A stretch of 64,000 nucleotides of DNA, from the NCBI GenBank assembly GCA_027923505.1, contig BROI01000002.1, positions 558,001-622,000 on the forward strand, given 5' to 3'. Made by a program: the position numbers and the translations under genes. Position 1 is the first letter of the stretch, and every line of letters begins with the position of its first letter. The DNA comes from Mayamaea pseudoterrestris. Lineage: Eukaryota > Bacillariophyta > Bacillariophyceae > Sellaphorales > Sellaphoraceae. Positions 1-64,000 of the stretch are shown piece by piece. The notes beneath the pieces are model-generated. The model was not told the origin of the DNA, did no database searches, and worked only from the letters and a program-made list of their open reading frames with translations.

Positions 1-1326
1 GTCCCTTGCAATGGTTGAGTAAATCATATGTTGGCTGCACCATTTGTTGGCATTGACGACAATTGATCGCATCATTTCTCGATTGCTGGGATCCGTGACA
101 AAGGCGGCCTTGGCAAGTAAATCCGACAAGTCATGCTTGACAGGAACAAAGTGCACCCATGGCTGCAGTGACTTGTAAAAGTAGTCCACGTAGCGAGGCT
201 CCACCTTGACAATGACGGAATTGTAGCACAAGAGTTTGCCGAATCGAGAGCTCCAAGAATTACCATCAATGTCAAGGATCCCCATGTACCTCATGAATCG
301 TTCCTGCGGCTTGATTGACTTGGCCAAACCACCAAAATAGGAGATGTTAACCGTCTCCCTGCCGCGACTATGTCGTTCGGGTATGCTTGACAGACCAATG
401 TCCAGTAGATCGCTGGGATGATCCACCGGAAAGCGAGCAATGCGCGCCCGGTCACTCTTGTAGTTCTTCAACGCGCCCGTCAACGATCCTCGCCACACAA
501 TCTTGGGGAGCTTTTCGTCCATGGTGAAGTTTCTTTCGTATTCCTGAAACGAGGTCTCCCATTCTTTAGGTGTAAACTTGGAATCAAGAATAGTCTTGTA
601 GGTTGGCAGCGGAAAACTATAATTGCAGGAAAGTGAACCACAGACAGTAAACAGTGGGACTGAAAGATTATGAAAATTGTTGCGATTGCAGGACAAAAAG
701 TCTCCGTTCCAAACAAGAAACGGAAAGCCTCCGTCTTTGAGTGCTTGACGCAGGCGCGGCCACTGGTTCATCTTGTCACGACGGAGCGTGTGATGCGCCA
801 GTCGCATGGCTTCCTCCGTTGGATAGACGCGATACCGTTGATTGGCTTTGGTGATTATGGAGCGCTTCGTCGTAGATACATGCAAGCCTCGGGCATTTAA
901 AACATACAACAGTTCTGGAAACTGGTGGTATATTCTGGGCCATGGTAGTGTCGTTGCGTTCGTTGGCATTGCCTCGATGAAGGTTTGCAGCGCGCTAAAT
1001 TGAATTCCTTGACTGTCCCAACGAGGAAAGTTCCAGTTTCGAGGCGTCGTCAATTCGTCGCGAAATAGGAATTCGTGTCCCACGGACGGATGCAATTGAG
1101 AAGTATTTTCAAATGCCAATAGCTCATTTTGCTGGGCCCTCTGCTCTCGTCGTCTCAACGTTGCTATAATTGGAGAGCGGTCCTTGCTTGGCAGGAAGGC
1201 TGCCGATACAGCCTCGAGATCATGCTGCACCGTCTCACTGTGAATACTCAACATGATGGCATAGGCAGCCATTAATAGAAATAGCAGTATGTAGCCTCGG
1301 TGAACGAATGTAAACGGCTGGTTCAT
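1..1326 (-). CDS. GT90 (CAP10-like) glycosyltransferase, partial at window edge
   Basis: An open frame of 442 codons starts at ATG 1326-1324 and runs off the window at base 1, so the C-terminus is missing. Residues about 12-27 are a hydrophobic signal anchor, giving a type II Golgi or ER membrane protein, followed by a stem with N-glycosylation sequons (NFT, NIS). The C-terminal half carries blocks typical of the CAP10/POGLUT family GT90: KIVWRGSLTG, then RFMRYMGILDIDGNSWSSRF and the downstream LCYNSVIVKVEP block, which in this family form the nucleotide-sugar site. The family transfers xylose or glucose to protein or polysaccharide acceptors in the secretory lumen; the donor here cannot be told. 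It is divergently transcribed from SDHAF2. The family call is confident, the substrate unknown. Confidence 0.85.
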   Translation of the reverse strand, partial: MNQPFTFVHRGYILLFLLMAAYAIMLSIHSETVQHDLEAVSAAFLPSKDRSPIIATLRRREQRAQQNELLAFENTSQLHPSVGHEFLFRDELTTPRNWNFPRWDSQGIQFSALQTFIEAMPTNATTLPWPRIYHQFPELLYVLNARGLHVSTTKRSIITKANQRYRVYPTEEAMRLAHHTLRRDKMNQWPRLRQALKDGGFPFLVWNGDFLSCNRNNFHNLSVPLFTVCGSLSCNYSFPLPTYKTILDSKFTPKEWETSFQEYERNFTMDEKLPKIVWRGSLTGALKNYKSDRARIARFPVDHPSDLLDIGLSSIPERHSRGRETVNISYFGGLAKSIKPQERFMRYMGILDIDGNSWSSRFGKLLCYNSVIVKVEPRYVDYFYKSLQPWVHFVPVKHDLSDLLAKAAFVTDPSNREMMRSIVVNANKWCSQHMIYSTIARD

Positions 1327-1757
1327 TAGCAATGGCTTTCGTCCATGTTGTTGTTTTGTTGGTGAAACAGACTTGCTAGGAGAGCGCCTTTTCATGTTTG
1401 GGCTAATCATTATCGACTATGCGTTTTGCAACTTAGCAATACATTGCGATGACAGGTTTCTATACAAGCTTAGCGCCTGTAGGTCGACGACCATGGAGCA
1501 GATTGGGAACTGCTTTTGGCGTCCGTCGGTGCTCGTCATCGCGCACGATGGCGATGAGTCAAAACCAGTGCGATCTTCTGTTGTCTTAGCGGTTCTGGGG
1601 GAAGTCAGCTGACGAGGAAGATCCATCCACATCCAACTGACTCTGGTCGTAAAGCATCTGGCCTACAAGCTTGCATTGACGTTAGACTTGCTTAAACATC
1701 AAGAGCAATCCATTGCATCAGTTGTTGTAGCTAAATTCATCCATTCCAAGCATTTGC
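1327..1757. other. Divergent intergenic region GT90 / SDHAF2
   Basis: 431 bases between two divergent starts, presumably holding both promoters. The short open frames here lack family features and overlap one another on both strands. No clear regulatory motif was recognised. Confidence 0.5.
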
Positions 1758-2378
1758 ATGGCAGCAATGATCGGATCTGCGACACTGCGACGCTTGGCAA
1801 AACAATTGGCGCGCTGCTCGGCTGCTGCAGCTGGCAAGCCCATCGTCGGAGCAGCACATTTACAAACCACTTGCACCATTCGAACCTATCGCGGCGAAGC
1901 CAAGGAGGATGTGTCGCGCTTGACGACGGACGAGGAAGCATTGTTAAAGCTTGCGGCTCCAAAGCTTGAACAGATTTATGCGCGACACATTCGTTTGCCC
2001 GACTTGAACGACGTTCCCAAAGGTTCGCTTGGTCTCGATAACACGGAGGACGAACTCGATATTCGTCGCAAGCGACTTGTATATAGAAGCAAGCAGCGAG
2101 GCTGGCTTGAAGTGGATTTGCTGCTTGGAACGTGGGCCAGTCAAAATGTTGCGTCGCTCAATGCGAACGAACTTGACCAGTTTGAAAACTTTGTCAATGA
2201 GGAAACGATTGATATCTACAACATTTTGACATTGCGTTTGGACATTCCTGAGGAGTTAAAGACGCCTGACAGAAACAGTGTGATTGAGCGCATTCAGCAA
2301 TGGGCTCGGGGCAACCCTTTGGGCAAGGCTGATCCAGCCGCGTACGAGAAGATGAAGGCGGACCACAACTTGATTTAG
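1758..2378 (+). CDS. SDHAF2: Succinate dehydrogenase assembly factor 2 (SDHAF2/Sdh5)
   Basis: Single-exon frame of 206 residues from ATG 1758. The first 45 or so residues are rich in Arg, Ala and Ser with few acids, as in a mitochondrial presequence. The core (about residues 85-180) carries RRKRLVYRSKQRGWLEVDLL, matching the RSxxRGxxExDLLLG signature of the SdhE/Sdh5 family (former DUF339), including the RGxxE loop. The family promotes covalent attachment of FAD to the flavoprotein of complex II in the mitochondrial matrix. The client, SDHA, lies about 27 kb away in this window. Length agrees with other eukaryotic members (about 160-200). Confident assignment. Confidence 0.93.
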   Translation: MAAMIGSATLRRLAKQLARCSAAAAGKPIVGAAHLQTTCTIRTYRGEAKEDVSRLTTDEEALLKLAAPKLEQIYARHIRLPDLNDVPKGSLGLDNTEDELDIRRKRLVYRSKQRGWLEVDLLLGTWASQNVASLNANELDQFENFVNEETIDIYNILTLRLDIPEELKTPDRNSVIERIQQWARGNPLGKADPAAYEKMKADHNLI

Positions 2379-4282
2379 TAACGCACTGCGGTTGTACGGT
2401 AATGCTTATATTATTTTCTTTAGTGTCTTAGGCCGCGAGAAATCCTGTGTCGTAGCAATATCGACGATCAGCGCCAATCGACAAGTGTGCTTGCATCGCG
2501 AACAGATCATCACATTTAACTCTTGCAACATCAGGTTCCACTTCGCATATCGACGCTACGGAGAAGGCTTCCTGCCGACCCCTGTTACCTTAAAAGGAGC
2601 TTTGCTACATCTCGTTAGCGAGTTCATAACCTTTTGTCAGAAGACATCAGCGTTTGGCACTGTTGCCTCGCAGCAAGCGCGGTATTTCACAGCAACAGCA
2701 TGCAGCAGGCGCCACGACGGACAACTTGACAAGACAGATACCTTTGCCATCTACGCGAACGTTGCGCATCTTCAGTCTACAGCACCCGCACATTGAATGC
2801 AGCATGAAGTCAAGATACCGTATGGACGTATGGAGGACGTAGTCATTGCGTCGAGCCGCCACCGCGTCGAGCCGTCGTTGTGCCTGTGAGTGGATTTGTA
2901 GCATGCAGCAATCAGCAGTTCATCCAGCATGCAATTTAAAAGAGTCATTATTTTCACTTCGAGTGGCCACCGTGGCGAGCCGTTGTCCCATCGGCGCATT
3001 TGCACTACGCTCTACCGGCACTTTGTCATCCGCATCTGCAGCAGCCCGAAACAAATCCAGCATGCAATTTTGTTGATGTAAGCATCGCTGCTCTACCGTT
3101 AGTAATAAAGTGCGGATTGAATTGCAGGATATTGGTTCAAGAGCAACGAGAAAGAGCAATGCGCAATGACAGTGTATGCAGTTCTGCGTGTAAGCTAATC
3201 AATGACAAACTGCATGCAGTTTCGTGTGTCGCGGGTCGCGGTGCATATATGAGTGGTCCATAAGCCAGCTACGTCTGTTAGTATCGCTGCATATGCACAA
3301 ACTGCTTCGTAGCAGCAGCAATGACGGTGTACCGGTATGCAGTTTTGAGTGCTCCTATAGGCCAAGACCTGTTTTGGCGATAAGTCCTGTTACATGTGCA
3401 ACACACGCGCCGAGTCGTGCCTCCGCTCTTGCTGCGGGAACCAGTGATTCGCGTGGAATTGATCGTGGCTGTTGGCTGACGCGTGTCGAATGATACATAT
3501 GAGCAATGCCAAGTTTTAGGCCATTGCTGGTTCACGAAGGCATGTTCGCCTTCGTTGTGGAAGCGTGCAAGAACGACTCATTTTTGTTATTGGGCCTAAG
3601 TGGATTTCATTTGCACAAGGACGTGGCGCACGACCGTGAACTTCAATGAGACATGATGACATAAGCATCGCCTGCATGCAGTTTTCGCGCAAGACAGTGA
3701 TATTTTCTCGAAAAATCGAGCGCAATACGCATGAACAGAAAATGCTGACTCATAAGGTCACGGGACCGTGCGTACCGTTCGGCTGAATTGACACTGCCAC
3801 CAGCTGGTAAGTTTATCCGCGAGTATCAACAGCAATTGATCCCGCTCCTCTACATGGCAGCCAATGTTAACAAGAAGATTCGATGCTAAGATATTTAATT
3901 AGCATTATCTACTACTTGGATTGCTAGTCCGCTCTCCATGGTCCCGCAATAGCCGTCGTTTAATCGCGGGCGGACTAAATGACGCAAGACCTTCTGCCGT
4001 GTGACACGAAGAACAAGAAACGGATGAGTGACCTGGATACAGTTTGTCCGAAAGTCGTCAGTGAGTAGGCAAGAAACAGTAGGCGAGCGGGAAATCACTT
4101 GGCTGACTCAGTCAATATTCTTTTCTCCGATAGGTTAATCACGTTGAAGTACGTTTCGCTGTTCTCTTAAATTTTCGACCTCGTTATAACCCGGACTTCG
4201 CACCAGCAAAACGCAACAAAACAGTTCTCTCACAAAATCCACTTCTGCTCTTGATCAAACGAAGCAACACATCATCATCATC
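2379..4282. other. Long intergenic region with recurring GCATGCA(A/G)TTT motif
   Basis: 1.9 kb with no convincing gene; open frames on both strands are short, mutually overlapping and without family features. A short motif related to GCATGCAGTTT recurs between about 2926 and 3685 (near 2927, 3058, 3173, 3213, 3335 and 3675), and the phrase GCGTCGAGCCG is repeated near 2848-2873. Very degenerate repeats, an unrecognised non-coding RNA or a distal HSF promoter are all possible. Confidence 0.4.
4104..4114. promoter_or_regulatory. AP-1-like bZIP site upstream of HSF
   Basis: TGACTCAGTCA is a near-perfect palindrome containing TGACTCA, the core recognised by bZIP dimers, 169 bases upstream of the HSF start codon. 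Function is inferred from position and sequence only. No heat-shock element (alternating GAA/TTC) was seen nearby. Confidence 0.4.
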
Positions 4283-5999
4283 ATGAACTCAATGAACGAT
4301 ATGTCATCCAACCACACATCAAGCTCTTGCTCCAAGAAGAAGGGAGGCAAGAAGAATGAGCTTTCGTCCAACGCCCCAATCTTTCTCAGAGTAAGTAAAC
4401 TGTCTGCTTTCTCGTCTTGACAAGAGCCTGCGCTTGGACCGAACCGTCGTGCCATTTCTGCGATCTTGGTTGCGATCTCCTATGCATCGGTCGAGAGATG
4501 CGCCCGTTTGCTTGTCTCAATACCTTGCGCGACGATGCAGTCGCCTCCTGCTTGTTTGATGGTGATTGAAAATTTTGACACTTCAAGTATCATTTTGGCA
4601 ATTACTCCGGAATCCTTTTTTGCTCGCTCTCAAGTCGACACCTCTCACACGCCTTCTCTTCCTCTACTACTACAGAAAACTTACACCATGATCGATACTT
4701 GCGATTCCTCAATCGCCGCATGGTAAGTCATTAACGCTTGTTTCATTTTGCCTCTTGACGGACTTGGAGCGCAGATGTCGTCGCCGTCAGGCGTATCACT
4801 GTAAAGCCGCATGCTCAACCGTATCATTCTTGCCATCAATCAACAGGTCCATCGACGGTCAAACCTTTCTCGTCAAGGATACGGAACGATTTGCATCCGA
4901 AATCATTCCCGAGTTTTTCAAGCACAACAACTTTAGCTCCTTCGTGCGCCAATTGAACTTCTACGGATTCCGCAAGATCAAGTGCGATTCACTCCGCATC
5001 AAGGACGCTGAAAACTGCGAAGAATCCAAGTACTGGCGCTTCAAGCATGAGCGATTCCTTCGCGGCCGCCCGGACCTTTTGGCCGAGATTCGCAAGTCCA
5101 ACCACAATGAATCTGCCGACAAGCAAGAGGTTGATACGCTCCGGTGCGAAGTCAGCTGCCTCAAGTCGCAGTTGGAGCAAATGCAGGACGACATGACGCG
5201 TCTTACGACCCTCGTCGGTGGTATGCTCGAACAGTCAACGACCTACCCCATCAAGAAGCGCAAGCTTGACTTGATCAAGTCGGACACGTATGCACCGTAC
5301 TCAGTCAGCTCCGACCTTGGCCGCGTCGATGAGCTCAAAGGGGAGAACATTGATCCCTACTTTACCGGAAGCATCAAGCACACCCAGGTGAACCGCCGCG
5401 AGAGCTACACTTTTAACGCTGACGACGAACAAATTCTTTCATCCTTGTTCGCATTAGATGCCGACGAAGAGATTGACGTTCTCGAGACTGGACGCGACAT
5501 GGTTGACAACAAGGTTGCGCCTCCTCTCGTCGAAAAGTTGTCGGCGGCACTTTCCAAGCTCCCCAAGACGATGCAGGAAGTCTTTGTCGAACGCATGGTT
5601 GCTGTCATCACCGAGCCGGAAGCCATGCGCTCGCAGGCCCAAGCTTTGTCGTCGCTCGCAACATCTGCTGCCGAGGAAGCTCGCCTTCGCTTGTCGGGTG
5701 CTGGTCACTCGGTTGACAGTCCGCAAACTACCCAGTTGGCTGCCTCGGTTCTTGGCGCCTACCTTTCCAAGTACACAACGAGCAAGGTTCAAGTCGAGGC
5801 TTTTGAGCCACCTCGCTCATACTCGCACTGCATGGAACAGGAACGCCAATCCCTGTGCCAACCCATGCCCTTGAACGCCCCCGAGTTTGACAATTACTAC
5901 CAGCAAGAGTCGATGGGATCTTTCATCCCAGTCCATGACTCCATGATGCACGACGATGCCATAGGCACTATGGTTCCCATTTCATTGGAAGGCTTGTAA
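4283..5999 (+). CDS. Heat shock transcription factor (HSF), three exons
   Basis: The CDS joins 4283-4390, 4676-4722 and 4847-5999 (435 residues); both introns (285 and 124 nt) have GTAAGT donors and CAG acceptors. Splicing restores a complete HSF DNA-binding domain at about residues 31-135: FLRKTYTMID, W52 spanning the second junction, then [19 protein letters not shown] and the closing [19 protein letters not shown] heptad-like coiled coil (about 145-180) would be the oligomerisation region, followed by a basic KKRKLD nuclear signal near 188. The start is the first ATG of exon 1. HSFs bind nGAAn repeats as trimers; diatoms carry many such genes, so the regulon cannot be guessed. The acidic, Met- and Gln-containing C-terminus may activate transcription. 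Confidence 0.93.
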
Positions 6000-6322
6000 G
6001 AAAAGAATACAGCCGCTTCCAGCGCTGGTTGACGACCCTGCACATTGGCTACGTCCTACATGATATATGTTACTCGCAAGCTCGCAAGACATGCGCGCGC
6101 ATCGTCCCGTGTGTTGCATTCACTCTCCATTCACTACATGATTGGTTGCCCTTTGGCAGCAAGTGTGCTTGTTCCAGTGTATATACTGCACCAATACATT
6201 TTCTATCTGATGGTAACGCAATCAGTGCGTAAGCCATTATACACAAGTCGACTAGTTTCTAAACTAGAATGCATATTTTACTATTTTACACAATTCTTTA
6301 CATAATTTATGTACCGATAAAC
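6000..6322. other. Convergent intergenic region HSF / JMJD8-like
   Basis: 323 bases between converging stop codons, AT-rich toward 6230-6310 (GCATATTTTACTATTTTACA). Likely the 3' untranslated and polyadenylation regions of both genes. No gene seen. Confidence 0.5.
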
Positions 6323-7200
6323 TTACAATTCATCCATTGCAACGGCAAATTGATGCTCCTGCGTGAAGGTTGAAACAAAGGCCGTGTACGGATCAAGGTT
6401 GATGGTCGCATGCCAGTAGCGGTCGGGAAAGTAAACTAAGTCGCCAGGATTTACTGGTGATGTAGTCGAAGGCGCGTGAGAGATTGGCCTCAGACCTAAT
6501 GCGTATTTGATTATCACAACTTACAAGTACATTCCAATGGTTTCTGCTTGGCTTGCGGATATTTATGCTCCATCCATTGCCGACTCGACTCATCCTTGTG
6601 AAAGACAGGAGGATGCTCCTTTGGATACATGACCCAATGCTTGCGACCGTGTATTGCTTCACTAAAGCCAGGACCATGCACATGCCACTGGACGCCCGAT
6701 CCAATATTGCCAATCCCAAAGCTCAATGCAACGTCGTGTGGCGTGCAGGCGACGCATGGCGGAAGCTCGTAATTGGCCAGCAATCGCTTCCAATCACTCC
6801 CATACGTTTCTCCAAAAAGGTACCAACTCTCGTTGGAGTTTTGTTCAAGCTTCGTTTCGCGACTTGCTATTGTTTCGTCAATGTAAGTTTGCAGGCGCAT
6901 CTCGCGTCGGTGCTCGGAGAGCGAGTTGCTACTGGAAAGCGTCACGTTGAAATCAGGCCCTAGATAACGACCAATAAGTTCCGGTCTTGTGAATTGCGTG
7001 AACAACACGTTGCGAGTGGAGCTAGCGAGAATGACTATAGGTTCTTGATAAAGTGGAGGCAGACCTTGCGAGCCGAATTGTTCCATCAACGCTTCATGCG
7101 AAATCCTTTTGATGTTGCAGGGGTGATCGTCAAGCGGATCCCAACTCGAGTGGCGCACAACTAGTAGGCACGTGATGAGTAATCGTAAAGAAGTATTCAT
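6323..7200 (-). CDS. JMJD8-like JmjC protein of the ER lumen, two exons
   Basis: Coding exons are 7200-6525 and 6453-6323 on the minus strand, with a 71-nt intron (donor GTAAGT, acceptor CAG); the product is 268 residues, close to human JMJD8 (264). Met1 is followed by a hydrophobic signal peptide (NTSLRLLITCLLVV). The JmjC core has WHVHGPGFSEAIHGRKHW and, across the junction, LECT then NPGDLVYFPDRYWHATINLD, an arrangement specific to JMJD8 rather than histone demethylases. The chain ends in MDEL, a plausible variant of the KDEL/HDEL retrieval signal, matching the ER-lumen location of JMJD8. The first metal-ligand motif is HGPG-type rather than a clean HxD, so hydroxylase activity is uncertain. 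An upstream in-frame extension was rejected because it replaces the signal peptide. Confidence 0.88.
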
Positions 7201-7678
7201 TTTTTCGAAGATACATGCCGATAAATTGATAACGATTTGACGTGCCAGCCGCATGCCGCATGGTGGATGATGAAGCAATGAGGTTGATCGCCGCGATGGC
7301 GGCGAAAACGTCATTGAATCGTTCCGGTACACAAGTTGCAAAAAATAGCAACTCGAAGGTACCGGTACGTATTCATTGGAGTATGCACAGTATACAAGAA
7401 CAAAGATTATATATGTATAGCATTCACGAATATACGCATATCCTTGTGAAGGAAAGCTCATGCATAGTCCATTACGATTAACTTGGTAGTGCAAGTAGTA
7501 AAAAAACGACGCACAGCCACACCCAAATGCCGGCTAACAACGCATGGCTGATTCATTTGACATATATCATGAAGAATATCGGTCTTCTGCCAAACTCAAT
7601 CACATTCCGAATACAACTTGTCAGACTGCCAGTGTCCTTGTCATGGAGCCGTCGAGCGCGATCCATGTGTCTGCATTT

Positions 7679-8449
7679 CTACAACCTTGCATGTTGCGAC
7701 GGTTGACAGCCTTGCAAAAACGCATCAACAGATTGCTCATATTCCTTTGAGTGATCAATATAGTGCGCGCAATGCCTCGAATGATCCCACACCTTCTCCG
7801 TCACGAATGCTCCACGCTCCTTCCGCGCCTGCGCAAGCTTCGCCACTTGCTGGTATGGCATGAGCGGGTCATCTTTGGAGTACAGAAACAGCTGCGGAAC
7901 TAGCCATGGATCGTCTCGCAAATTATGCAAATACTCGTCTGCTCTGGCTTTAACGTGCGGCTCCCATTTCGTGTGATTATGAGCCTTCCAGTAGTAGTTG
8001 CCGTAGCGCCAAAGAACCTGTAAACGCTCCATCCAGGTGCAAAACTCGAAAGCCATGGTGATGCGGTGTAATTCAAAACCAGGACACGAGTCCATAATGA
8101 CTCCCACCGGTGGCATTGTGGTAGCTTTCCGAAAGGCTTCCCAAACAAAGCAACCGCCATTCGAAAAGCAATGAAACACGTAGGAGGTGCAGTTGGACGC
8201 CCGGAGATCGTCGAGCATCTGCTCGACTAACTGGTTTATTTCATATTTTCCCTTGTCAAGTGCTTCTGCTTGTGATTTAATACTGGTGGTGTAGTAAGGG
8301 AGTGTGCATTCAAAGACTGCCGATGGAGGAGCAATGTAGCTCAAGACTTGCATGTTTCGACGACGATAAAACTCTTCGTAGCGTCGGAGACTGCGGGGTT
8401 GACATCCAAGCCAGCCTGCCAAAATCACGATTGGTCTTGAAACCGACAT
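7679..8449 (-). CDS. TMEM53-like alpha/beta hydrolase (DUF829)
   Basis: Frame of 256 residues from ATG 8449 (MSVSRPIVILAGWLGC). The beta-strand followed by GWLGC is the usual N-terminus of the DUF829/TMEM53 family. HCFSNGG carries the putative nucleophile Ser in a GxSxG-like elbow, DSCPG follows, SKDDPLMPY supplies the acid and DHSRHCAHYIDHS the His of a catalytic triad. Human TMEM53 is a nuclear-envelope protein; the substrate of the family is not established. The open frame extends 66 codons upstream to 8647, but Met at 8449 places the family's N-terminus at the start and leaves about 236 bases for a promoter shared with the plastid protein gene. Family confident, function unknown. Confidence 0.85.
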   Translation of the reverse strand: MSVSRPIVILAGWLGCQPRSLRRYEEFYRRRNMQVLSYIAPPSAVFECTLPYYTTSIKSQAEALDKGKYEINQLVEQMLDDLRASNCTSYVFHCFSNGGCFVWEAFRKATTMPPVGVIMDSCPGFELHRITMAFEFCTWMERLQVLWRYGNYYWKAHNHTKWEPHVKARADEYLHNLRDDPWLVPQLFLYSKDDPLMPYQQVAKLAQARKERGAFVTEKVWDHSRHCAHYIDHSKEYEQSVDAFLQGCQPSQHARL

Positions 8450-8685
8450 GATATCGATGATAAGATACAACAGTAGACAGGCTCGTTCAATGGATTGACT
8501 GTGAGACGAACGTGACTGACCATCGATCCATCGTCGAAATTTCGAAACGCCAATAGACGCACTGGCACTCAATGGAATCGGACGATGCAACGACCGCGCC
8601 TTCCCAGTCACGACCTTCCGCGTGACACCATCAGCAGCGTGGAACAAGCCGAAAGCGTTCGTTGCTCAAGCGATAATTGATCACC

Positions 8686-9396
8686 ATGGCAGGACGGTCA
8701 ATGTTGCATCGACTGCTGCAGCTACTGTATGCTCTACTATGCATAGTAGCGACTGCGAGTGGCTTTCAATCTCCGCTCGTTGCAGCGCGAAGAAGCCTGT
8801 CCGTCAAGCAGACAGTGATGCACCTTGCGACGGAGCCGTTGAAAGACCCATCCGCGGAGGAGTCGCAGCAGTCAATCCTCCAAGTCATTGACCGCGCTGG
8901 CTTGTCCTTGAAACCAAAGGCGTATCGAGCGAGTGAGCAGGCTAATCTAGCTGATAAACGGTCGAAGAAGGCTTTATTTCTGGCAAAGACGTGCCTCTAT
9001 TACACCATGTTTATCTTTTACAGAGCCTATCGCGGAATCTTTGTCATTTTGCCTGTCGTCTTTCGACAGGTCTACCAAAAATTGGGAAATGCAGTCGAGA
9101 GTCCGTTTATAGACTCGGTTGGAAAGGATGATGTCAATCCTGCGACGGGCCGAGTACGATTGAGGACGCGCATTACGGTTTCCATATTGGCAAGTCTTGT
9201 CACGCTGAGCTATGTGATTCAAGGAGCCTTTCGCGTCATTATGATGTTTTTTAGAAACTTGTCCAAGACGAGCGATGTTTCGGGTAGCTTTGCGGCTGCC
9301 GCCATGGAGCAGGAGGCGAATGAGCGAAACTTGCAGCGCATGGCGCGACCGGACGATTTGCTGAATGGAGTACCAATGGATGATCTGAAACCTTGA
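8686..9396 (+). CDS. Predicted plastid membrane protein, unknown function
   Basis: 236 residues from ATG 8686; an upstream in-frame TTG is not used as a start. Residues 5-25 are a signal peptide (LHRLLQLLYALLCIVATASG) followed by FQSP; the ASGF context is the heterokont ASAFAP-type junction, and residues after it are basic and hydroxylated like a transit peptide. Two hydrophobic regions follow (about residues 98-125 and 165-190), suggesting an integral membrane protein of the plastid. The soluble remainder shows no domain I recognise; it resembles conserved diatom hypotheticals. It shares a divergent promoter with the TMEM53-like gene. Confidence 0.72.
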   Translation: MAGRSMLHRLLQLLYALLCIVATASGFQSPLVAARRSLSVKQTVMHLATEPLKDPSAEESQQSILQVIDRAGLSLKPKAYRASEQANLADKRSKKALFLAKTCLYYTMFIFYRAYRGIFVILPVVFRQVYQKLGNAVESPFIDSVGKDDVNPATGRVRLRTRITVSILASLVTLSYVIQGAFRVIMMFFRNLSKTSDVSGSFAAAAMEQEANERNLQRMARPDDLLNGVPMDDLKP

Positions 9397-9566
9397 TGGC
9401 TTGATCATGGTTTGTCCTTTTATGCTTTACATTTATTTTACTACGTTTATTAATGGATATTATTGCTTGTACATGCTGCATATGGTCTACTGTCCATTTT
9501 CAGGAGGCACCTCTGATTGGAATTAGGACTGCGGATGATACACACTTCAACATAACTCTTTTTTTA

Positions 9567-12500
9567 TTAAATTTCAAAGTCTTCCGACAATATGTTTCGT
9601 ATCTTTTCGCAGCTTTCTTTGGCATCGCCCAGCAAGACGGCAGCATTCTCGCGAAACAACAAGGGATTTTGCATGCCGGCGTATCCCGTATTGCCAATGG
9701 ATCGCTTGCTGACAACTACTTGCTTGCTCTTCCAAACGCGAAGCACTGGCATGCCGTAAATTGAGCATCCAGGAATTTCTTCAGCTGCTGGACTGACAGT
9801 ATCGGATGCTCCAATCACAAGCGTCAAGTCGACCTCCCCAAATTCCTCGTTTATCTCCTCCATTTCAAACACCATATCGTATGGCACTCCAGCTTCAGCT
9901 AGTAGAACGTTCAGCTGACCAGGCATGCGGCCAGCAACTGGGTGAATACCAAAAATTACTTTCTTACCACTTGCCTTGAGCTTCTTGGCAATATCAGCAA
10001 TGGCAAACTGCGCCTGCGCAACGGCCAAGCCGTAACCTGGTGTAATGACAATCGACTTGGCCTCTCGGAGAGCTGTAGCTACATCGTCGACACTAATAGT
10101 GGCAATTTCTCCGTCAAACACTGGCTCCTCTCCAGGAGTCATTGCCTTTGTACCAGCGCCACCAAGCACCACCGAAACAATGTCACGCCCCATTGCTTGA
10201 CACATGATCCACGTCAATATTGCTCCAGAGAAGCCAATTAGTGCTCCCACTTGAGCTAAGAGAGGGTTTTGAAGGAGAAAACCTTCGGCGACGAGCGCCC
10301 ATCCAGAGTAGCTATTCAGAATGGTTACCACGACCGGCATGTCAGCACCACCGATACTGGCGGTGAGATGATAACCAAGCAGGGACGATACAACTGCCAC
10401 AAGTTCTAGCGCGCCGAGTTGTAGCGTGTCTGGGTCCAAACCCAAGCCAGCACCCAGGGAAGGATCCAAAAAGGTAGCCAAGCCCAGAGCACATACGCCG
10501 AGCAGACCAGCATTGATTCCGTCACGGCCAGGTAGCGACAATGGTTTCGAATCCATCATTTCCGAGAGCTTGCCAAACGCGACCAATGATCCGGAAAACG
10601 TGACACCTCCGACCAGTACAGCCAAGTAAATCATGGAAAGGATTCCATTTGAAAGGTCGCCACCAGAAAGGAACTCGCCAGCTGCTCCAGTCATTGCTGC
10701 AATACCAACTAGCGAGTGAAACGCAGCCACCGTCTGAGGAAGCTCCGTCGGCCCAACTCCTGAAGCTAGGACTGCACCAATGGAGGCACCGATTCCTCCA
10801 AGAAGTCCAACTTGTTCAAAGGCCGTGACTGAAGCTCCTGCAACAGACATGTCGCCAACCGTGGCGGCCAAACCTAGACCGACTCCAGTCATACCAAGAA
10901 CGTTGCCTGTTCGAGCTGTTTCTTGCTTCGAAAGACTAGCGATACCGGCAATGCAGCAAATAGCGCTAGCGATGGATACCGTTCCAGACATAGAGCCAAT
11001 GTCACCGAATCCTCCAAACACTGACGCAACCAGGCCTCCGATCAATAATGCAACCGGAATACTATACAGTTCAAAATAGTCACGCGGATCACCTTCGCGA
11101 CGAAACAAGTCCAGCATTTTGCCACTGACTAGGAACCCGCCAACAATATTGATAAACGAGAGCGTTATTGCTAGCGCTCCCATCCAGTGGGAGGGCGAAT
11201 CAGGAATCAGCGATCCGCCAGAATTATGCGCCAACAAAATCATTCCACCAAGCGCTGTCGTGCCTGAAATGGCATTTGTGACTGCCATGAGGGGCGAGTG
11301 TAGCGCTGGTGCGACGCCCCAGACGACTTGGTAGCCCGCCAATCCAGCCAAGGCAAATGTGGCCAGTAGCGAGACGCTACTTTGGTCGGCACCCGCACCA
11401 AAAGCAACCAAAGCCGCAGCTAATATGCTAGCAAATCCAGCATTCTTGATGAATGAATCCTTTTGCTTCTGCTCCGCAAGAGCTCGCTTTTCTTCTGGCG
11501 ACAACATAATTTCTGCCACAGTCTCAACCTTGGGTGGGGGAGGTGGCTCGTAAGCTTTGATCTTGTCCGGCCATCGCGCTTCCCCGTCGTAGGCAATAAG
11601 CATGTTTTGCACTGCGTCATCCTCCAGATCGATTTGGAACACAAACTTCTCCTTGGTTGTTTGTGGACCAATGCTTAGAATAAACTTTGCAACATTATTT
11701 GCGAACAAGTTGGAGGCCGTCGTTGCCAGTCGACTCGGCAGGTCTGTATATCCAACAATTTTAACTCCATTTGAAGTAGTGACAACCTCATTTGGTCGTG
11801 TTTGGGCAACATTACCTCCATTGGCAGCCGCTAGATCAACGCAGACCGACCCAGCCTTCATTGCGCTCAACATTTCTTCATTGACGAGGATCGGAGCCTT
11901 GCGTCCCGGAATAAGCGCCGTCGTAATAATTATATCCACTTCGCGAGCCTGTGCCATCATCATTTTAGCCTGTGCCTTTTTGTATTCCTCGCTGACTTCC
12001 TTTGCATATCCACCAGCTCCCGCTCCATCCTCATCAATGTCAACCTCTAGGAATGTGGCACCCATACTCTCGACCTGTTCCTTTGTCACACTCCTTACAT
12101 CAAACGCCCGCACAATGGCTCCCATATTTTTGGCCGTTTGAATCGCCGCCAGTCCAGCCACGCCAGCGCCCAATACCAGCACCTTGGCGGGCGGCACCTT
12201 GCCAGCCGCCGTCATTTGGCCCGCAAAGAAGCGCGGAAACTGCTCGGCCGCCTCAATGACGGCCCGATAGCCGGCAATGTTGGCCTGGGAGCTGAGAGTG
12301 TCAAAGGATTGTCCGCGAGAAAGTAAGCGAGGCACGCAGTCCAATGCAAACACGTTTGTCTTTTGGTTGGCGAGTGACTGGTAGAGTTCCGGATATATTG
12401 CAGGTTGAATGGTTGCAATGAGCGTCTTGCCGGCAAGTTTTGGGACTTCGTTCTCGGTAGGAGGACGTATTTTTGTCAAAATGTCAGCATCCTTGTAGAC

Positions 12501-13002
12501 TCGATCGGCTGGAACGACTGTTGCACCCTCATCAATATATACTTCATCACTAAATCCAGCCTTGACGCCAGCTGCGAATACAACAAGCAAATCATTGAGC
12601 TCAGACTCATATCTGTCTGCAAACTGCCTGCATCATAATTTCAAGTATTTTCTACTCACCGCCCTCCTGCACCAAGACGCGAAATCCAGCCTTGGTCAAT
12701 GTCAAGACGGAGTCGGGTGTTTGCGAAACGCGATTCTCGCCTTTAAAGTCCTCGGCGAGTACGCCAATGGTAAGCTCGGAATAATGAATCGGCTGACCAA
12801 GGATTCGAGACTTTGGAATGGAAACTGATGAAACCTTTGTTTCGGACTCTCGTTCAATCGTGGCCCAGAGAGGAGACAAGGTTCCTTGTAAGAAATCAGC
12901 CTTGCCATGAGGAGTAGTAACAGGCCGGTTTAACCTTAGACTCCGTGGCTGAAAGGCCTCGACAGCCGCAAATAATACGAGAACGGAATCGATTAACCTC
13001 AT
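9567..13002 (-). CDS. Proton-translocating NAD(P) transhydrogenase, alpha-beta fusion
   Basis: Two exons, 13002-12660 and 12571-9567, split by an 89-nt intron; the product is 1,115 residues, comparable with animal NNT. Order is dI (NAD(H) binding, [20 protein letters not shown]), a membrane region, then the beta-type membrane region and dIII (NADP(H) binding, [20 protein letters not shown] and [15 protein letters not shown]). This is the alpha-then-beta order of animals rather than the beta-then-alpha order of apicomplexans. The enzyme couples hydride transfer from NADH to NADP+ to proton movement. The N-terminus is odd for a mitochondrial enzyme: a signal-peptide-like [16 protein letters not shown] followed by FQPRS and a basic stretch, which is the plastid-type bipartite signal. 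The start is Met at 13002; an upstream in-frame extension would mask this signal. Confidence 0.93.
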
Positions 13003-13349
13003 GTTTAAATGTAACAAGTGCCGATGTTGACAATTGAAGCAACAGCGGTGCAAGGATCCTTGGGACCATTCGGTCGAGATCTTTTGGCGCATCTGCCTCG
13101 CGTCAAAACCGAACAGGTGAACCAGTGCGACGCGAAGCAAATGATGAGTCGCGCTCAGACTCTTTTTGATCCGTTGGTTTTGTTCCATGGATCGTCGATC
13201 CTTCGGAAAGACATCCTTCGATCCTACTTTGGCCAAGTTGAGAACGACGCTTGCTTCCCTCCTCGGCAGCATGCTGTCCAAGCTTCACAATATATCGCCT
13301 TGAGCGAGATTGAGAGAGAGCCCTTCGCAAGCAACAAACAAAAGTAGCC
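13003..13349. other. Divergent promoter region PNT / repeat protein
   Basis: 347 bases between divergent start codons. It must hold both promoters; no motif recognised and the short frames crossing it lack features. Confidence 0.5.
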
Positions 13350-14522
13350 ATGGTTCATACGCGCCACCAGGAAACAAAGCACGAGCGGACCGACGAGGAA
13401 GCGCCAGTGGAGAATGAACCCGTCTCCAAGCAAGCCAGGCGAGGTGGAAGCAAGACGGGTGGCGGACGCGGGTCGAACCAGTACCAGAAAAAGCCCAAGG
13501 AGGATGAACGCGAGGAGGAAGAGCATGGCCGCCGCGGGTCCAATCAGTACCAAAAGAAGCCCAAGGATCATCATGAGGAGGAAGAGGAGGAGGAGAAAGA
13601 GGAGGAAGGCCGTGGACGCCGCGGATCCAACCAGTTTGCAAAGAAGCCAAAGCACGAAGGCGAGGAGGAAGCGCGTCGCGACCAGGGAGAAGAAAAGCAT
13701 GGGCGCCGAGGATCCAATCAGTTTGTAAAGAAGCCGAAGAATGAAGGACAGGAGGAAACGACGCAAGACCAAGGCCAGGGAGAAGAGGGACACGGGCGCC
13801 GCGGATCCAACCAGTACCAGAAAAAACCCAAGAGCGAAGGCAAGCAAGGTGGGCGTGGACGCCGTGGATCGAACCAGTATCAGAAGAAGCCAAAGAATGA
13901 AGGCGAAGAGGACCGAGATGAGCCGACTGAAATGTACGTCAACAGACTGCCCGTTTTGGCGTTGTGGACGTCGGTCGTAAGCGAATGTTTGGGCTTTTCT
14001 AAAGAAGAAGCTTACACGTACGGCGACTGGGTGGCCGGAACTTTGTCTCATGCGAACGAGCGTCAGCGTGAACAGTATCGGGCCAAGATCAAAGAGTCGA
14101 CTATTCTGGATGATACAGGTGATCGCGAAGCATCAATTGTGGATGCAGATCATGTTCAAATTATGGGCTCCGTTAACATCCCAGTTATGGAACTGGACGG
14201 TAATCTTGTCGCCATGAAGAATAAGCAAGTGATCGACCCCGGAGAAGCACAGCAATATCTAGAGTCTGTGTTTGGCGACAATTTAGAGACAGCCTACAAT
14301 GCCATGATGAAGGTGGCGAAAGGTATTAAGCCCGACGAGCTTCGCATGCGCTCGTATGAACTGTACGAGCAGTTTCGCCCCGAGTGGAAAGGGTGGGGCG
14401 TGCCAGGAAGATTGGAGTTGGAAGAGATTGAGATCGCGGCTGAATATTTGGAGGGTGAAGGAGACGATGACGAGGATGAAGAAGATTACAAGGAAGGTGA
14501 CGATGTTGAAGCGGATGAATAG
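13350..14522 (+). CDS. RGSNQYQKKPK-repeat protein with conserved C-terminal domain
   Basis: 390 residues from ATG 13350. The N-terminal half is highly charged and holds six copies of an RRGSNQ(Y/F)xKKPK repeat (about residues 40-50, 62-72, 91-101, 120-130, 151-161 and 172-182) separated by Glu-rich spacers. This is low-complexity sequence of a kind often seen in nucleic-acid-binding proteins. A globular domain follows (about 192-365), starting VNRLPVLALWTSVVSECLGF and including EEAYTYGDWV, a VFGDNLETAYNAMM block and an EQFRPEWKGWG block; the end is acidic. The same domain forms most of the gene at 16200-16880, so the two are paralogues 2 kb apart. I recall similar INRAPVLTLW domains in bacterial hypothetical proteins, unverified. 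Probably nuclear; function unknown. Confidence 0.8.
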   Translation: MVHTRHQETKHERTDEEAPVENEPVSKQARRGGSKTGGGRGSNQYQKKPKEDEREEEEHGRRGSNQYQKKPKDHHEEEEEEEKEEEGRGRRGSNQFAKKPKHEGEEEARRDQGEEKHGRRGSNQFVKKPKNEGQEETTQDQGQGEEGHGRRGSNQYQKKPKSEGKQGGRGRRGSNQYQKKPKNEGEEDRDEPTEMYVNRLPVLALWTSVVSECLGFSKEEAYTYGDWVAGTLSHANERQREQYRAKIKESTILDDTGDREASIVDADHVQIMGSVNIPVMELDGNLVAMKNKQVIDPGEAQQYLESVFGDNLETAYNAMMKVAKGIKPDELRMRSYELYEQFRPEWKGWGVPGRLELEEIEIAAEYLEGEGDDDEDEEDYKEGDDVEADE

Positions 14523-14644
14523 GCGGGCGAAGGTAAATCTAAAGTCAGCGACGCTGCTTCACATATGCATGATGCAATCCTGTACCTTCTTTGCACGTTG
14601 TATAAGAAATTAATAATATTAGTATGCAACAATACGTGTCTAAG

Positions 14645-15901
14645 CTACCGATTATGAGTCACGTGAAGCATGCCTTTCGCCCATTCGTAGACGACAAACA
14701 TGGTGCCCACCATCGGGATCACTTTGAGCAATTCAGGCGTCAATCCTCGATAGAGGGCCGTTAAACCTTCCTGGAAGAAGAGTTTGGAAAATTGCTGTCG
14801 ACTTGACAGACGCAAAGCTGGATCAGTCACGTGCAAATTCTGAACTTGCATGCGGCGACGAATTGTATCCATGGGGAAGGTAATGAGCGTGGCCAAAATG
14901 CCACTTGAAGCTCCACATGCCAGCGTTAGTACCATGCCTAGCTTGTTTTCTCCGCTGTCCGCGTCAATTTTTCGTAAATTGTAGAATAGATCATCGTCAA
15001 GCAAGTGTTCCTTGAGCGTGCCGTACACCGTATAAGAGACACCAAAGTTTGGAATTGCCACAAGCAACGTCGGCCAAATACCGGCATAAAATCCTCGCAG
15101 TCCTTCGGCACGATAAATCTTGACAAAGCAGTCGGTAATGCCTCGATAATGCTCGGCGCCTTCCAATTCCGTCACCAGTCGAGTTCGGACCAAATCGAGT
15201 GGATAGCAAGCAAGACAAGCCGACACTCCAGCGAGTGAACCACTGATAAACTTGTGAAGAGCTGGTGTCTCGTCGGGAGTAAATGTTGCTGGCGTTTGAT
15301 GTGGTATGCTTGTGCTTGTCGATGACGAGCCTTGAGCGGAAGCTCGTCGTTGTCTCTGCAACTCCAACTTTCGTTCTCGCTCCTCCACGTCGCGCTGTTC
15401 CTTCATGGTGATCTTGGACAGTCGTCGAACTAGCTGCGCCTGTGTTTGACTCTCAGCTTCTCTAGCCTGAGCGTCTCGTCCACTCAGAACGTCGAGTGAA
15501 TGTTCATATACAAAAAAGTTAATCGCGCTGTAGGGAAATCTATGCAAAACGCTGGTCATGTTTCCCTTCCAAAAGCTTTTAATGCCACCTCGTTCAATAA
15601 TCTTGTGAATTCCACCCGACAAAGACATGGCAAACTTGGGACGATTCTCTCGTGTCGTCACAAGGGAATGCACCTGAAACAGAATCGTTAGCCGTGAAAA
15701 TGGAGCAGTCAGCGTCTTGGCGGCACTCCCAGCCAGACCGCCGCATATCAATTGCTTTGCAGCTTCTGTATATCGCGAATCATTGACCGGACCAGAGAGT
15801 CGATCCTCCTCTGGTAATCGTCGTCGCAGTGGTGGTTGTAACGTGTTGTCGGAATGAAGATGTTCCTTCGACTCGGACTTGATGGAATCAGGATTGGTCA
15901 T
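14645..15901 (-). CDS. Mitochondrial carrier family (SLC25) transporter
   Basis: 418 residues in one exon. Three tandem carrier repeats carry the Px(D/E)xx(K/R) signatures: PFSRLTILFQ near residue 67 (Ser in place of the acid), PLDLVRTRL near 236 and PMDTIRRRM near 343, each with downstream G-rich helices. The APFxRLTILFQ form resembles the plant/CoA-ATP branch near SLC25A42 and related adenine-nucleotide carriers, so a nucleotide or CoA substrate is plausible but not proven. A charged insert of about 75 residues (roughly 140-215) separates repeats one and two, much longer than usual. The gene converges with the repeat-protein gene (122-base gap). Confidence 0.9.
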   Translation of the reverse strand: MTNPDSIKSESKEHLHSDNTLQPPLRRRLPEEDRLSGPVNDSRYTEAAKQLICGGLAGSAAKTLTAPFSRLTILFQVHSLVTTRENRPKFAMSLSGGIHKIIERGGIKSFWKGNMTSVLHRFPYSAINFFVYEHSLDVLSGRDAQAREAESQTQAQLVRRLSKITMKEQRDVEERERKLELQRQRRASAQGSSSTSTSIPHQTPATFTPDETPALHKFISGSLAGVSACLACYPLDLVRTRLVTELEGAEHYRGITDCFVKIYRAEGLRGFYAGIWPTLLVAIPNFGVSYTVYGTLKEHLLDDDLFYNLRKIDADSGENKLGMVLTLACGASSGILATLITFPMDTIRRRMQVQNLHVTDPALRLSSRQQFSKLFFQEGLTALYRGLTPELLKVIPMVGTMFVVYEWAKGMLHVTHNR

Positions 15902-16199
15902 GGTGCCCGAGTAGAGTGTGCTAATTTACTTGCGGCGCTTTTGTGTGAGATTGAGTACAATATCACCTTAAGCAAAACGCTTTCCAGTGCACGTTGCGGG
16001 AGAGTAATGGTTTACGCCAGCGCCAGCGCGATGAGGTTTCCGTCGTCCTTTTCCATGGTCGGCAACGAGTCGAGGCGTTTCAGCTGGGACAGAAAGGGGC
16101 TTAACAAGAAATGACTGGCACGGAAAAACATTGCAGGCATATATAGAACTGATTAGCTATCGTGTTTCTCTAATGTAGCAAGTGAAGGTACCGTATCGT

Positions 16200-16880
16200 C
16201 TACTTTCCACCTGCTTTAAACGCCATATTATGAAGCTTCTCCAAATCGAAGTGTCCCTTTGCCCCGCGTTTGTTCGTCTCTGGTTTAAATTCACTTAACA
16301 ACTCATAGGCGCGATTGCGCACATCGTCCGCGTCAAGGCTCTGCGCCAGTTCCATCATGGCGTCATGCGTGCTCTGCAGCTTGTCGCCAAACTTCTTTTC
16401 CAAATAGCGGCGGACCGTCTCCGGCTTGATCATGGTGCCTTTTTTCGCCATGATAGCGAATAGTTGCCCATCCACTCTCTTGACGGGAATTTTCATCTGC
16501 GCAAACACGTTTACGTGATTTTCGTCTACTACATGTTCTTCACGTTGGCCTTTGGTATCAGTTTTTCCCTTTTGCTTGTCACTTGGTCTTGTTGACTCAA
16601 CCTTGCGACCTCTGGTAGCAGCCAGCGAACTCGACACCCACCGCCCATACGTGTAAGCTTCATCAGTGCTAAAACCCAGGCGTTCCGCAACTACCGACAC
16701 CCACAATGTGAGAACAGGAGCTCTATTAATGTCGATTTCGTCATCCGACTCTTGACGTTTGGTAGCGCCTTGCTTTTTCGTGCGCCCTTTACTGCCAGTA
16801 TCAACATCCCGCTTCGCTTTCTTCGCCTTTGGCTCCTCCGAGGACGCTGCCTCGTTGTCATGCTTACGGCCCTTTGTCAT
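16200..16880 (-). CDS. Paralogue of the RGSNQ-repeat protein, short basic N-terminus
   Basis: 226 residues from ATG 16880; the frame extends further upstream only to a TTG. The N-terminal 60 residues are Lys/Arg-rich (KAKKAKRD, KGRTKKQG) and likely nuclear-localising. The rest matches the C-terminal domain of the protein at 13350-14522 block for block: INRAPVLTLWVSVVAERLGF, DEAYTYGRWV, a VxRVDGQLFAIM segment, RRYLEKKFGDKLQSTHDAMM and a LSEFKPETNKRGAKG close. It lacks the RGSNQ repeats, so the domain is the conserved unit and the repeats a lineage addition or loss. It is divergent from the FHA gene with 194 bases between starts. Function unknown. Confidence 0.75.
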   Translation of the reverse strand: MTKGRKHDNEAASSEEPKAKKAKRDVDTGSKGRTKKQGATKRQESDDEIDINRAPVLTLWVSVVAERLGFSTDEAYTYGRWVSSSLAATRGRKVESTRPSDKQKGKTDTKGQREEHVVDENHVNVFAQMKIPVKRVDGQLFAIMAKKGTMIKPETVRRYLEKKFGDKLQSTHDAMMELAQSLDADDVRNRAYELLSEFKPETNKRGAKGHFDLEKLHNMAFKAGGK

Positions 16881-17074
16881 CGTCGCTGCTTTGAAATATG
16901 AATGATCTCTTGAGCGTTGGTTCGCAAGTGTAGTGTTCTCAAACCGCAATCAAGCAGCGCTTCGTAAGCGAGTTCGCATCGAGCTACTTGTAGCGACGAC
17001 GTAGCTGGGCAGTACCGCACGGACATCTCGGACGCGGATCGTTTCACATCAACGCAGAACCTCATTAGCTGACC

Positions 17075-18634
17075 ATGATGGCAAATGCAAGCTCACCCGA
17101 CAGTGAAGCTCCTGCCGGCAGCCTTCATCCTAGCGAGACAGAACAGGACGAGCAGAAGGTCAATGCTGAAGATGGGAACGAGAATGAAATAAATACCAAG
17201 AGCGACGCGGAGCCACAGGAGTCGGAGCCGGATGATGACAGCGATGATGCTGCGCATGATCATGAATCGACAATAAATGTAAATGAAGCACCTTTGGCAC
17301 CAGCAAATAACACGAAGCAAGATGCAGACTCTCAATCCTTGTCAGACGAAGAAGAAATTCTCGGAAGCATTCCCGAGACTGTGGGTGGAACTATTGCGAG
17401 CCCTGCCTTTTGTTTACTTGCCGGTTGCGTCATGGAAGATAACGTCTATCGACCAGCAAACATTGCAATCACCTGCCTACCTGCAACTCTGGGACGTCAT
17501 CGCATGTCTGACGATGAGAATTTTATTTCCATGGGTAAGCTTCGAGTCTTGTCGCGGCAAATGTTGCGCATTGATTATCGCACCAGGGACGGCACGTTAC
17601 TTCACGAAAAAGGCAAGTTTTCGTTTGTCAAAGACAAGGCGGAAAGAAAATTCATCGGATCCATTCCAGTATCGCCTGATGAAGCCTTCTTTTCTGTGAC
17701 GAGCTTGGGAAAGAATAACATTCATGTCAATGGCAAGCGACTCTCGCAGGGCCAGTCTGTTCAAGTTGCCAATGGCGACGCGATTAAAGTGTCTTGCTAC
17801 ATGCTTTACTTTCTCTTGCCGACGCAAGCACCAACGCAAACCATGCAGTTTGGAGCGAGTAGTCCAAAGAGAAAGGCTCCAACGACCAAGAAACGCCCGG
17901 TGCCACTGACAGTGGTCAGCACGGCCATGCCATCGATCATTACAAAGAAGAAGAAAATTGCAGCAGTCCCCACCGCCACCAGTACGCAAAGTGCTATCAG
18001 CGGCGGCACTACGGGTAGCAACGTTGGTGGCTGGTTGAACCTTCAAATTGAGCTGGACGCCACACCGACGGACGAACTCTTGGTGCAGTGCGTTGACGCT
18101 ATTGACGCTGGCTCGTGGGATCGTCGACTAGGTATGCTCGGTAATACCATTGCATATCGCGCCGTGGTAGCCTGTGCTACTGATCCTCGCATGCAGAACC
18201 AAGACGTTGAATCAAACGGCGTTGAGCGCAACGACGTGTTGAACTGGATTAATGACTCGTATATGTATGGTGAATGGTCGCGAAAGATCCAGACGAAGGT
18301 GGAGAGCAAAACGTTCATTGCTAACCTTACCAAAGCAATGACCAAGGCGGGATACACGCGAACGACTAACTTAGGGCGATTCATTCGATGGAATTTGCCA
18401 GGTATCTCTGTGCCCAATACAAACGCAATGATTGGTGACGAGGGCAAGGAACCTGCCGATGAAAAATCAGTGGAAGGCAATGGAAGCGATGATGCACAGA
18501 GCGAAGAAGAAGGCAATGAAGACGAAGCGCCTAGTGGTGCCGAGGGGAAAGAGTCGGAGGACCATGAGAGTCATGACGATGGCTTGATTGAAGAAAAATC
18601 TGCTGGTCAGGCGACATCAGCGGATACTGAATAA
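17075..18634 (+). CDS. FHA-domain nuclear protein
   Basis: 519 residues in one exon. An acidic, Ser-rich N-terminus (1-95) precedes a forkhead-associated domain (about 140-250): LGRH with the Gly-Arg of the phosphothreonine pocket, then VLSRQMLRIDY, SLGKNNIHVNGKRL and a VANGDAIKVSCYML close. FHA domains bind phosphothreonine peptides; this layout resembles Fhl1/Ifh-type and plant FHA2-like nuclear regulators. A basic linker with KKKKI may be a nuclear signal. A second conserved-looking block at about 335-450 (from GGWLNLQIELD to RFIRWNLPG) could be a winged-helix-like fold, unconfirmed. The tail is acidic. Partner phosphoproteins are unknown. Confidence 0.8.
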   Translation: MMANASSPDSEAPAGSLHPSETEQDEQKVNAEDGNENEINTKSDAEPQESEPDDDSDDAAHDHESTINVNEAPLAPANNTKQDADSQSLSDEEEILGSIPETVGGTIASPAFCLLAGCVMEDNVYRPANIAITCLPATLGRHRMSDDENFISMGKLRVLSRQMLRIDYRTRDGTLLHEKGKFSFVKDKAERKFIGSIPVSPDEAFFSVTSLGKNNIHVNGKRLSQGQSVQVANGDAIKVSCYMLYFLLPTQAPTQTMQFGASSPKRKAPTTKKRPVPLTVVSTAMPSIITKKKKIAAVPTATSTQSAISGGTTGSNVGGWLNLQIELDATPTDELLVQCVDAIDAGSWDRRLGMLGNTIAYRAVVACATDPRMQNQDVESNGVERNDVLNWINDSYMYGEWSRKIQTKVESKTFIANLTKAMTKAGYTRTTNLGRFIRWNLPGISVPNTNAMIGDEGKEPADEKSVEGNGSDDAQSEEEGNEDEAPSGAEGKESEDHESHDDGLIEEKSAGQATSADTE

Positions 18635-18775
18635 GCTGGAAATCGGAATAAGCTGGATAGTAATTTGTGTCATCAATGTAATCCGTTCTACAATGTATAC
18701 TAGTACCTAAAAGTCATAGCTTTAATGTATGCTGCACTGCTAATTTTAAATTTGCGCTCGCTACTCGAATGGCCT

Positions 18776-20911
18776 TTACACTCGCGTCGGTCGAAACGTT
18801 ACTGTAGGAAATCGTGCCTCCGTCGGGCTCGGCGTTGCCACTAAAGGAGCCGCTGTTGGAGCGGTGGTATCCAAATTAGGGAAGTAAATGTCGTTGTCGT
18901 GAAACTCGTATACGCCTCGTCGATACTCGTACTCGGAGATGGGATCTAATATCTCAAACCACGGCTCGACATTGCAGGTTTCATTGCCGCCGGAAATCAC
19001 GTCAGTGCAACATTCGGTGCAGCATGATGGTGTTGGGCAGCTTATTTCGCTGCAGTCGGATATGAAGTAGTCAAGCTGGCTGTATGGGTGATCGCACACC
19101 TGAGACGCCATTGAACTAAATTCATTGTGATCCAGCAACAGACTTCGAAGCTGCTCGAGCGATGCCAGTGATCCAGGTACTTCGCCTGTCATCGTGTTTT
19201 GATTCAAAAACAAGAATTGGAGATTTGTGGCGTCTCCAATGTCAGTTGGAAGGCCTCCAGTCAGACTATTATATGAAAAATCCAATAGTTTTAACGACGT
19301 GACCTGCCCAAAGCCAGACGGAATGCTTCCTTGTCGTTTAGTCGCCTGCAACGACAAATCCTCTATAGTTGAAAGTTTCGTCAAAGTTTCTGGAATGGAA
19401 CCTGCAATAAAGTTGTTATAGGCGAGAAAGAGATACCTGAGACGAACCATACTGCTCCAATCCGTTGGCAAGGTTCCATCAAATTTGTTTTTACTCAAGT
19501 CAAAGTGTGCCAAATTAGTCATGTGCGTCAAAATAAAATCAAAATCACCATGCAGCTGATTGTTGTGTAGAGCTAGCAGCGCGACTTTGCTGTCGGGTGG
19601 GATCGAATCGGGTATGGTTCCACCAAACATGTTGCCGCCCAAATCGATAATTTCCACGTGCTCTCTCGAGAGCAGGTTCCCTGGAAGCGAGCCCGTTAGA
19701 TGATTGTTGCTCATATCGATAATTTCCAAAAGTGGCCAGCCGAAGAGATAGTCAGAATCCAGCTTGCCAAAAAAGCTATTGTTGGCGGCAATGAGGTTCC
19801 TCACGTTTCTGAGTGGAGCGAGTTTCCCAACATTGTCTCGAAGGTCATTATAGCCAATATTGATCGTGGCGAGATCGGCAAGACTCGAGAGATCAGGTAG
19901 CTCACCACTGACTCCGGTATTCGCAAGATTGAGCGTCGTCAATTGGGAGAGTGATCCAAGCCAATTCGGCAACATGCCTTGCAAAAAATTGTTGTGGAAA
20001 TCAATGTGCTGCAGATAGGTCAGCTGTTGAAGCGCTTGAGGGAACTCGCCAGTCAAATCGTTCTCCCATAGAACAAGACCTTCCAATCCAGTCAATATAC
20101 CTAGCTCTCGAGGTAGCTGTCCTCGCAAACCTGCGTTTGGCAGCACAATCTCCTTGACCTCCGTTCCTCCATGGCATTTGGCCCCTATTTGGATCCAAAC
20201 TCCAACATCCACCGTCTTAAACGGCGCATGCCAGTCACAAACCGAAGTAGCGCTGAGCCATGTCAGCTGACTTTCATAAAACCAGCGCTCGCCTTCCAAT
20301 GTATAGTAAAAGACGGCGAGGGCGTATCGCTGCCGAAACTCAAGCGTGTCGCCTACATCCACATTCATAGGGTCATTGTCTGCCACCCAGTTTGCTGCGC
20401 GAAATTGTGGACTGTCCTGCTTGCGAGCCTCCTCGGCGTCGCTCCAGCCCATGCTAGTGACAAAGTCAACGACTTCCAGCGTCTGCGTGTCAAACATGTG
20501 CGTGGGGCGGCCAGTTGGAGGTACGCTAGCAAAGTCGCCACCGAAGGGGTCTTCGACGTTAGACCCTTGCTTTGCTTCCTTCTTTCCAACACTGACTCCA
20601 ATAGAGACGCTGAAAATGACTACAATCGAAAGGACTATGCCCCATATCATGTATTCCTTGTGTTTTTTCTTGGATTCCGTGTAAATGCTGCGAGGACTGT
20701 GACTGTCTCGAGCTAGGATCTGGTTGGCCCGAGCTCGACTGGCAGCGACCTGTGACTTGTATTCCTCAATAGCTGGGAGTTGTGATCTCTCCAAATCACC
20801 CTCTGAGTGATCCTCCATTGCTCGTTCCAGTGGAGTCGACGTGACTGCCATTTCGTCTCCAAACGTTTGCGATGAATCATCGTCGTCCTTGTCATCGTAG
20901 CGATCAACCAT
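18776..20911 (-). CDS. Single-pass leucine-rich repeat receptor-like protein
   Basis: 711 residues, one exon. The N-terminal 85 residues are acidic and cytosolic; a membrane segment lies at about 88-108 (MIWGIVLSIVVIFSVSIGVS) flanked by Lys. The extracytosolic part begins with a diatom-typical cap (RQRYALAVFYYTLEGERWF ... SVCDWHAP) followed by about 14-15 plant-type LRRs with LxGxLP or LxGxIP ends from roughly 255 to 600. A Cys-rich cap (CPTPSCCTECC) and a Thr/Pro-rich tail follow; there is no kinase domain. Such single-pass LRR proteins are numerous in diatoms and are thought to act in recognition or adhesion; the ligand is unknown. Confidence 0.88.
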   Translation of the reverse strand: MVDRYDDKDDDDSSQTFGDEMAVTSTPLERAMEDHSEGDLERSQLPAIEEYKSQVAASRARANQILARDSHSPRSIYTESKKKHKEYMIWGIVLSIVVIFSVSIGVSVGKKEAKQGSNVEDPFGGDFASVPPTGRPTHMFDTQTLEVVDFVTSMGWSDAEEARKQDSPQFRAANWVADNDPMNVDVGDTLEFRQRYALAVFYYTLEGERWFYESQLTWLSATSVCDWHAPFKTVDVGVWIQIGAKCHGGTEVKEIVLPNAGLRGQLPRELGILTGLEGLVLWENDLTGEFPQALQQLTYLQHIDFHNNFLQGMLPNWLGSLSQLTTLNLANTGVSGELPDLSSLADLATINIGYNDLRDNVGKLAPLRNVRNLIAANNSFFGKLDSDYLFGWPLLEIIDMSNNHLTGSLPGNLLSREHVEIIDLGGNMFGGTIPDSIPPDSKVALLALHNNQLHGDFDFILTHMTNLAHFDLSKNKFDGTLPTDWSSMVRLRYLFLAYNNFIAGSIPETLTKLSTIEDLSLQATKRQGSIPSGFGQVTSLKLLDFSYNSLTGGLPTDIGDATNLQFLFLNQNTMTGEVPGSLASLEQLRSLLLDHNEFSSMASQVCDHPYSQLDYFISDCSEISCPTPSCCTECCTDVISGGNETCNVEPWFEILDPISEYEYRRGVYEFHDNDIYFPNLDTTAPTAAPLVATPSPTEARFPTVTFRPTRV

Positions 20912-21341
20912 ATTTCACTGAAACTCGAGTTTTCTAGTTTGGCGACAATAGTTAGTTAATGGATGTATTGGGTTGATTCGATGCGTGATGCAGTAAAGGA
21001 AAGCTTCATGGTCGCGGCTGCGGCAGGACTTGGTCATTGTCGAGGGCAGCGGATGCACGAATGATGACCATGACCAAAATGACTGATCGTTGTGAAAACT
21101 ACTGTTTCGCTGCGACACAGAGAGTCGCGCTACGACGATAAGAAGTCGCGGAGTTGTGCCCGTTGGCTAAAATTTTCGATGGTGACTTGAACCGACAATT
21201 TGCCGAAAGTTCAGCTCGCCAAAATAAAAGCAAGAACCACAAACGCACCCCCACCGAGAGAGTTAACTTGAGCGACCGATGCATCCTTCCATCGTTCCAC
21301 CATCTTGACCCAATTCCGATAAACTTATACGTTCATGCAGC
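20912..21341. other. Divergent intergenic region LRR / type II protein
   Basis: 430 bases between divergent starts. No gene, tRNA or clear motif recognised; presumably two promoters. Confidence 0.5.
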
Positions 21342-22370
21342 ATGCACAATGCTAGTAGAAGGCTGCGGGGGCAACATGTTCCAACCGGAACGTTACTTTT
21401 TGTGGTTTGTTTTGTTATTCTAAGCATTTTAAACACGCCGATGACTTGGCGTACGACGAGGGCAACGAGAGTCGATTATTTCAAATCCACTATCACTCCA
21501 GCAGAAAACGTTCCAGTCTTCTACAATCTCTTTGTCGCGAATGAATCGGACAGTGAGCGCGTCAGACAACTAGTGGACGATCAACTCTCTGCTTTGCTGC
21601 CAGAGCATTCAGTTTATATGCACTCTATTGGATATCCATTGCAGATTCCAAATGTAACCCTGCTGCAGCATCATGATGATGGAGACGAAGTGGTAACGCT
21701 TCACTCACTCTGGCAGTATTGCAAGGTCCAACCAAATTCTAAAGTGATTTATATGCACTCAAAGGGTTCGTTTCATTCGACACCAGAGAATGAGCAACTG
21801 CGAAGGTTTTTGACGGCTGGTGCATTATCCGAAGAATGTCTACACTTGCCGGATACCTGCAATCTTTGCGCGTCGCGCATGTCACCCGTTCCTCATCCGC
21901 ATGTACCCGGCAATATGTGGCTGGCAAGATGTCAATACATTCGTCGACTGATTGATCCACTGGTATTCCAAGAAGAGATGAGAAGTGTCACGTATATTCC
22001 CAAACACACAAAGAGGCTGCATTGCTATGGGATTGGAAGATTCGCTGCCGAACACTGGGTGCTCTCGCATCCAGCCAACAGGCCGTGCGATTTAAGCGAC
22101 GATTCAAGCTTTAGCTATGGCTATAACGCTATACCGCCAAGCAATTTCAAAAAGCAGTTGAAAATGGCTCCGCGATTCGCACATGAATTTTACAGTCCTT
22201 TGGATACCCGCAGAGTGCGAGTAGTTCGAGGGAAGCCCGTTTCGTCATTGCCGATTGGATCGTCGCGTAATGATCGCTTGATCGAGTATCAGCAGTTGTA
22301 CAATGAGACTCCATCAAAGGATTGGTGGGGATGGAAACACTATAACATAAAGGAAGAAGCATTGTCTTGA
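21342..22370 (+). CDS. Type II membrane protein, probable glycosyltransferase-like
   Basis: 342 residues from ATG 21342. A hydrophobic anchor at about residues 16-34 (TGTLLFVVCFVILSIL) after a basic N-terminus predicts a Golgi type II topology, with luminal sequons (NES, NVT, NET). The central block VIYMHSKGSFHSTPENEQLR, then CNLCASRMSP, PHPHVPGNMWLARCQYI and a later HWVLSHP segment are conserved in algal hypothetical proteins as far as I recall, but I cannot name the family. The layout fits a small Golgi glycosyltransferase or a related luminal enzyme; that is inference. Confidence 0.65.
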   Translation: MHNASRRLRGQHVPTGTLLFVVCFVILSILNTPMTWRTTRATRVDYFKSTITPAENVPVFYNLFVANESDSERVRQLVDDQLSALLPEHSVYMHSIGYPLQIPNVTLLQHHDDGDEVVTLHSLWQYCKVQPNSKVIYMHSKGSFHSTPENEQLRRFLTAGALSEECLHLPDTCNLCASRMSPVPHPHVPGNMWLARCQYIRRLIDPLVFQEEMRSVTYIPKHTKRLHCYGIGRFAAEHWVLSHPANRPCDLSDDSSFSYGYNAIPPSNFKKQLKMAPRFAHEFYSPLDTRRVRVVRGKPVSSLPIGSSRNDRLIEYQQLYNETPSKDWWGWKHYNIKEEALS

Positions 22371-22682
22371 GCAACATAATTGCTAGATCTTAAGCTACTA
22401 GTAATTGTTGATTGGAACTGTCACAATGTTGTTACCACTTTTGCACGAGTTCATCTTTCCTTGAACGCATTGTATTAAAGAAGCAGACACATAAATCACT
22501 AAAATACTACCCTCTACCGGGATGTAAGCAATACTATCTATTCCGTTTATACGCAGCGAAAATCCAATCGAGGTGCCGACCGTGCACTTTACAGTTTTCA
22601 ACTATGCACGGTAGCAGCTCGCTCCGATAGGATAGAGTATTCATGCAGCCGCTTTCGCAATCAAAACATAGTTGACTAACTT
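22371..22682. other. Convergent intergenic region
   Basis: 312 bases between converging stop codons of the type II protein and Tfb4 genes. Nothing recognised apart from likely 3' ends. Confidence 0.5.
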
Positions 22683-23886
22683 CTACCCCGTCCCGATGCT
22701 TTCTCTCGCTTTTTTAGTCGCCGTGTAGATGCTAGTCTGGCATGTTGGACACGTTTCCTGCGGCTGTCGCTTGAAAATACTCAAACATTGGTTGCAAACA
22801 TATGCCATATCCACCGTTTCGGCTGTTTCAAAGCATCGCGCCCGAAAGTCCACCTTGTTGAGTGCAGGCAAGTGCAAGGATCGTCGACATGGAATGGGTG
22901 GTAAAAAGACGGTCAAGAGAATCTCCGTCAACGTTCCGTGCACTTGAGCAGCCATGGCGGGCGACAGAAACAAGCCTCCTGTGTATTAAAATGAGAATAT
23001 AAAATAATGAGAAAATGACGAAAGTCGGCAGTGCTTTGCATGATAAATCATAAACAAGCTATGACACACCCGTCAAGTCTGCTCCCTGCTCCAAGAACCC
23101 CGACGATGCATGCTTGTCAGCCGCCTGCAAAAAGCACCCATCCAACACAACATTTTGCTTGGATGCGGCAAATGCGCAATTCATAAAGGCATTGTAGTCT
23201 CGCGACCTATCCTCCGACGCTTGCACCATGAGGACGCGCGGCGCCCAAATGGATTGAGAAGCGGCGGACGACTGCTTGTGTTTATTCTTACTGCCTCCGC
23301 CGCCAATGAGCCCCAAGACTCCATCATCCTCTGAGCGATTCAATATAAAGTGATCCGTATCCATGGCTCCACTAACTGCTCCTTTTGCTCGACTCGCCAC
23401 CATGAAGCGATTAATCAAGCAGAGCGCTTTTGAGAGACCCGACGTCATGGCAGCCTGGCGACTCGACTGGCTCGATGTTTGAGCTTGCGCCATTTGCGCC
23501 GCGCGACTCGTCAATCCAGCCACTCCCTCCATGACGTCTCGACGCAGGCACGTCAAATCAAACTCAAAGTGCTCCGGATCATTCAGAAATTCTTCCACAT
23601 CGTTCGCGTCACGCGGATGAATCATGTCACATTCATTATCAGCTACACCCATGACAATCACCACAGCCTTTCGCTCGGTCCGTCGAATGGCGCTTGCCAA
23701 TACAGTCAATGACTCGAGGCACTCGTCGAGTCGACAGGGACCAACGCTCGACTTTTGTTCCAAACTGCGTCGCGCGTCCTGGTGCTCGCGCAGCTGGTGG
23801 CGACTGCCCCACGCCAAGGGACTGGCGTCGATAATGATAATGACAAGCGACTGCTGGTTGCTGGCATGGTGCTTGCTACTTGTCAT
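22683..23886 (-). CDS. TFIIH core subunit Tfb4/p34 (GTF2H3), two exons
   Basis: Exons 23886-23070 and 22978-22683 with a 91-nt intron (donor GTGTGT, acceptor CAG); 370 residues. The first exon is a von Willebrand A-like domain beginning LVIIIIDASPLAW and ending in APRVLMVQASED, the spacer NAFMNCAFAASKQNVVLDGC and DLTGG across the junction. The second exon ends with a C4 zinc finger: CFETAETVDMAYVCNQCLSI then CPTCQT. Tfb4 binds the p44 subunit in the TFIIH core, used in transcription initiation and nucleotide excision repair. It is longer than human p34 (308) owing to Ser/Gln/Gly-rich insertions in the vWA domain. The start is the first ATG of the frame. Confidence 0.93.
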
Positions 23887-24146
23887 GATGTTGTGAATAT
23901 ATAATATATGTGAGTGAACAGTGAACAATAGCGTGGTGATAGATGGTGGAGGTGTCGTCGCGTCCTCGATTGTCGCGAATGTCGCTTGGCATGTCGTATC
24001 GTTAATGGCTTATCGCATCGGTTCTCATATTCCGTGCGCATCCTTTTACCATGGCGGATTTTGCTGCTTCCTCTATCATTTTCGATGCGCCGTTCTGCTG
24101 ATGTGTGGACAGCATGGCATGTAATCCAAAATAGATTTGATAATAT

Positions 24147-25913
24147 ATGAAACTAGCGTCGAATATGGAGTCCGATGAGCAAGGCATACCCACAGAGGCA
24201 GCATCGCCATCATCCGTTTCCGTCGACGCAGCAGTCAATTCCTCGTCTGCAGCCTCCTCCTCAATCAGTGCAACTCCAGCAACAGCCAAAAAACCATCCA
24301 TTCGCCACGCCGAAAAGAGGCGAACAAGTACCTGCATTTTTGCCGACCGGGTGGCCCGCGTCAGCATTGACGCCTATCGCAGGCATGTAATTCGCAGCAT
24401 GCCGTCGTCGGCCGAACATGAGACAATGCACCTGGAACCAACCTGCTTGGCATGCATTGTTGCGTGCGTCAAGCGGAACGTTACAGCAATAGACAAAGTA
24501 ACAAATTACAACGACAATATAAAAGACGACGAACTATTCGTCGTTGGTTTGGGCGTTGGTACCAAGTTCTTGTCGGAACATGTCTTGCGTCACCACTCGC
24601 GCGAGGAAGCGTATGGGAGCCGCGTCAGAGACTGCCACGCGGAAGTCTTGGCGCGTCGAGCATTTCGGAGGTGTTTGTCGCTCGAGATATTGAAAGATTT
24701 GAAAGGCGAGATGAAGGGAGAGGAGCATGCCAATCAAGCGCCGAACATTCCTCGCATATTGGAGCGCGTCGATTCAGTTCAAACAACTGCAAGGACCGGC
24801 ACTCACATCGAACGCCCTCAGTACAGATTGCGTGCTGATACGACGCTACACTTTTACTCATCATCCTGTCCCTGCGGCAATGCCACTCTGAAGCGCTTTG
24901 CCACCTTGCGCAAGGAAAATTTTCGCTCCGACTTGTCTGCCGGCGAGTGGCCCACCGAGTTGCATTCCAACATTCTTCCAGCGCATTCCGTGCACCTTGG
25001 ACAAGTGGCACTATTGGTGAAAAAGGATCAGTCTTGTAGCTTTGTATCTGTTGGTCTCATACGTGACAATGCGGACGACGTAAAACTTAATGGTGCATCA
25101 GTTAAGAAGTGCAAGCATGAACCGGCTATTACGAGAAATAATTCGGCAATACCGCCATTACTTTCCGCCAAGGAAGCCAAGTGGCCCGCCCATTTATCCA
25201 CTGACTGGTGTCCACCAGGAACGACAACGGTTTGGAGCCGCCAAGGCAGCATTCACACGTGCAGCGACAAGCTGGCGCGATGGAACGTTTTGGGATTGCA
25301 GGGTAGCCTCTTGGCGAGCCTGCTCAACAAGGAGTTTTTGTTTGCGAGTACGCTGACGGTTGGAAGGAAGTTTTCGGCAGTCACATGCCGACGGGCGGTA
25401 TGTTGTCGGGTTGCCAATCATTCTTTGAAAGCGACGGACGAGAAAGCAAGAGGAGTAGCGAGTGTTATATCTCCCAAAGACAGCGCTTTGCCTTCTTGGA
25501 CAGCGCATCATCCAGCCGTCATGGGAACTGGCGTCTATTTAAACGAAGGAGCTGTTGCAACGACTCATGTGATCGGCCAGGATGTTCGCTTCCATTCGTC
25601 GTCATGCTACGCGTGGTGGCCAGGGTTGAACGTGGCCGAATGCATAGATGGGTCGACCGGCTATCTGGTCGACAGCGGCACCAGTGCACCAACTTTAAAG
25701 GATCAGCGCTCCGGCATTAGCACGAGCGCCTTGACTGAGCTCTTTCTAGAAATCAACCAATATATGGCAAACGACGCAACAACTCCTTCCATTGCATCAC
25801 TCGCCGACCTTCGACGTTTCAAGCAGCATGTTTCTAGCGACTATGAGCAGACAAAGACTCAACTACTGACCAAACACCCAACGTTAAAGTTATGGACACG
25901 GCGTTGTCCCTAG
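24147..25913 (+). CDS. tRNA-specific adenosine deaminase 1 (ADAT1/Tad1)
   Basis: 588 residues, one exon. After a low-complexity Ser/Ala N-terminus the A_deamin (editase) domain begins near residue 130 with FVVGLGVGTKFL. Zinc and proton-shuttle residues are visible: RDCHAEVLARRAF (H164, E166), SSCPCGNATLKRF (Cys) and HTCSDKLARWNVLGLQGSLL (Cys, followed by the inositol-phosphate-site-like region). The family deaminates A37 of tRNA-Ala to inosine. It is longer than yeast Tad1 (400) because of the N-terminal tail and internal insertions. A second Met, six codons in, could also serve as the start. It is divergent from Tfb4. Confidence 0.9.
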   Translation: MKLASNMESDEQGIPTEAASPSSVSVDAAVNSSSAASSSISATPATAKKPSIRHAEKRRTSTCIFADRVARVSIDAYRRHVIRSMPSSAEHETMHLEPTCLACIVACVKRNVTAIDKVTNYNDNIKDDELFVVGLGVGTKFLSEHVLRHHSREEAYGSRVRDCHAEVLARRAFRRCLSLEILKDLKGEMKGEEHANQAPNIPRILERVDSVQTTARTGTHIERPQYRLRADTTLHFYSSSCPCGNATLKRFATLRKENFRSDLSAGEWPTELHSNILPAHSVHLGQVALLVKKDQSCSFVSVGLIRDNADDVKLNGASVKKCKHEPAITRNNSAIPPLLSAKEAKWPAHLSTDWCPPGTTTVWSRQGSIHTCSDKLARWNVLGLQGSLLASLLNKEFLFASTLTVGRKFSAVTCRRAVCCRVANHSLKATDEKARGVASVISPKDSALPSWTAHHPAVMGTGVYLNEGAVATTHVIGQDVRFHSSSCYAWWPGLNVAECIDGSTGYLVDSGTSAPTLKDQRSGISTSALTELFLEINQYMANDATTPSIASLADLRRFKQHVSSDYEQTKTQLLTKHPTLKLWTRRCP

Positions 25914-26281
25914 AATGGGGTCATTCTCTTTTTTCTTCCTCATGCAGGCACCTACCGAGTGCGTTGTCTCGCCAAACGCAACCTTTCGACTTTCCTCCTT
26001 CACACACATAATAACAACAGCAATTAGCAGCGTCGCATATCTGTAAACAAATGAGAGAGTAGGTGAGAGAATGAAGCGTGACGCATACATTGAATACGCC
26101 TGCAAGCATTCCCGTTCGTCCCTCAGAAATCGATCGTTGTTTATCGGCTATCAGAAGCCGCTCTAACATATGCATTTTTGGTTGTACTTCACCGGGAGGT
26201 CCTCCTCTGTTCATCCACGAAGCAGCAATAAGTGCACTCACCATTTTTAACTAGTTTCACCATGCGACTTGTAGTAGAAAT
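25914..26281. other. Intergenic region with possible small spliced minus-strand gene
   Basis: 368 bases between converging genes. A minus-strand frame from ATG 26244 encodes a protein-like stretch (GGPPGEVQPKMHMLERLLIA, then DKQRSISEGRTGMLAG), and a pyrimidine-rich CAG acceptor lies near 26040 followed by a hydrophobic frame (YATLLIAVVIMCV). A short two-exon gene is possible, but neither family nor phase could be established; it may equally be untranslated sequence of the CCHC gene. Confidence 0.25.
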
Positions 26282-26716
26282 CTACTCCTGCTTTTGCTCG
26301 GGACAGTCACGCGCAATGTGTCCATCCTTTCCACAATTGTAGCACGCCTTGTTTCCCGCCGGAGCCGTACATTCCGAAGAAATGTGACCCTGCTTGCCGC
26401 AGTTGAAGCAGCGACGGTACTGCGCCCGGGCCTGAGAAATCTGCACCCGGTCCTCACCTTCGACGCGAGGATTCTCGCAGTCGCGCGACAAGTGGCCCGC
26501 TTCGCCGCAGTTGTAGCAAACCTTGTCGCCGCTGCCGCGACCGCCTCCTCTGCCGCCGCCACGGCCTCCGCGGGAGCGACCTCCACGTCCTCCGCGGCCG
26601 CCGCCGCGGCCGGCACCTCCTCCTCCTGATTCGTTAGTGGTGGTGGTTGCGACGGCTGCGCCGGATGCTTCCGCCACTGGCGTGTCCTTGATGTCTGCGG
26701 CTGGGGCTTCCGACAT
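26282..26716 (-). CDS. RGG-box CCHC zinc-knuckle protein (CNBP/Gis2-like)
   Basis: 144 residues. An N-terminal acidic/Thr segment is followed by a Gly/Arg-rich RGG box (about 31-62) and three CCHC knuckles of form CX2CX4HX4C: C67-C80 (CYNCGEAGHLSRDC), C103-C116 (CFNCGKQGHISSEC) and C125-C138 (CYNCGKDGHIARDC). Such proteins bind single-stranded nucleic acid, often G-rich mRNA, and affect translation or structure resolution. The knuckle spacing and RGG context resemble CNBP, Gis2 and kinetoplastid UMSBP proteins, though those have 4-7 knuckles. One exon; convergent with ADAT1. Confidence 0.88.
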   Translation of the reverse strand: MSEAPAADIKDTPVAEASGAAVATTTTNESGGGGAGRGGGRGGRGGRSRGGRGGGRGGGRGSGDKVCYNCGEAGHLSRDCENPRVEGEDRVQISQARAQYRRCFNCGKQGHISSECTAPAGNKACYNCGKDGHIARDCPEQKQE

Positions 26717-27275
26717 GCTTCTTTCTACTATTTCCTTCTTCTTCTTCTAGCCTCAAGCTATACTACACTCCGTCTCTAAAGTCAAGAAAGGAGAAGTGTA
26801 GAGGTTAGACGTTAGGATCCAAACAATGCACTGCGTGACAGCAGCAGCTGCTTCTCGTTGTGTCCATCGGATGGCAAACTCGTTCCGACGATCTTGCACC
26901 TCTCCTTCCCGTTCGAAATCCTGCATAACAATTCACTCGCACTCTCAAGCAGCACGAGTATTCAAGGTCCACTTCGCCAACTCTTTCAAACGCACCTCAA
27001 TTATAGAGCGACTGGTTTACAATTGATACTCAAACTGTGATGGCTGATCCATGGTGTGCGGTGATGGACAGCAAAGGAAGCAGCTGGCGCGCTGCCAACC
27101 AATTCTCCGCGAAGTCCATCGTCTGGCCGTCGCCGACCACCAACCCATAACCTATTTGAACGCCAACGAAAGTTTGGGCGCGCTTTGTCGCGGAACAAAT
27201 CCAAAAGTCGCACGACGCAAGCAGTTCTTTCAAGCCGCTGTCATTAATCATCTTTGCCCACCATCAATCCACTAA
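26717..27275. other. Divergent intergenic region CCHC / exonuclease
   Basis: 559 bases. A TC-rich stretch (TTCTACTATTTCCTTCTTCT) lies just upstream of the CCHC start. The short frames at 27030-27275 lack family features. Probably two promoters and 5' untranslated regions. Confidence 0.5.
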
Positions 27276-29090
27276 ATGTCGTCTACTCCCAGCAACAAGA
27301 AAAAGTACAAGCTCAGCGCCTTTGCGCCGCAAGATGGCGGTCCTCCGCCGTGCGCCTTTTTCGTTTCGGCGGCGGGTTGCCGCAACGGAGATTCCTGCAA
27401 GTTTTCGCATGAATTGAGCAGCAACAACAATATGAAGCAACAAAATGACGCTGATTCTGTGGTAAGTTCGGAAAGTAGTATCGGTCGAGGAGAGGAGAAA
27501 GTAGTAGCTGCAGTGAAGCAGCAAGTGAAAACAAATGTTAGCGAGGCCGCTCCAGTTGCGAAGCAACAGCAGCCGCAGCAACAAGATTTACCTGCTGCAT
27601 CCAAAAAGGCCAAACGCAAGTCGGCAGCGGCTACCGACGCCTTTCCGTTTGCCAACCCCAAGAAGCAAAAGGCTTCGACTCCAGTCGCCGCTGCCGCACA
27701 AGTGCCAGTTGCTGCTCCCCCTGCTGCTCCACCTGCTGCTGCACAAGCCAAACCACCGAAACTAAAGGCGGAAAAAGTCGCTCCTCCTCCCGCTGCTGCA
27801 AAAGTCGAGCCGAAACCTGCTCTTAAACCAGTTGTTGCATCCAAAAAGGATGCTACCCCCAGCTTTCGCAACCTCTTGAAGGAACTCCCCATTGCAGCCT
27901 TTACCATGCCATCTGAACGAAAGGAAGCAGAGCAAGCAGCTGAAGGTACTGCTGCTGCAGCTTTAACAAATGAAGCTCCTCCCAACGTTGTTCCAGAAAC
28001 TGCCCCAGCACTCGAAGAACCACCCTTTCCACTCCCAAAATCCCACCCCGACAGCCTCAAGTGGCTGTCCGCTGTCCAGGAAGGACACAAACACCCGCGC
28101 TTTGTACGTGACTACAACTTTATCAAGTATCAAAATGAGGATGAAAATGTTGGTTTTGTCGGCAAAAAGGGCTGGATCACGGCCAAGCAGTACGATGAAG
28201 CCACTCACTATAATCTTCCTCAAGCCATTGCCATGGATTGCGAAATGTGCGAAACCAAAGACCCCGTCAGCGGCCAAAAGGATCCTCGTGCGCTTTGCCG
28301 CATTTCCATTGTGGATGTTGTTACGGACGAAGTCTTGCTTGATACATTGGTCAAGCCAGCCTGGCCCGTGACGGATCATCGCACCTGGATCAATGGCATC
28401 AACGAAAAGGATCTGGAGAATGTGCAGTTTACGTTGCGACACGCGCAAGCCTTCATGATGGCACTCTGCAGCACGGAGACTGTCATTATGGGACATGCCT
28501 TGCAGAACGACTTGGCGGCCATTCGCATGGAGCACTACTGCGTGGTTGATTCGGCCTTGCTGTTTTCCGCCAAGGATTCGCCAGGGTCGTCTGTTTCTCT
28601 CAAGGATTTGGCCTCGAGCATTTTGGACAAGAGCATGCCTAACAAGCACGACTCTGTCAATGACGCCAGGACTGCTTACAAGTGTTTGGAGCATTACTTG
28701 GAGAAGGACGGTAAGGTCGAACCGGTGGAACGAACTGCTCGCACCGTGCGCAAAAACTATAGTACGCAGCTATTTGTCCATCGCATTCCAAGGGCGTGCG
28801 ACGAGAACCACTTGAAGCAAATGTTTTTGGCCTATTCATGCGTTCAACCAGATGAAGTGGATCCAATCGAGTTCAAAGGCGACATGGGCAAGACGTTTGT
28901 CACGTTTCGATCGGGTAAGCATGCCAATGTTGCATTCGAGTCCATTGAAAGTAAGCCAGACACGGATCCGAGTGGTCGCCTGCAGAAGAAGGTCTTTCTC
29001 AAAAGTGGAGGCTACGTACGAGTCCGCAAAATGGCCTATGAAACGAGTAAAGGCGAGAAGGAGCCACCTCGACGTGCCTCGACTGGATAA
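27276..29090 (+). CDS. CCCH zinc finger - DEDDh 3'-5' exoribonuclease - RRM protein
   Basis: 604 residues, one exon. An N-terminal CCCH finger (CAFFVSAAGCRNGDSCKFSH, residues 26-45) is followed by a Pro/Ala/Lys-rich linker. The EXOIII-type exonuclease begins near residue 315: AMDCEMC (catalytic D and E), HALQNDLAAI (D) and HDSVNDARTAYKCLEHY (H and D), the DEDDh set. A C-terminal RRM at about 495-585 (QLFVHRIPRACDENHLKQMF, with GKTFVTFRS as RNP1) matches the exonuclease-RRM layout of plant small-RNA-degrading nucleases (SDN) and the REXO1 relatives. Likely substrates are small RNAs or structured RNA 3' ends; SDN-like action on small RNA is inference. The CCCH addition may help choose targets. 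Confidence 0.88.
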   Translation: MSSTPSNKKKYKLSAFAPQDGGPPPCAFFVSAAGCRNGDSCKFSHELSSNNNMKQQNDADSVVSSESSIGRGEEKVVAAVKQQVKTNVSEAAPVAKQQQPQQQDLPAASKKAKRKSAAATDAFPFANPKKQKASTPVAAAAQVPVAAPPAAPPAAAQAKPPKLKAEKVAPPPAAAKVEPKPALKPVVASKKDATPSFRNLLKELPIAAFTMPSERKEAEQAAEGTAAAALTNEAPPNVVPETAPALEEPPFPLPKSHPDSLKWLSAVQEGHKHPRFVRDYNFIKYQNEDENVGFVGKKGWITAKQYDEATHYNLPQAIAMDCEMCETKDPVSGQKDPRALCRISIVDVVTDEVLLDTLVKPAWPVTDHRTWINGINEKDLENVQFTLRHAQAFMMALCSTETVIMGHALQNDLAAIRMEHYCVVDSALLFSAKDSPGSSVSLKDLASSILDKSMPNKHDSVNDARTAYKCLEHYLEKDGKVEPVERTARTVRKNYSTQLFVHRIPRACDENHLKQMFLAYSCVQPDEVDPIEFKGDMGKTFVTFRSGKHANVAFESIESKPDTDPSGRLQKKVFLKSGGYVRVRKMAYETSKGEKEPPRRASTG

Positions 29091-29206
29091 TAACAAGTAA
29101 GAAGAGCGCATAAAGCAAACCATTTAAACACCCCCTATATGCTTGTAAAAAATGACTAATTATATTCGTCCTTCTACTACTGTATTTACACTCCTTGTCG
29201 CCGAAT

Positions 29207-31498
<2,292 letters not shown>

Positions 31499-31879
31499 CT
31501 TTCAAGTCGTTTCTTGTTTCTATTGGTTGTTTTCCCAAGATGAGCGTAGGTGTAACGAATAAGTTTATGTAGAGGATCAATTCCAATCAAGGCTTGGCAG
31601 CAGCAGTCGAATGATCTGGAGGCGAAGAATGGCGGGCCATGAGCGTCTGCCCGACGAGAACCCGATCGACGCAGCGCTCAAAGATATGCCGAATAGCCTC
31701 AACCTTATCTTGCAACATATCGAATCCTTTCTTGTCGCATTGGTGATGCCACCATGCGTCATGCGGGACTAGATACGAACTGCGTGACGATGACCTGCCG
31801 ATCCAACGAAACCAAGACGATTCAACTTCTTCGCGCACTGTACCTCATCATTGTTCATCAAAGCTTGCTTGCAGCCAAC
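31499..31879. other. Divergent intergenic region SDHA / plastid protein
   Basis: 381 bases between the two start codons. A minus-strand frame (31587-31838) reads like protein in part but has no ATG before the plausible segment and overlaps the upstream part of the plus-strand frame. Treated as promoter sequence. Confidence 0.45.
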
Positions 31880-32602
31880 ATGAAGCGCCAATCTTATCTA
31901 ATAATCTTTCTATGGGGAGTGAGCAGACTATGTTCCGCATTTCTGTCTCCAGCAGCTTCGACGACGTCAATGAGTAGAAGTCATCTCCATGCCGAGACGA
32001 CACAATCCACAAAAACGACGCTGACGGAGGAAACCACTTGGATGATTCGCATGTTTCTTGGCAATATCAAGACTACGCAAGGAAATCGCGTACTGGATGA
32101 AATGATTGCACTACCAGTAAAGTTTATAGAGGAGGAAGGCTATGAGCCGCCACAAGGTCGAGTTGAAGTGGTTGCGGCACCGAGTAGCGACGATACGACT
32201 GTTACGCCAATAATCAATCGCTGGAAGTTCAACAAGACTTACTGGAAGCTAAGTGAAGATCCCAACGAACGAAAGGATGGTCTTTGGATTTGGGGCTTGT
32301 TCAAGGAGCCGCTCTATCCGTACCTGTTGCTCAGCATGGAGACGAGTGAAATTCAACTATCATCAGGCTCGGCTAGCGATGGCGACAGTCAAAAGGTCGA
32401 CACGATTGCACCCATGCAGCTATATGCTCAGATCAATCACAAGCGAGACGCTGACATTGGCGTGGTGCTGTCTGGGTCCTATCCGTTAAAGATTCGACAG
32501 TTGGAAACCATCAAGGCCGACCCATTCGGCGGGGCGACAGTCGATATTTTCAACGACGTTGATATAGGAACTATTCGAATTGAAGCAGTCACAAGGAGAT
32601 GA
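31880..32602 (+). CDS. Predicted plastid-targeted protein, PAP/fibrillin-like size, unknown
   Basis: 240 residues from ATG 31880, chosen because it starts a signal peptide (QSYLIIFLWGVSRLCSAF); the frame is open 42 codons upstream. CSAFLSPA is an excellent ASAFAP-type junction, followed by a Ser/Thr/Arg-rich transit region. The mature part is soluble-looking: KTYWKLSEDPNERKDGLWIW, then LFKEPLYPYLLLSMET and an all-beta-like C-terminus. I do not recognise the domain; thylakoid or stromal location is inferred from the presequence. It is divergent from SDHA. Confidence 0.7.
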   Translation: MKRQSYLIIFLWGVSRLCSAFLSPAASTTSMSRSHLHAETTQSTKTTLTEETTWMIRMFLGNIKTTQGNRVLDEMIALPVKFIEEEGYEPPQGRVEVVAAPSSDDTTVTPIINRWKFNKTYWKLSEDPNERKDGLWIWGLFKEPLYPYLLLSMETSEIQLSSGSASDGDSQKVDTIAPMQLYAQINHKRDADIGVVLSGSYPLKIRQLETIKADPFGGATVDIFNDVDIGTIRIEAVTRR

Positions 32603-32709
32603 TAAGATTACTATATAGATGCTAATGTACCGCTTTAATAACATGTAGAAGATGTCTTCTCCCTGCAATAGTGTCGACGCATGCTACAGCTACATACGCC
32701 AGCAACTCC

Positions 32710-33111
32710 TTAATACAAGTCATCATCATTATCATTTTCGTCATCCGAATCCATGGCATATTGTTTTCGTTGAATACTAATGGAATTCGTCTCCTTGGAG
32801 GCACCTTGTCGGTTCCCTCGCTCCAGCATTTCAATCAGCTTGTCTTCCGATATTGTTCCAGGCAGTTTGCCCGACATGGCCATGCTCACAATAGTCTTTT
32901 CCACTTGCTCGGCCTTGGCCTGTTTGACAAGTTTAATGCGACGGAGTCTTGCTAGAGCTTCCGGAGAGAGGACTTGAGATAGAATGGCGTCGCGTTGCTC
33001 CTCGGCCGCCTGCGCCTGCTGCTGCGCTGCGTTGTTTTTGGAGGCATTTGGAGCAGAAAATCCTTCTGGCAGTTCGCTTGGGTCTATGTCAGCTGGCTGT
33101 AGATTGTCCAT
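32710..33111 (-). CDS. PDCD5-like DNA-binding protein
   Basis: 133 residues, one exon. The helical core matches the PDCD5/TFAR19 (dsDNA-binding, archaeal to human) family: LSPEALARLRRIKLVKQAKA, then EKTIVSMAMSGKLPGTISED and an acidic DSDDENDNDDD tail before a final Tyr. Human PDCD5 (125 residues) binds the TCP-1 ring chaperonin and enters the nucleus during apoptosis; archaeal members bind DNA. It shares a 226-base divergent promoter with the Sof1 gene. Confidence 0.93.
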   Translation of the reverse strand: MDNLQPADIDPSELPEGFSAPNASKNNAAQQQAQAAEEQRDAILSQVLSPEALARLRRIKLVKQAKAEQVEKTIVSMAMSGKLPGTISEDKLIEMLERGNRQGASKETNSISIQRKQYAMDSDDENDNDDDLY

Positions 33112-33337
33112 GGTGTGTAATTTTAGTGTATCGGGTGCTTACGAGGGAAAGACTACCGTAGCGAGGAGTGATGCCTTCTCGTCCTCATCGTGGTCGATCA
33201 TCCCTTCGTCTGTCCGTCGTAATTCGCCGCATGACGTCGCATCGGTTTTTGTCGATCGTCCATCGATTTTGCAAAGAACAAATCGACCATGACGGCGGCA
33301 CTGTTGTAGATACTTTGCAGTACAAGTACACACAATC

Positions 33338-34711
33338 ATGAAGATACAAACACTAAAACGATCCGTCAACTCCATTGAACGAGAATGCATTGGCGACATG
33401 CGCCGCGAGTCCCGCAACCTGCAGCCGCAGTACCATCCCATGCAGCGAGCACGAGAATACACTCGAGCCGTTACGGCGGCCAAGCTGGATCGCATGTTTG
33501 CCAAGCCGTTACTTGGCAACTTAGGAAATGGACACATGGATGCAGTCACATGTTCGGCTGTGAGTCGAAGGTCTTTGCTTCCGCTGGTATCGGGTAGTGT
33601 CGATGGTCAAATTAAACTTTGGGACTTGGCGACGCGCAAGCAAGTGAGTGAAATTAATGCACATTCCAGACCAGTCACTGGCCTGGCCTTTTCTGTCAAT
33701 CAAAACGGTGATCATTTCTATTCCTGCGGTGAAGATGGACTGATGCATCTTTGGTCCATACATCCTAGTATGAGTAGTACAGACGGTGGACCTGCGCAAC
33801 ATGGGCCAATGGCCACTTGGAGAACGGCTGGTTCGTTCAAGTCACTCGACCATCACTGGTTTGACCCGCAATTTGCAACTGCATCAGACGACGCCGTTCA
33901 AGTATGGTCGCCAGAGCGGAGTACGCCGCTGCAAACCTTTTCGGATCTGTGGGGATCAGAGGATAGCGTCACTACCGTCCGCTACAATCCTGCCGAGCGC
34001 AACTTGCTCGCACAATGTTCGGCCGATCGCGGCATTGGATTACATGACACAAGAACTGCCTCTTGCTTGAAAAAGACTATACTCAAAATGCGCTCCAACG
34101 ACTTGCAGTGGAACCCCATGGAAGCCATGAACTTTGTCGTGGCCAATGAAGACTACAATGCCTACATGTTTGACATGCGCAAGCTTGACGCACCGACTCG
34201 CATATACAAGGGTCACACGTCGGCCGTCATGGCTGTCAGCTGGTCGCCGACGGGCCGCGAGTTTTGCTCGGGCAGCTACGATCGAACGGTGCGCATCTTT
34301 GCGGTGAATGGGGGAAACTCGCGTGATATTTATCACACCAAGCGCATGCAACGAATATTCACAGTGCAATATACCATGGATAGTTCGTTTATCATCTCGG
34401 GAAGCGATGATAGCAACTTGAGGTTGTGGAAGTCAAAGGCAAGCGAGCCGCTGGGTCAAAAGACGGCTCGCGAGGAAGCGTCCTTGCAGTACCGACAAGC
34501 CTTGATTCAGCGTTACCAGCACTTGCCGGAAATCAAGTCGATTCACAAGTCACGCAAGGTTCCGAAGGTAATCAAAAAGCAAGCGGCTCAAACTGTTATT
34601 ATGAAGGAGAGTGCTGATAGGAAGCAAGCCAACCGAGTCAAGTACGATCGCAAGGGACAATACAAGTTTGAGGCGGAGCGAAAAAAGGCTGTCGTCAAGC
34701 AAGTCGATTAA
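33338..34711 (+). CDS. SOF1: DCAF13/Sof1 WD40 protein, 18S rRNA processing
   Basis: 457 residues, one exon. Seven WD40 repeats run from about residue 60 to 370 (for example SGSVDGQIKLWDLAT, GHTSAVMAVSWSPTGREFCS and SGSDDSNLRLWKS). The C-terminal Sof1 signature is complete: LQYRQALIQRYQHLPEIKSI, then HKSRKVPKVIKKQ followed by a basic tail. Sof1 is part of the U3 snoRNP-containing small-subunit processome in the nucleolus and is required for pre-18S cleavage. The N-terminal motif (TLKRSVNSIERE) also fits the family. Confidence 0.95.
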   Translation: MKIQTLKRSVNSIERECIGDMRRESRNLQPQYHPMQRAREYTRAVTAAKLDRMFAKPLLGNLGNGHMDAVTCSAVSRRSLLPLVSGSVDGQIKLWDLATRKQVSEINAHSRPVTGLAFSVNQNGDHFYSCGEDGLMHLWSIHPSMSSTDGGPAQHGPMATWRTAGSFKSLDHHWFDPQFATASDDAVQVWSPERSTPLQTFSDLWGSEDSVTTVRYNPAERNLLAQCSADRGIGLHDTRTASCLKKTILKMRSNDLQWNPMEAMNFVVANEDYNAYMFDMRKLDAPTRIYKGHTSAVMAVSWSPTGREFCSGSYDRTVRIFAVNGGNSRDIYHTKRMQRIFTVQYTMDSSFIISGSDDSNLRLWKSKASEPLGQKTAREEASLQYRQALIQRYQHLPEIKSIHKSRKVPKVIKKQAAQTVIMKESADRKQANRVKYDRKGQYKFEAERKKAVVKQVD

Positions 34712-34895
34712 AGCATTTTATTCTAGCAAGCTAAGTATTTCCATCCTGCGTCATGTTAATAATAGTGAGGTTAAGAATCGTTTAGCCGCCGCAAGCTTGT
34801 TGATAACTCTGAATTCTTTGCATCCAATATTGATAACTCTACACCCATTCGCTTCAGTCTCCACCAGCCTATTGAAACTTTTGCATACTAGACTT

Positions 34896-35452
34896 TTACT
34901 GCGATGTCACTCCAGCAAGCTTTTGCGTGGCGCGGACCCGAGCCGTTGGCACTTCGAGCGAAACCTCGCAGCACTTGCTGAGCAAAACATCCACCGCCTT
35001 TTGCGCATTCTTCTGAAACAAGGCTTGCATGTCCTTGATTTCCTTGTTGGTATCGGACTGAAGCTTGGCGCTGGCGCTTCCCTCCGATCCGCCCTTTGAT
35101 AGAACCATATTGTTGAATTCCTCCTGCTTTTCGGCTCGGTAAGTGTCAATCAGCTCCTGCGCTTCGACCTTGGCCTGCTTCATGCGGTCTCCGCGGCCTG
35201 AATAGTAGAGTTATGAACAGATTGTAAGAAACGATAATCCCAATTTTCAAAGGTACCGATAGGCTGGAGAGAAATCGAGAGGAGTCGATTTGCAGCGTGG
35301 CCTTGGCTTGCCGTGGCTGCTGGTGCCGCCAATCAACGCTCCATCCTTCCATTCCTAATTTGCAACTCACCAATACGCGCTTCGGCCACAATCTGCGACG
35401 CGCGGGTCTCCGCCGCCATGAGTTCTTGAATACCAGTGCCAGAGTCCGCCAT
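34896..35452 (-). CDS. V-type ATPase subunit G, two exons
   Basis: Exons 35452-35371 and 35197-34896 with a 173-nt intron (donor GTGAGT, acceptor CAG); 127 residues. The start MADSGTGIQELMAAETRASQ and the following IVAEARIGRGDRMKQAK across the junction are the subunit G signature, and the rest is a long amphipathic helix ending in KAVDVLLSKC. Subunit G pairs with E as the peripheral stalk of the V1 sector that couples ATP hydrolysis to vacuole and endomembrane acidification. Its start is 75 bases from the left edge of the large tandem duplication, so the duplication splits its divergent promoter from one copy of the neighbouring gene. Confidence 0.93.
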
Positions 35453-35889
35453 GGTGTATTTGCTTGCTTGTTGTAATGGTCTTGTTGGTGGTTTGCAGTT
35501 TGCAGCTCCTCGAAGTGGAAGGCCCACGCGATAACGACGAAATAACGGTCAATCGCTTTCTAGCGATGATCATGACGTCATCTACAATGACGTCAATCCG
35601 GTACTGTGCGTCGCAGCGAAACTAATGAGTACTCTTCGGGTCATAGGTTTTAAAAAAATGCACGAAAAGTTCGATTCGATTCTTGCGAACGACCATGGCA
35701 AAAGCATTGGCCTTGCCTTGCGCACCTTTCTTTGTCTCGCTACGTATTAGGAGTCGCAACGCGACGTGCCAAAGTTGAACTCCCCATTCGTGTGTCTACT
35801 TAGTATCAGCAAATCTCGCTCACCTTGGCACCTCGCTCAGCTACACACATCACCCGCACGACGCCTCGTCTACACGAGTTGTGCCGACA
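35453..35889. other. Divergent region V-ATPase G / kinase containing duplication edge
   Basis: 437 bases between divergent starts. The left boundary of the 11,381-bp duplication falls at 35528. The region contains two perfect TGACGTCA palindromes (annotated separately). Confidence 0.6.
35573..35595. promoter_or_regulatory. Paired TGACGTCA (CRE-type) elements, copy 1
   Basis: Two perfect TGACGTCA palindromes at 35573-35580 and 35588-35595, 15 bases apart start to start. This is the bZIP CRE core; in diatoms related TGACGT elements act as CO2/cAMP-responsive elements of carbonic anhydrase promoters. Here they lie between V-ATPase G and the kinase-like gene, so either or both could be targets. 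Confidence 0.55.
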
Positions 35890-37533
35890 ATGATTCATCC
35901 AAAGCGGACAAATTTGTCCACCGACGACAAGTCATCCGACCAAGAAGAGCCGAACCATCAAATTCAGAATAGATCCGCTTCGCCCAGGATCCAAAGACGT
36001 TCCATTTATAGCATGATGGTCGGACGTCGTCGCGTTCCTGACAAGAAGATGAATTGTTGCACCAAGCCTCGCAAATGGACACTGTCATCCATTCTTGTAT
36101 TGATGTTGGTTGTGGCATCAATCAGCACACTCTTAATCAATTCAGTATCAGTATTGATATTTTCGAAACAGATTATTGGCAATGACGCTCATCTACCGCT
36201 ATCTATGGAAACAGTACGTCGACGAAAGGTGCATAACATTGCTTACAAAACCACTGCACAAAGCTCGCGAATGGTTTACTTGGAATCGTCGTTGCAATTT
36301 TATGAAGCCAAACAAGGTCGATTCATTGCCACCATGTTTCCTGTGGAACCAGTCGCCAACATGACCAACTCATCCAACTTTTTGAATGTATCCGACGCAA
36401 TCGATTTTGAACTGAACATGACTGCTCCCGACACAATCTTGTCAAGGGACGAAGTGACAGCCGACAACACACAAGACCAATTTAGCTACTTGGATCGCTG
36501 CCTGCCAAAAGCTGACTGGCAGACCGCTAGCTTTATCAATTGCAACGCCTTTCACGAATTAAACATGGCGCACTCGTCACTGGAGAATCGTCGACGCGGC
36601 GAGGAGGAGCAACTATCAGTGCTTGGTGAAGGATGGTTTCGCACCGCCTGGCGACTGTATGCGCGCAACCAAACGACCGTGCTGAAAACGTTGCGGATCG
36701 AACGAGATTTTTTGCCAGAATACTATGAGTTGCATCGTAGAGATGCAGTTGCCATGGAGCGATTGACGTGGTCGCCCTTTGTCGTTAACGTGTTTGGCTA
36801 CTGTGGCAACTCGGCAATCAACGAGATTGCGGATTTTCCCTATCGCGATGTGAACGATTTGGAGCACTTTGATCGAAAGATGAGGTACCGCGAGCGTCAT
36901 CCGCAGATTCAACGCATCAAGCTGCAATTGGCGGCAAGCATTGCGCAAGGCGTGGCTGACATTCATTCCATCGATGGGCCAGAAGTGGGTGTCAGCATGG
37001 TGCACTACGACTTGAATCCACGCAACATTGCAATCTTTGCGCAGGGACGCCCAAAGATCAACGATTTTAATATTGCAGAGTTTCTACGCTATGATCCTGT
37101 CAATAATCGCACTTGTGGGTTTCCCAATCGCATGCGGCAGCCATGGTGGAGAGCCCCGGAGGAAGTCAATCTAACAGCCAACGTGGAGGTGAATGAAAAG
37201 ACTGACATTTATTCACTTGGTGCTATTCTGTTTCATATTTTAACTACGCATTCTCCCCGCGGCAAAATGAAAAAGGAAATGATGGAGGATGTTCGGGCTG
37301 ATGTGGTCCGAGGAGTTGCTCCAGTCTTGCCGCCGCCCTTTGACAACATGACGGATTCAGTGACAATGGCGTTCAAGAAGGCCATGGACCGATGCTTCGT
37401 GGTAGACCACAAGGAGCGCGCCACGGCCGATGAGATTGTTGACATTTTGTTTCAGGCGCTCATGAAGGTTTTGGGTGACGGTAGCAAGAAGTCAAAACGT
37501 CGATCAATTAAGCATACCGATCGCACGAGATAG
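35890..37533 (+). CDS. Membrane-anchored protein kinase-like protein, copy 1
   Basis: 547 residues from ATG 35890; the frame is open three codons upstream from a GTG that is not used. A basic N-terminus (about 1-62) precedes one membrane span (about 67-91), so the kinase-like domain is probably luminal or extracellular; six or more sequons (NMT, NSS, NVS, NQT, NLT) in that part support this. Kinase landmarks: TVLKTL (the usual Lys), HYDLNPRN (H372, D374, with Asn for the usual Lys of HRDLKPxN), NDFNIAEF (D392, DFN for DFG), WWRAPEEV and DIYSLGAILF. Main catalytic residues are present, so it may be active despite altered motifs. The stop lies 18 bases from the APH-like stop. Confidence 0.8.
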   Translation: MIHPKRTNLSTDDKSSDQEEPNHQIQNRSASPRIQRRSIYSMMVGRRRVPDKKMNCCTKPRKWTLSSILVLMLVVASISTLLINSVSVLIFSKQIIGNDAHLPLSMETVRRRKVHNIAYKTTAQSSRMVYLESSLQFYEAKQGRFIATMFPVEPVANMTNSSNFLNVSDAIDFELNMTAPDTILSRDEVTADNTQDQFSYLDRCLPKADWQTASFINCNAFHELNMAHSSLENRRRGEEEQLSVLGEGWFRTAWRLYARNQTTVLKTLRIERDFLPEYYELHRRDAVAMERLTWSPFVVNVFGYCGNSAINEIADFPYRDVNDLEHFDRKMRYRERHPQIQRIKLQLAASIAQGVADIHSIDGPEVGVSMVHYDLNPRNIAIFAQGRPKINDFNIAEFLRYDPVNNRTCGFPNRMRQPWWRAPEEVNLTANVEVNEKTDIYSLGAILFHILTTHSPRGKMKKEMMEDVRADVVRGVAPVLPPPFDNMTDSVTMAFKKAMDRCFVVDHKERATADEIVDILFQALMKVLGDGSKKSKRRSIKHTDRTR

Positions 37534-37551
37534 CTGCTAAAACACCGCAGC

Positions 37552-38952
37552 TTACTCTTGAACATGGTGACTGCTGGTCTCACCGAGACGGCAGACTTCG
37601 CGCTCAATCTTTTGAACAAGCTCAGGCTTGGTTTCCCACGGCGACCGACTGTGATTCGACTCGTCCATACACTGCAGTAAAAGTACCGTCAAGCTATGAA
37701 TAGTCTCCAGACGCAGCCAGGGATCAATGCTACCGAGATTGACTTGCATTTGCTGCGAGTATGTTCGCCAAATGATGTCTGCCTGTGTTCGATTTGCGCA
37801 CACCTTTCGACCAAGCATTAGTAGTTCAAAGCGCGGGTCGGCAATGGCTGCTTCCTCCCAATCGAGAACGGATGCGACGATTGACTTCAAATTATTGCAT
37901 CCGTTGATTATAATTTTGCTGAATAGAATGTTTTGTGGCTGGCAATCCATGTGCACCAACGTTGGCGCCAGGGATTCTATCGAGGAACTATCGGTTGTGA
38001 GTTCCATTATGCTTCGATCCAGCTTCATTAATGCGTTTACTAATGTAACATCTGCACATTGACAAGTCTGTAGTTGCTTTAGCGCTTGCTTGTGTAGAAG
38101 CAGCATTGTTTGAAATGTATATATCGGCGGATATACATCCTCCGCGCCTCTGGGTCGTCTGTGAGGATTGTCGTTTTGAAGCCAGTCAATAGGCCTCTTC
38201 CTAAAGTAGCAATGTAATGGAATCACCACTTGATGCAATACAGTCAGTGCATAGTCTAACGCTTGATCAGCAGGAACCCGTCCCCATCGTGGATGTGTTT
38301 CATCAAATCCAAACTCTCTGCGGATGAACACCATGGATTCGCACCATGCATCGTCAAATGATTCGTCTTGAAACAATAGTGACTCCTTGCCAACATACTC
38401 AACCATCGCCCATGGGTGGCATGCATCGTTATCAAGTGATTCGTGTAGAATGTGAGGAATGTAGGGACGTCGCTGAGTATCCTTGCCATCGTTGAGTGCC
38501 AGTCGAGCGAGTCGGTATCCCATCAGTTCGTCTCGTGCAATTGCCTTCAGGTCGCTGCTGCCGCCGTTCCGATTCAAGTTCCACCATCGCGCAGATCCCT
38601 TCCAAATTCGGACAACAATTCTATTTTTACCTCTTTGCAATGCTTGCTTCCAGTCGCCATTGTCGCTCGACAATGCAATTGACTGCGGCAGCTGTAGAAT
38701 GAGCACCGTCTGCTGAGCCGATTTGGCCGTTTCAACGGAAATGAGTGGCTCTAGAAGCGACAGTTTCTTTTGAAGAAACGTTAGAGCCGATGAAGAGAGC
38801 TGGTCCATCTTTGTATACTTCTGCAGCCGGCCATGCATCAATGGTGCGCGATGGCAATAATGGACGATGAAAAACATCCGATGTCTCACCGGTGAAGTTG
38901 AGAACCAGTACGACGCTTCCACACGACTGCACGAAAGTCCGTTTCTGCGCAT
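37552..38952 (-). CDS. APH/choline-kinase-fold phosphotransferase, copy 1
   Basis: 466 residues from ATG 38952; Met49 at 38808 is an alternative start and the first 48 residues show no known domain. The APH-fold core has LVHMDCQPQNILF (near residue 334; HxDxxxxN catalytic loop) and VLDWEEAAIADPRFEL (metal-binding Asp), the two hallmarks of the aminoglycoside phosphotransferase/choline-kinase family. The N-lobe includes RIVVRIWKG and a W-rich segment. The substrate is not clear: small molecules such as choline, ethanolamine or fructosamine are possible. The one base differing between copies changes residue 131 or so from Asn here to His in copy 2. Confidence 0.75.
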   Translation of the reverse strand: MRRNGLSCSRVEASYWFSTSPVRHRMFFIVHYCHRAPLMHGRLQKYTKMDQLSSSALTFLQKKLSLLEPLISVETAKSAQQTVLILQLPQSIALSSDNGDWKQALQRGKNRIVVRIWKGSARWWNLNRNGGSSDLKAIARDELMGYRLARLALNDGKDTQRRPYIPHILHESLDNDACHPWAMVEYVGKESLLFQDESFDDAWCESMVFIRREFGFDETHPRWGRVPADQALDYALTVLHQVVIPLHCYFRKRPIDWLQNDNPHRRPRGAEDVYPPIYTFQTMLLLHKQALKQLQTCQCADVTLVNALMKLDRSIMELTTDSSSIESLAPTLVHMDCQPQNILFSKIIINGCNNLKSIVASVLDWEEAAIADPRFELLMLGRKVCANRTQADIIWRTYSQQMQVNLGSIDPWLRLETIHSLTVLLLQCMDESNHSRSPWETKPELVQKIEREVCRLGETSSHHVQE

Positions 38953-39186
38953 GAGCGATGGATTCCGTAACTAAAATACGAGCGATCTAATGCATCAAAG
39001 CTAGACACAAAACATGATCGCCCTATAGAAACGGTGCAAGTGGGATCGCTCAACGCTCGCCACGATTCCATGCTCCGAAACGTTTCGTTATCGATGGGGC
39101 GGCTCACAAATCGCGGTTGCCTGCCGATCCACTCACACACATCTCCACGCTGCGCGCTCCAAGACACACACACACACTAACATACC

Positions 39187-39618
39187 ATGAAGTTTGACAC
39201 CAAGACGCTCAAGCCCATGCCTGTCTCTCCGGAACACTGCTTCGTCCGTCCGAACAAGTTTGTTCCGCCAGTCGATCATGAAACCAAGGACGACGACGGC
39301 GACCAGGGCCGCCAGGTTTACTACGAGGCAACCATTGTCTACACGCCCGTCTACGCTTCGACTCGCATTCACCAGGATCAAGTCAGCAGTGGTCGCAAGA
39401 AGCTTTTGGAGGATTTGGACATGGAGAGTCTCAACCAAAAGCTGGAAGGCTTGTTTATTGGCGGCGGCGACGACGACAAGGAGGCAGGCGTCGTCAAGAA
39501 AAGGGAATCAAAGAAGGACAATGTCAAGACGGAAATGACCAAGAAGGAGGGACTCGGTCGATCCGCCAAGGCGGGACATGACAAGACGGCGATGCGCAGT
39601 CGACGCGCACTCAAGTGA
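39187..39618 (+). CDS. Small conserved-looking protein, copy 1
   Basis: 143 residues from ATG 39187 with an N-terminal globular part (FVRPNKFVPPVDHETKDD, then QVYYEATIVYTPVYASTRIH) and a Lys-rich tail (KKRESKKDN, MRSRRALK) with an internal DDDKE acidic patch. No family recognised. Codon use and the coherent frame make it a credible gene. It lies on the same strand as, and 247 bases upstream of, the EDRF1-like start. Confidence 0.6.
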   Translation: MKFDTKTLKPMPVSPEHCFVRPNKFVPPVDHETKDDDGDQGRQVYYEATIVYTPVYASTRIHQDQVSSGRKKLLEDLDMESLNQKLEGLFIGGGDDDKEAGVVKKRESKKDNVKTEMTKKEGLGRSAKAGHDKTAMRSRRALK

Positions 39619-39865
39619 ATGATGTGAATGGATTCGGAAGGACGAAAATGAGGATTTATAGATGGTAGAACAAAAAGAGGCGGTACGACTCAGTAAGAAA
39701 TCGACAATTGTAACTACTCTGTGCGTATAGCTCTAGTTCGTCTGCATGATTAGTAGCAGTTGACTTGGAGATTGTCGGATAGCATTGGAGCTTCCCTCCT
39801 CACGACCAACGAGCGAACCACGTCTCGCGCGTCATAGCGCGCGCCGCGGCGCGCCACCAAAGAAC

Positions 39866-42800
39866 ATGAGCAAGACCGAGCAACGTCGCCCTACTTGCTT
39901 TCACAAAGTGCTGTCCTCCTCCCGTACTCCTTTCATAGAACTCTCCAGCATGAGCTCCTCCTTGTCTTCTGTAGACAAGCATTCATTGTCAGTCAACGAT
40001 GACGACACGACTGCAAAGGCATCCGCTCCTTTGGACCAGCCGCTCAGCGCTTCTTCATCGCAGCAACCATCATCGACGGATCATTATCATTTAGATTTCA
40101 TCGCCAGCAGCCATGCCGTCAAAAGCTTGTTCTCCTTGGGAGTCATTGACGATCAAAGCATTAGCGTTGCCATTCACAACGTTGATGGAGCGCTCGTATT
40201 GGATCACGCGCATGTTGCCGCGGAAGGAGCCGTCGTTGAAGCAGCAGCAGCTCAAGGAATTAGCGACAGCAGCAGTCACGAAAATACTCGTTTGGGAGCC
40301 TTGGAGGCAGACAAGGAGCGACAAGTATCATTGTCGCAGGATATCATTGCTCTTCCTGCTGGACTGGGCGAGATGAAGGAGACGGAAGCGCTCGCGCTGA
40401 TTCTTGCGAATCCGCCGCAGAATTCCGTCTCAAACATCACCTCGCATGACAGTCATAGCGACAACAATTCCAAGCTCGGACTACCCGTACCTGACGATTA
40501 TATACAACGATTCTTGCCGCAGCAATCTCCCGAACCACGAGAATATTTGCCTTGGAAATTCAAGGACATTCAGTTGCTCATTGGCTCGAATGCGACCGTC
40601 TATCGAGCAAGCAGCAGCAGCACTACTGCGAATGCAGCTAACGTAGCGGAGCATTCGACAGCCATTACAGTTCGCATTGAACAAACGAGAGACCTGCAGT
40701 CTCTCTTGGAGCGATATGAACAAGACAAGCTGTTTGCGCTGCAAAACAAGCCTTCATATGCACAAGTGGCCGCAGCAAAGGCAATCAGACAGCGACAACA
40801 AATAAACAAGCCGCTCACCAGCGATTTGCATCAACTGGCCGACGATGAGCAAGGTCTTCAGTCTTGTATTGTGGCAGCTCCATCTTGTCCTGTAGGTGGA
40901 CTATTGTCGTCTCGAGGCGGCCTCATTTCATCGCCGCAGCACCACCAAGCGGACGCATCAACAAATCCTGCTTCGTCGCCAACTTCGCCCGTTTCCACCG
41001 TTTTGGACATTTATCTTGATAATATAATGGCTAATGTACCGCAGCTGGCATTGTGTTTACAGGACAAGGGTTTGATTCAGTCGGTGAAGCTGCTGTCGAC
41101 GGATGACATTCCATCGTCGCTGATGCATCCCGATACTCTCGAAACATCGACTCCATTTTCAATTGTTCACAAGGCCGACGGAAAGCAAGTTTTTAGCCCC
41201 GAAGTCATGGAGACGAATGCATCCATGTTGCTTCGATTCCTGCAAGCCAACTGCACCAAGAATAACACGACATATCTGCTACGACGGGAGCATGGCGAAA
41301 CAAACATTCAACTATACGATATATCCACCCTTTCCGGTCGAGGACAAAAGCGCTGGGTGTTTTGGCTCGCCATGATGTCTTATCGCTTTGCCAATCGTTT
41401 GCGCCACGTTGCCATGAACCACGCCGTCGACGATCCGGCCTTGAAGCGAGCTTGGCGTGCGCGGCAGCGAAGTTTGTTGCGAAACACGTTGGAGTTGCTG
41501 GAAAAGTTGACGGATATGGATGGTAATCAGCGCGAGAGTTTGGCAGCTGCGGTTCATGAGCATTTGGCGGATAGCATGCTGGGTCTGGAGGATAGTGAAG
41601 GGCCTGCTGGTTGCTTTGGTGAGGGCGACGAGGAAGCGCTTCCCTCGTCAGGCAAATCCGTACCTACATCGCCGACACCTTGTGTATCCATGATACAGCA
41701 GCCGTACGCTAACATCTCGGTTGATGCTTTGGGCAAGGCTCAGGATCATTTGGCGAAGGGCATCAAGGTACTTATGCCGGTTTTGGAAGCTGATGCGAAA
41801 CTGCATAACGCTAAGACTAAGAAGGGAGCTGTAGATGCAGAATTTCGCCGGCGTATTGAACCAGTCGCGACTCAGCTCTTTGCCTTGCACTACAAGTTTG
41901 TGAATGTGTCGCTTCGTCTTGCTGAAATTCATTTAAGTAATTACTTTTCGTCGAGCGCCATGCAGGCTTTGCGGACTTCCGCTCGGTGCATGGCAGATTC
42001 ACTATATCTGGTCCATCTTTTAGATCGAGACTCGGACAAGAGAGTATATGCCTGGATGCAAAGAATTCAGCTCCAGTATACATGGCTGTGGGAACACAGC
42101 GGCCACTTCGCGCGATCATTTGCAGCGGACGAACTATGGCGAGAGCGTGGCCATGCTTCTGGCGACGATGTAATCAGTGTACTTCAGGATGTTGACAATG
42201 CATTTCGCGAGCATGCATCACTAGATTTGAGCGATTCATTTATACGGAAGACTTTTATCGAGCCGGAGAATCCGCTTACAATGCAGTCGAATGGCGTCAT
42301 TAATCTTAATTCGTTAAATGGTATTGTCGACTTCTTTGCACCAATTGGGAAGCGGAAGGTTCAAAAAACACAACGCAACGCCTCCGACAGAGAAGTTGCT
42401 GAAAAAGTCTTGGCGAAGCGGAGGGTTATTGTCCGCGATCAAAGAAAAGTTTTGATCGCTGCATCCCTTGCTTACAGTCGATCAATCAAATCGTTTCGCG
42501 ATTTACTAGCAGAGGAAGCGTTTGACGACACACTCCCATCAGAGAATGATACCGCGTTGATAGCTTTGCTCGATCAGAGGCTTGGTGATTCTTGCAATGA
42601 GACTGGGAAGATTCTGTTGAATGAACTTAGACGACTCCTTCAGTCAGCGAGTGCTCGCCCCAACGATGCTGCGCCTACAGGAGCCGTCGAGTACATGCTC
42701 TCGTCCGCTCAGTTTTGGTTTTTCCAAGCCCTTGAAGTATTCGAACGTTGCAGAGATCTACGAAACTTGGCGTTGCTTCGTTGCAACCTCTGTCAGGCGT

Positions 42801-43732
42801 ACAAGCTTCAGGCTAATGCAGTTTTTTCGTCCACGACCCCGAAACCCCCGGACGGCCACACCCATGCTGATATCTGCTTGCAGGAGGCCATCCATCACCT
42901 TGAAGCTGCTCATGAGGCCCTGGGCGAGCGTGACCTGGATCCGAAAACATGGAACTTTGTCAGCGAGGAGATGGCTGCAACGTTTCTGGTACTTGGGGTT
43001 CGACGGCGCCAATCCTTTATTGGATCTGGATCGGTGCCTGTCCTTATGCAGGCTTTACGACTTTCTCCGGGAAAGGAGCAGTCGATTGTTGAGCCAATAG
43101 AGAGAGCGCGACAAATCTATGAGCAGCTTGGGAACCATCATCAGGCTGCAGCAGCGCACTACCAGCTCGCGTTGTACTTTAGTAAAATATGGACCTGCCA
43201 ACTTAACGAGGTTAAGACGCGAGAAAAGCTCACGCTCGCGTTCCAGCATTTTAATGCTGCGTATGGGTACTTTTTAAAAGCAATTCGTGGGAATGAGATT
43301 ACATTTTGTTTGCTGTGCATCGACTCATCGGGATTGTACGCGGCCGTTCCAGGGCTAGAGAGCACTTGCAAGGCACTTCTACGTTGTCTAGACACTGCTG
43401 ATGCGCTTTCTAAAAACGTTGTAGAAACGAAATTGAAAGATGTGCAAGGCCGTGCCGACTGGTTTAGGCAAATGGATGTAATTACCACGGCTATTGACGA
43501 ACGCGTATTCAAAGCGTTGCGCAGTTTGGTGAAAATTGAAAATGAAGCTGCTGGTGACGGTAACGATCGGTACAAGTCATTGTATCGAATAGCCTTGCAA
43601 GCCAAAATGCGCCCCGCTCCTTCTGAAGTTTACTGCGGGGACGAATTTATTGACAGTGTTGCTAACCGACTCCACGCAATGCACTCCCTGCTCAAGGAAA
43701 CTGCTACTCATTACAAAGAAAAATGCGTTTGA
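39866..43732 (+). CDS. EDRF1-like TPR protein, copy 1
   Basis: 1,288 residues from ATG 39866 (MSKTEQRRP); the frame opens 27 codons earlier at a TTG, which is not a eukaryotic start. The N-terminal third is Ser/Gln-rich, with YLPWKFKDIQLLIGSNATVY, then VLDIYLDNIMANVPQLALCL and LRFLQANCTKNNTTYLLRR, an order of blocks seen in erythroid differentiation-related factor 1 (EDRF1, KIAA-type) proteins. The C-terminal half is helical with TPR-like repeats and a predicted scaffold role. Human EDRF1 affects GATA1-dependent transcription; outside animals the role is unknown, so the name is by sequence only. Confidence 0.78.
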   Translation: MSKTEQRRPTCFHKVLSSSRTPFIELSSMSSSLSSVDKHSLSVNDDDTTAKASAPLDQPLSASSSQQPSSTDHYHLDFIASSHAVKSLFSLGVIDDQSISVAIHNVDGALVLDHAHVAAEGAVVEAAAAQGISDSSSHENTRLGALEADKERQVSLSQDIIALPAGLGEMKETEALALILANPPQNSVSNITSHDSHSDNNSKLGLPVPDDYIQRFLPQQSPEPREYLPWKFKDIQLLIGSNATVYRASSSSTTANAANVAEHSTAITVRIEQTRDLQSLLERYEQDKLFALQNKPSYAQVAAAKAIRQRQQINKPLTSDLHQLADDEQGLQSCIVAAPSCPVGGLLSSRGGLISSPQHHQADASTNPASSPTSPVSTVLDIYLDNIMANVPQLALCLQDKGLIQSVKLLSTDDIPSSLMHPDTLETSTPFSIVHKADGKQVFSPEVMETNASMLLRFLQANCTKNNTTYLLRREHGETNIQLYDISTLSGRGQKRWVFWLAMMSYRFANRLRHVAMNHAVDDPALKRAWRARQRSLLRNTLELLEKLTDMDGNQRESLAAAVHEHLADSMLGLEDSEGPAGCFGEGDEEALPSSGKSVPTSPTPCVSMIQQPYANISVDALGKAQDHLAKGIKVLMPVLEADAKLHNAKTKKGAVDAEFRRRIEPVATQLFALHYKFVNVSLRLAEIHLSNYFSSSAMQALRTSARCMADSLYLVHLLDRDSDKRVYAWMQRIQLQYTWLWEHSGHFARSFAADELWRERGHASGDDVISVLQDVDNAFREHASLDLSDSFIRKTFIEPENPLTMQSNGVINLNSLNGIVDFFAPIGKRKVQKTQRNASDREVAEKVLAKRRVIVRDQRKVLIAASLAYSRSIKSFRDLLAEEAFDDTLPSENDTALIALLDQRLGDSCNETGKILLNELRRLLQSASARPNDAAPTGAVEYMLSSAQFWFFQALEVFERCRDLRNLALLRCNLCQAYKLQANAVFSSTTPKPPDGHTHADICLQEAIHHLEAAHEALGERDLDPKTWNFVSEEMAATFLVLGVRRRQSFIGSGSVPVLMQALRLSPGKEQSIVEPIERARQIYEQLGNHHQAAAAHYQLALYFSKIWTCQLNEVKTREKLTLAFQHFNAAYGYFLKAIRGNEITFCLLCIDSSGLYAAVPGLESTCKALLRCLDTADALSKNVVETKLKDVQGRADWFRQMDVITTAIDERVFKALRSLVKIENEAAGDGNDRYKSLYRIALQAKMRPAPSEVYCGDEFIDSVANRLHAMHSLLKETATHYKEKCV

Positions 43733-43766
43733 AAATTGTGATAATTTAATATTTCATTTACTTGTG

Positions 43767-45279
43767 TCACTCCTCCGGAAACAAAGGTAGCCTGCTCTTT
43801 TCGATACCAGATTCGACAAAACCCTGCTCCTTGAGCATAGTGATAGTATCTCGCAGTCGCATTCCTTCATCATGATTCATTCGTTGTAGCGACACTGTAA
43901 TATGACTAGCCAATGCCTTCAAAATTTGAACATCATTGTTCGTAAAACCACCCTGCGTCTTGGAAATTGGATCAACGGCATCAAGATTACCCTTGCGCTT
44001 ATCCGTCTTGTTGATTGCTTGAATGACGGCAATCGCTCGACCTTGTGAATCCAATACTGGCACGCACACCATGTTGCGAATCTGCTGGTCATGCGGAAGC
44101 GACTCGTTTTGCTTGCCGGCTTCTGCCGCAAAGTCTGGTTCGTTTCGTACGTCATAAAAGTTAAAGCACTCGCCTGTCAATACCGCGCGCGACGCAATGT
44201 TGCGGCCAAGTGGTATAAAGCTTCCAGACTTGAGCGACTTTTTGGATGTTTCGTCGTACTTGGCGTATAAATACTTTCCATCTGGCGTTGGAATGGGAGT
44301 GCCCAGCTTGTCGTCCTTTTGCACGACGAGAAAGAGCGACGTCCGCTGCGCCCCAATCAAACTACCCGCCTCATTAATAACGTCGTTGAATATTTCATCC
44401 AAGTGTGCTTCTCGTTTCCGTGCTTGAATCTTGTTCGAGTCGATGAATAAAAGTGGAAACATGCCTATTAATGAATGAAAAGCCAGAGACAAGTAAGCTT
44501 GACGCTCGCAAAAATAGAAAACAGACTACACCATAACATTTGTACGTTACCAATCAAACAGCCAATGGTCATTCCAATGGCGCAACCAAACTGGTTGGCA
44601 AACCTCACCGACCGCAGCTGTCGCTGGGCCGTGGTGAGATTGGGCTTTGGAAGGTTCACGTGCTTGGCCAAAAAGTCTTCCACGACGGTTCCAAACATGA
44701 CTCCGGCAACGTCACTGACAATGTTTCCCTGGAGCATCAATAATAGATAAATATTGTTGAGTAAACCTGTTTCATTCCGTCCACATTCTCGTCACTCATT
44801 ATACGCACCAGCGCTGCCGCGCACATTGTCGAAATGCCCAGCAGTACACCAAAGGACGTGTCAATGGCATCACCCGCAATGATCAACAAGGCATTATCCA
44901 TGATTCCAAAGGCAATAAAGGGAATGCACGTGGCAATGGCAACCGCTCTCAAGTCTTGCTTGGTTGGTTCAGGAATTATTAATTGTGCGTCATTGCCTGA
45001 TTTGGAGGCTGCTTCGCGTACGTGGCGAATGGCACCATGTAGCTGCTGGCGGCCTGACGGTGACAAGTGATTGACTAGTGATTCGAAACCAAGTCCTTGC
45101 TCGCTAAGTTCAGTCAATTGTCGCGATAGATTGGAAGCATTGACTGGTTTATTGCTCGATGAGGCTGCTGCTTCTGCTGCATCGGACAGTGAGCGAGTGC
45201 TTGGCTTACAGTGTAACCTTTGCGTCACTGAAATTATTGGTCGACATATTTTCTGCGACCGTATCATATTAATCTGCAT
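43767..45279 (-). CDS. TMEM65-GAF fusion protein, three exons, copy 1
   Basis: Exons 45279-44809, 44728-44551 and 44464-43767; introns of 80 and 86 nt, total 448 residues. Exon 1 gives a mitochondrial-like Arg/Ser presequence, then IPFIAFGIMDNALLIIAGDA and ISTMCAAAL; splicing at GTGCGT joins this to GNIVSDVAG, then IGMTIGCLIGMFPLLF, the TMEM65 (DUF2453) core. An alternative donor 42 bases downstream would leave a 38-nt intron and break the family match. Exon 3 continues from the last span into a GAF domain (LIGAQRTSLFLVV, NIASRAVLTGE, IRNMVCVPVLDSQGRAIAVI), ending in a short coil. Human TMEM65 acts in mitochondrial Na/Ca handling but has no GAF. The fusion suggests ligand- or redox-gated transport, which is inference. 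Confidence 0.85.
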
Positions 45280-45507
45280 TGGATTCTATATACCAGAGAT
45301 TAATGGGCCGCAGTAGCAGCAGGGGCAAAAGATTGGACGGACGAAAGGTATGATGGTGTCATGGTCGATTGAATGGATTGTCACGCATCGTAGCGGTACT
45401 CAGTCTTGTCTTGCGTTTGTTCTTTGGCAGTGTGCGTACGACATTCTCACATATCATCATCATTCCACAAAGTCTTCCGTACGACCTTAACAGAAATCAT
45501 CAACAGC

Positions 45508-46285
45508 ATGGGTTCCTTCATGTTTGCCCTTTACTGCATAGGGAGTTTTCTGCTCATGGTGATTTTGGCGTGTGTCATGTGCGGCTGTCCGATACTGGCG
45601 TTCGTACTCGGCGCACCTTTCGAACAAACCGTGAGTGTCAATGAACGACAACGGATGGAACAAAGTAATTTGGCCGAATGGATCATTCGTCTCATGCGAG
45701 ATCCAGATACTTTGGAGGATCGTCGTCGTCGTAGGCAGACGTCAACCACGGATGTTGAGCAACCGCAGTCTCTACAAGAAAAGACTGACGAGTACTCGAG
45801 TAAGACGCTGCAGCTGCTGGAATCTAGACGAATGGTACGTGACAAGACTTATAAGATTCATGTGTTTTGCGTATATGGAATCATCTGGGTTCAGAGGTCT
45901 GACATTGTTGCTTGTATATGCGCAGACACTACGAGAAAAACATTTCGTCCACTATCCCACGACGGAAGCCGTCACAGTCGAGGTGAGCTTCGGTGACGAC
46001 CCAGCGACCAGCAGCAACGACAGTACCATGGTTCGCGTTCCGGCTGCTGGCTCGCATGTAAATTGTGACAATGATCAACCATATCGACTGGCGGAGGCAA
46101 CCTGCGCCATATGCTTGATCGCCTACGAGACTGGCTCGCAGGTTGGTTGGTCATCCAACATCGCGTGTGAGCATGTCTTTCATTACGATTGCTTCAAATT
46201 GTGGTTGGCGCGGCCCGAAGGAAAGTCTTGTCCATGTTGCCGACGGGAGTTTCTTGTCGGCGAAACTGTTGATTTGAAAGGGTGA
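45508..46285 (+). CDS. RING-H2 membrane E3 ubiquitin ligase, two exons, copy 1
   Basis: Exons 45508-45834 and 45926-46285 with a 91-nt intron (donor GTACGT, acceptor CAG); 228 residues. The start at 45508 (MGSFMFALYCIG) opens a membrane segment (about 4-35), followed by a charged linker. The C-terminus is a RING-H2 finger: CAICL, then CEHVFHYDCFKLWLARPEGK and CPCCRREF, with the Cys/His spacing of ATL-type E3 ligases. It would ubiquitinate membrane or cytosolic substrates at an endomembrane. It is divergent from the TMEM65-GAF gene. Confidence 0.88.
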
Positions 46286-47270
46286 AAGTCAAAAGGAAGA
46301 CCTTTTTGGCCACTGCCAATCTTTGTCACACCAATGGTGACCAAGGCACGTAGCGAAAGTGATGCAGGCAGAAGCAAGCTTGATATTTGGATGGCTGTAC
46401 TCTCTATGAAAAAACATTCAACTGCAGCCAAACGTGCTAGAAAAACTGCTTGGAAACGAGGCCAAAAGACCGCCTGTCGGCAAGTTTAAGAGCATGAGCT
46501 AGGAGTCTGTAGCAAGTCACACTTGAAAGCGCATGTTCCAATAGTCTGTAGCAAGTCGCTACCATGCTTCCAGATGAAACGCGACATTCATGGGGGACTC
46601 GGAACGGCTCATTCATGGCCCGAGAAAGGCGACAGCATCTCGATCTTAATTGTCCCCCAAACAATCGTTTTATTTATTAAAATATGTATGTCACTACAAC
46701 GAAGTGATTAAAGACCTTATCTTTTTTTCGCTAGGGTCTATTAAACACATGAACATATTCGCAGGGTGGGGAGGTGGTATCGGTAGGATCAATGGTACCA
46801 CAAAGCCTGCAAACAAACACCTCCAGTAGACAATATAGAAATTGACACAGGCCCTTCAAAGCAAACCATTTTGATGGGTTGATGCCAACGATTCTCGTCT
46901 ATACGGAAGCGATAACGACGAAATAACGGTCAATCGCTTTCTAGCGATGATCATGACGTCATCTACAATGACGTCAATCCGGTACTGTGCGTCGCAGCGA
47001 AACTAATGAGTACTCTTCGGGTCATAGGTTTTAAAAAAATGCACGAAAAGTTCGATTCGATTCTTGCGAACGACCATGGCAAAAGCATTGGCCTTGCCTT
47101 GCGCACCTTTCTTTGTCTCGCTACGTATTAGGAGTCGCAACGCGACGTGCCAAAGTTGAACTCCCCATTCGTGTGTCTACTTAGTATCAGCAAATCTCGC
47201 TCACCTTGGCACCTCGCTCAGCTACACACATCACCCGCACGACGCCTCGTCTACACGAGTTGTGCCGACA
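46286..47270. other. Junction region between the two duplication copies
   Basis: The 3' tail of copy 1 (to 46908) joins the head of copy 2 (from 46909) at ...CGGAA|GCGATAAC. The tail holds a short direct repeat, AGTCTGTAGCAAGTC near 46502 and 46541, and no convincing gene. Confidence 0.7.
46954..46976. promoter_or_regulatory. Paired TGACGTCA elements, copy 2
   Basis: Identical pair at 46954-46961 and 46969-46976, retained in copy 2 upstream of the second kinase gene but without V-ATPase G as a divergent partner. Confidence 0.5.
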
Positions 47271-48914
47271 ATGATTCATCCAAAGCGGACAAATTTGTCC
47301 ACCGACGACAAGTCATCCGACCAAGAAGAGCCGAACCATCAAATTCAGAATAGATCCGCTTCGCCCAGGATCCAAAGACGTTCCATTTATAGCATGATGG
47401 TCGGACGTCGTCGCGTTCCTGACAAGAAGATGAATTGTTGCACCAAGCCTCGCAAATGGACACTGTCATCCATTCTTGTATTGATGTTGGTTGTGGCATC
47501 AATCAGCACACTCTTAATCAATTCAGTATCAGTATTGATATTTTCGAAACAGATTATTGGCAATGACGCTCATCTACCGCTATCTATGGAAACAGTACGT
47601 CGACGAAAGGTGCATAACATTGCTTACAAAACCACTGCACAAAGCTCGCGAATGGTTTACTTGGAATCGTCGTTGCAATTTTATGAAGCCAAACAAGGTC
47701 GATTCATTGCCACCATGTTTCCTGTGGAACCAGTCGCCAACATGACCAACTCATCCAACTTTTTGAATGTATCCGACGCAATCGATTTTGAACTGAACAT
47801 GACTGCTCCCGACACAATCTTGTCAAGGGACGAAGTGACAGCCGACAACACACAAGACCAATTTAGCTACTTGGATCGCTGCCTGCCAAAAGCTGACTGG
47901 CAGACCGCTAGCTTTATCAATTGCAACGCCTTTCACGAATTAAACATGGCGCACTCGTCACTGGAGAATCGTCGACGCGGCGAGGAGGAGCAACTATCAG
48001 TGCTTGGTGAAGGATGGTTTCGCACCGCCTGGCGACTGTATGCGCGCAACCAAACGACCGTGCTGAAAACGTTGCGGATCGAACGAGATTTTTTGCCAGA
48101 ATACTATGAGTTGCATCGTAGAGATGCAGTTGCCATGGAGCGATTGACGTGGTCGCCCTTTGTCGTTAACGTGTTTGGCTACTGTGGCAACTCGGCAATC
48201 AACGAGATTGCGGATTTTCCCTATCGCGATGTGAACGATTTGGAGCACTTTGATCGAAAGATGAGGTACCGCGAGCGTCATCCGCAGATTCAACGCATCA
48301 AGCTGCAATTGGCGGCAAGCATTGCGCAAGGCGTGGCTGACATTCATTCCATCGATGGGCCAGAAGTGGGTGTCAGCATGGTGCACTACGACTTGAATCC
48401 ACGCAACATTGCAATCTTTGCGCAGGGACGCCCAAAGATCAACGATTTTAATATTGCAGAGTTTCTACGCTATGATCCTGTCAATAATCGCACTTGTGGG
48501 TTTCCCAATCGCATGCGGCAGCCATGGTGGAGAGCCCCGGAGGAAGTCAATCTAACAGCCAACGTGGAGGTGAATGAAAAGACTGACATTTATTCACTTG
48601 GTGCTATTCTGTTTCATATTTTAACTACGCATTCTCCCCGCGGCAAAATGAAAAAGGAAATGATGGAGGATGTTCGGGCTGATGTGGTCCGAGGAGTTGC
48701 TCCAGTCTTGCCGCCGCCCTTTGACAACATGACGGATTCAGTGACAATGGCGTTCAAGAAGGCCATGGACCGATGCTTCGTGGTAGACCACAAGGAGCGC
48801 GCCACGGCCGATGAGATTGTTGACATTTTGTTTCAGGCGCTCATGAAGGTTTTGGGTGACGGTAGCAAGAAGTCAAAACGTCGATCAATTAAGCATACCG
48901 ATCGCACGAGATAG
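47271..48914 (+). CDS. Membrane-anchored protein kinase-like protein, copy 2
   Basis: Translation identical to the 35890-37533 gene: one N-terminal membrane span, sequon-rich presumed luminal domain, HYDLNPRN and NDFNIAEF motifs. It differs only in context: the sequence upstream of 46909 is the 3' tail of the first RING gene instead of the V-ATPase G promoter, so expression could differ if both copies are real. Confidence 0.75.
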   Translation: MIHPKRTNLSTDDKSSDQEEPNHQIQNRSASPRIQRRSIYSMMVGRRRVPDKKMNCCTKPRKWTLSSILVLMLVVASISTLLINSVSVLIFSKQIIGNDAHLPLSMETVRRRKVHNIAYKTTAQSSRMVYLESSLQFYEAKQGRFIATMFPVEPVANMTNSSNFLNVSDAIDFELNMTAPDTILSRDEVTADNTQDQFSYLDRCLPKADWQTASFINCNAFHELNMAHSSLENRRRGEEEQLSVLGEGWFRTAWRLYARNQTTVLKTLRIERDFLPEYYELHRRDAVAMERLTWSPFVVNVFGYCGNSAINEIADFPYRDVNDLEHFDRKMRYRERHPQIQRIKLQLAASIAQGVADIHSIDGPEVGVSMVHYDLNPRNIAIFAQGRPKINDFNIAEFLRYDPVNNRTCGFPNRMRQPWWRAPEEVNLTANVEVNEKTDIYSLGAILFHILTTHSPRGKMKKEMMEDVRADVVRGVAPVLPPPFDNMTDSVTMAFKKAMDRCFVVDHKERATADEIVDILFQALMKVLGDGSKKSKRRSIKHTDRTR

Positions 48915-48932
48915 CTGCTAAAACACCGCAGC

Positions 48933-50333
48933 TTACTCTTGAACATGGTGACTGCTGGTCTCACCGAGACGGCAGACTTCGCGCTCAATCTTTTGAACAA
49001 GCTCAGGCTTGGTTTCCCACGGCGACCGACTGTGATTCGACTCGTCCATACACTGCAGTAAAAGTACCGTCAAGCTATGAATAGTCTCCAGACGCAGCCA
49101 GGGATCAATGCTACCGAGATTGACTTGCATTTGCTGCGAGTATGTTCGCCAAATGATGTCTGCCTGTGTTCGATTTGCGCACACCTTTCGACCAAGCATT
49201 AGTAGTTCAAAGCGCGGGTCGGCAATGGCTGCTTCCTCCCAATCGAGAACGGATGCGACGATTGACTTCAAATTATTGCATCCGTTGATTATAATTTTGC
49301 TGAATAGAATGTTTTGTGGCTGGCAATCCATGTGCACCAACGTTGGCGCCAGGGATTCTATCGAGGAACTATCGGTTGTGAGTTCCATTATGCTTCGATC
49401 CAGCTTCATTAATGCGTTTACTAATGTAACATCTGCACATTGACAAGTCTGTAGTTGCTTTAGCGCTTGCTTGTGTAGAAGCAGCATTGTTTGAAATGTA
49501 TATATCGGCGGATATACATCCTCCGCGCCTCTGGGTCGTCTGTGAGGATTGTCGTTTTGAAGCCAGTCAATAGGCCTCTTCCTAAAGTAGCAATGTAATG
49601 GAATCACCACTTGATGCAATACAGTCAGTGCATAGTCTAACGCTTGATCAGCAGGAACCCGTCCCCATCGTGGATGTGTTTCATCAAATCCAAACTCTCT
49701 GCGGATGAACACCATGGATTCGCACCATGCATCGTCAAATGATTCGTCTTGAAACAATAGTGACTCCTTGCCAACATACTCAACCATCGCCCATGGGTGG
49801 CATGCATCGTTATCAAGTGATTCGTGTAGAATGTGAGGAATGTAGGGACGTCGCTGAGTATCCTTGCCATCGTTGAGTGCCAGTCGAGCGAGTCGGTATC
49901 CCATCAGTTCGTCTCGTGCAATTGCCTTCAGGTCGCTGCTGCCGCCGTGCCGATTCAAGTTCCACCATCGCGCAGATCCCTTCCAAATTCGGACAACAAT
50001 TCTATTTTTACCTCTTTGCAATGCTTGCTTCCAGTCGCCATTGTCGCTCGACAATGCAATTGACTGCGGCAGCTGTAGAATGAGCACCGTCTGCTGAGCC
50101 GATTTGGCCGTTTCAACGGAAATGAGTGGCTCTAGAAGCGACAGTTTCTTTTGAAGAAACGTTAGAGCCGATGAAGAGAGCTGGTCCATCTTTGTATACT
50201 TCTGCAGCCGGCCATGCATCAATGGTGCGCGATGGCAATAATGGACGATGAAAAACATCCGATGTCTCACCGGTGAAGTTGAGAACCAGTACGACGCTTC
50301 CACACGACTGCACGAAAGTCCGTTTCTGCGCAT
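48933..50333 (-). CDS. APH/choline-kinase-fold phosphotransferase, copy 2
   Basis: Identical to the 37552-38952 gene except G at 49949 (T at 38568), read on the minus strand as a CAC His codon in place of AAC Asn within WNLNRxGGSSDL. The change is outside the HMDCQPQN and DW catalytic motifs. The alternative start lies at 50189. Confidence 0.72.
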   Translation of the reverse strand: MRRNGLSCSRVEASYWFSTSPVRHRMFFIVHYCHRAPLMHGRLQKYTKMDQLSSSALTFLQKKLSLLEPLISVETAKSAQQTVLILQLPQSIALSSDNGDWKQALQRGKNRIVVRIWKGSARWWNLNRHGGSSDLKAIARDELMGYRLARLALNDGKDTQRRPYIPHILHESLDNDACHPWAMVEYVGKESLLFQDESFDDAWCESMVFIRREFGFDETHPRWGRVPADQALDYALTVLHQVVIPLHCYFRKRPIDWLQNDNPHRRPRGAEDVYPPIYTFQTMLLLHKQALKQLQTCQCADVTLVNALMKLDRSIMELTTDSSSIESLAPTLVHMDCQPQNILFSKIIINGCNNLKSIVASVLDWEEAAIADPRFELLMLGRKVCANRTQADIIWRTYSQQMQVNLGSIDPWLRLETIHSLTVLLLQCMDESNHSRSPWETKPELVQKIEREVCRLGETSSHHVQE

Positions 50334-50567
50334 GAGCGATGGATTCCGTAACTAAAATACGAGCGATCTAATGCATCAAAGCTAGACACAAAACATGATC
50401 GCCCTATAGAAACGGTGCAAGTGGGATCGCTCAACGCTCGCCACGATTCCATGCTCCGAAACGTTTCGTTATCGATGGGGCGGCTCACAAATCGCGGTTG
50501 CCTGCCGATCCACTCACACACATCTCCACGCTGCGCGCTCCAAGACACACACACACACTAACATACC

Positions 50568-50999
50568 ATGAAGTTTGACACCAAGACGCTCAAGCCCATG
50601 CCTGTCTCTCCGGAACACTGCTTCGTCCGTCCGAACAAGTTTGTTCCGCCAGTCGATCATGAAACCAAGGACGACGACGGCGACCAGGGCCGCCAGGTTT
50701 ACTACGAGGCAACCATTGTCTACACGCCCGTCTACGCTTCGACTCGCATTCACCAGGATCAAGTCAGCAGTGGTCGCAAGAAGCTTTTGGAGGATTTGGA
50801 CATGGAGAGTCTCAACCAAAAGCTGGAAGGCTTGTTTATTGGCGGCGGCGACGACGACAAGGAGGCAGGCGTCGTCAAGAAAAGGGAATCAAAGAAGGAC
50901 AATGTCAAGACGGAAATGACCAAGAAGGAGGGACTCGGTCGATCCGCCAAGGCGGGACATGACAAGACGGCGATGCGCAGTCGACGCGCACTCAAGTGA
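50568..50999 (+). CDS. Small conserved-looking protein, copy 2
   Basis: Identical to the 39187-39618 product: 143 residues, globular N-terminus, Lys-rich tail, no recognised family. Confidence 0.55.
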   Translation: MKFDTKTLKPMPVSPEHCFVRPNKFVPPVDHETKDDDGDQGRQVYYEATIVYTPVYASTRIHQDQVSSGRKKLLEDLDMESLNQKLEGLFIGGGDDDKEAGVVKKRESKKDNVKTEMTKKEGLGRSAKAGHDKTAMRSRRALK

Positions 51000-51246
51000 A
51001 TGATGTGAATGGATTCGGAAGGACGAAAATGAGGATTTATAGATGGTAGAACAAAAAGAGGCGGTACGACTCAGTAAGAAATCGACAATTGTAACTACTC
51101 TGTGCGTATAGCTCTAGTTCGTCTGCATGATTAGTAGCAGTTGACTTGGAGATTGTCGGATAGCATTGGAGCTTCCCTCCTCACGACCAACGAGCGAACC
51201 ACGTCTCGCGCGTCATAGCGCGCGCCGCGGCGCGCCACCAAAGAAC

Positions 51247-54200
51247 ATGAGCAAGACCGAGCAACGTCGCCCTACTTGCTTTCACAAAGTGCTGTCCTCC
51301 TCCCGTACTCCTTTCATAGAACTCTCCAGCATGAGCTCCTCCTTGTCTTCTGTAGACAAGCATTCATTGTCAGTCAACGATGACGACACGACTGCAAAGG
51401 CATCCGCTCCTTTGGACCAGCCGCTCAGCGCTTCTTCATCGCAGCAACCATCATCGACGGATCATTATCATTTAGATTTCATCGCCAGCAGCCATGCCGT
51501 CAAAAGCTTGTTCTCCTTGGGAGTCATTGACGATCAAAGCATTAGCGTTGCCATTCACAACGTTGATGGAGCGCTCGTATTGGATCACGCGCATGTTGCC
51601 GCGGAAGGAGCCGTCGTTGAAGCAGCAGCAGCTCAAGGAATTAGCGACAGCAGCAGTCACGAAAATACTCGTTTGGGAGCCTTGGAGGCAGACAAGGAGC
51701 GACAAGTATCATTGTCGCAGGATATCATTGCTCTTCCTGCTGGACTGGGCGAGATGAAGGAGACGGAAGCGCTCGCGCTGATTCTTGCGAATCCGCCGCA
51801 GAATTCCGTCTCAAACATCACCTCGCATGACAGTCATAGCGACAACAATTCCAAGCTCGGACTACCCGTACCTGACGATTATATACAACGATTCTTGCCG
51901 CAGCAATCTCCCGAACCACGAGAATATTTGCCTTGGAAATTCAAGGACATTCAGTTGCTCATTGGCTCGAATGCGACCGTCTATCGAGCAAGCAGCAGCA
52001 GCACTACTGCGAATGCAGCTAACGTAGCGGAGCATTCGACAGCCATTACAGTTCGCATTGAACAAACGAGAGACCTGCAGTCTCTCTTGGAGCGATATGA
52101 ACAAGACAAGCTGTTTGCGCTGCAAAACAAGCCTTCATATGCACAAGTGGCCGCAGCAAAGGCAATCAGACAGCGACAACAAATAAACAAGCCGCTCACC
52201 AGCGATTTGCATCAACTGGCCGACGATGAGCAAGGTCTTCAGTCTTGTATTGTGGCAGCTCCATCTTGTCCTGTAGGTGGACTATTGTCGTCTCGAGGCG
52301 GCCTCATTTCATCGCCGCAGCACCACCAAGCGGACGCATCAACAAATCCTGCTTCGTCGCCAACTTCGCCCGTTTCCACCGTTTTGGACATTTATCTTGA
52401 TAATATAATGGCTAATGTACCGCAGCTGGCATTGTGTTTACAGGACAAGGGTTTGATTCAGTCGGTGAAGCTGCTGTCGACGGATGACATTCCATCGTCG
52501 CTGATGCATCCCGATACTCTCGAAACATCGACTCCATTTTCAATTGTTCACAAGGCCGACGGAAAGCAAGTTTTTAGCCCCGAAGTCATGGAGACGAATG
52601 CATCCATGTTGCTTCGATTCCTGCAAGCCAACTGCACCAAGAATAACACGACATATCTGCTACGACGGGAGCATGGCGAAACAAACATTCAACTATACGA
52701 TATATCCACCCTTTCCGGTCGAGGACAAAAGCGCTGGGTGTTTTGGCTCGCCATGATGTCTTATCGCTTTGCCAATCGTTTGCGCCACGTTGCCATGAAC
52801 CACGCCGTCGACGATCCGGCCTTGAAGCGAGCTTGGCGTGCGCGGCAGCGAAGTTTGTTGCGAAACACGTTGGAGTTGCTGGAAAAGTTGACGGATATGG
52901 ATGGTAATCAGCGCGAGAGTTTGGCAGCTGCGGTTCATGAGCATTTGGCGGATAGCATGCTGGGTCTGGAGGATAGTGAAGGGCCTGCTGGTTGCTTTGG
53001 TGAGGGCGACGAGGAAGCGCTTCCCTCGTCAGGCAAATCCGTACCTACATCGCCGACACCTTGTGTATCCATGATACAGCAGCCGTACGCTAACATCTCG
53101 GTTGATGCTTTGGGCAAGGCTCAGGATCATTTGGCGAAGGGCATCAAGGTACTTATGCCGGTTTTGGAAGCTGATGCGAAACTGCATAACGCTAAGACTA
53201 AGAAGGGAGCTGTAGATGCAGAATTTCGCCGGCGTATTGAACCAGTCGCGACTCAGCTCTTTGCCTTGCACTACAAGTTTGTGAATGTGTCGCTTCGTCT
53301 TGCTGAAATTCATTTAAGTAATTACTTTTCGTCGAGCGCCATGCAGGCTTTGCGGACTTCCGCTCGGTGCATGGCAGATTCACTATATCTGGTCCATCTT
53401 TTAGATCGAGACTCGGACAAGAGAGTATATGCCTGGATGCAAAGAATTCAGCTCCAGTATACATGGCTGTGGGAACACAGCGGCCACTTCGCGCGATCAT
53501 TTGCAGCGGACGAACTATGGCGAGAGCGTGGCCATGCTTCTGGCGACGATGTAATCAGTGTACTTCAGGATGTTGACAATGCATTTCGCGAGCATGCATC
53601 ACTAGATTTGAGCGATTCATTTATACGGAAGACTTTTATCGAGCCGGAGAATCCGCTTACAATGCAGTCGAATGGCGTCATTAATCTTAATTCGTTAAAT
53701 GGTATTGTCGACTTCTTTGCACCAATTGGGAAGCGGAAGGTTCAAAAAACACAACGCAACGCCTCCGACAGAGAAGTTGCTGAAAAAGTCTTGGCGAAGC
53801 GGAGGGTTATTGTCCGCGATCAAAGAAAAGTTTTGATCGCTGCATCCCTTGCTTACAGTCGATCAATCAAATCGTTTCGCGATTTACTAGCAGAGGAAGC
53901 GTTTGACGACACACTCCCATCAGAGAATGATACCGCGTTGATAGCTTTGCTCGATCAGAGGCTTGGTGATTCTTGCAATGAGACTGGGAAGATTCTGTTG
54001 AATGAACTTAGACGACTCCTTCAGTCAGCGAGTGCTCGCCCCAACGATGCTGCGCCTACAGGAGCCGTCGAGTACATGCTCTCGTCCGCTCAGTTTTGGT
54101 TTTTCCAAGCCCTTGAAGTATTCGAACGTTGCAGAGATCTACGAAACTTGGCGTTGCTTCGTTGCAACCTCTGTCAGGCGTACAAGCTTCAGGCTAATGC

Positions 54201-55113
54201 AGTTTTTTCGTCCACGACCCCGAAACCCCCGGACGGCCACACCCATGCTGATATCTGCTTGCAGGAGGCCATCCATCACCTTGAAGCTGCTCATGAGGCC
54301 CTGGGCGAGCGTGACCTGGATCCGAAAACATGGAACTTTGTCAGCGAGGAGATGGCTGCAACGTTTCTGGTACTTGGGGTTCGACGGCGCCAATCCTTTA
54401 TTGGATCTGGATCGGTGCCTGTCCTTATGCAGGCTTTACGACTTTCTCCGGGAAAGGAGCAGTCGATTGTTGAGCCAATAGAGAGAGCGCGACAAATCTA
54501 TGAGCAGCTTGGGAACCATCATCAGGCTGCAGCAGCGCACTACCAGCTCGCGTTGTACTTTAGTAAAATATGGACCTGCCAACTTAACGAGGTTAAGACG
54601 CGAGAAAAGCTCACGCTCGCGTTCCAGCATTTTAATGCTGCGTATGGGTACTTTTTAAAAGCAATTCGTGGGAATGAGATTACATTTTGTTTGCTGTGCA
54701 TCGACTCATCGGGATTGTACGCGGCCGTTCCAGGGCTAGAGAGCACTTGCAAGGCACTTCTACGTTGTCTAGACACTGCTGATGCGCTTTCTAAAAACGT
54801 TGTAGAAACGAAATTGAAAGATGTGCAAGGCCGTGCCGACTGGTTTAGGCAAATGGATGTAATTACCACGGCTATTGACGAACGCGTATTCAAAGCGTTG
54901 CGCAGTTTGGTGAAAATTGAAAATGAAGCTGCTGGTGACGGTAACGATCGGTACAAGTCATTGTATCGAATAGCCTTGCAAGCCAAAATGCGCCCCGCTC
55001 CTTCTGAAGTTTACTGCGGGGACGAATTTATTGACAGTGTTGCTAACCGACTCCACGCAATGCACTCCCTGCTCAAGGAAACTGCTACTCATTACAAAGA
55101 AAAATGCGTTTGA
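51247..55113 (+). CDS. EDRF1-like TPR protein, copy 2
   Basis: Identical to the 39866-43732 product (1,288 residues); true ATG at 51247, the earlier frame opening being a TTG. Confidence 0.73.
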   Translation: MSKTEQRRPTCFHKVLSSSRTPFIELSSMSSSLSSVDKHSLSVNDDDTTAKASAPLDQPLSASSSQQPSSTDHYHLDFIASSHAVKSLFSLGVIDDQSISVAIHNVDGALVLDHAHVAAEGAVVEAAAAQGISDSSSHENTRLGALEADKERQVSLSQDIIALPAGLGEMKETEALALILANPPQNSVSNITSHDSHSDNNSKLGLPVPDDYIQRFLPQQSPEPREYLPWKFKDIQLLIGSNATVYRASSSSTTANAANVAEHSTAITVRIEQTRDLQSLLERYEQDKLFALQNKPSYAQVAAAKAIRQRQQINKPLTSDLHQLADDEQGLQSCIVAAPSCPVGGLLSSRGGLISSPQHHQADASTNPASSPTSPVSTVLDIYLDNIMANVPQLALCLQDKGLIQSVKLLSTDDIPSSLMHPDTLETSTPFSIVHKADGKQVFSPEVMETNASMLLRFLQANCTKNNTTYLLRREHGETNIQLYDISTLSGRGQKRWVFWLAMMSYRFANRLRHVAMNHAVDDPALKRAWRARQRSLLRNTLELLEKLTDMDGNQRESLAAAVHEHLADSMLGLEDSEGPAGCFGEGDEEALPSSGKSVPTSPTPCVSMIQQPYANISVDALGKAQDHLAKGIKVLMPVLEADAKLHNAKTKKGAVDAEFRRRIEPVATQLFALHYKFVNVSLRLAEIHLSNYFSSSAMQALRTSARCMADSLYLVHLLDRDSDKRVYAWMQRIQLQYTWLWEHSGHFARSFAADELWRERGHASGDDVISVLQDVDNAFREHASLDLSDSFIRKTFIEPENPLTMQSNGVINLNSLNGIVDFFAPIGKRKVQKTQRNASDREVAEKVLAKRRVIVRDQRKVLIAASLAYSRSIKSFRDLLAEEAFDDTLPSENDTALIALLDQRLGDSCNETGKILLNELRRLLQSASARPNDAAPTGAVEYMLSSAQFWFFQALEVFERCRDLRNLALLRCNLCQAYKLQANAVFSSTTPKPPDGHTHADICLQEAIHHLEAAHEALGERDLDPKTWNFVSEEMAATFLVLGVRRRQSFIGSGSVPVLMQALRLSPGKEQSIVEPIERARQIYEQLGNHHQAAAAHYQLALYFSKIWTCQLNEVKTREKLTLAFQHFNAAYGYFLKAIRGNEITFCLLCIDSSGLYAAVPGLESTCKALLRCLDTADALSKNVVETKLKDVQGRADWFRQMDVITTAIDERVFKALRSLVKIENEAAGDGNDRYKSLYRIALQAKMRPAPSEVYCGDEFIDSVANRLHAMHSLLKETATHYKEKCV

Positions 55114-55147
55114 AAATTGTGATAATTTAATATTTCATTTACTTGTG

Positions 55148-56660
55148 TCACTCCTCCGGAAACAAAGGTAGCCTGCTCTTTTCGATACCAGATTCGACAA
55201 AACCCTGCTCCTTGAGCATAGTGATAGTATCTCGCAGTCGCATTCCTTCATCATGATTCATTCGTTGTAGCGACACTGTAATATGACTAGCCAATGCCTT
55301 CAAAATTTGAACATCATTGTTCGTAAAACCACCCTGCGTCTTGGAAATTGGATCAACGGCATCAAGATTACCCTTGCGCTTATCCGTCTTGTTGATTGCT
55401 TGAATGACGGCAATCGCTCGACCTTGTGAATCCAATACTGGCACGCACACCATGTTGCGAATCTGCTGGTCATGCGGAAGCGACTCGTTTTGCTTGCCGG
55501 CTTCTGCCGCAAAGTCTGGTTCGTTTCGTACGTCATAAAAGTTAAAGCACTCGCCTGTCAATACCGCGCGCGACGCAATGTTGCGGCCAAGTGGTATAAA
55601 GCTTCCAGACTTGAGCGACTTTTTGGATGTTTCGTCGTACTTGGCGTATAAATACTTTCCATCTGGCGTTGGAATGGGAGTGCCCAGCTTGTCGTCCTTT
55701 TGCACGACGAGAAAGAGCGACGTCCGCTGCGCCCCAATCAAACTACCCGCCTCATTAATAACGTCGTTGAATATTTCATCCAAGTGTGCTTCTCGTTTCC
55801 GTGCTTGAATCTTGTTCGAGTCGATGAATAAAAGTGGAAACATGCCTATTAATGAATGAAAAGCCAGAGACAAGTAAGCTTGACGCTCGCAAAAATAGAA
55901 AACAGACTACACCATAACATTTGTACGTTACCAATCAAACAGCCAATGGTCATTCCAATGGCGCAACCAAACTGGTTGGCAAACCTCACCGACCGCAGCT
56001 GTCGCTGGGCCGTGGTGAGATTGGGCTTTGGAAGGTTCACGTGCTTGGCCAAAAAGTCTTCCACGACGGTTCCAAACATGACTCCGGCAACGTCACTGAC
56101 AATGTTTCCCTGGAGCATCAATAATAGATAAATATTGTTGAGTAAACCTGTTTCATTCCGTCCACATTCTCGTCACTCATTATACGCACCAGCGCTGCCG
56201 CGCACATTGTCGAAATGCCCAGCAGTACACCAAAGGACGTGTCAATGGCATCACCCGCAATGATCAACAAGGCATTATCCATGATTCCAAAGGCAATAAA
56301 GGGAATGCACGTGGCAATGGCAACCGCTCTCAAGTCTTGCTTGGTTGGTTCAGGAATTATTAATTGTGCGTCATTGCCTGATTTGGAGGCTGCTTCGCGT
56401 ACGTGGCGAATGGCACCATGTAGCTGCTGGCGGCCTGACGGTGACAAGTGATTGACTAGTGATTCGAAACCAAGTCCTTGCTCGCTAAGTTCAGTCAATT
56501 GTCGCGATAGATTGGAAGCATTGACTGGTTTATTGCTCGATGAGGCTGCTGCTTCTGCTGCATCGGACAGTGAGCGAGTGCTTGGCTTACAGTGTAACCT
56601 TTGCGTCACTGAAATTATTGGTCGACATATTTTCTGCGACCGTATCATATTAATCTGCAT
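55148..56660 (-). CDS. TMEM65-GAF fusion protein, copy 2
   Basis: Exons 56660-56190, 56109-55932 and 55845-55148, identical to copy 1 including splice signals; 448 residues. Confidence 0.8.
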
Positions 56661-56888
56661 TGGATTCTATATACCAGAGATTAATGGGCCGCAGTAGCAG
56701 CAGGGGCAAAAGATTGGACGGACGAAAGGTATGATGGTGTCATGGTCGATTGAATGGATTGTCACGCATCGTAGCGGTACTCAGTCTTGTCTTGCGTTTG
56801 TTCTTTGGCAGTGTGCGTACGACATTCTCACATATCATCATCATTCCACAAAGTCTTCCGTACGACCTTAACAGAAATCATCAACAGC

Positions 56889-57666
56889 ATGGGTTCCTTC
56901 ATGTTTGCCCTTTACTGCATAGGGAGTTTTCTGCTCATGGTGATTTTGGCGTGTGTCATGTGCGGCTGTCCGATACTGGCGTTCGTACTCGGCGCACCTT
57001 TCGAACAAACCGTGAGTGTCAATGAACGACAACGGATGGAACAAAGTAATTTGGCCGAATGGATCATTCGTCTCATGCGAGATCCAGATACTTTGGAGGA
57101 TCGTCGTCGTCGTAGGCAGACGTCAACCACGGATGTTGAGCAACCGCAGTCTCTACAAGAAAAGACTGACGAGTACTCGAGTAAGACGCTGCAGCTGCTG
57201 GAATCTAGACGAATGGTACGTGACAAGACTTATAAGATTCATGTGTTTTGCGTATATGGAATCATCTGGGTTCAGAGGTCTGACATTGTTGCTTGTATAT
57301 GCGCAGACACTACGAGAAAAACATTTCGTCCACTATCCCACGACGGAAGCCGTCACAGTCGAGGTGAGCTTCGGTGACGACCCAGCGACCAGCAGCAACG
57401 ACAGTACCATGGTTCGCGTTCCGGCTGCTGGCTCGCATGTAAATTGTGACAATGATCAACCATATCGACTGGCGGAGGCAACCTGCGCCATATGCTTGAT
57501 CGCCTACGAGACTGGCTCGCAGGTTGGTTGGTCATCCAACATCGCGTGTGAGCATGTCTTTCATTACGATTGCTTCAAATTGTGGTTGGCGCGGCCCGAA
57601 GGAAAGTCTTGTCCATGTTGCCGACGGGAGTTTCTTGTCGGCGAAACTGTTGATTTGAAAGGGTGA
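56889..57666 (+). CDS. RING-H2 membrane E3 ubiquitin ligase, copy 2
   Basis: Exons 56889-57215 and 57307-57666, identical to copy 1. This is the last recognisable gene in the window; 623 bases of copy 2 tail separate it from the satellite. Confidence 0.83.
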
Positions 57667-58289
57667 AAGTCAAAAGGAAGACCTTTTTGGCCACTGCCAA
57701 TCTTTGTCACACCAATGGTGACCAAGGCACGTAGCGAAAGTGATGCAGGCAGAAGCAAGCTTGATATTTGGATGGCTGTACTCTCTATGAAAAAACATTC
57801 AACTGCAGCCAAACGTGCTAGAAAAACTGCTTGGAAACGAGGCCAAAAGACCGCCTGTCGGCAAGTTTAAGAGCATGAGCTAGGAGTCTGTAGCAAGTCA
57901 CACTTGAAAGCGCATGTTCCAATAGTCTGTAGCAAGTCGCTACCATGCTTCCAGATGAAACGCGACATTCATGGGGGACTCGGAACGGCTCATTCATGGC
58001 CCGAGAAAGGCGACAGCATCTCGATCTTAATTGTCCCCCAAACAATCGTTTTATTTATTAAAATATGTATGTCACTACAACGAAGTGATTAAAGACCTTA
58101 TCTTTTTTTCGCTAGGGTCTATTAAACACATGAACATATTCGCAGGGTGGGGAGGTGGTATCGGTAGGATCAATGGTACCACAAAGCCTGCAAACAAACA
58201 CCTCCAGTAGACAATATAGAAATTGACACAGGCCCTTCAAAGCAAACCATTTTGATGGGTTGATGCCAACGATTCTCGTCTATACGGAA
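57667..58289. other. Gene-free tail of copy 2 before the satellite
   Basis: Identical to 46286-46908. Contains the AGTCTGTAGCAAGTC direct repeat and an AT-rich patch (TTTATTTATTAAAATATG near 58050). No gene seen. Confidence 0.6.
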
Positions 58290-58564
58290 CAAGACTATGC
58301 CATAGACATGCGCATAGTCTCAAATGGTGCAGAAAGGACTGCCTGGAGGCCCACACCATGGAATCTATACAGTGCCAAGACCCCAAGTTGTGGATGCATA
58401 CCACCAGGATGCCCCATGCCCTAGCCACTCACAACGACCCAATGAGTGTCAGGCAAAACTATCCAGAGTGTGCCATTGGCATGTGCATAGTCTCCAATGG
58501 TGCAAAAAGGACTGCCTGGAGGTCTACACCCTGGAATATTCTACACAACAGGTCATGGAAAGAC
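58290..58564. repeat. Diverged ~173-bp direct repeat at the array edge
   Basis: CATAGTCTCAAATGGTGC at about 58313 recurs as CATAGTCTCCAATGGTGC at about 58486, each followed by GGACTGCCTGGAGG and a CCTGGAAT/CATGGAAT block. The two are diverged from each other and distinct from most of the 347-bp unit; from about 58565 the sequence matches the main satellite. Confidence 0.6.
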
Positions 58565-60500
58565 TTCAAAAAGGATCTACAGACCCCATAATACAACCAA
58601 TATGGATTTGAATGTTGATTGGGACTCATAGACTTGTCCATTTGGGCGTAGAGCCATCACCATGCCCTGAGACTCCGCACATTCAACCAATGGTTGAATG
58701 TGCCAGCCCTGCTCCATTTTTGGCTGCAGGGATCATCAGCATTGCCCGCTGAGCCCTCCAATTTCTTTCAACTCATGTTTGTTGTCAATGATGGGCCATA
58801 AGTTGGTGAGTTGCACCTCAGCATCCATCACCATGAGACTGAACAGATCCAACAACTTGTTGGATCTGCTAGCGGCGCACCTCAAGTGGCAATTGAACCT
58901 TCCAAAATGGCCTGCAGACACCATAATACAACCAATATGGACTTGAACAATGATTGGGACTCATAGACTTGTCCATTTGGGCGTAGAGCCATCACCATGC
59001 CCTGAGACTCCGCACATTCAACCAATGGTTGAATGTGCCAGCCCTGCTCCCTTTTTGGCTGCAAAGATCATCAGCATTGCCCACTGAGCCCTCCAATTTC
59101 TTCCGAATCATGTTTGTTGTCAATGCCCCATAAGTTGGTGAATTGCACCTCAGCATCCATCACCATGTATGTCACAGTGAGACTGAGCAGATCCAACAAC
59201 TTGTTGGATCTGCTAGTGGTGCATTGAGACTTCCAAAATGGACTGCAGACCCCATAATACATTCAATATGGACTTGAACAATGATTGGGACTCATAGACT
59301 TGTCCATTTGGGCGTAGAGCCATCACCATGCCCTGAGACTCCGCACATTCAACCAATGGTTGAATGTGCCAGCCCTGCTCCCTTTTTGGCTGCAGGGATT
59401 ATCCGAATTGCCCACTGAGCCCTCCAATTTCTTTTAAATCATGTTTGTTGTCAATGCTGGGCCATAAGTTGGTGAGTTGCACCTCAGAATCCATCACCAT
59501 GTATGCCACAGTGAGACTGAGCAGATCCAACAACTTGTTGGATCTGCTAGCGGTGCACTTCAAGTGGCAATTGAGACTTCCAAAATGGTTTGCAGACCCC
59601 ATAATACATCCAATATGGACTTGAACAATGATTGAGACTCATAGGCTTGTCCATTCGGGCGTAGAGCCATCACCATGCCCTGAGACTCCGCACATTCAAC
59701 CAATGGTTGAATGTGCCAGCCCTGCTCCCTTTTTGGCTGCAGGGATCATCCGGATTGCCCGCTGAGCCCTCCAATTTCTTTCAAGTCATGTTTGATGTCA
59801 ATGCTGGGCCATAAGTTGGTGAGTTGCACCTCAGCATCCATCACCATGTCTGTCACAGTGAGACTGAGCAGATCCAACAACTTGTTGGATTTGCTAGCGG
59901 TGCACCTCAAGTGGCAATTGAACCTTCCAAAATGGACTGAAGACCCCATAATACATTTAATATGGACTTGAACAATGATTGGGACTCATAGACTTGTCCA
60001 TTTGGGTGTAGAGCCATCACCATGCCCTGAGACTCCGCACATTCAACCAATGGTTGAATGTGCCAGCCCTGCTCCCTTTTTGGCTGCAGGGATTATCCGA
60101 ATTGCCCACTGAGCCCTCCAATTTCTTTCAAATCATGTTTGTTGTCAATGCTGGGCCATAAGTTGGTGAGTTGCACCTCAGCATCCATCACCATGTATGC
60201 CACAGTGAGACTGAGCAGATCCAACAACTTGTTGGATCTGCTAGCGGTGCACTTCAAGTGGCAATTGAGACTTCCAAAATGGTCTGCAGACCCCATAATA
60301 CATCCAATATGGACTTGAACAATGATTGAGACTCATAGGCTTGTCCATTTGGGCGTAGAGCCATCACCATGCCCTGAGACTCTGCACATTCAACCAATGG
60401 TTGAATGTGCCAGCCCTGCTCCCTTTTTGGCTGCAAAGATCATCAGCATTGCCCGCTGAGCCCTCCAATTTCTTTCAAATCATGTTTGTTGTCAATGCTG
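58565..60500. repeat. 347-bp satellite array, left segment
   Basis: A tandem array measured by the CACATTCAACC motif at 58678, 59013, 59344, 59691, 60038 and 60385: spacings 335, 331, 347, 347, 347. Short units come from small deletions, such as loss of the CTTCAAGTGGCAAT region in the 59013 unit. Each unit carries two inverted repeats: CACATTCAACC/GGTTGAATGTG and AGCAGATCCAACAA/TTGTTGGATCTGCT (14-base arms round one base). Reading frames of about 86 codons on both strands recur only because the unit does. Confidence 0.93.
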
Positions 60501-61564
60501 GAGCGTCCGGTAAAATGACTTTTCGCCGAAAATGTCACACTGGCACTCATCATTCCGTTGACGAGACCCAAAAGCCGTTGCTGGCATGGCTAGCGTGGCG
60601 CGCCGGCACACCTAGCTGTTTTGCGAAGGCTAAATTCTTCTATCAGCACTTCGCTATAAGAACTTTGCTTAATCAGCACATTGCTATCAGAACTTTACTT
60701 TATCAGCAGAATGCTATCAGAACGTTTCTTATACAGAATTTCTGGGACTGTACGGGATAAAGTACAAATCGTTAGTACCGGTATTATCAATAGTCACAAA
60801 TAGACATAGTTACGCACAGCCATCCATGAAGATGAACCGTTGGCCTTCGACGACGCTCCTTGCCGCTTGCCGACCACCATAATCAGAAGCTGAAGAAGAC
60901 CGCTGCTCTTTATATAACAATTAAAGTAGACTAATTAATATATGACGATTTGATCTATCCAGTTGGTTTGCTGGCGCGGGCACTGTAGATCCCGCGACAG
61001 CACGATTTGTGTGGAGCATCAGTTCTGCTGCTCGCAGCAAACACGTTGTCCTTTTCGTAGGGAATCATCATTACAACACCAATTACAAAGCTCAAGCAAG
61101 CTTCTTGTCATGGCAAATACAAACATCCATCTTTAGCAGCAATCAGTATGGCTAGCCAGTGCTTGTCGATGGTGCCTGGTCGTCGTCGTCGTCGTCGTCG
61201 TCGTCGAAACTCGGTTGGTGGCAGTTGTACAATCATCGTCAAGGTATAAGTAAAGAAACAGCTGAATTGTCGCTAGCGACGAATCATATTCAACAAAAAT
61301 GTCAAATGTGCATAAAGTTCTTTTTCAAGGTTTTACTTAGACAAAAACCGTTATCAGCGAACTGCTATCAGCACATTGCTGACTAAGTAAATCGCTATCA
61401 GCAAAGTGCTGACTAAGTATTGCAAGCTGCTACAGGCGATCCATCGGCGCGCAAGCATAGCCTGGCTATGCACGCGCGCATTGTCGCCAATCAAATCTCA
61501 TCCACGACTAACAGCTGACCCGGTGCGACATTTTTCGTCAAAAAAGACATTTTACCGGAAGCTC
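60501..61564. mobile_element. Non-autonomous TIR DNA transposon nested in the satellite
   Basis: 1,064 bp flanked by CTG target duplications (60498-60500 and 61565-61567). Termini GAGCGTCCGGTAAAATGACT (left) and, inverted at the right, GAGCTTCCGGTAAAATGTCT extend as imperfect inverted repeats for about 38 bases to a TGTCxCAC block. No transposase frame is seen. Subterminal 30-bp tandem repeats (TATCAGCAC-type) occur at 60641, 60671, 60701 and at 61366, 61396, and a GTC microsatellite at about 61180-61206. Removing the element plus one CTG gives a motif spacing of 1414-1067=347, one exact satellite period. A 3-bp duplication suits CACTA- or Harbinger-type transposons, but the termini match neither clearly, so the superfamily is open. 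Confidence 0.85.
61180..61206. repeat. (GTC)n microsatellite
   Basis: About nine uninterrupted GTC/TCG triplets inside the transposon, encoding only a poly-Ser stretch in one frame; no gene inferred. Confidence 0.8.
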
Positions 61565-64000
61565 CTGGGCCATAAGTTGGTGAGTTGCACCTCAGCATCC
61601 ATCACCATGTATGTCACAGTGAGACTGAGCAGATCCAACAACTTGTTGGATCTGCTAGTGGTGCACCTTAAGTGGCAATTGAGACTTCCAAAATGGACTG
61701 CAGACCCCATAATACATTCAATATGGACTTGAACAATGATTGAGACTCATAGACTAGTCCATTTGGGCGTGGAGCCATCACCATGCCCTGAGACTCCGCA
61801 CATTCAACCAATGGTTGAATGTGCCAGCCCTGCTCCCATTTTGGCTGCAGAAATCATCAGCATTGCCTGCTGAGCCCTCTAATTTCTTTCAAACCATGTT
61901 TGTTGTCAATGCTGGGCCATAAGTTGGTGAGTTGCACCTCAGCATCCATCACCATGTCTGTCACAGTGAGACTGAGCAGATCCAACAACTTGTTGAATCT
62001 GCTAGCGGTGCACCTTAAGTGGCAATTGAACCTTCCAAAATGGCCTGCAGACCTCATAATACAACCAATATGGATTTGAACAATGATTGGGACTCAAAGA
62101 CTTGTCCATTTGGGCGTAGAGCCATCACCATGCCCTGAGACTCCGCACATTCAACCAATGGTTGAATGTGCCAGCCCTGCTCCCTTTTTGGCTGCAAAGA
62201 TCATCAGCATTGCCCGCTGAGCCCTCCAATTTCTTTCAAATCATGTTTGTTGTCAATGCTGGGCCATAAGTTGGTGAGTTGCACCTCAGCATCCATCACC
62301 ATGTCTGTCACAGTGAGACTGAGCAGATCCAACAACTTGTTGGATCTGCTAGCGTTGGATCTGCTAGCGGTGCACCTCAAGTGCCAATTGAGACTTCCAA
62401 AATGATCTACAGACCCCATAATACATTCAGTAAGGACTTGAACAATGATTGGGACTCATAGACTTGTCCATTCGGGCGTAGATCCATCACCATGCCCTGA
62501 GACTCCACACATTCAACCAATGGTTGAATGTGCCAGCCCTGCTCCCTTTTTGGCTGCAAAGATCATCAGCATTGCCTGCTGAGCCCTCCAATTTCTTTCA
62601 AATCATGTTTGTTGTCAATGCCCCATAAGTTGGTGAGTTGCACCTCAGCATCCATCACCATGTGTGTCACAGTGAGACTGAGCAGATCCAACAACTTGTT
62701 GGATCTGCTAGCGGTGCACCTCAAGTGGCAATTGAGACTTCCAAAATGGTCTGAAGACCCCATAATACAACCAGTAAGGACTTGAACAATGATTGAGACT
62801 CATAGACTTGTCCATTTGGGCATAGAGCCATCACCATGCCCTGAGACTCCACACATTCAACCAATGGTTGAATGTGCCAGCCCTGCTCCCTTTTTGGCTG
62901 CAGGGATTATCCGAATTGCCCGCTGAGCCCTCCAATTTCTTTCAAATCATGTTTGTTGTCAATGCTGGGCCATAAGTTGGTGAGTTGCACCTCAGCATCC
63001 ATCACCATGTAGCGACGTCACCCGTGGCAATTGAACCTTCAGCAAAAAAAGTCATTGGCAGGCATCACCTGCCCCGCAACTGAGCCCAACAACATGTTGG
63101 ACAAGTGTACTCAAGTGGCATTGAGATTCCAAGATGCGCCGCTAGACCCCAACAGCCAAACATGGACTTACCAGTTGAAGTGACTCAAGACTTGTCCATT
63201 TGGCGTAGGCCATCACTATGCCCTGAGACTCGCACATTCAACAACTGGTTGAATGTGCCAGCCTGCTCCTTTTTGGCTGCAGGGATAATCAGCATTGCCC
63301 GCTGAGCCCTCCAATTTCTTTCAAATCATGTTTGTTGTCAATGACTAGGCAATAAGTTGGTCCATTGCACCTCAGCATCCGTCACCATGAGACTGAACAG
63401 ATCCTACAACTTGTTGGATCTGCTAGCGGCGCACCTCAAGTGGCAATTGAACCTTCCAAAATGGCCTGCAGACCCCATAATACAACCAATATTTGGATTT
63501 GAATGTTGATTGGGACTCATAGACTTGTCCATTTGGGCGTAGAGCCATCACCATGCCCTGAGACTCCGCACACTCAACCAATGGTTGAATGTGCCAGCCC
63601 TGCTCCCTTTTTGGCTGCAAAGATCATCAGCATTGCCCGCTGAGCCCTCCAATTTCTTTCAAATCATGTTTGTTGTCAATGCTGGGCCATAAGTTGGTGA
63701 GTTGCACCTCAGCATCCATCAACATGTCTGTCACAGTGAGACTGAGCAGATCCAACAACTTGTTGGATCTGCTAGCGGTGCACCTCAAGTGGCAATTGAG
63801 ACTTCTAAAATGGTCTGCAGACCCCATAATACATCCAATATGGACTTGAACAATTATTGAGACTCATAGGCTTGTCCATTTGGGCGTAGAGCCATCACCA
63901 TGCCCTGAGACTCCACACATTCAACCAATGGTTGAATGTGCCAGCCCTGCTCCCATTTTGGCTGCAAAGATCATCAGCATTGCCCGCTGAGCCCTCCAAT
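61565..64000. repeat. 347-bp satellite array, right segment, open at window end
   Basis: The array resumes in register after the transposon; CACATTCAACC-type motifs lie at 61799, 62146, 62508, 62852, 63233, 63569 and 63916 (spacings 347, 362, 344, 381, 336, 347). The 362 unit has a 15-base local duplication (TTGGATCTGCTAGCG near 62340). The unit from about 63008 to 63300 is strongly diverged and partly rebuilt. The array continues past the window edge. Confidence 0.92.

Follow-up and report, generated by a model that had tools for sequence, protein, structure and literature searches.

Head-to-tail amplicons at human 20q11.21 have been described in cultured stem cells, with one end in the pericentromeric (GGAAT)n repeat, and fork collapse has been proposed for them (PMC8165465). 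The locus described here, in the small freshwater diatom Mayamaea pseudoterrestris (Sellaphorales), resembles that system in having head-to-tail copies of a gene segment with one breakpoint at or in repeat DNA, but differs from it in that microhomology is described as flanking or overlapping the 20q11.21 breakpoints (PMC8165465), whereas the M. pseudoterrestris joint has none. Among the diatom papers listed (titles and abstract starts) for mitotic recombination, or for tandem or segmental duplication in connection with satellites, no such case appeared. The human 20q11.21 amplicon is reportedly far longer than the 11.4 kb found here. A different kind of likeness is to false duplications of the heterotype and homotype classes, in which near-identical copies likewise stand next to each other on a single contig; as described in PMC9516828, a gap typically separates such copies and depth is abnormal, whereas the M. 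pseudoterrestris copies abut without a gap.

We analysed a 64,000-nucleotide window, C2:558001-622000, where C2 is contig BROI01000002.1 of the M. pseudoterrestris assembly GCA_027923505.1 (11,017 genes; PMC12159174), which comprises 30.6 Mb in 41 contigs; coordinates are window positions unless a contig is named. An earlier note had described a near-perfect 11,381-bp tandem duplication at a constant offset without indels, with T38568/G49949 as the sole difference and with copies that abut without spacer or notable microhomology, and base-by-base comparison bears out each of these points. At an offset of +11,381, copies A and B (Table 1) are alike over 11,381 bp with one mismatch and no indels, and the lone mismatch lies between exact runs at 35528-38567 and 38569-46908. 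The two copies are thus direct, adjacent and 99.991% identical, as in a recent tandem segmental duplication. They share 11,332 25-mer pairs at this offset, and chance is not an issue as a source of the match. All letters of the window are A, C, G or T, with no N gap between the copies. Before the breakpoints, the left flank reads CCCAC and the unit end CGGAA; after them, the unit start reads GCGAT and the right flank CAAGA, and microhomology at the joint 46908|46909 is 0 bp on either side. Genome searches with EDRF1 and TMEM65 showed no third copy of the unit. No Rfam match reached the gathering score, and ARAGORN (bacterial code) reported no tRNA. We judge it likely that the locus holds a genuine, very recent tandem duplication in which a six-gene nuclear segment was repeated head to tail, via a break at a satellite edge.

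Table 1. Coordinates of genes, repeat copies, breakpoint features and satellite sequence in the window.
Feature	Position	Strand	Copy B counterpart	Basis
V-ATPase subunit G gene, left flank	34899..35452	-		Pfam V-ATPase_G match at 34899-35210; start codon assigned by eye
Copy A of 11,381-bp unit	35528..46908	none		base-by-base comparison
Protein kinase gene	35890..37533	+	+11381	ORF, Pfam
APH-family phosphotransferase gene	37552..38808	-	+11381	ORF, Pfam, homologues
Only difference, T in copy A, Asn to His in APH-family kinase	38568	-	G49949	
143-aa protein	39187..39618	+	+11381	ORF; no Pfam match
EDRF1-like TPR protein gene	39866..43732	+	+11381	
TMEM65-GAF fused gene with introns	43767..45279	-	+11381	
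RING-finger protein gene, start not fixed	45635..46285	+	+11381	
Two pieces like right edge of satellite block (L047 8071-8380), direct	46414..46740	+	57795-58121	
First half (157 bp) of dispersed element, ending at right end of unit	46752..46908	+	58133-58289	
Novel joint CGGAA/GCGAT, no microhomology	46904..46913	none		base comparison
Copy B of 11,381-bp unit, 1 mismatch to copy A	46909..58289	none		base-by-base comparison
Outermost 181-bp-type satellite copies, left edge of block; possible hairpin 58292-58320	58290..58560	+		
347-bp satellite array; block runs on to ~C2:640060	58561..60501	+		
347-bp satellite array, continued	61565..64000	+		

The same open frames recur at +11381 with one missense change, and the genes are complete in both copies, with the start of the RING-finger gene not fixed. 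Because the unit keeps 362 bp 5' of the kinase start and 623 bp 3' of the RING stop, all six genes look complete in either copy, and their dose should have doubled as an immediate effect. Genome search found two full-length open copies of EDRF1, both in this duplication, and none elsewhere in the genome. The count of six genes in the earlier note proved right, since the GAF and TMEM65 reading frames belong to one spliced gene, as in the deposited protein MPSEU_000131700, a TMEM65-GAF fusion whose first-intron splicing differs from that of the model made here. Both domains are present in the 120 listed of 303 homologues, as given by the precomputed Pfam column. The fused protein also occurs in other diatoms and in Triparma strigata among the homologues listed. 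The locus tags MPSEU_000130800 (APH) and MPSEU_000131700 (TMEM65-GAF) differ by nine steps of 100; three genes further on within the unit plus six for the next copy account for nine steps, and the second tag therefore fits copy B, provided that each copy has six genes. These two tags suggest that the annotation as deposited has six genes in each copy. The deposited APH model omits a short internal stretch as an intron.

The substituted codon in the APH-family gene is residue 135 of the open frame and, by hand count, residue 81 of the deposited protein MPSEU_000130800, which has Asn, the residue of copy A. At the aligned site in the 120 listed of 148 proteins, Asn occurs in 60, His in 7 and other residues in 51, with 2 gaps, and the position is, as judged from this alignment, not strictly conserved. 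When the diatom's own protein is left out, Asn is found in 59/119 of the listed homologues and His in 7. Because Asn is commoner than His among homologues, copy B looks derived and is probably the changed copy. The mutation rate given for Phaeodactylum tricornutum is 4.77e-10 per site per generation (PMC6604790); on the assumption that this borrowed rate applies, one difference is equivalent to ~92,000 cell divisions (95% range 2,300-513,000).

The left breakpoint lies 75 bp upstream of the V-ATPase G start codon, in the interval from which the V-ATPase G and kinase genes diverge; the V-ATPase G gene itself is not duplicated, and only its upstream region is part of the duplication. At the other end, the unit stops within a dispersed element whose full length is ~340-380 bp. 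We aligned 17 copies of this element from 13 loci; in the portion of the alignment compared, the other copies carry on as element sequence past the point at which the window switches to satellite. For 13/13 fetched loci, the alignment between element and window that reaches furthest stops at 58289-58293, and satellite alignments start at 58292-58298, with likeness by eye possibly from 58290. Thus, the break sits at the edge where element likeness stops and satellite begins, and the right end of the unit is within 0-3 bp of the element/satellite junction. The earlier placement of the right breakpoint exactly where satellite-related sequence begins needs correction in that repeat-related sequence is already found inside the unit, both in the half element and in the two pieces just upstream of it. 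These pieces resemble the far edge of the satellite block at 78% (46414-46477) and 67% (46552-46740); the likeness scores 81 bits (67% over 211 columns, plus the 78% piece of 64 columns), compared to 26.8 bits for the best of 50 shuffles. A genome search with 46480-46760 listed only copies A and B, and the same search missed the diverged far edge of the block. The dispersed element family has 40 listed matches in at least 28 places; its copies are in tandem at C25:82323-83944 and apparently paired at some others. Insertion of the satellite array into a dispersed element was considered as an origin of the junction and is unsupported: no second half of the element was found beyond the satellite in C2:548001-652000.

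The satellite block spans approximately C2:616290-640060 (~24 kb); copies of the 181-bp type form its two outer ends, and the 347-bp and 183-bp types lie in its interior. Its two outer edges share related, diverged sequence in direct orientation. Because these edge repeats are diverged (67-78%), the block looks to have been long in place at this site, while the duplication looks young. A hairpin at 58292-58320 in the first satellite copy is matched or exceeded in stability by ~2.6% of 3,403 40-mers sampled from 46909 onward; it is only moderately stable, and a role at the break is suggestive at most. At the 14 other array edges that we fetched, neither the block-edge repeat nor the dispersed element found a match (0/14), and a general signature of array edges is rejected for the edges examined.

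Several further features of this satellite DNA were observed. The block on C2 is a composite of three satellite types (~181, 183 and 347 bp). Its 347-bp array carries a ~1.06-kb insertion (60500-61565) with 24-nt terminal inverted repeats that are 92% complementary and an apparent 3-4 bp target duplication (by eye), which looks like a non-autonomous DNA transposon. The same block holds a second young tandem duplication of ~1.59 kb at 99.56% identity (C2:625876-629058; L046 3876-5470 and 5464-7058). Contigs C9, C11 and C30 begin with relatives of the 181-bp type, including a 352-bp double unit on C9, and the satellites of C2, C9, C11 and C30 are possibly centromeric or subtelomeric.

We propose that a replication fork or chromosome end may have broken where the ~24-kb satellite block begins on its left. 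The free end would then have been joined, without homology, to a site on the sister chromatid 11.4 kb upstream, in the interval separating V-ATPase G from the kinase gene, and the segment would thereby have been copied or retained twice. Satellite borders are plausible as fork-stalling sites. With 0 bp shared at the joint, the microhomology expected of microhomology-mediated break-induced replication is missing; this absence speaks for end joining over microhomology-mediated template switching, with the limit that one joint cannot decide between them. Recombination between homologous repeats at both unit ends (NAHR) was rejected: no bases match directly at the ends, and neither the terminal element nor the first satellite copies found a match near the left end in C2:548001-652000. 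Because such end repeats were not found, recombination between repeats is unlikely as a simple cause.

The doubling might instead have been made by the assembler, by laying the same allele (homotype) or two near-identical haplotypes (heterotype) end to end at the satellite block and closing the gap later, which we consider rather unlikely, though by no means negligible. Published assemblies are known to contain false duplications of both types (PMC9516828), the coincidence of the unit's right end with a repeat edge could equally come from a misassembly, and near identity is expected if both copies represent one allele. The assembly does break in such DNA, since contigs C9, C11 and C30 start in satellite. 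Gaps, however, are described as a primary characteristic of false duplications (PMC9516828), and none separates these copies. The joint also offers no overlap from which an assembler could build. A zero-overlap joint is not expected from overlap assembly unless a read or a gap-filling step spans it, and two near-identical 11-kb copies are usually collapsed by assemblers rather than multiplied. Against stacked haplotypes, the other possibility that the earlier note had left beside a recent duplication, stands the count of differences. Heterozygosity is 0.9% in another diatom, P. tricornutum (PMC6604790), and this value, which may not equal that of M. pseudoterrestris, predicts ~102 differences, compared to the one observed; a probability of at least 0.05 for one difference or fewer requires heterozygosity below ~0.04%. 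Taken together, one difference rather than ~102, the absence of a gap and the lack of overlap at the joint favour a duplication over stacked haplotypes. That the one change looks derived in copy B, and that the two locus tags fit six genes in each copy, also speak for a real duplication.

A real duplication could also have arisen by other routes. Excision of the segment as an extrachromosomal circle, followed by reinsertion through homologous recombination at its own locus, would leave an identical final sequence with one non-homologous joint; this route takes two events instead of one and nothing specific points to a circle, and we regard it as very improbable. Tandem copies can be homogenised, and an older duplication might thus have been held identical by gene conversion, but identity reaches both copy ends and divergence does not rise there, which leaves this the most remote of the explanations that we weighed. 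A single break might have made both junctions, if it fell inside the dispersed element and, after replication, one sister end was joined upstream while the other captured the satellite block and was thereby healed. Such a break would account for the duplication stopping only 0-3 bp from the element/satellite junction. The diverged direct repeat shared by the block edges argues against it, as this likeness suggests a block long in place, and we give a single break a low probability, below that of an assembly artefact and above that of a circle. If it were true, satellite edges in M. pseudoterrestris would be a source of new gene copies.

Self-comparison of 37 stretches (216,589 bases) revealed no other direct repeats of at least 400 bp at 97% identity or more outside satellite DNA. 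These stretches include the 14 other array edges, of 2.1 kb each, and all but the window are at most 10 kb, too short for a doubled 11-kb unit. With no second young duplication of this kind in the 37 stretches, the proposed break at a satellite edge gains no added support from them. C3 carries a second TMEM65 gene at a distance of ~8 kb from a satellite array, and a satellite-linked segmental duplication there was rejected: in the 15 kb fetched, only TMEM65 matched of nine protein pieces tried, at 25-42% identity, and it looks like an old paralogue.

The duplication that we favour belongs to an ordinary class of events and has an informative breakpoint. If it is false, the public assembly counts six genes twice. 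If it is real, it has been caught almost at birth: the dose of six genes is doubled, one copy of one gene has already acquired a changed residue, and the joint at the satellite edge is clean and non-homologous. The locus would then also offer a direct test of whether breakage at satellite borders gives rise to gene duplications in diatoms, and of whether only the cultured strain has the duplication.
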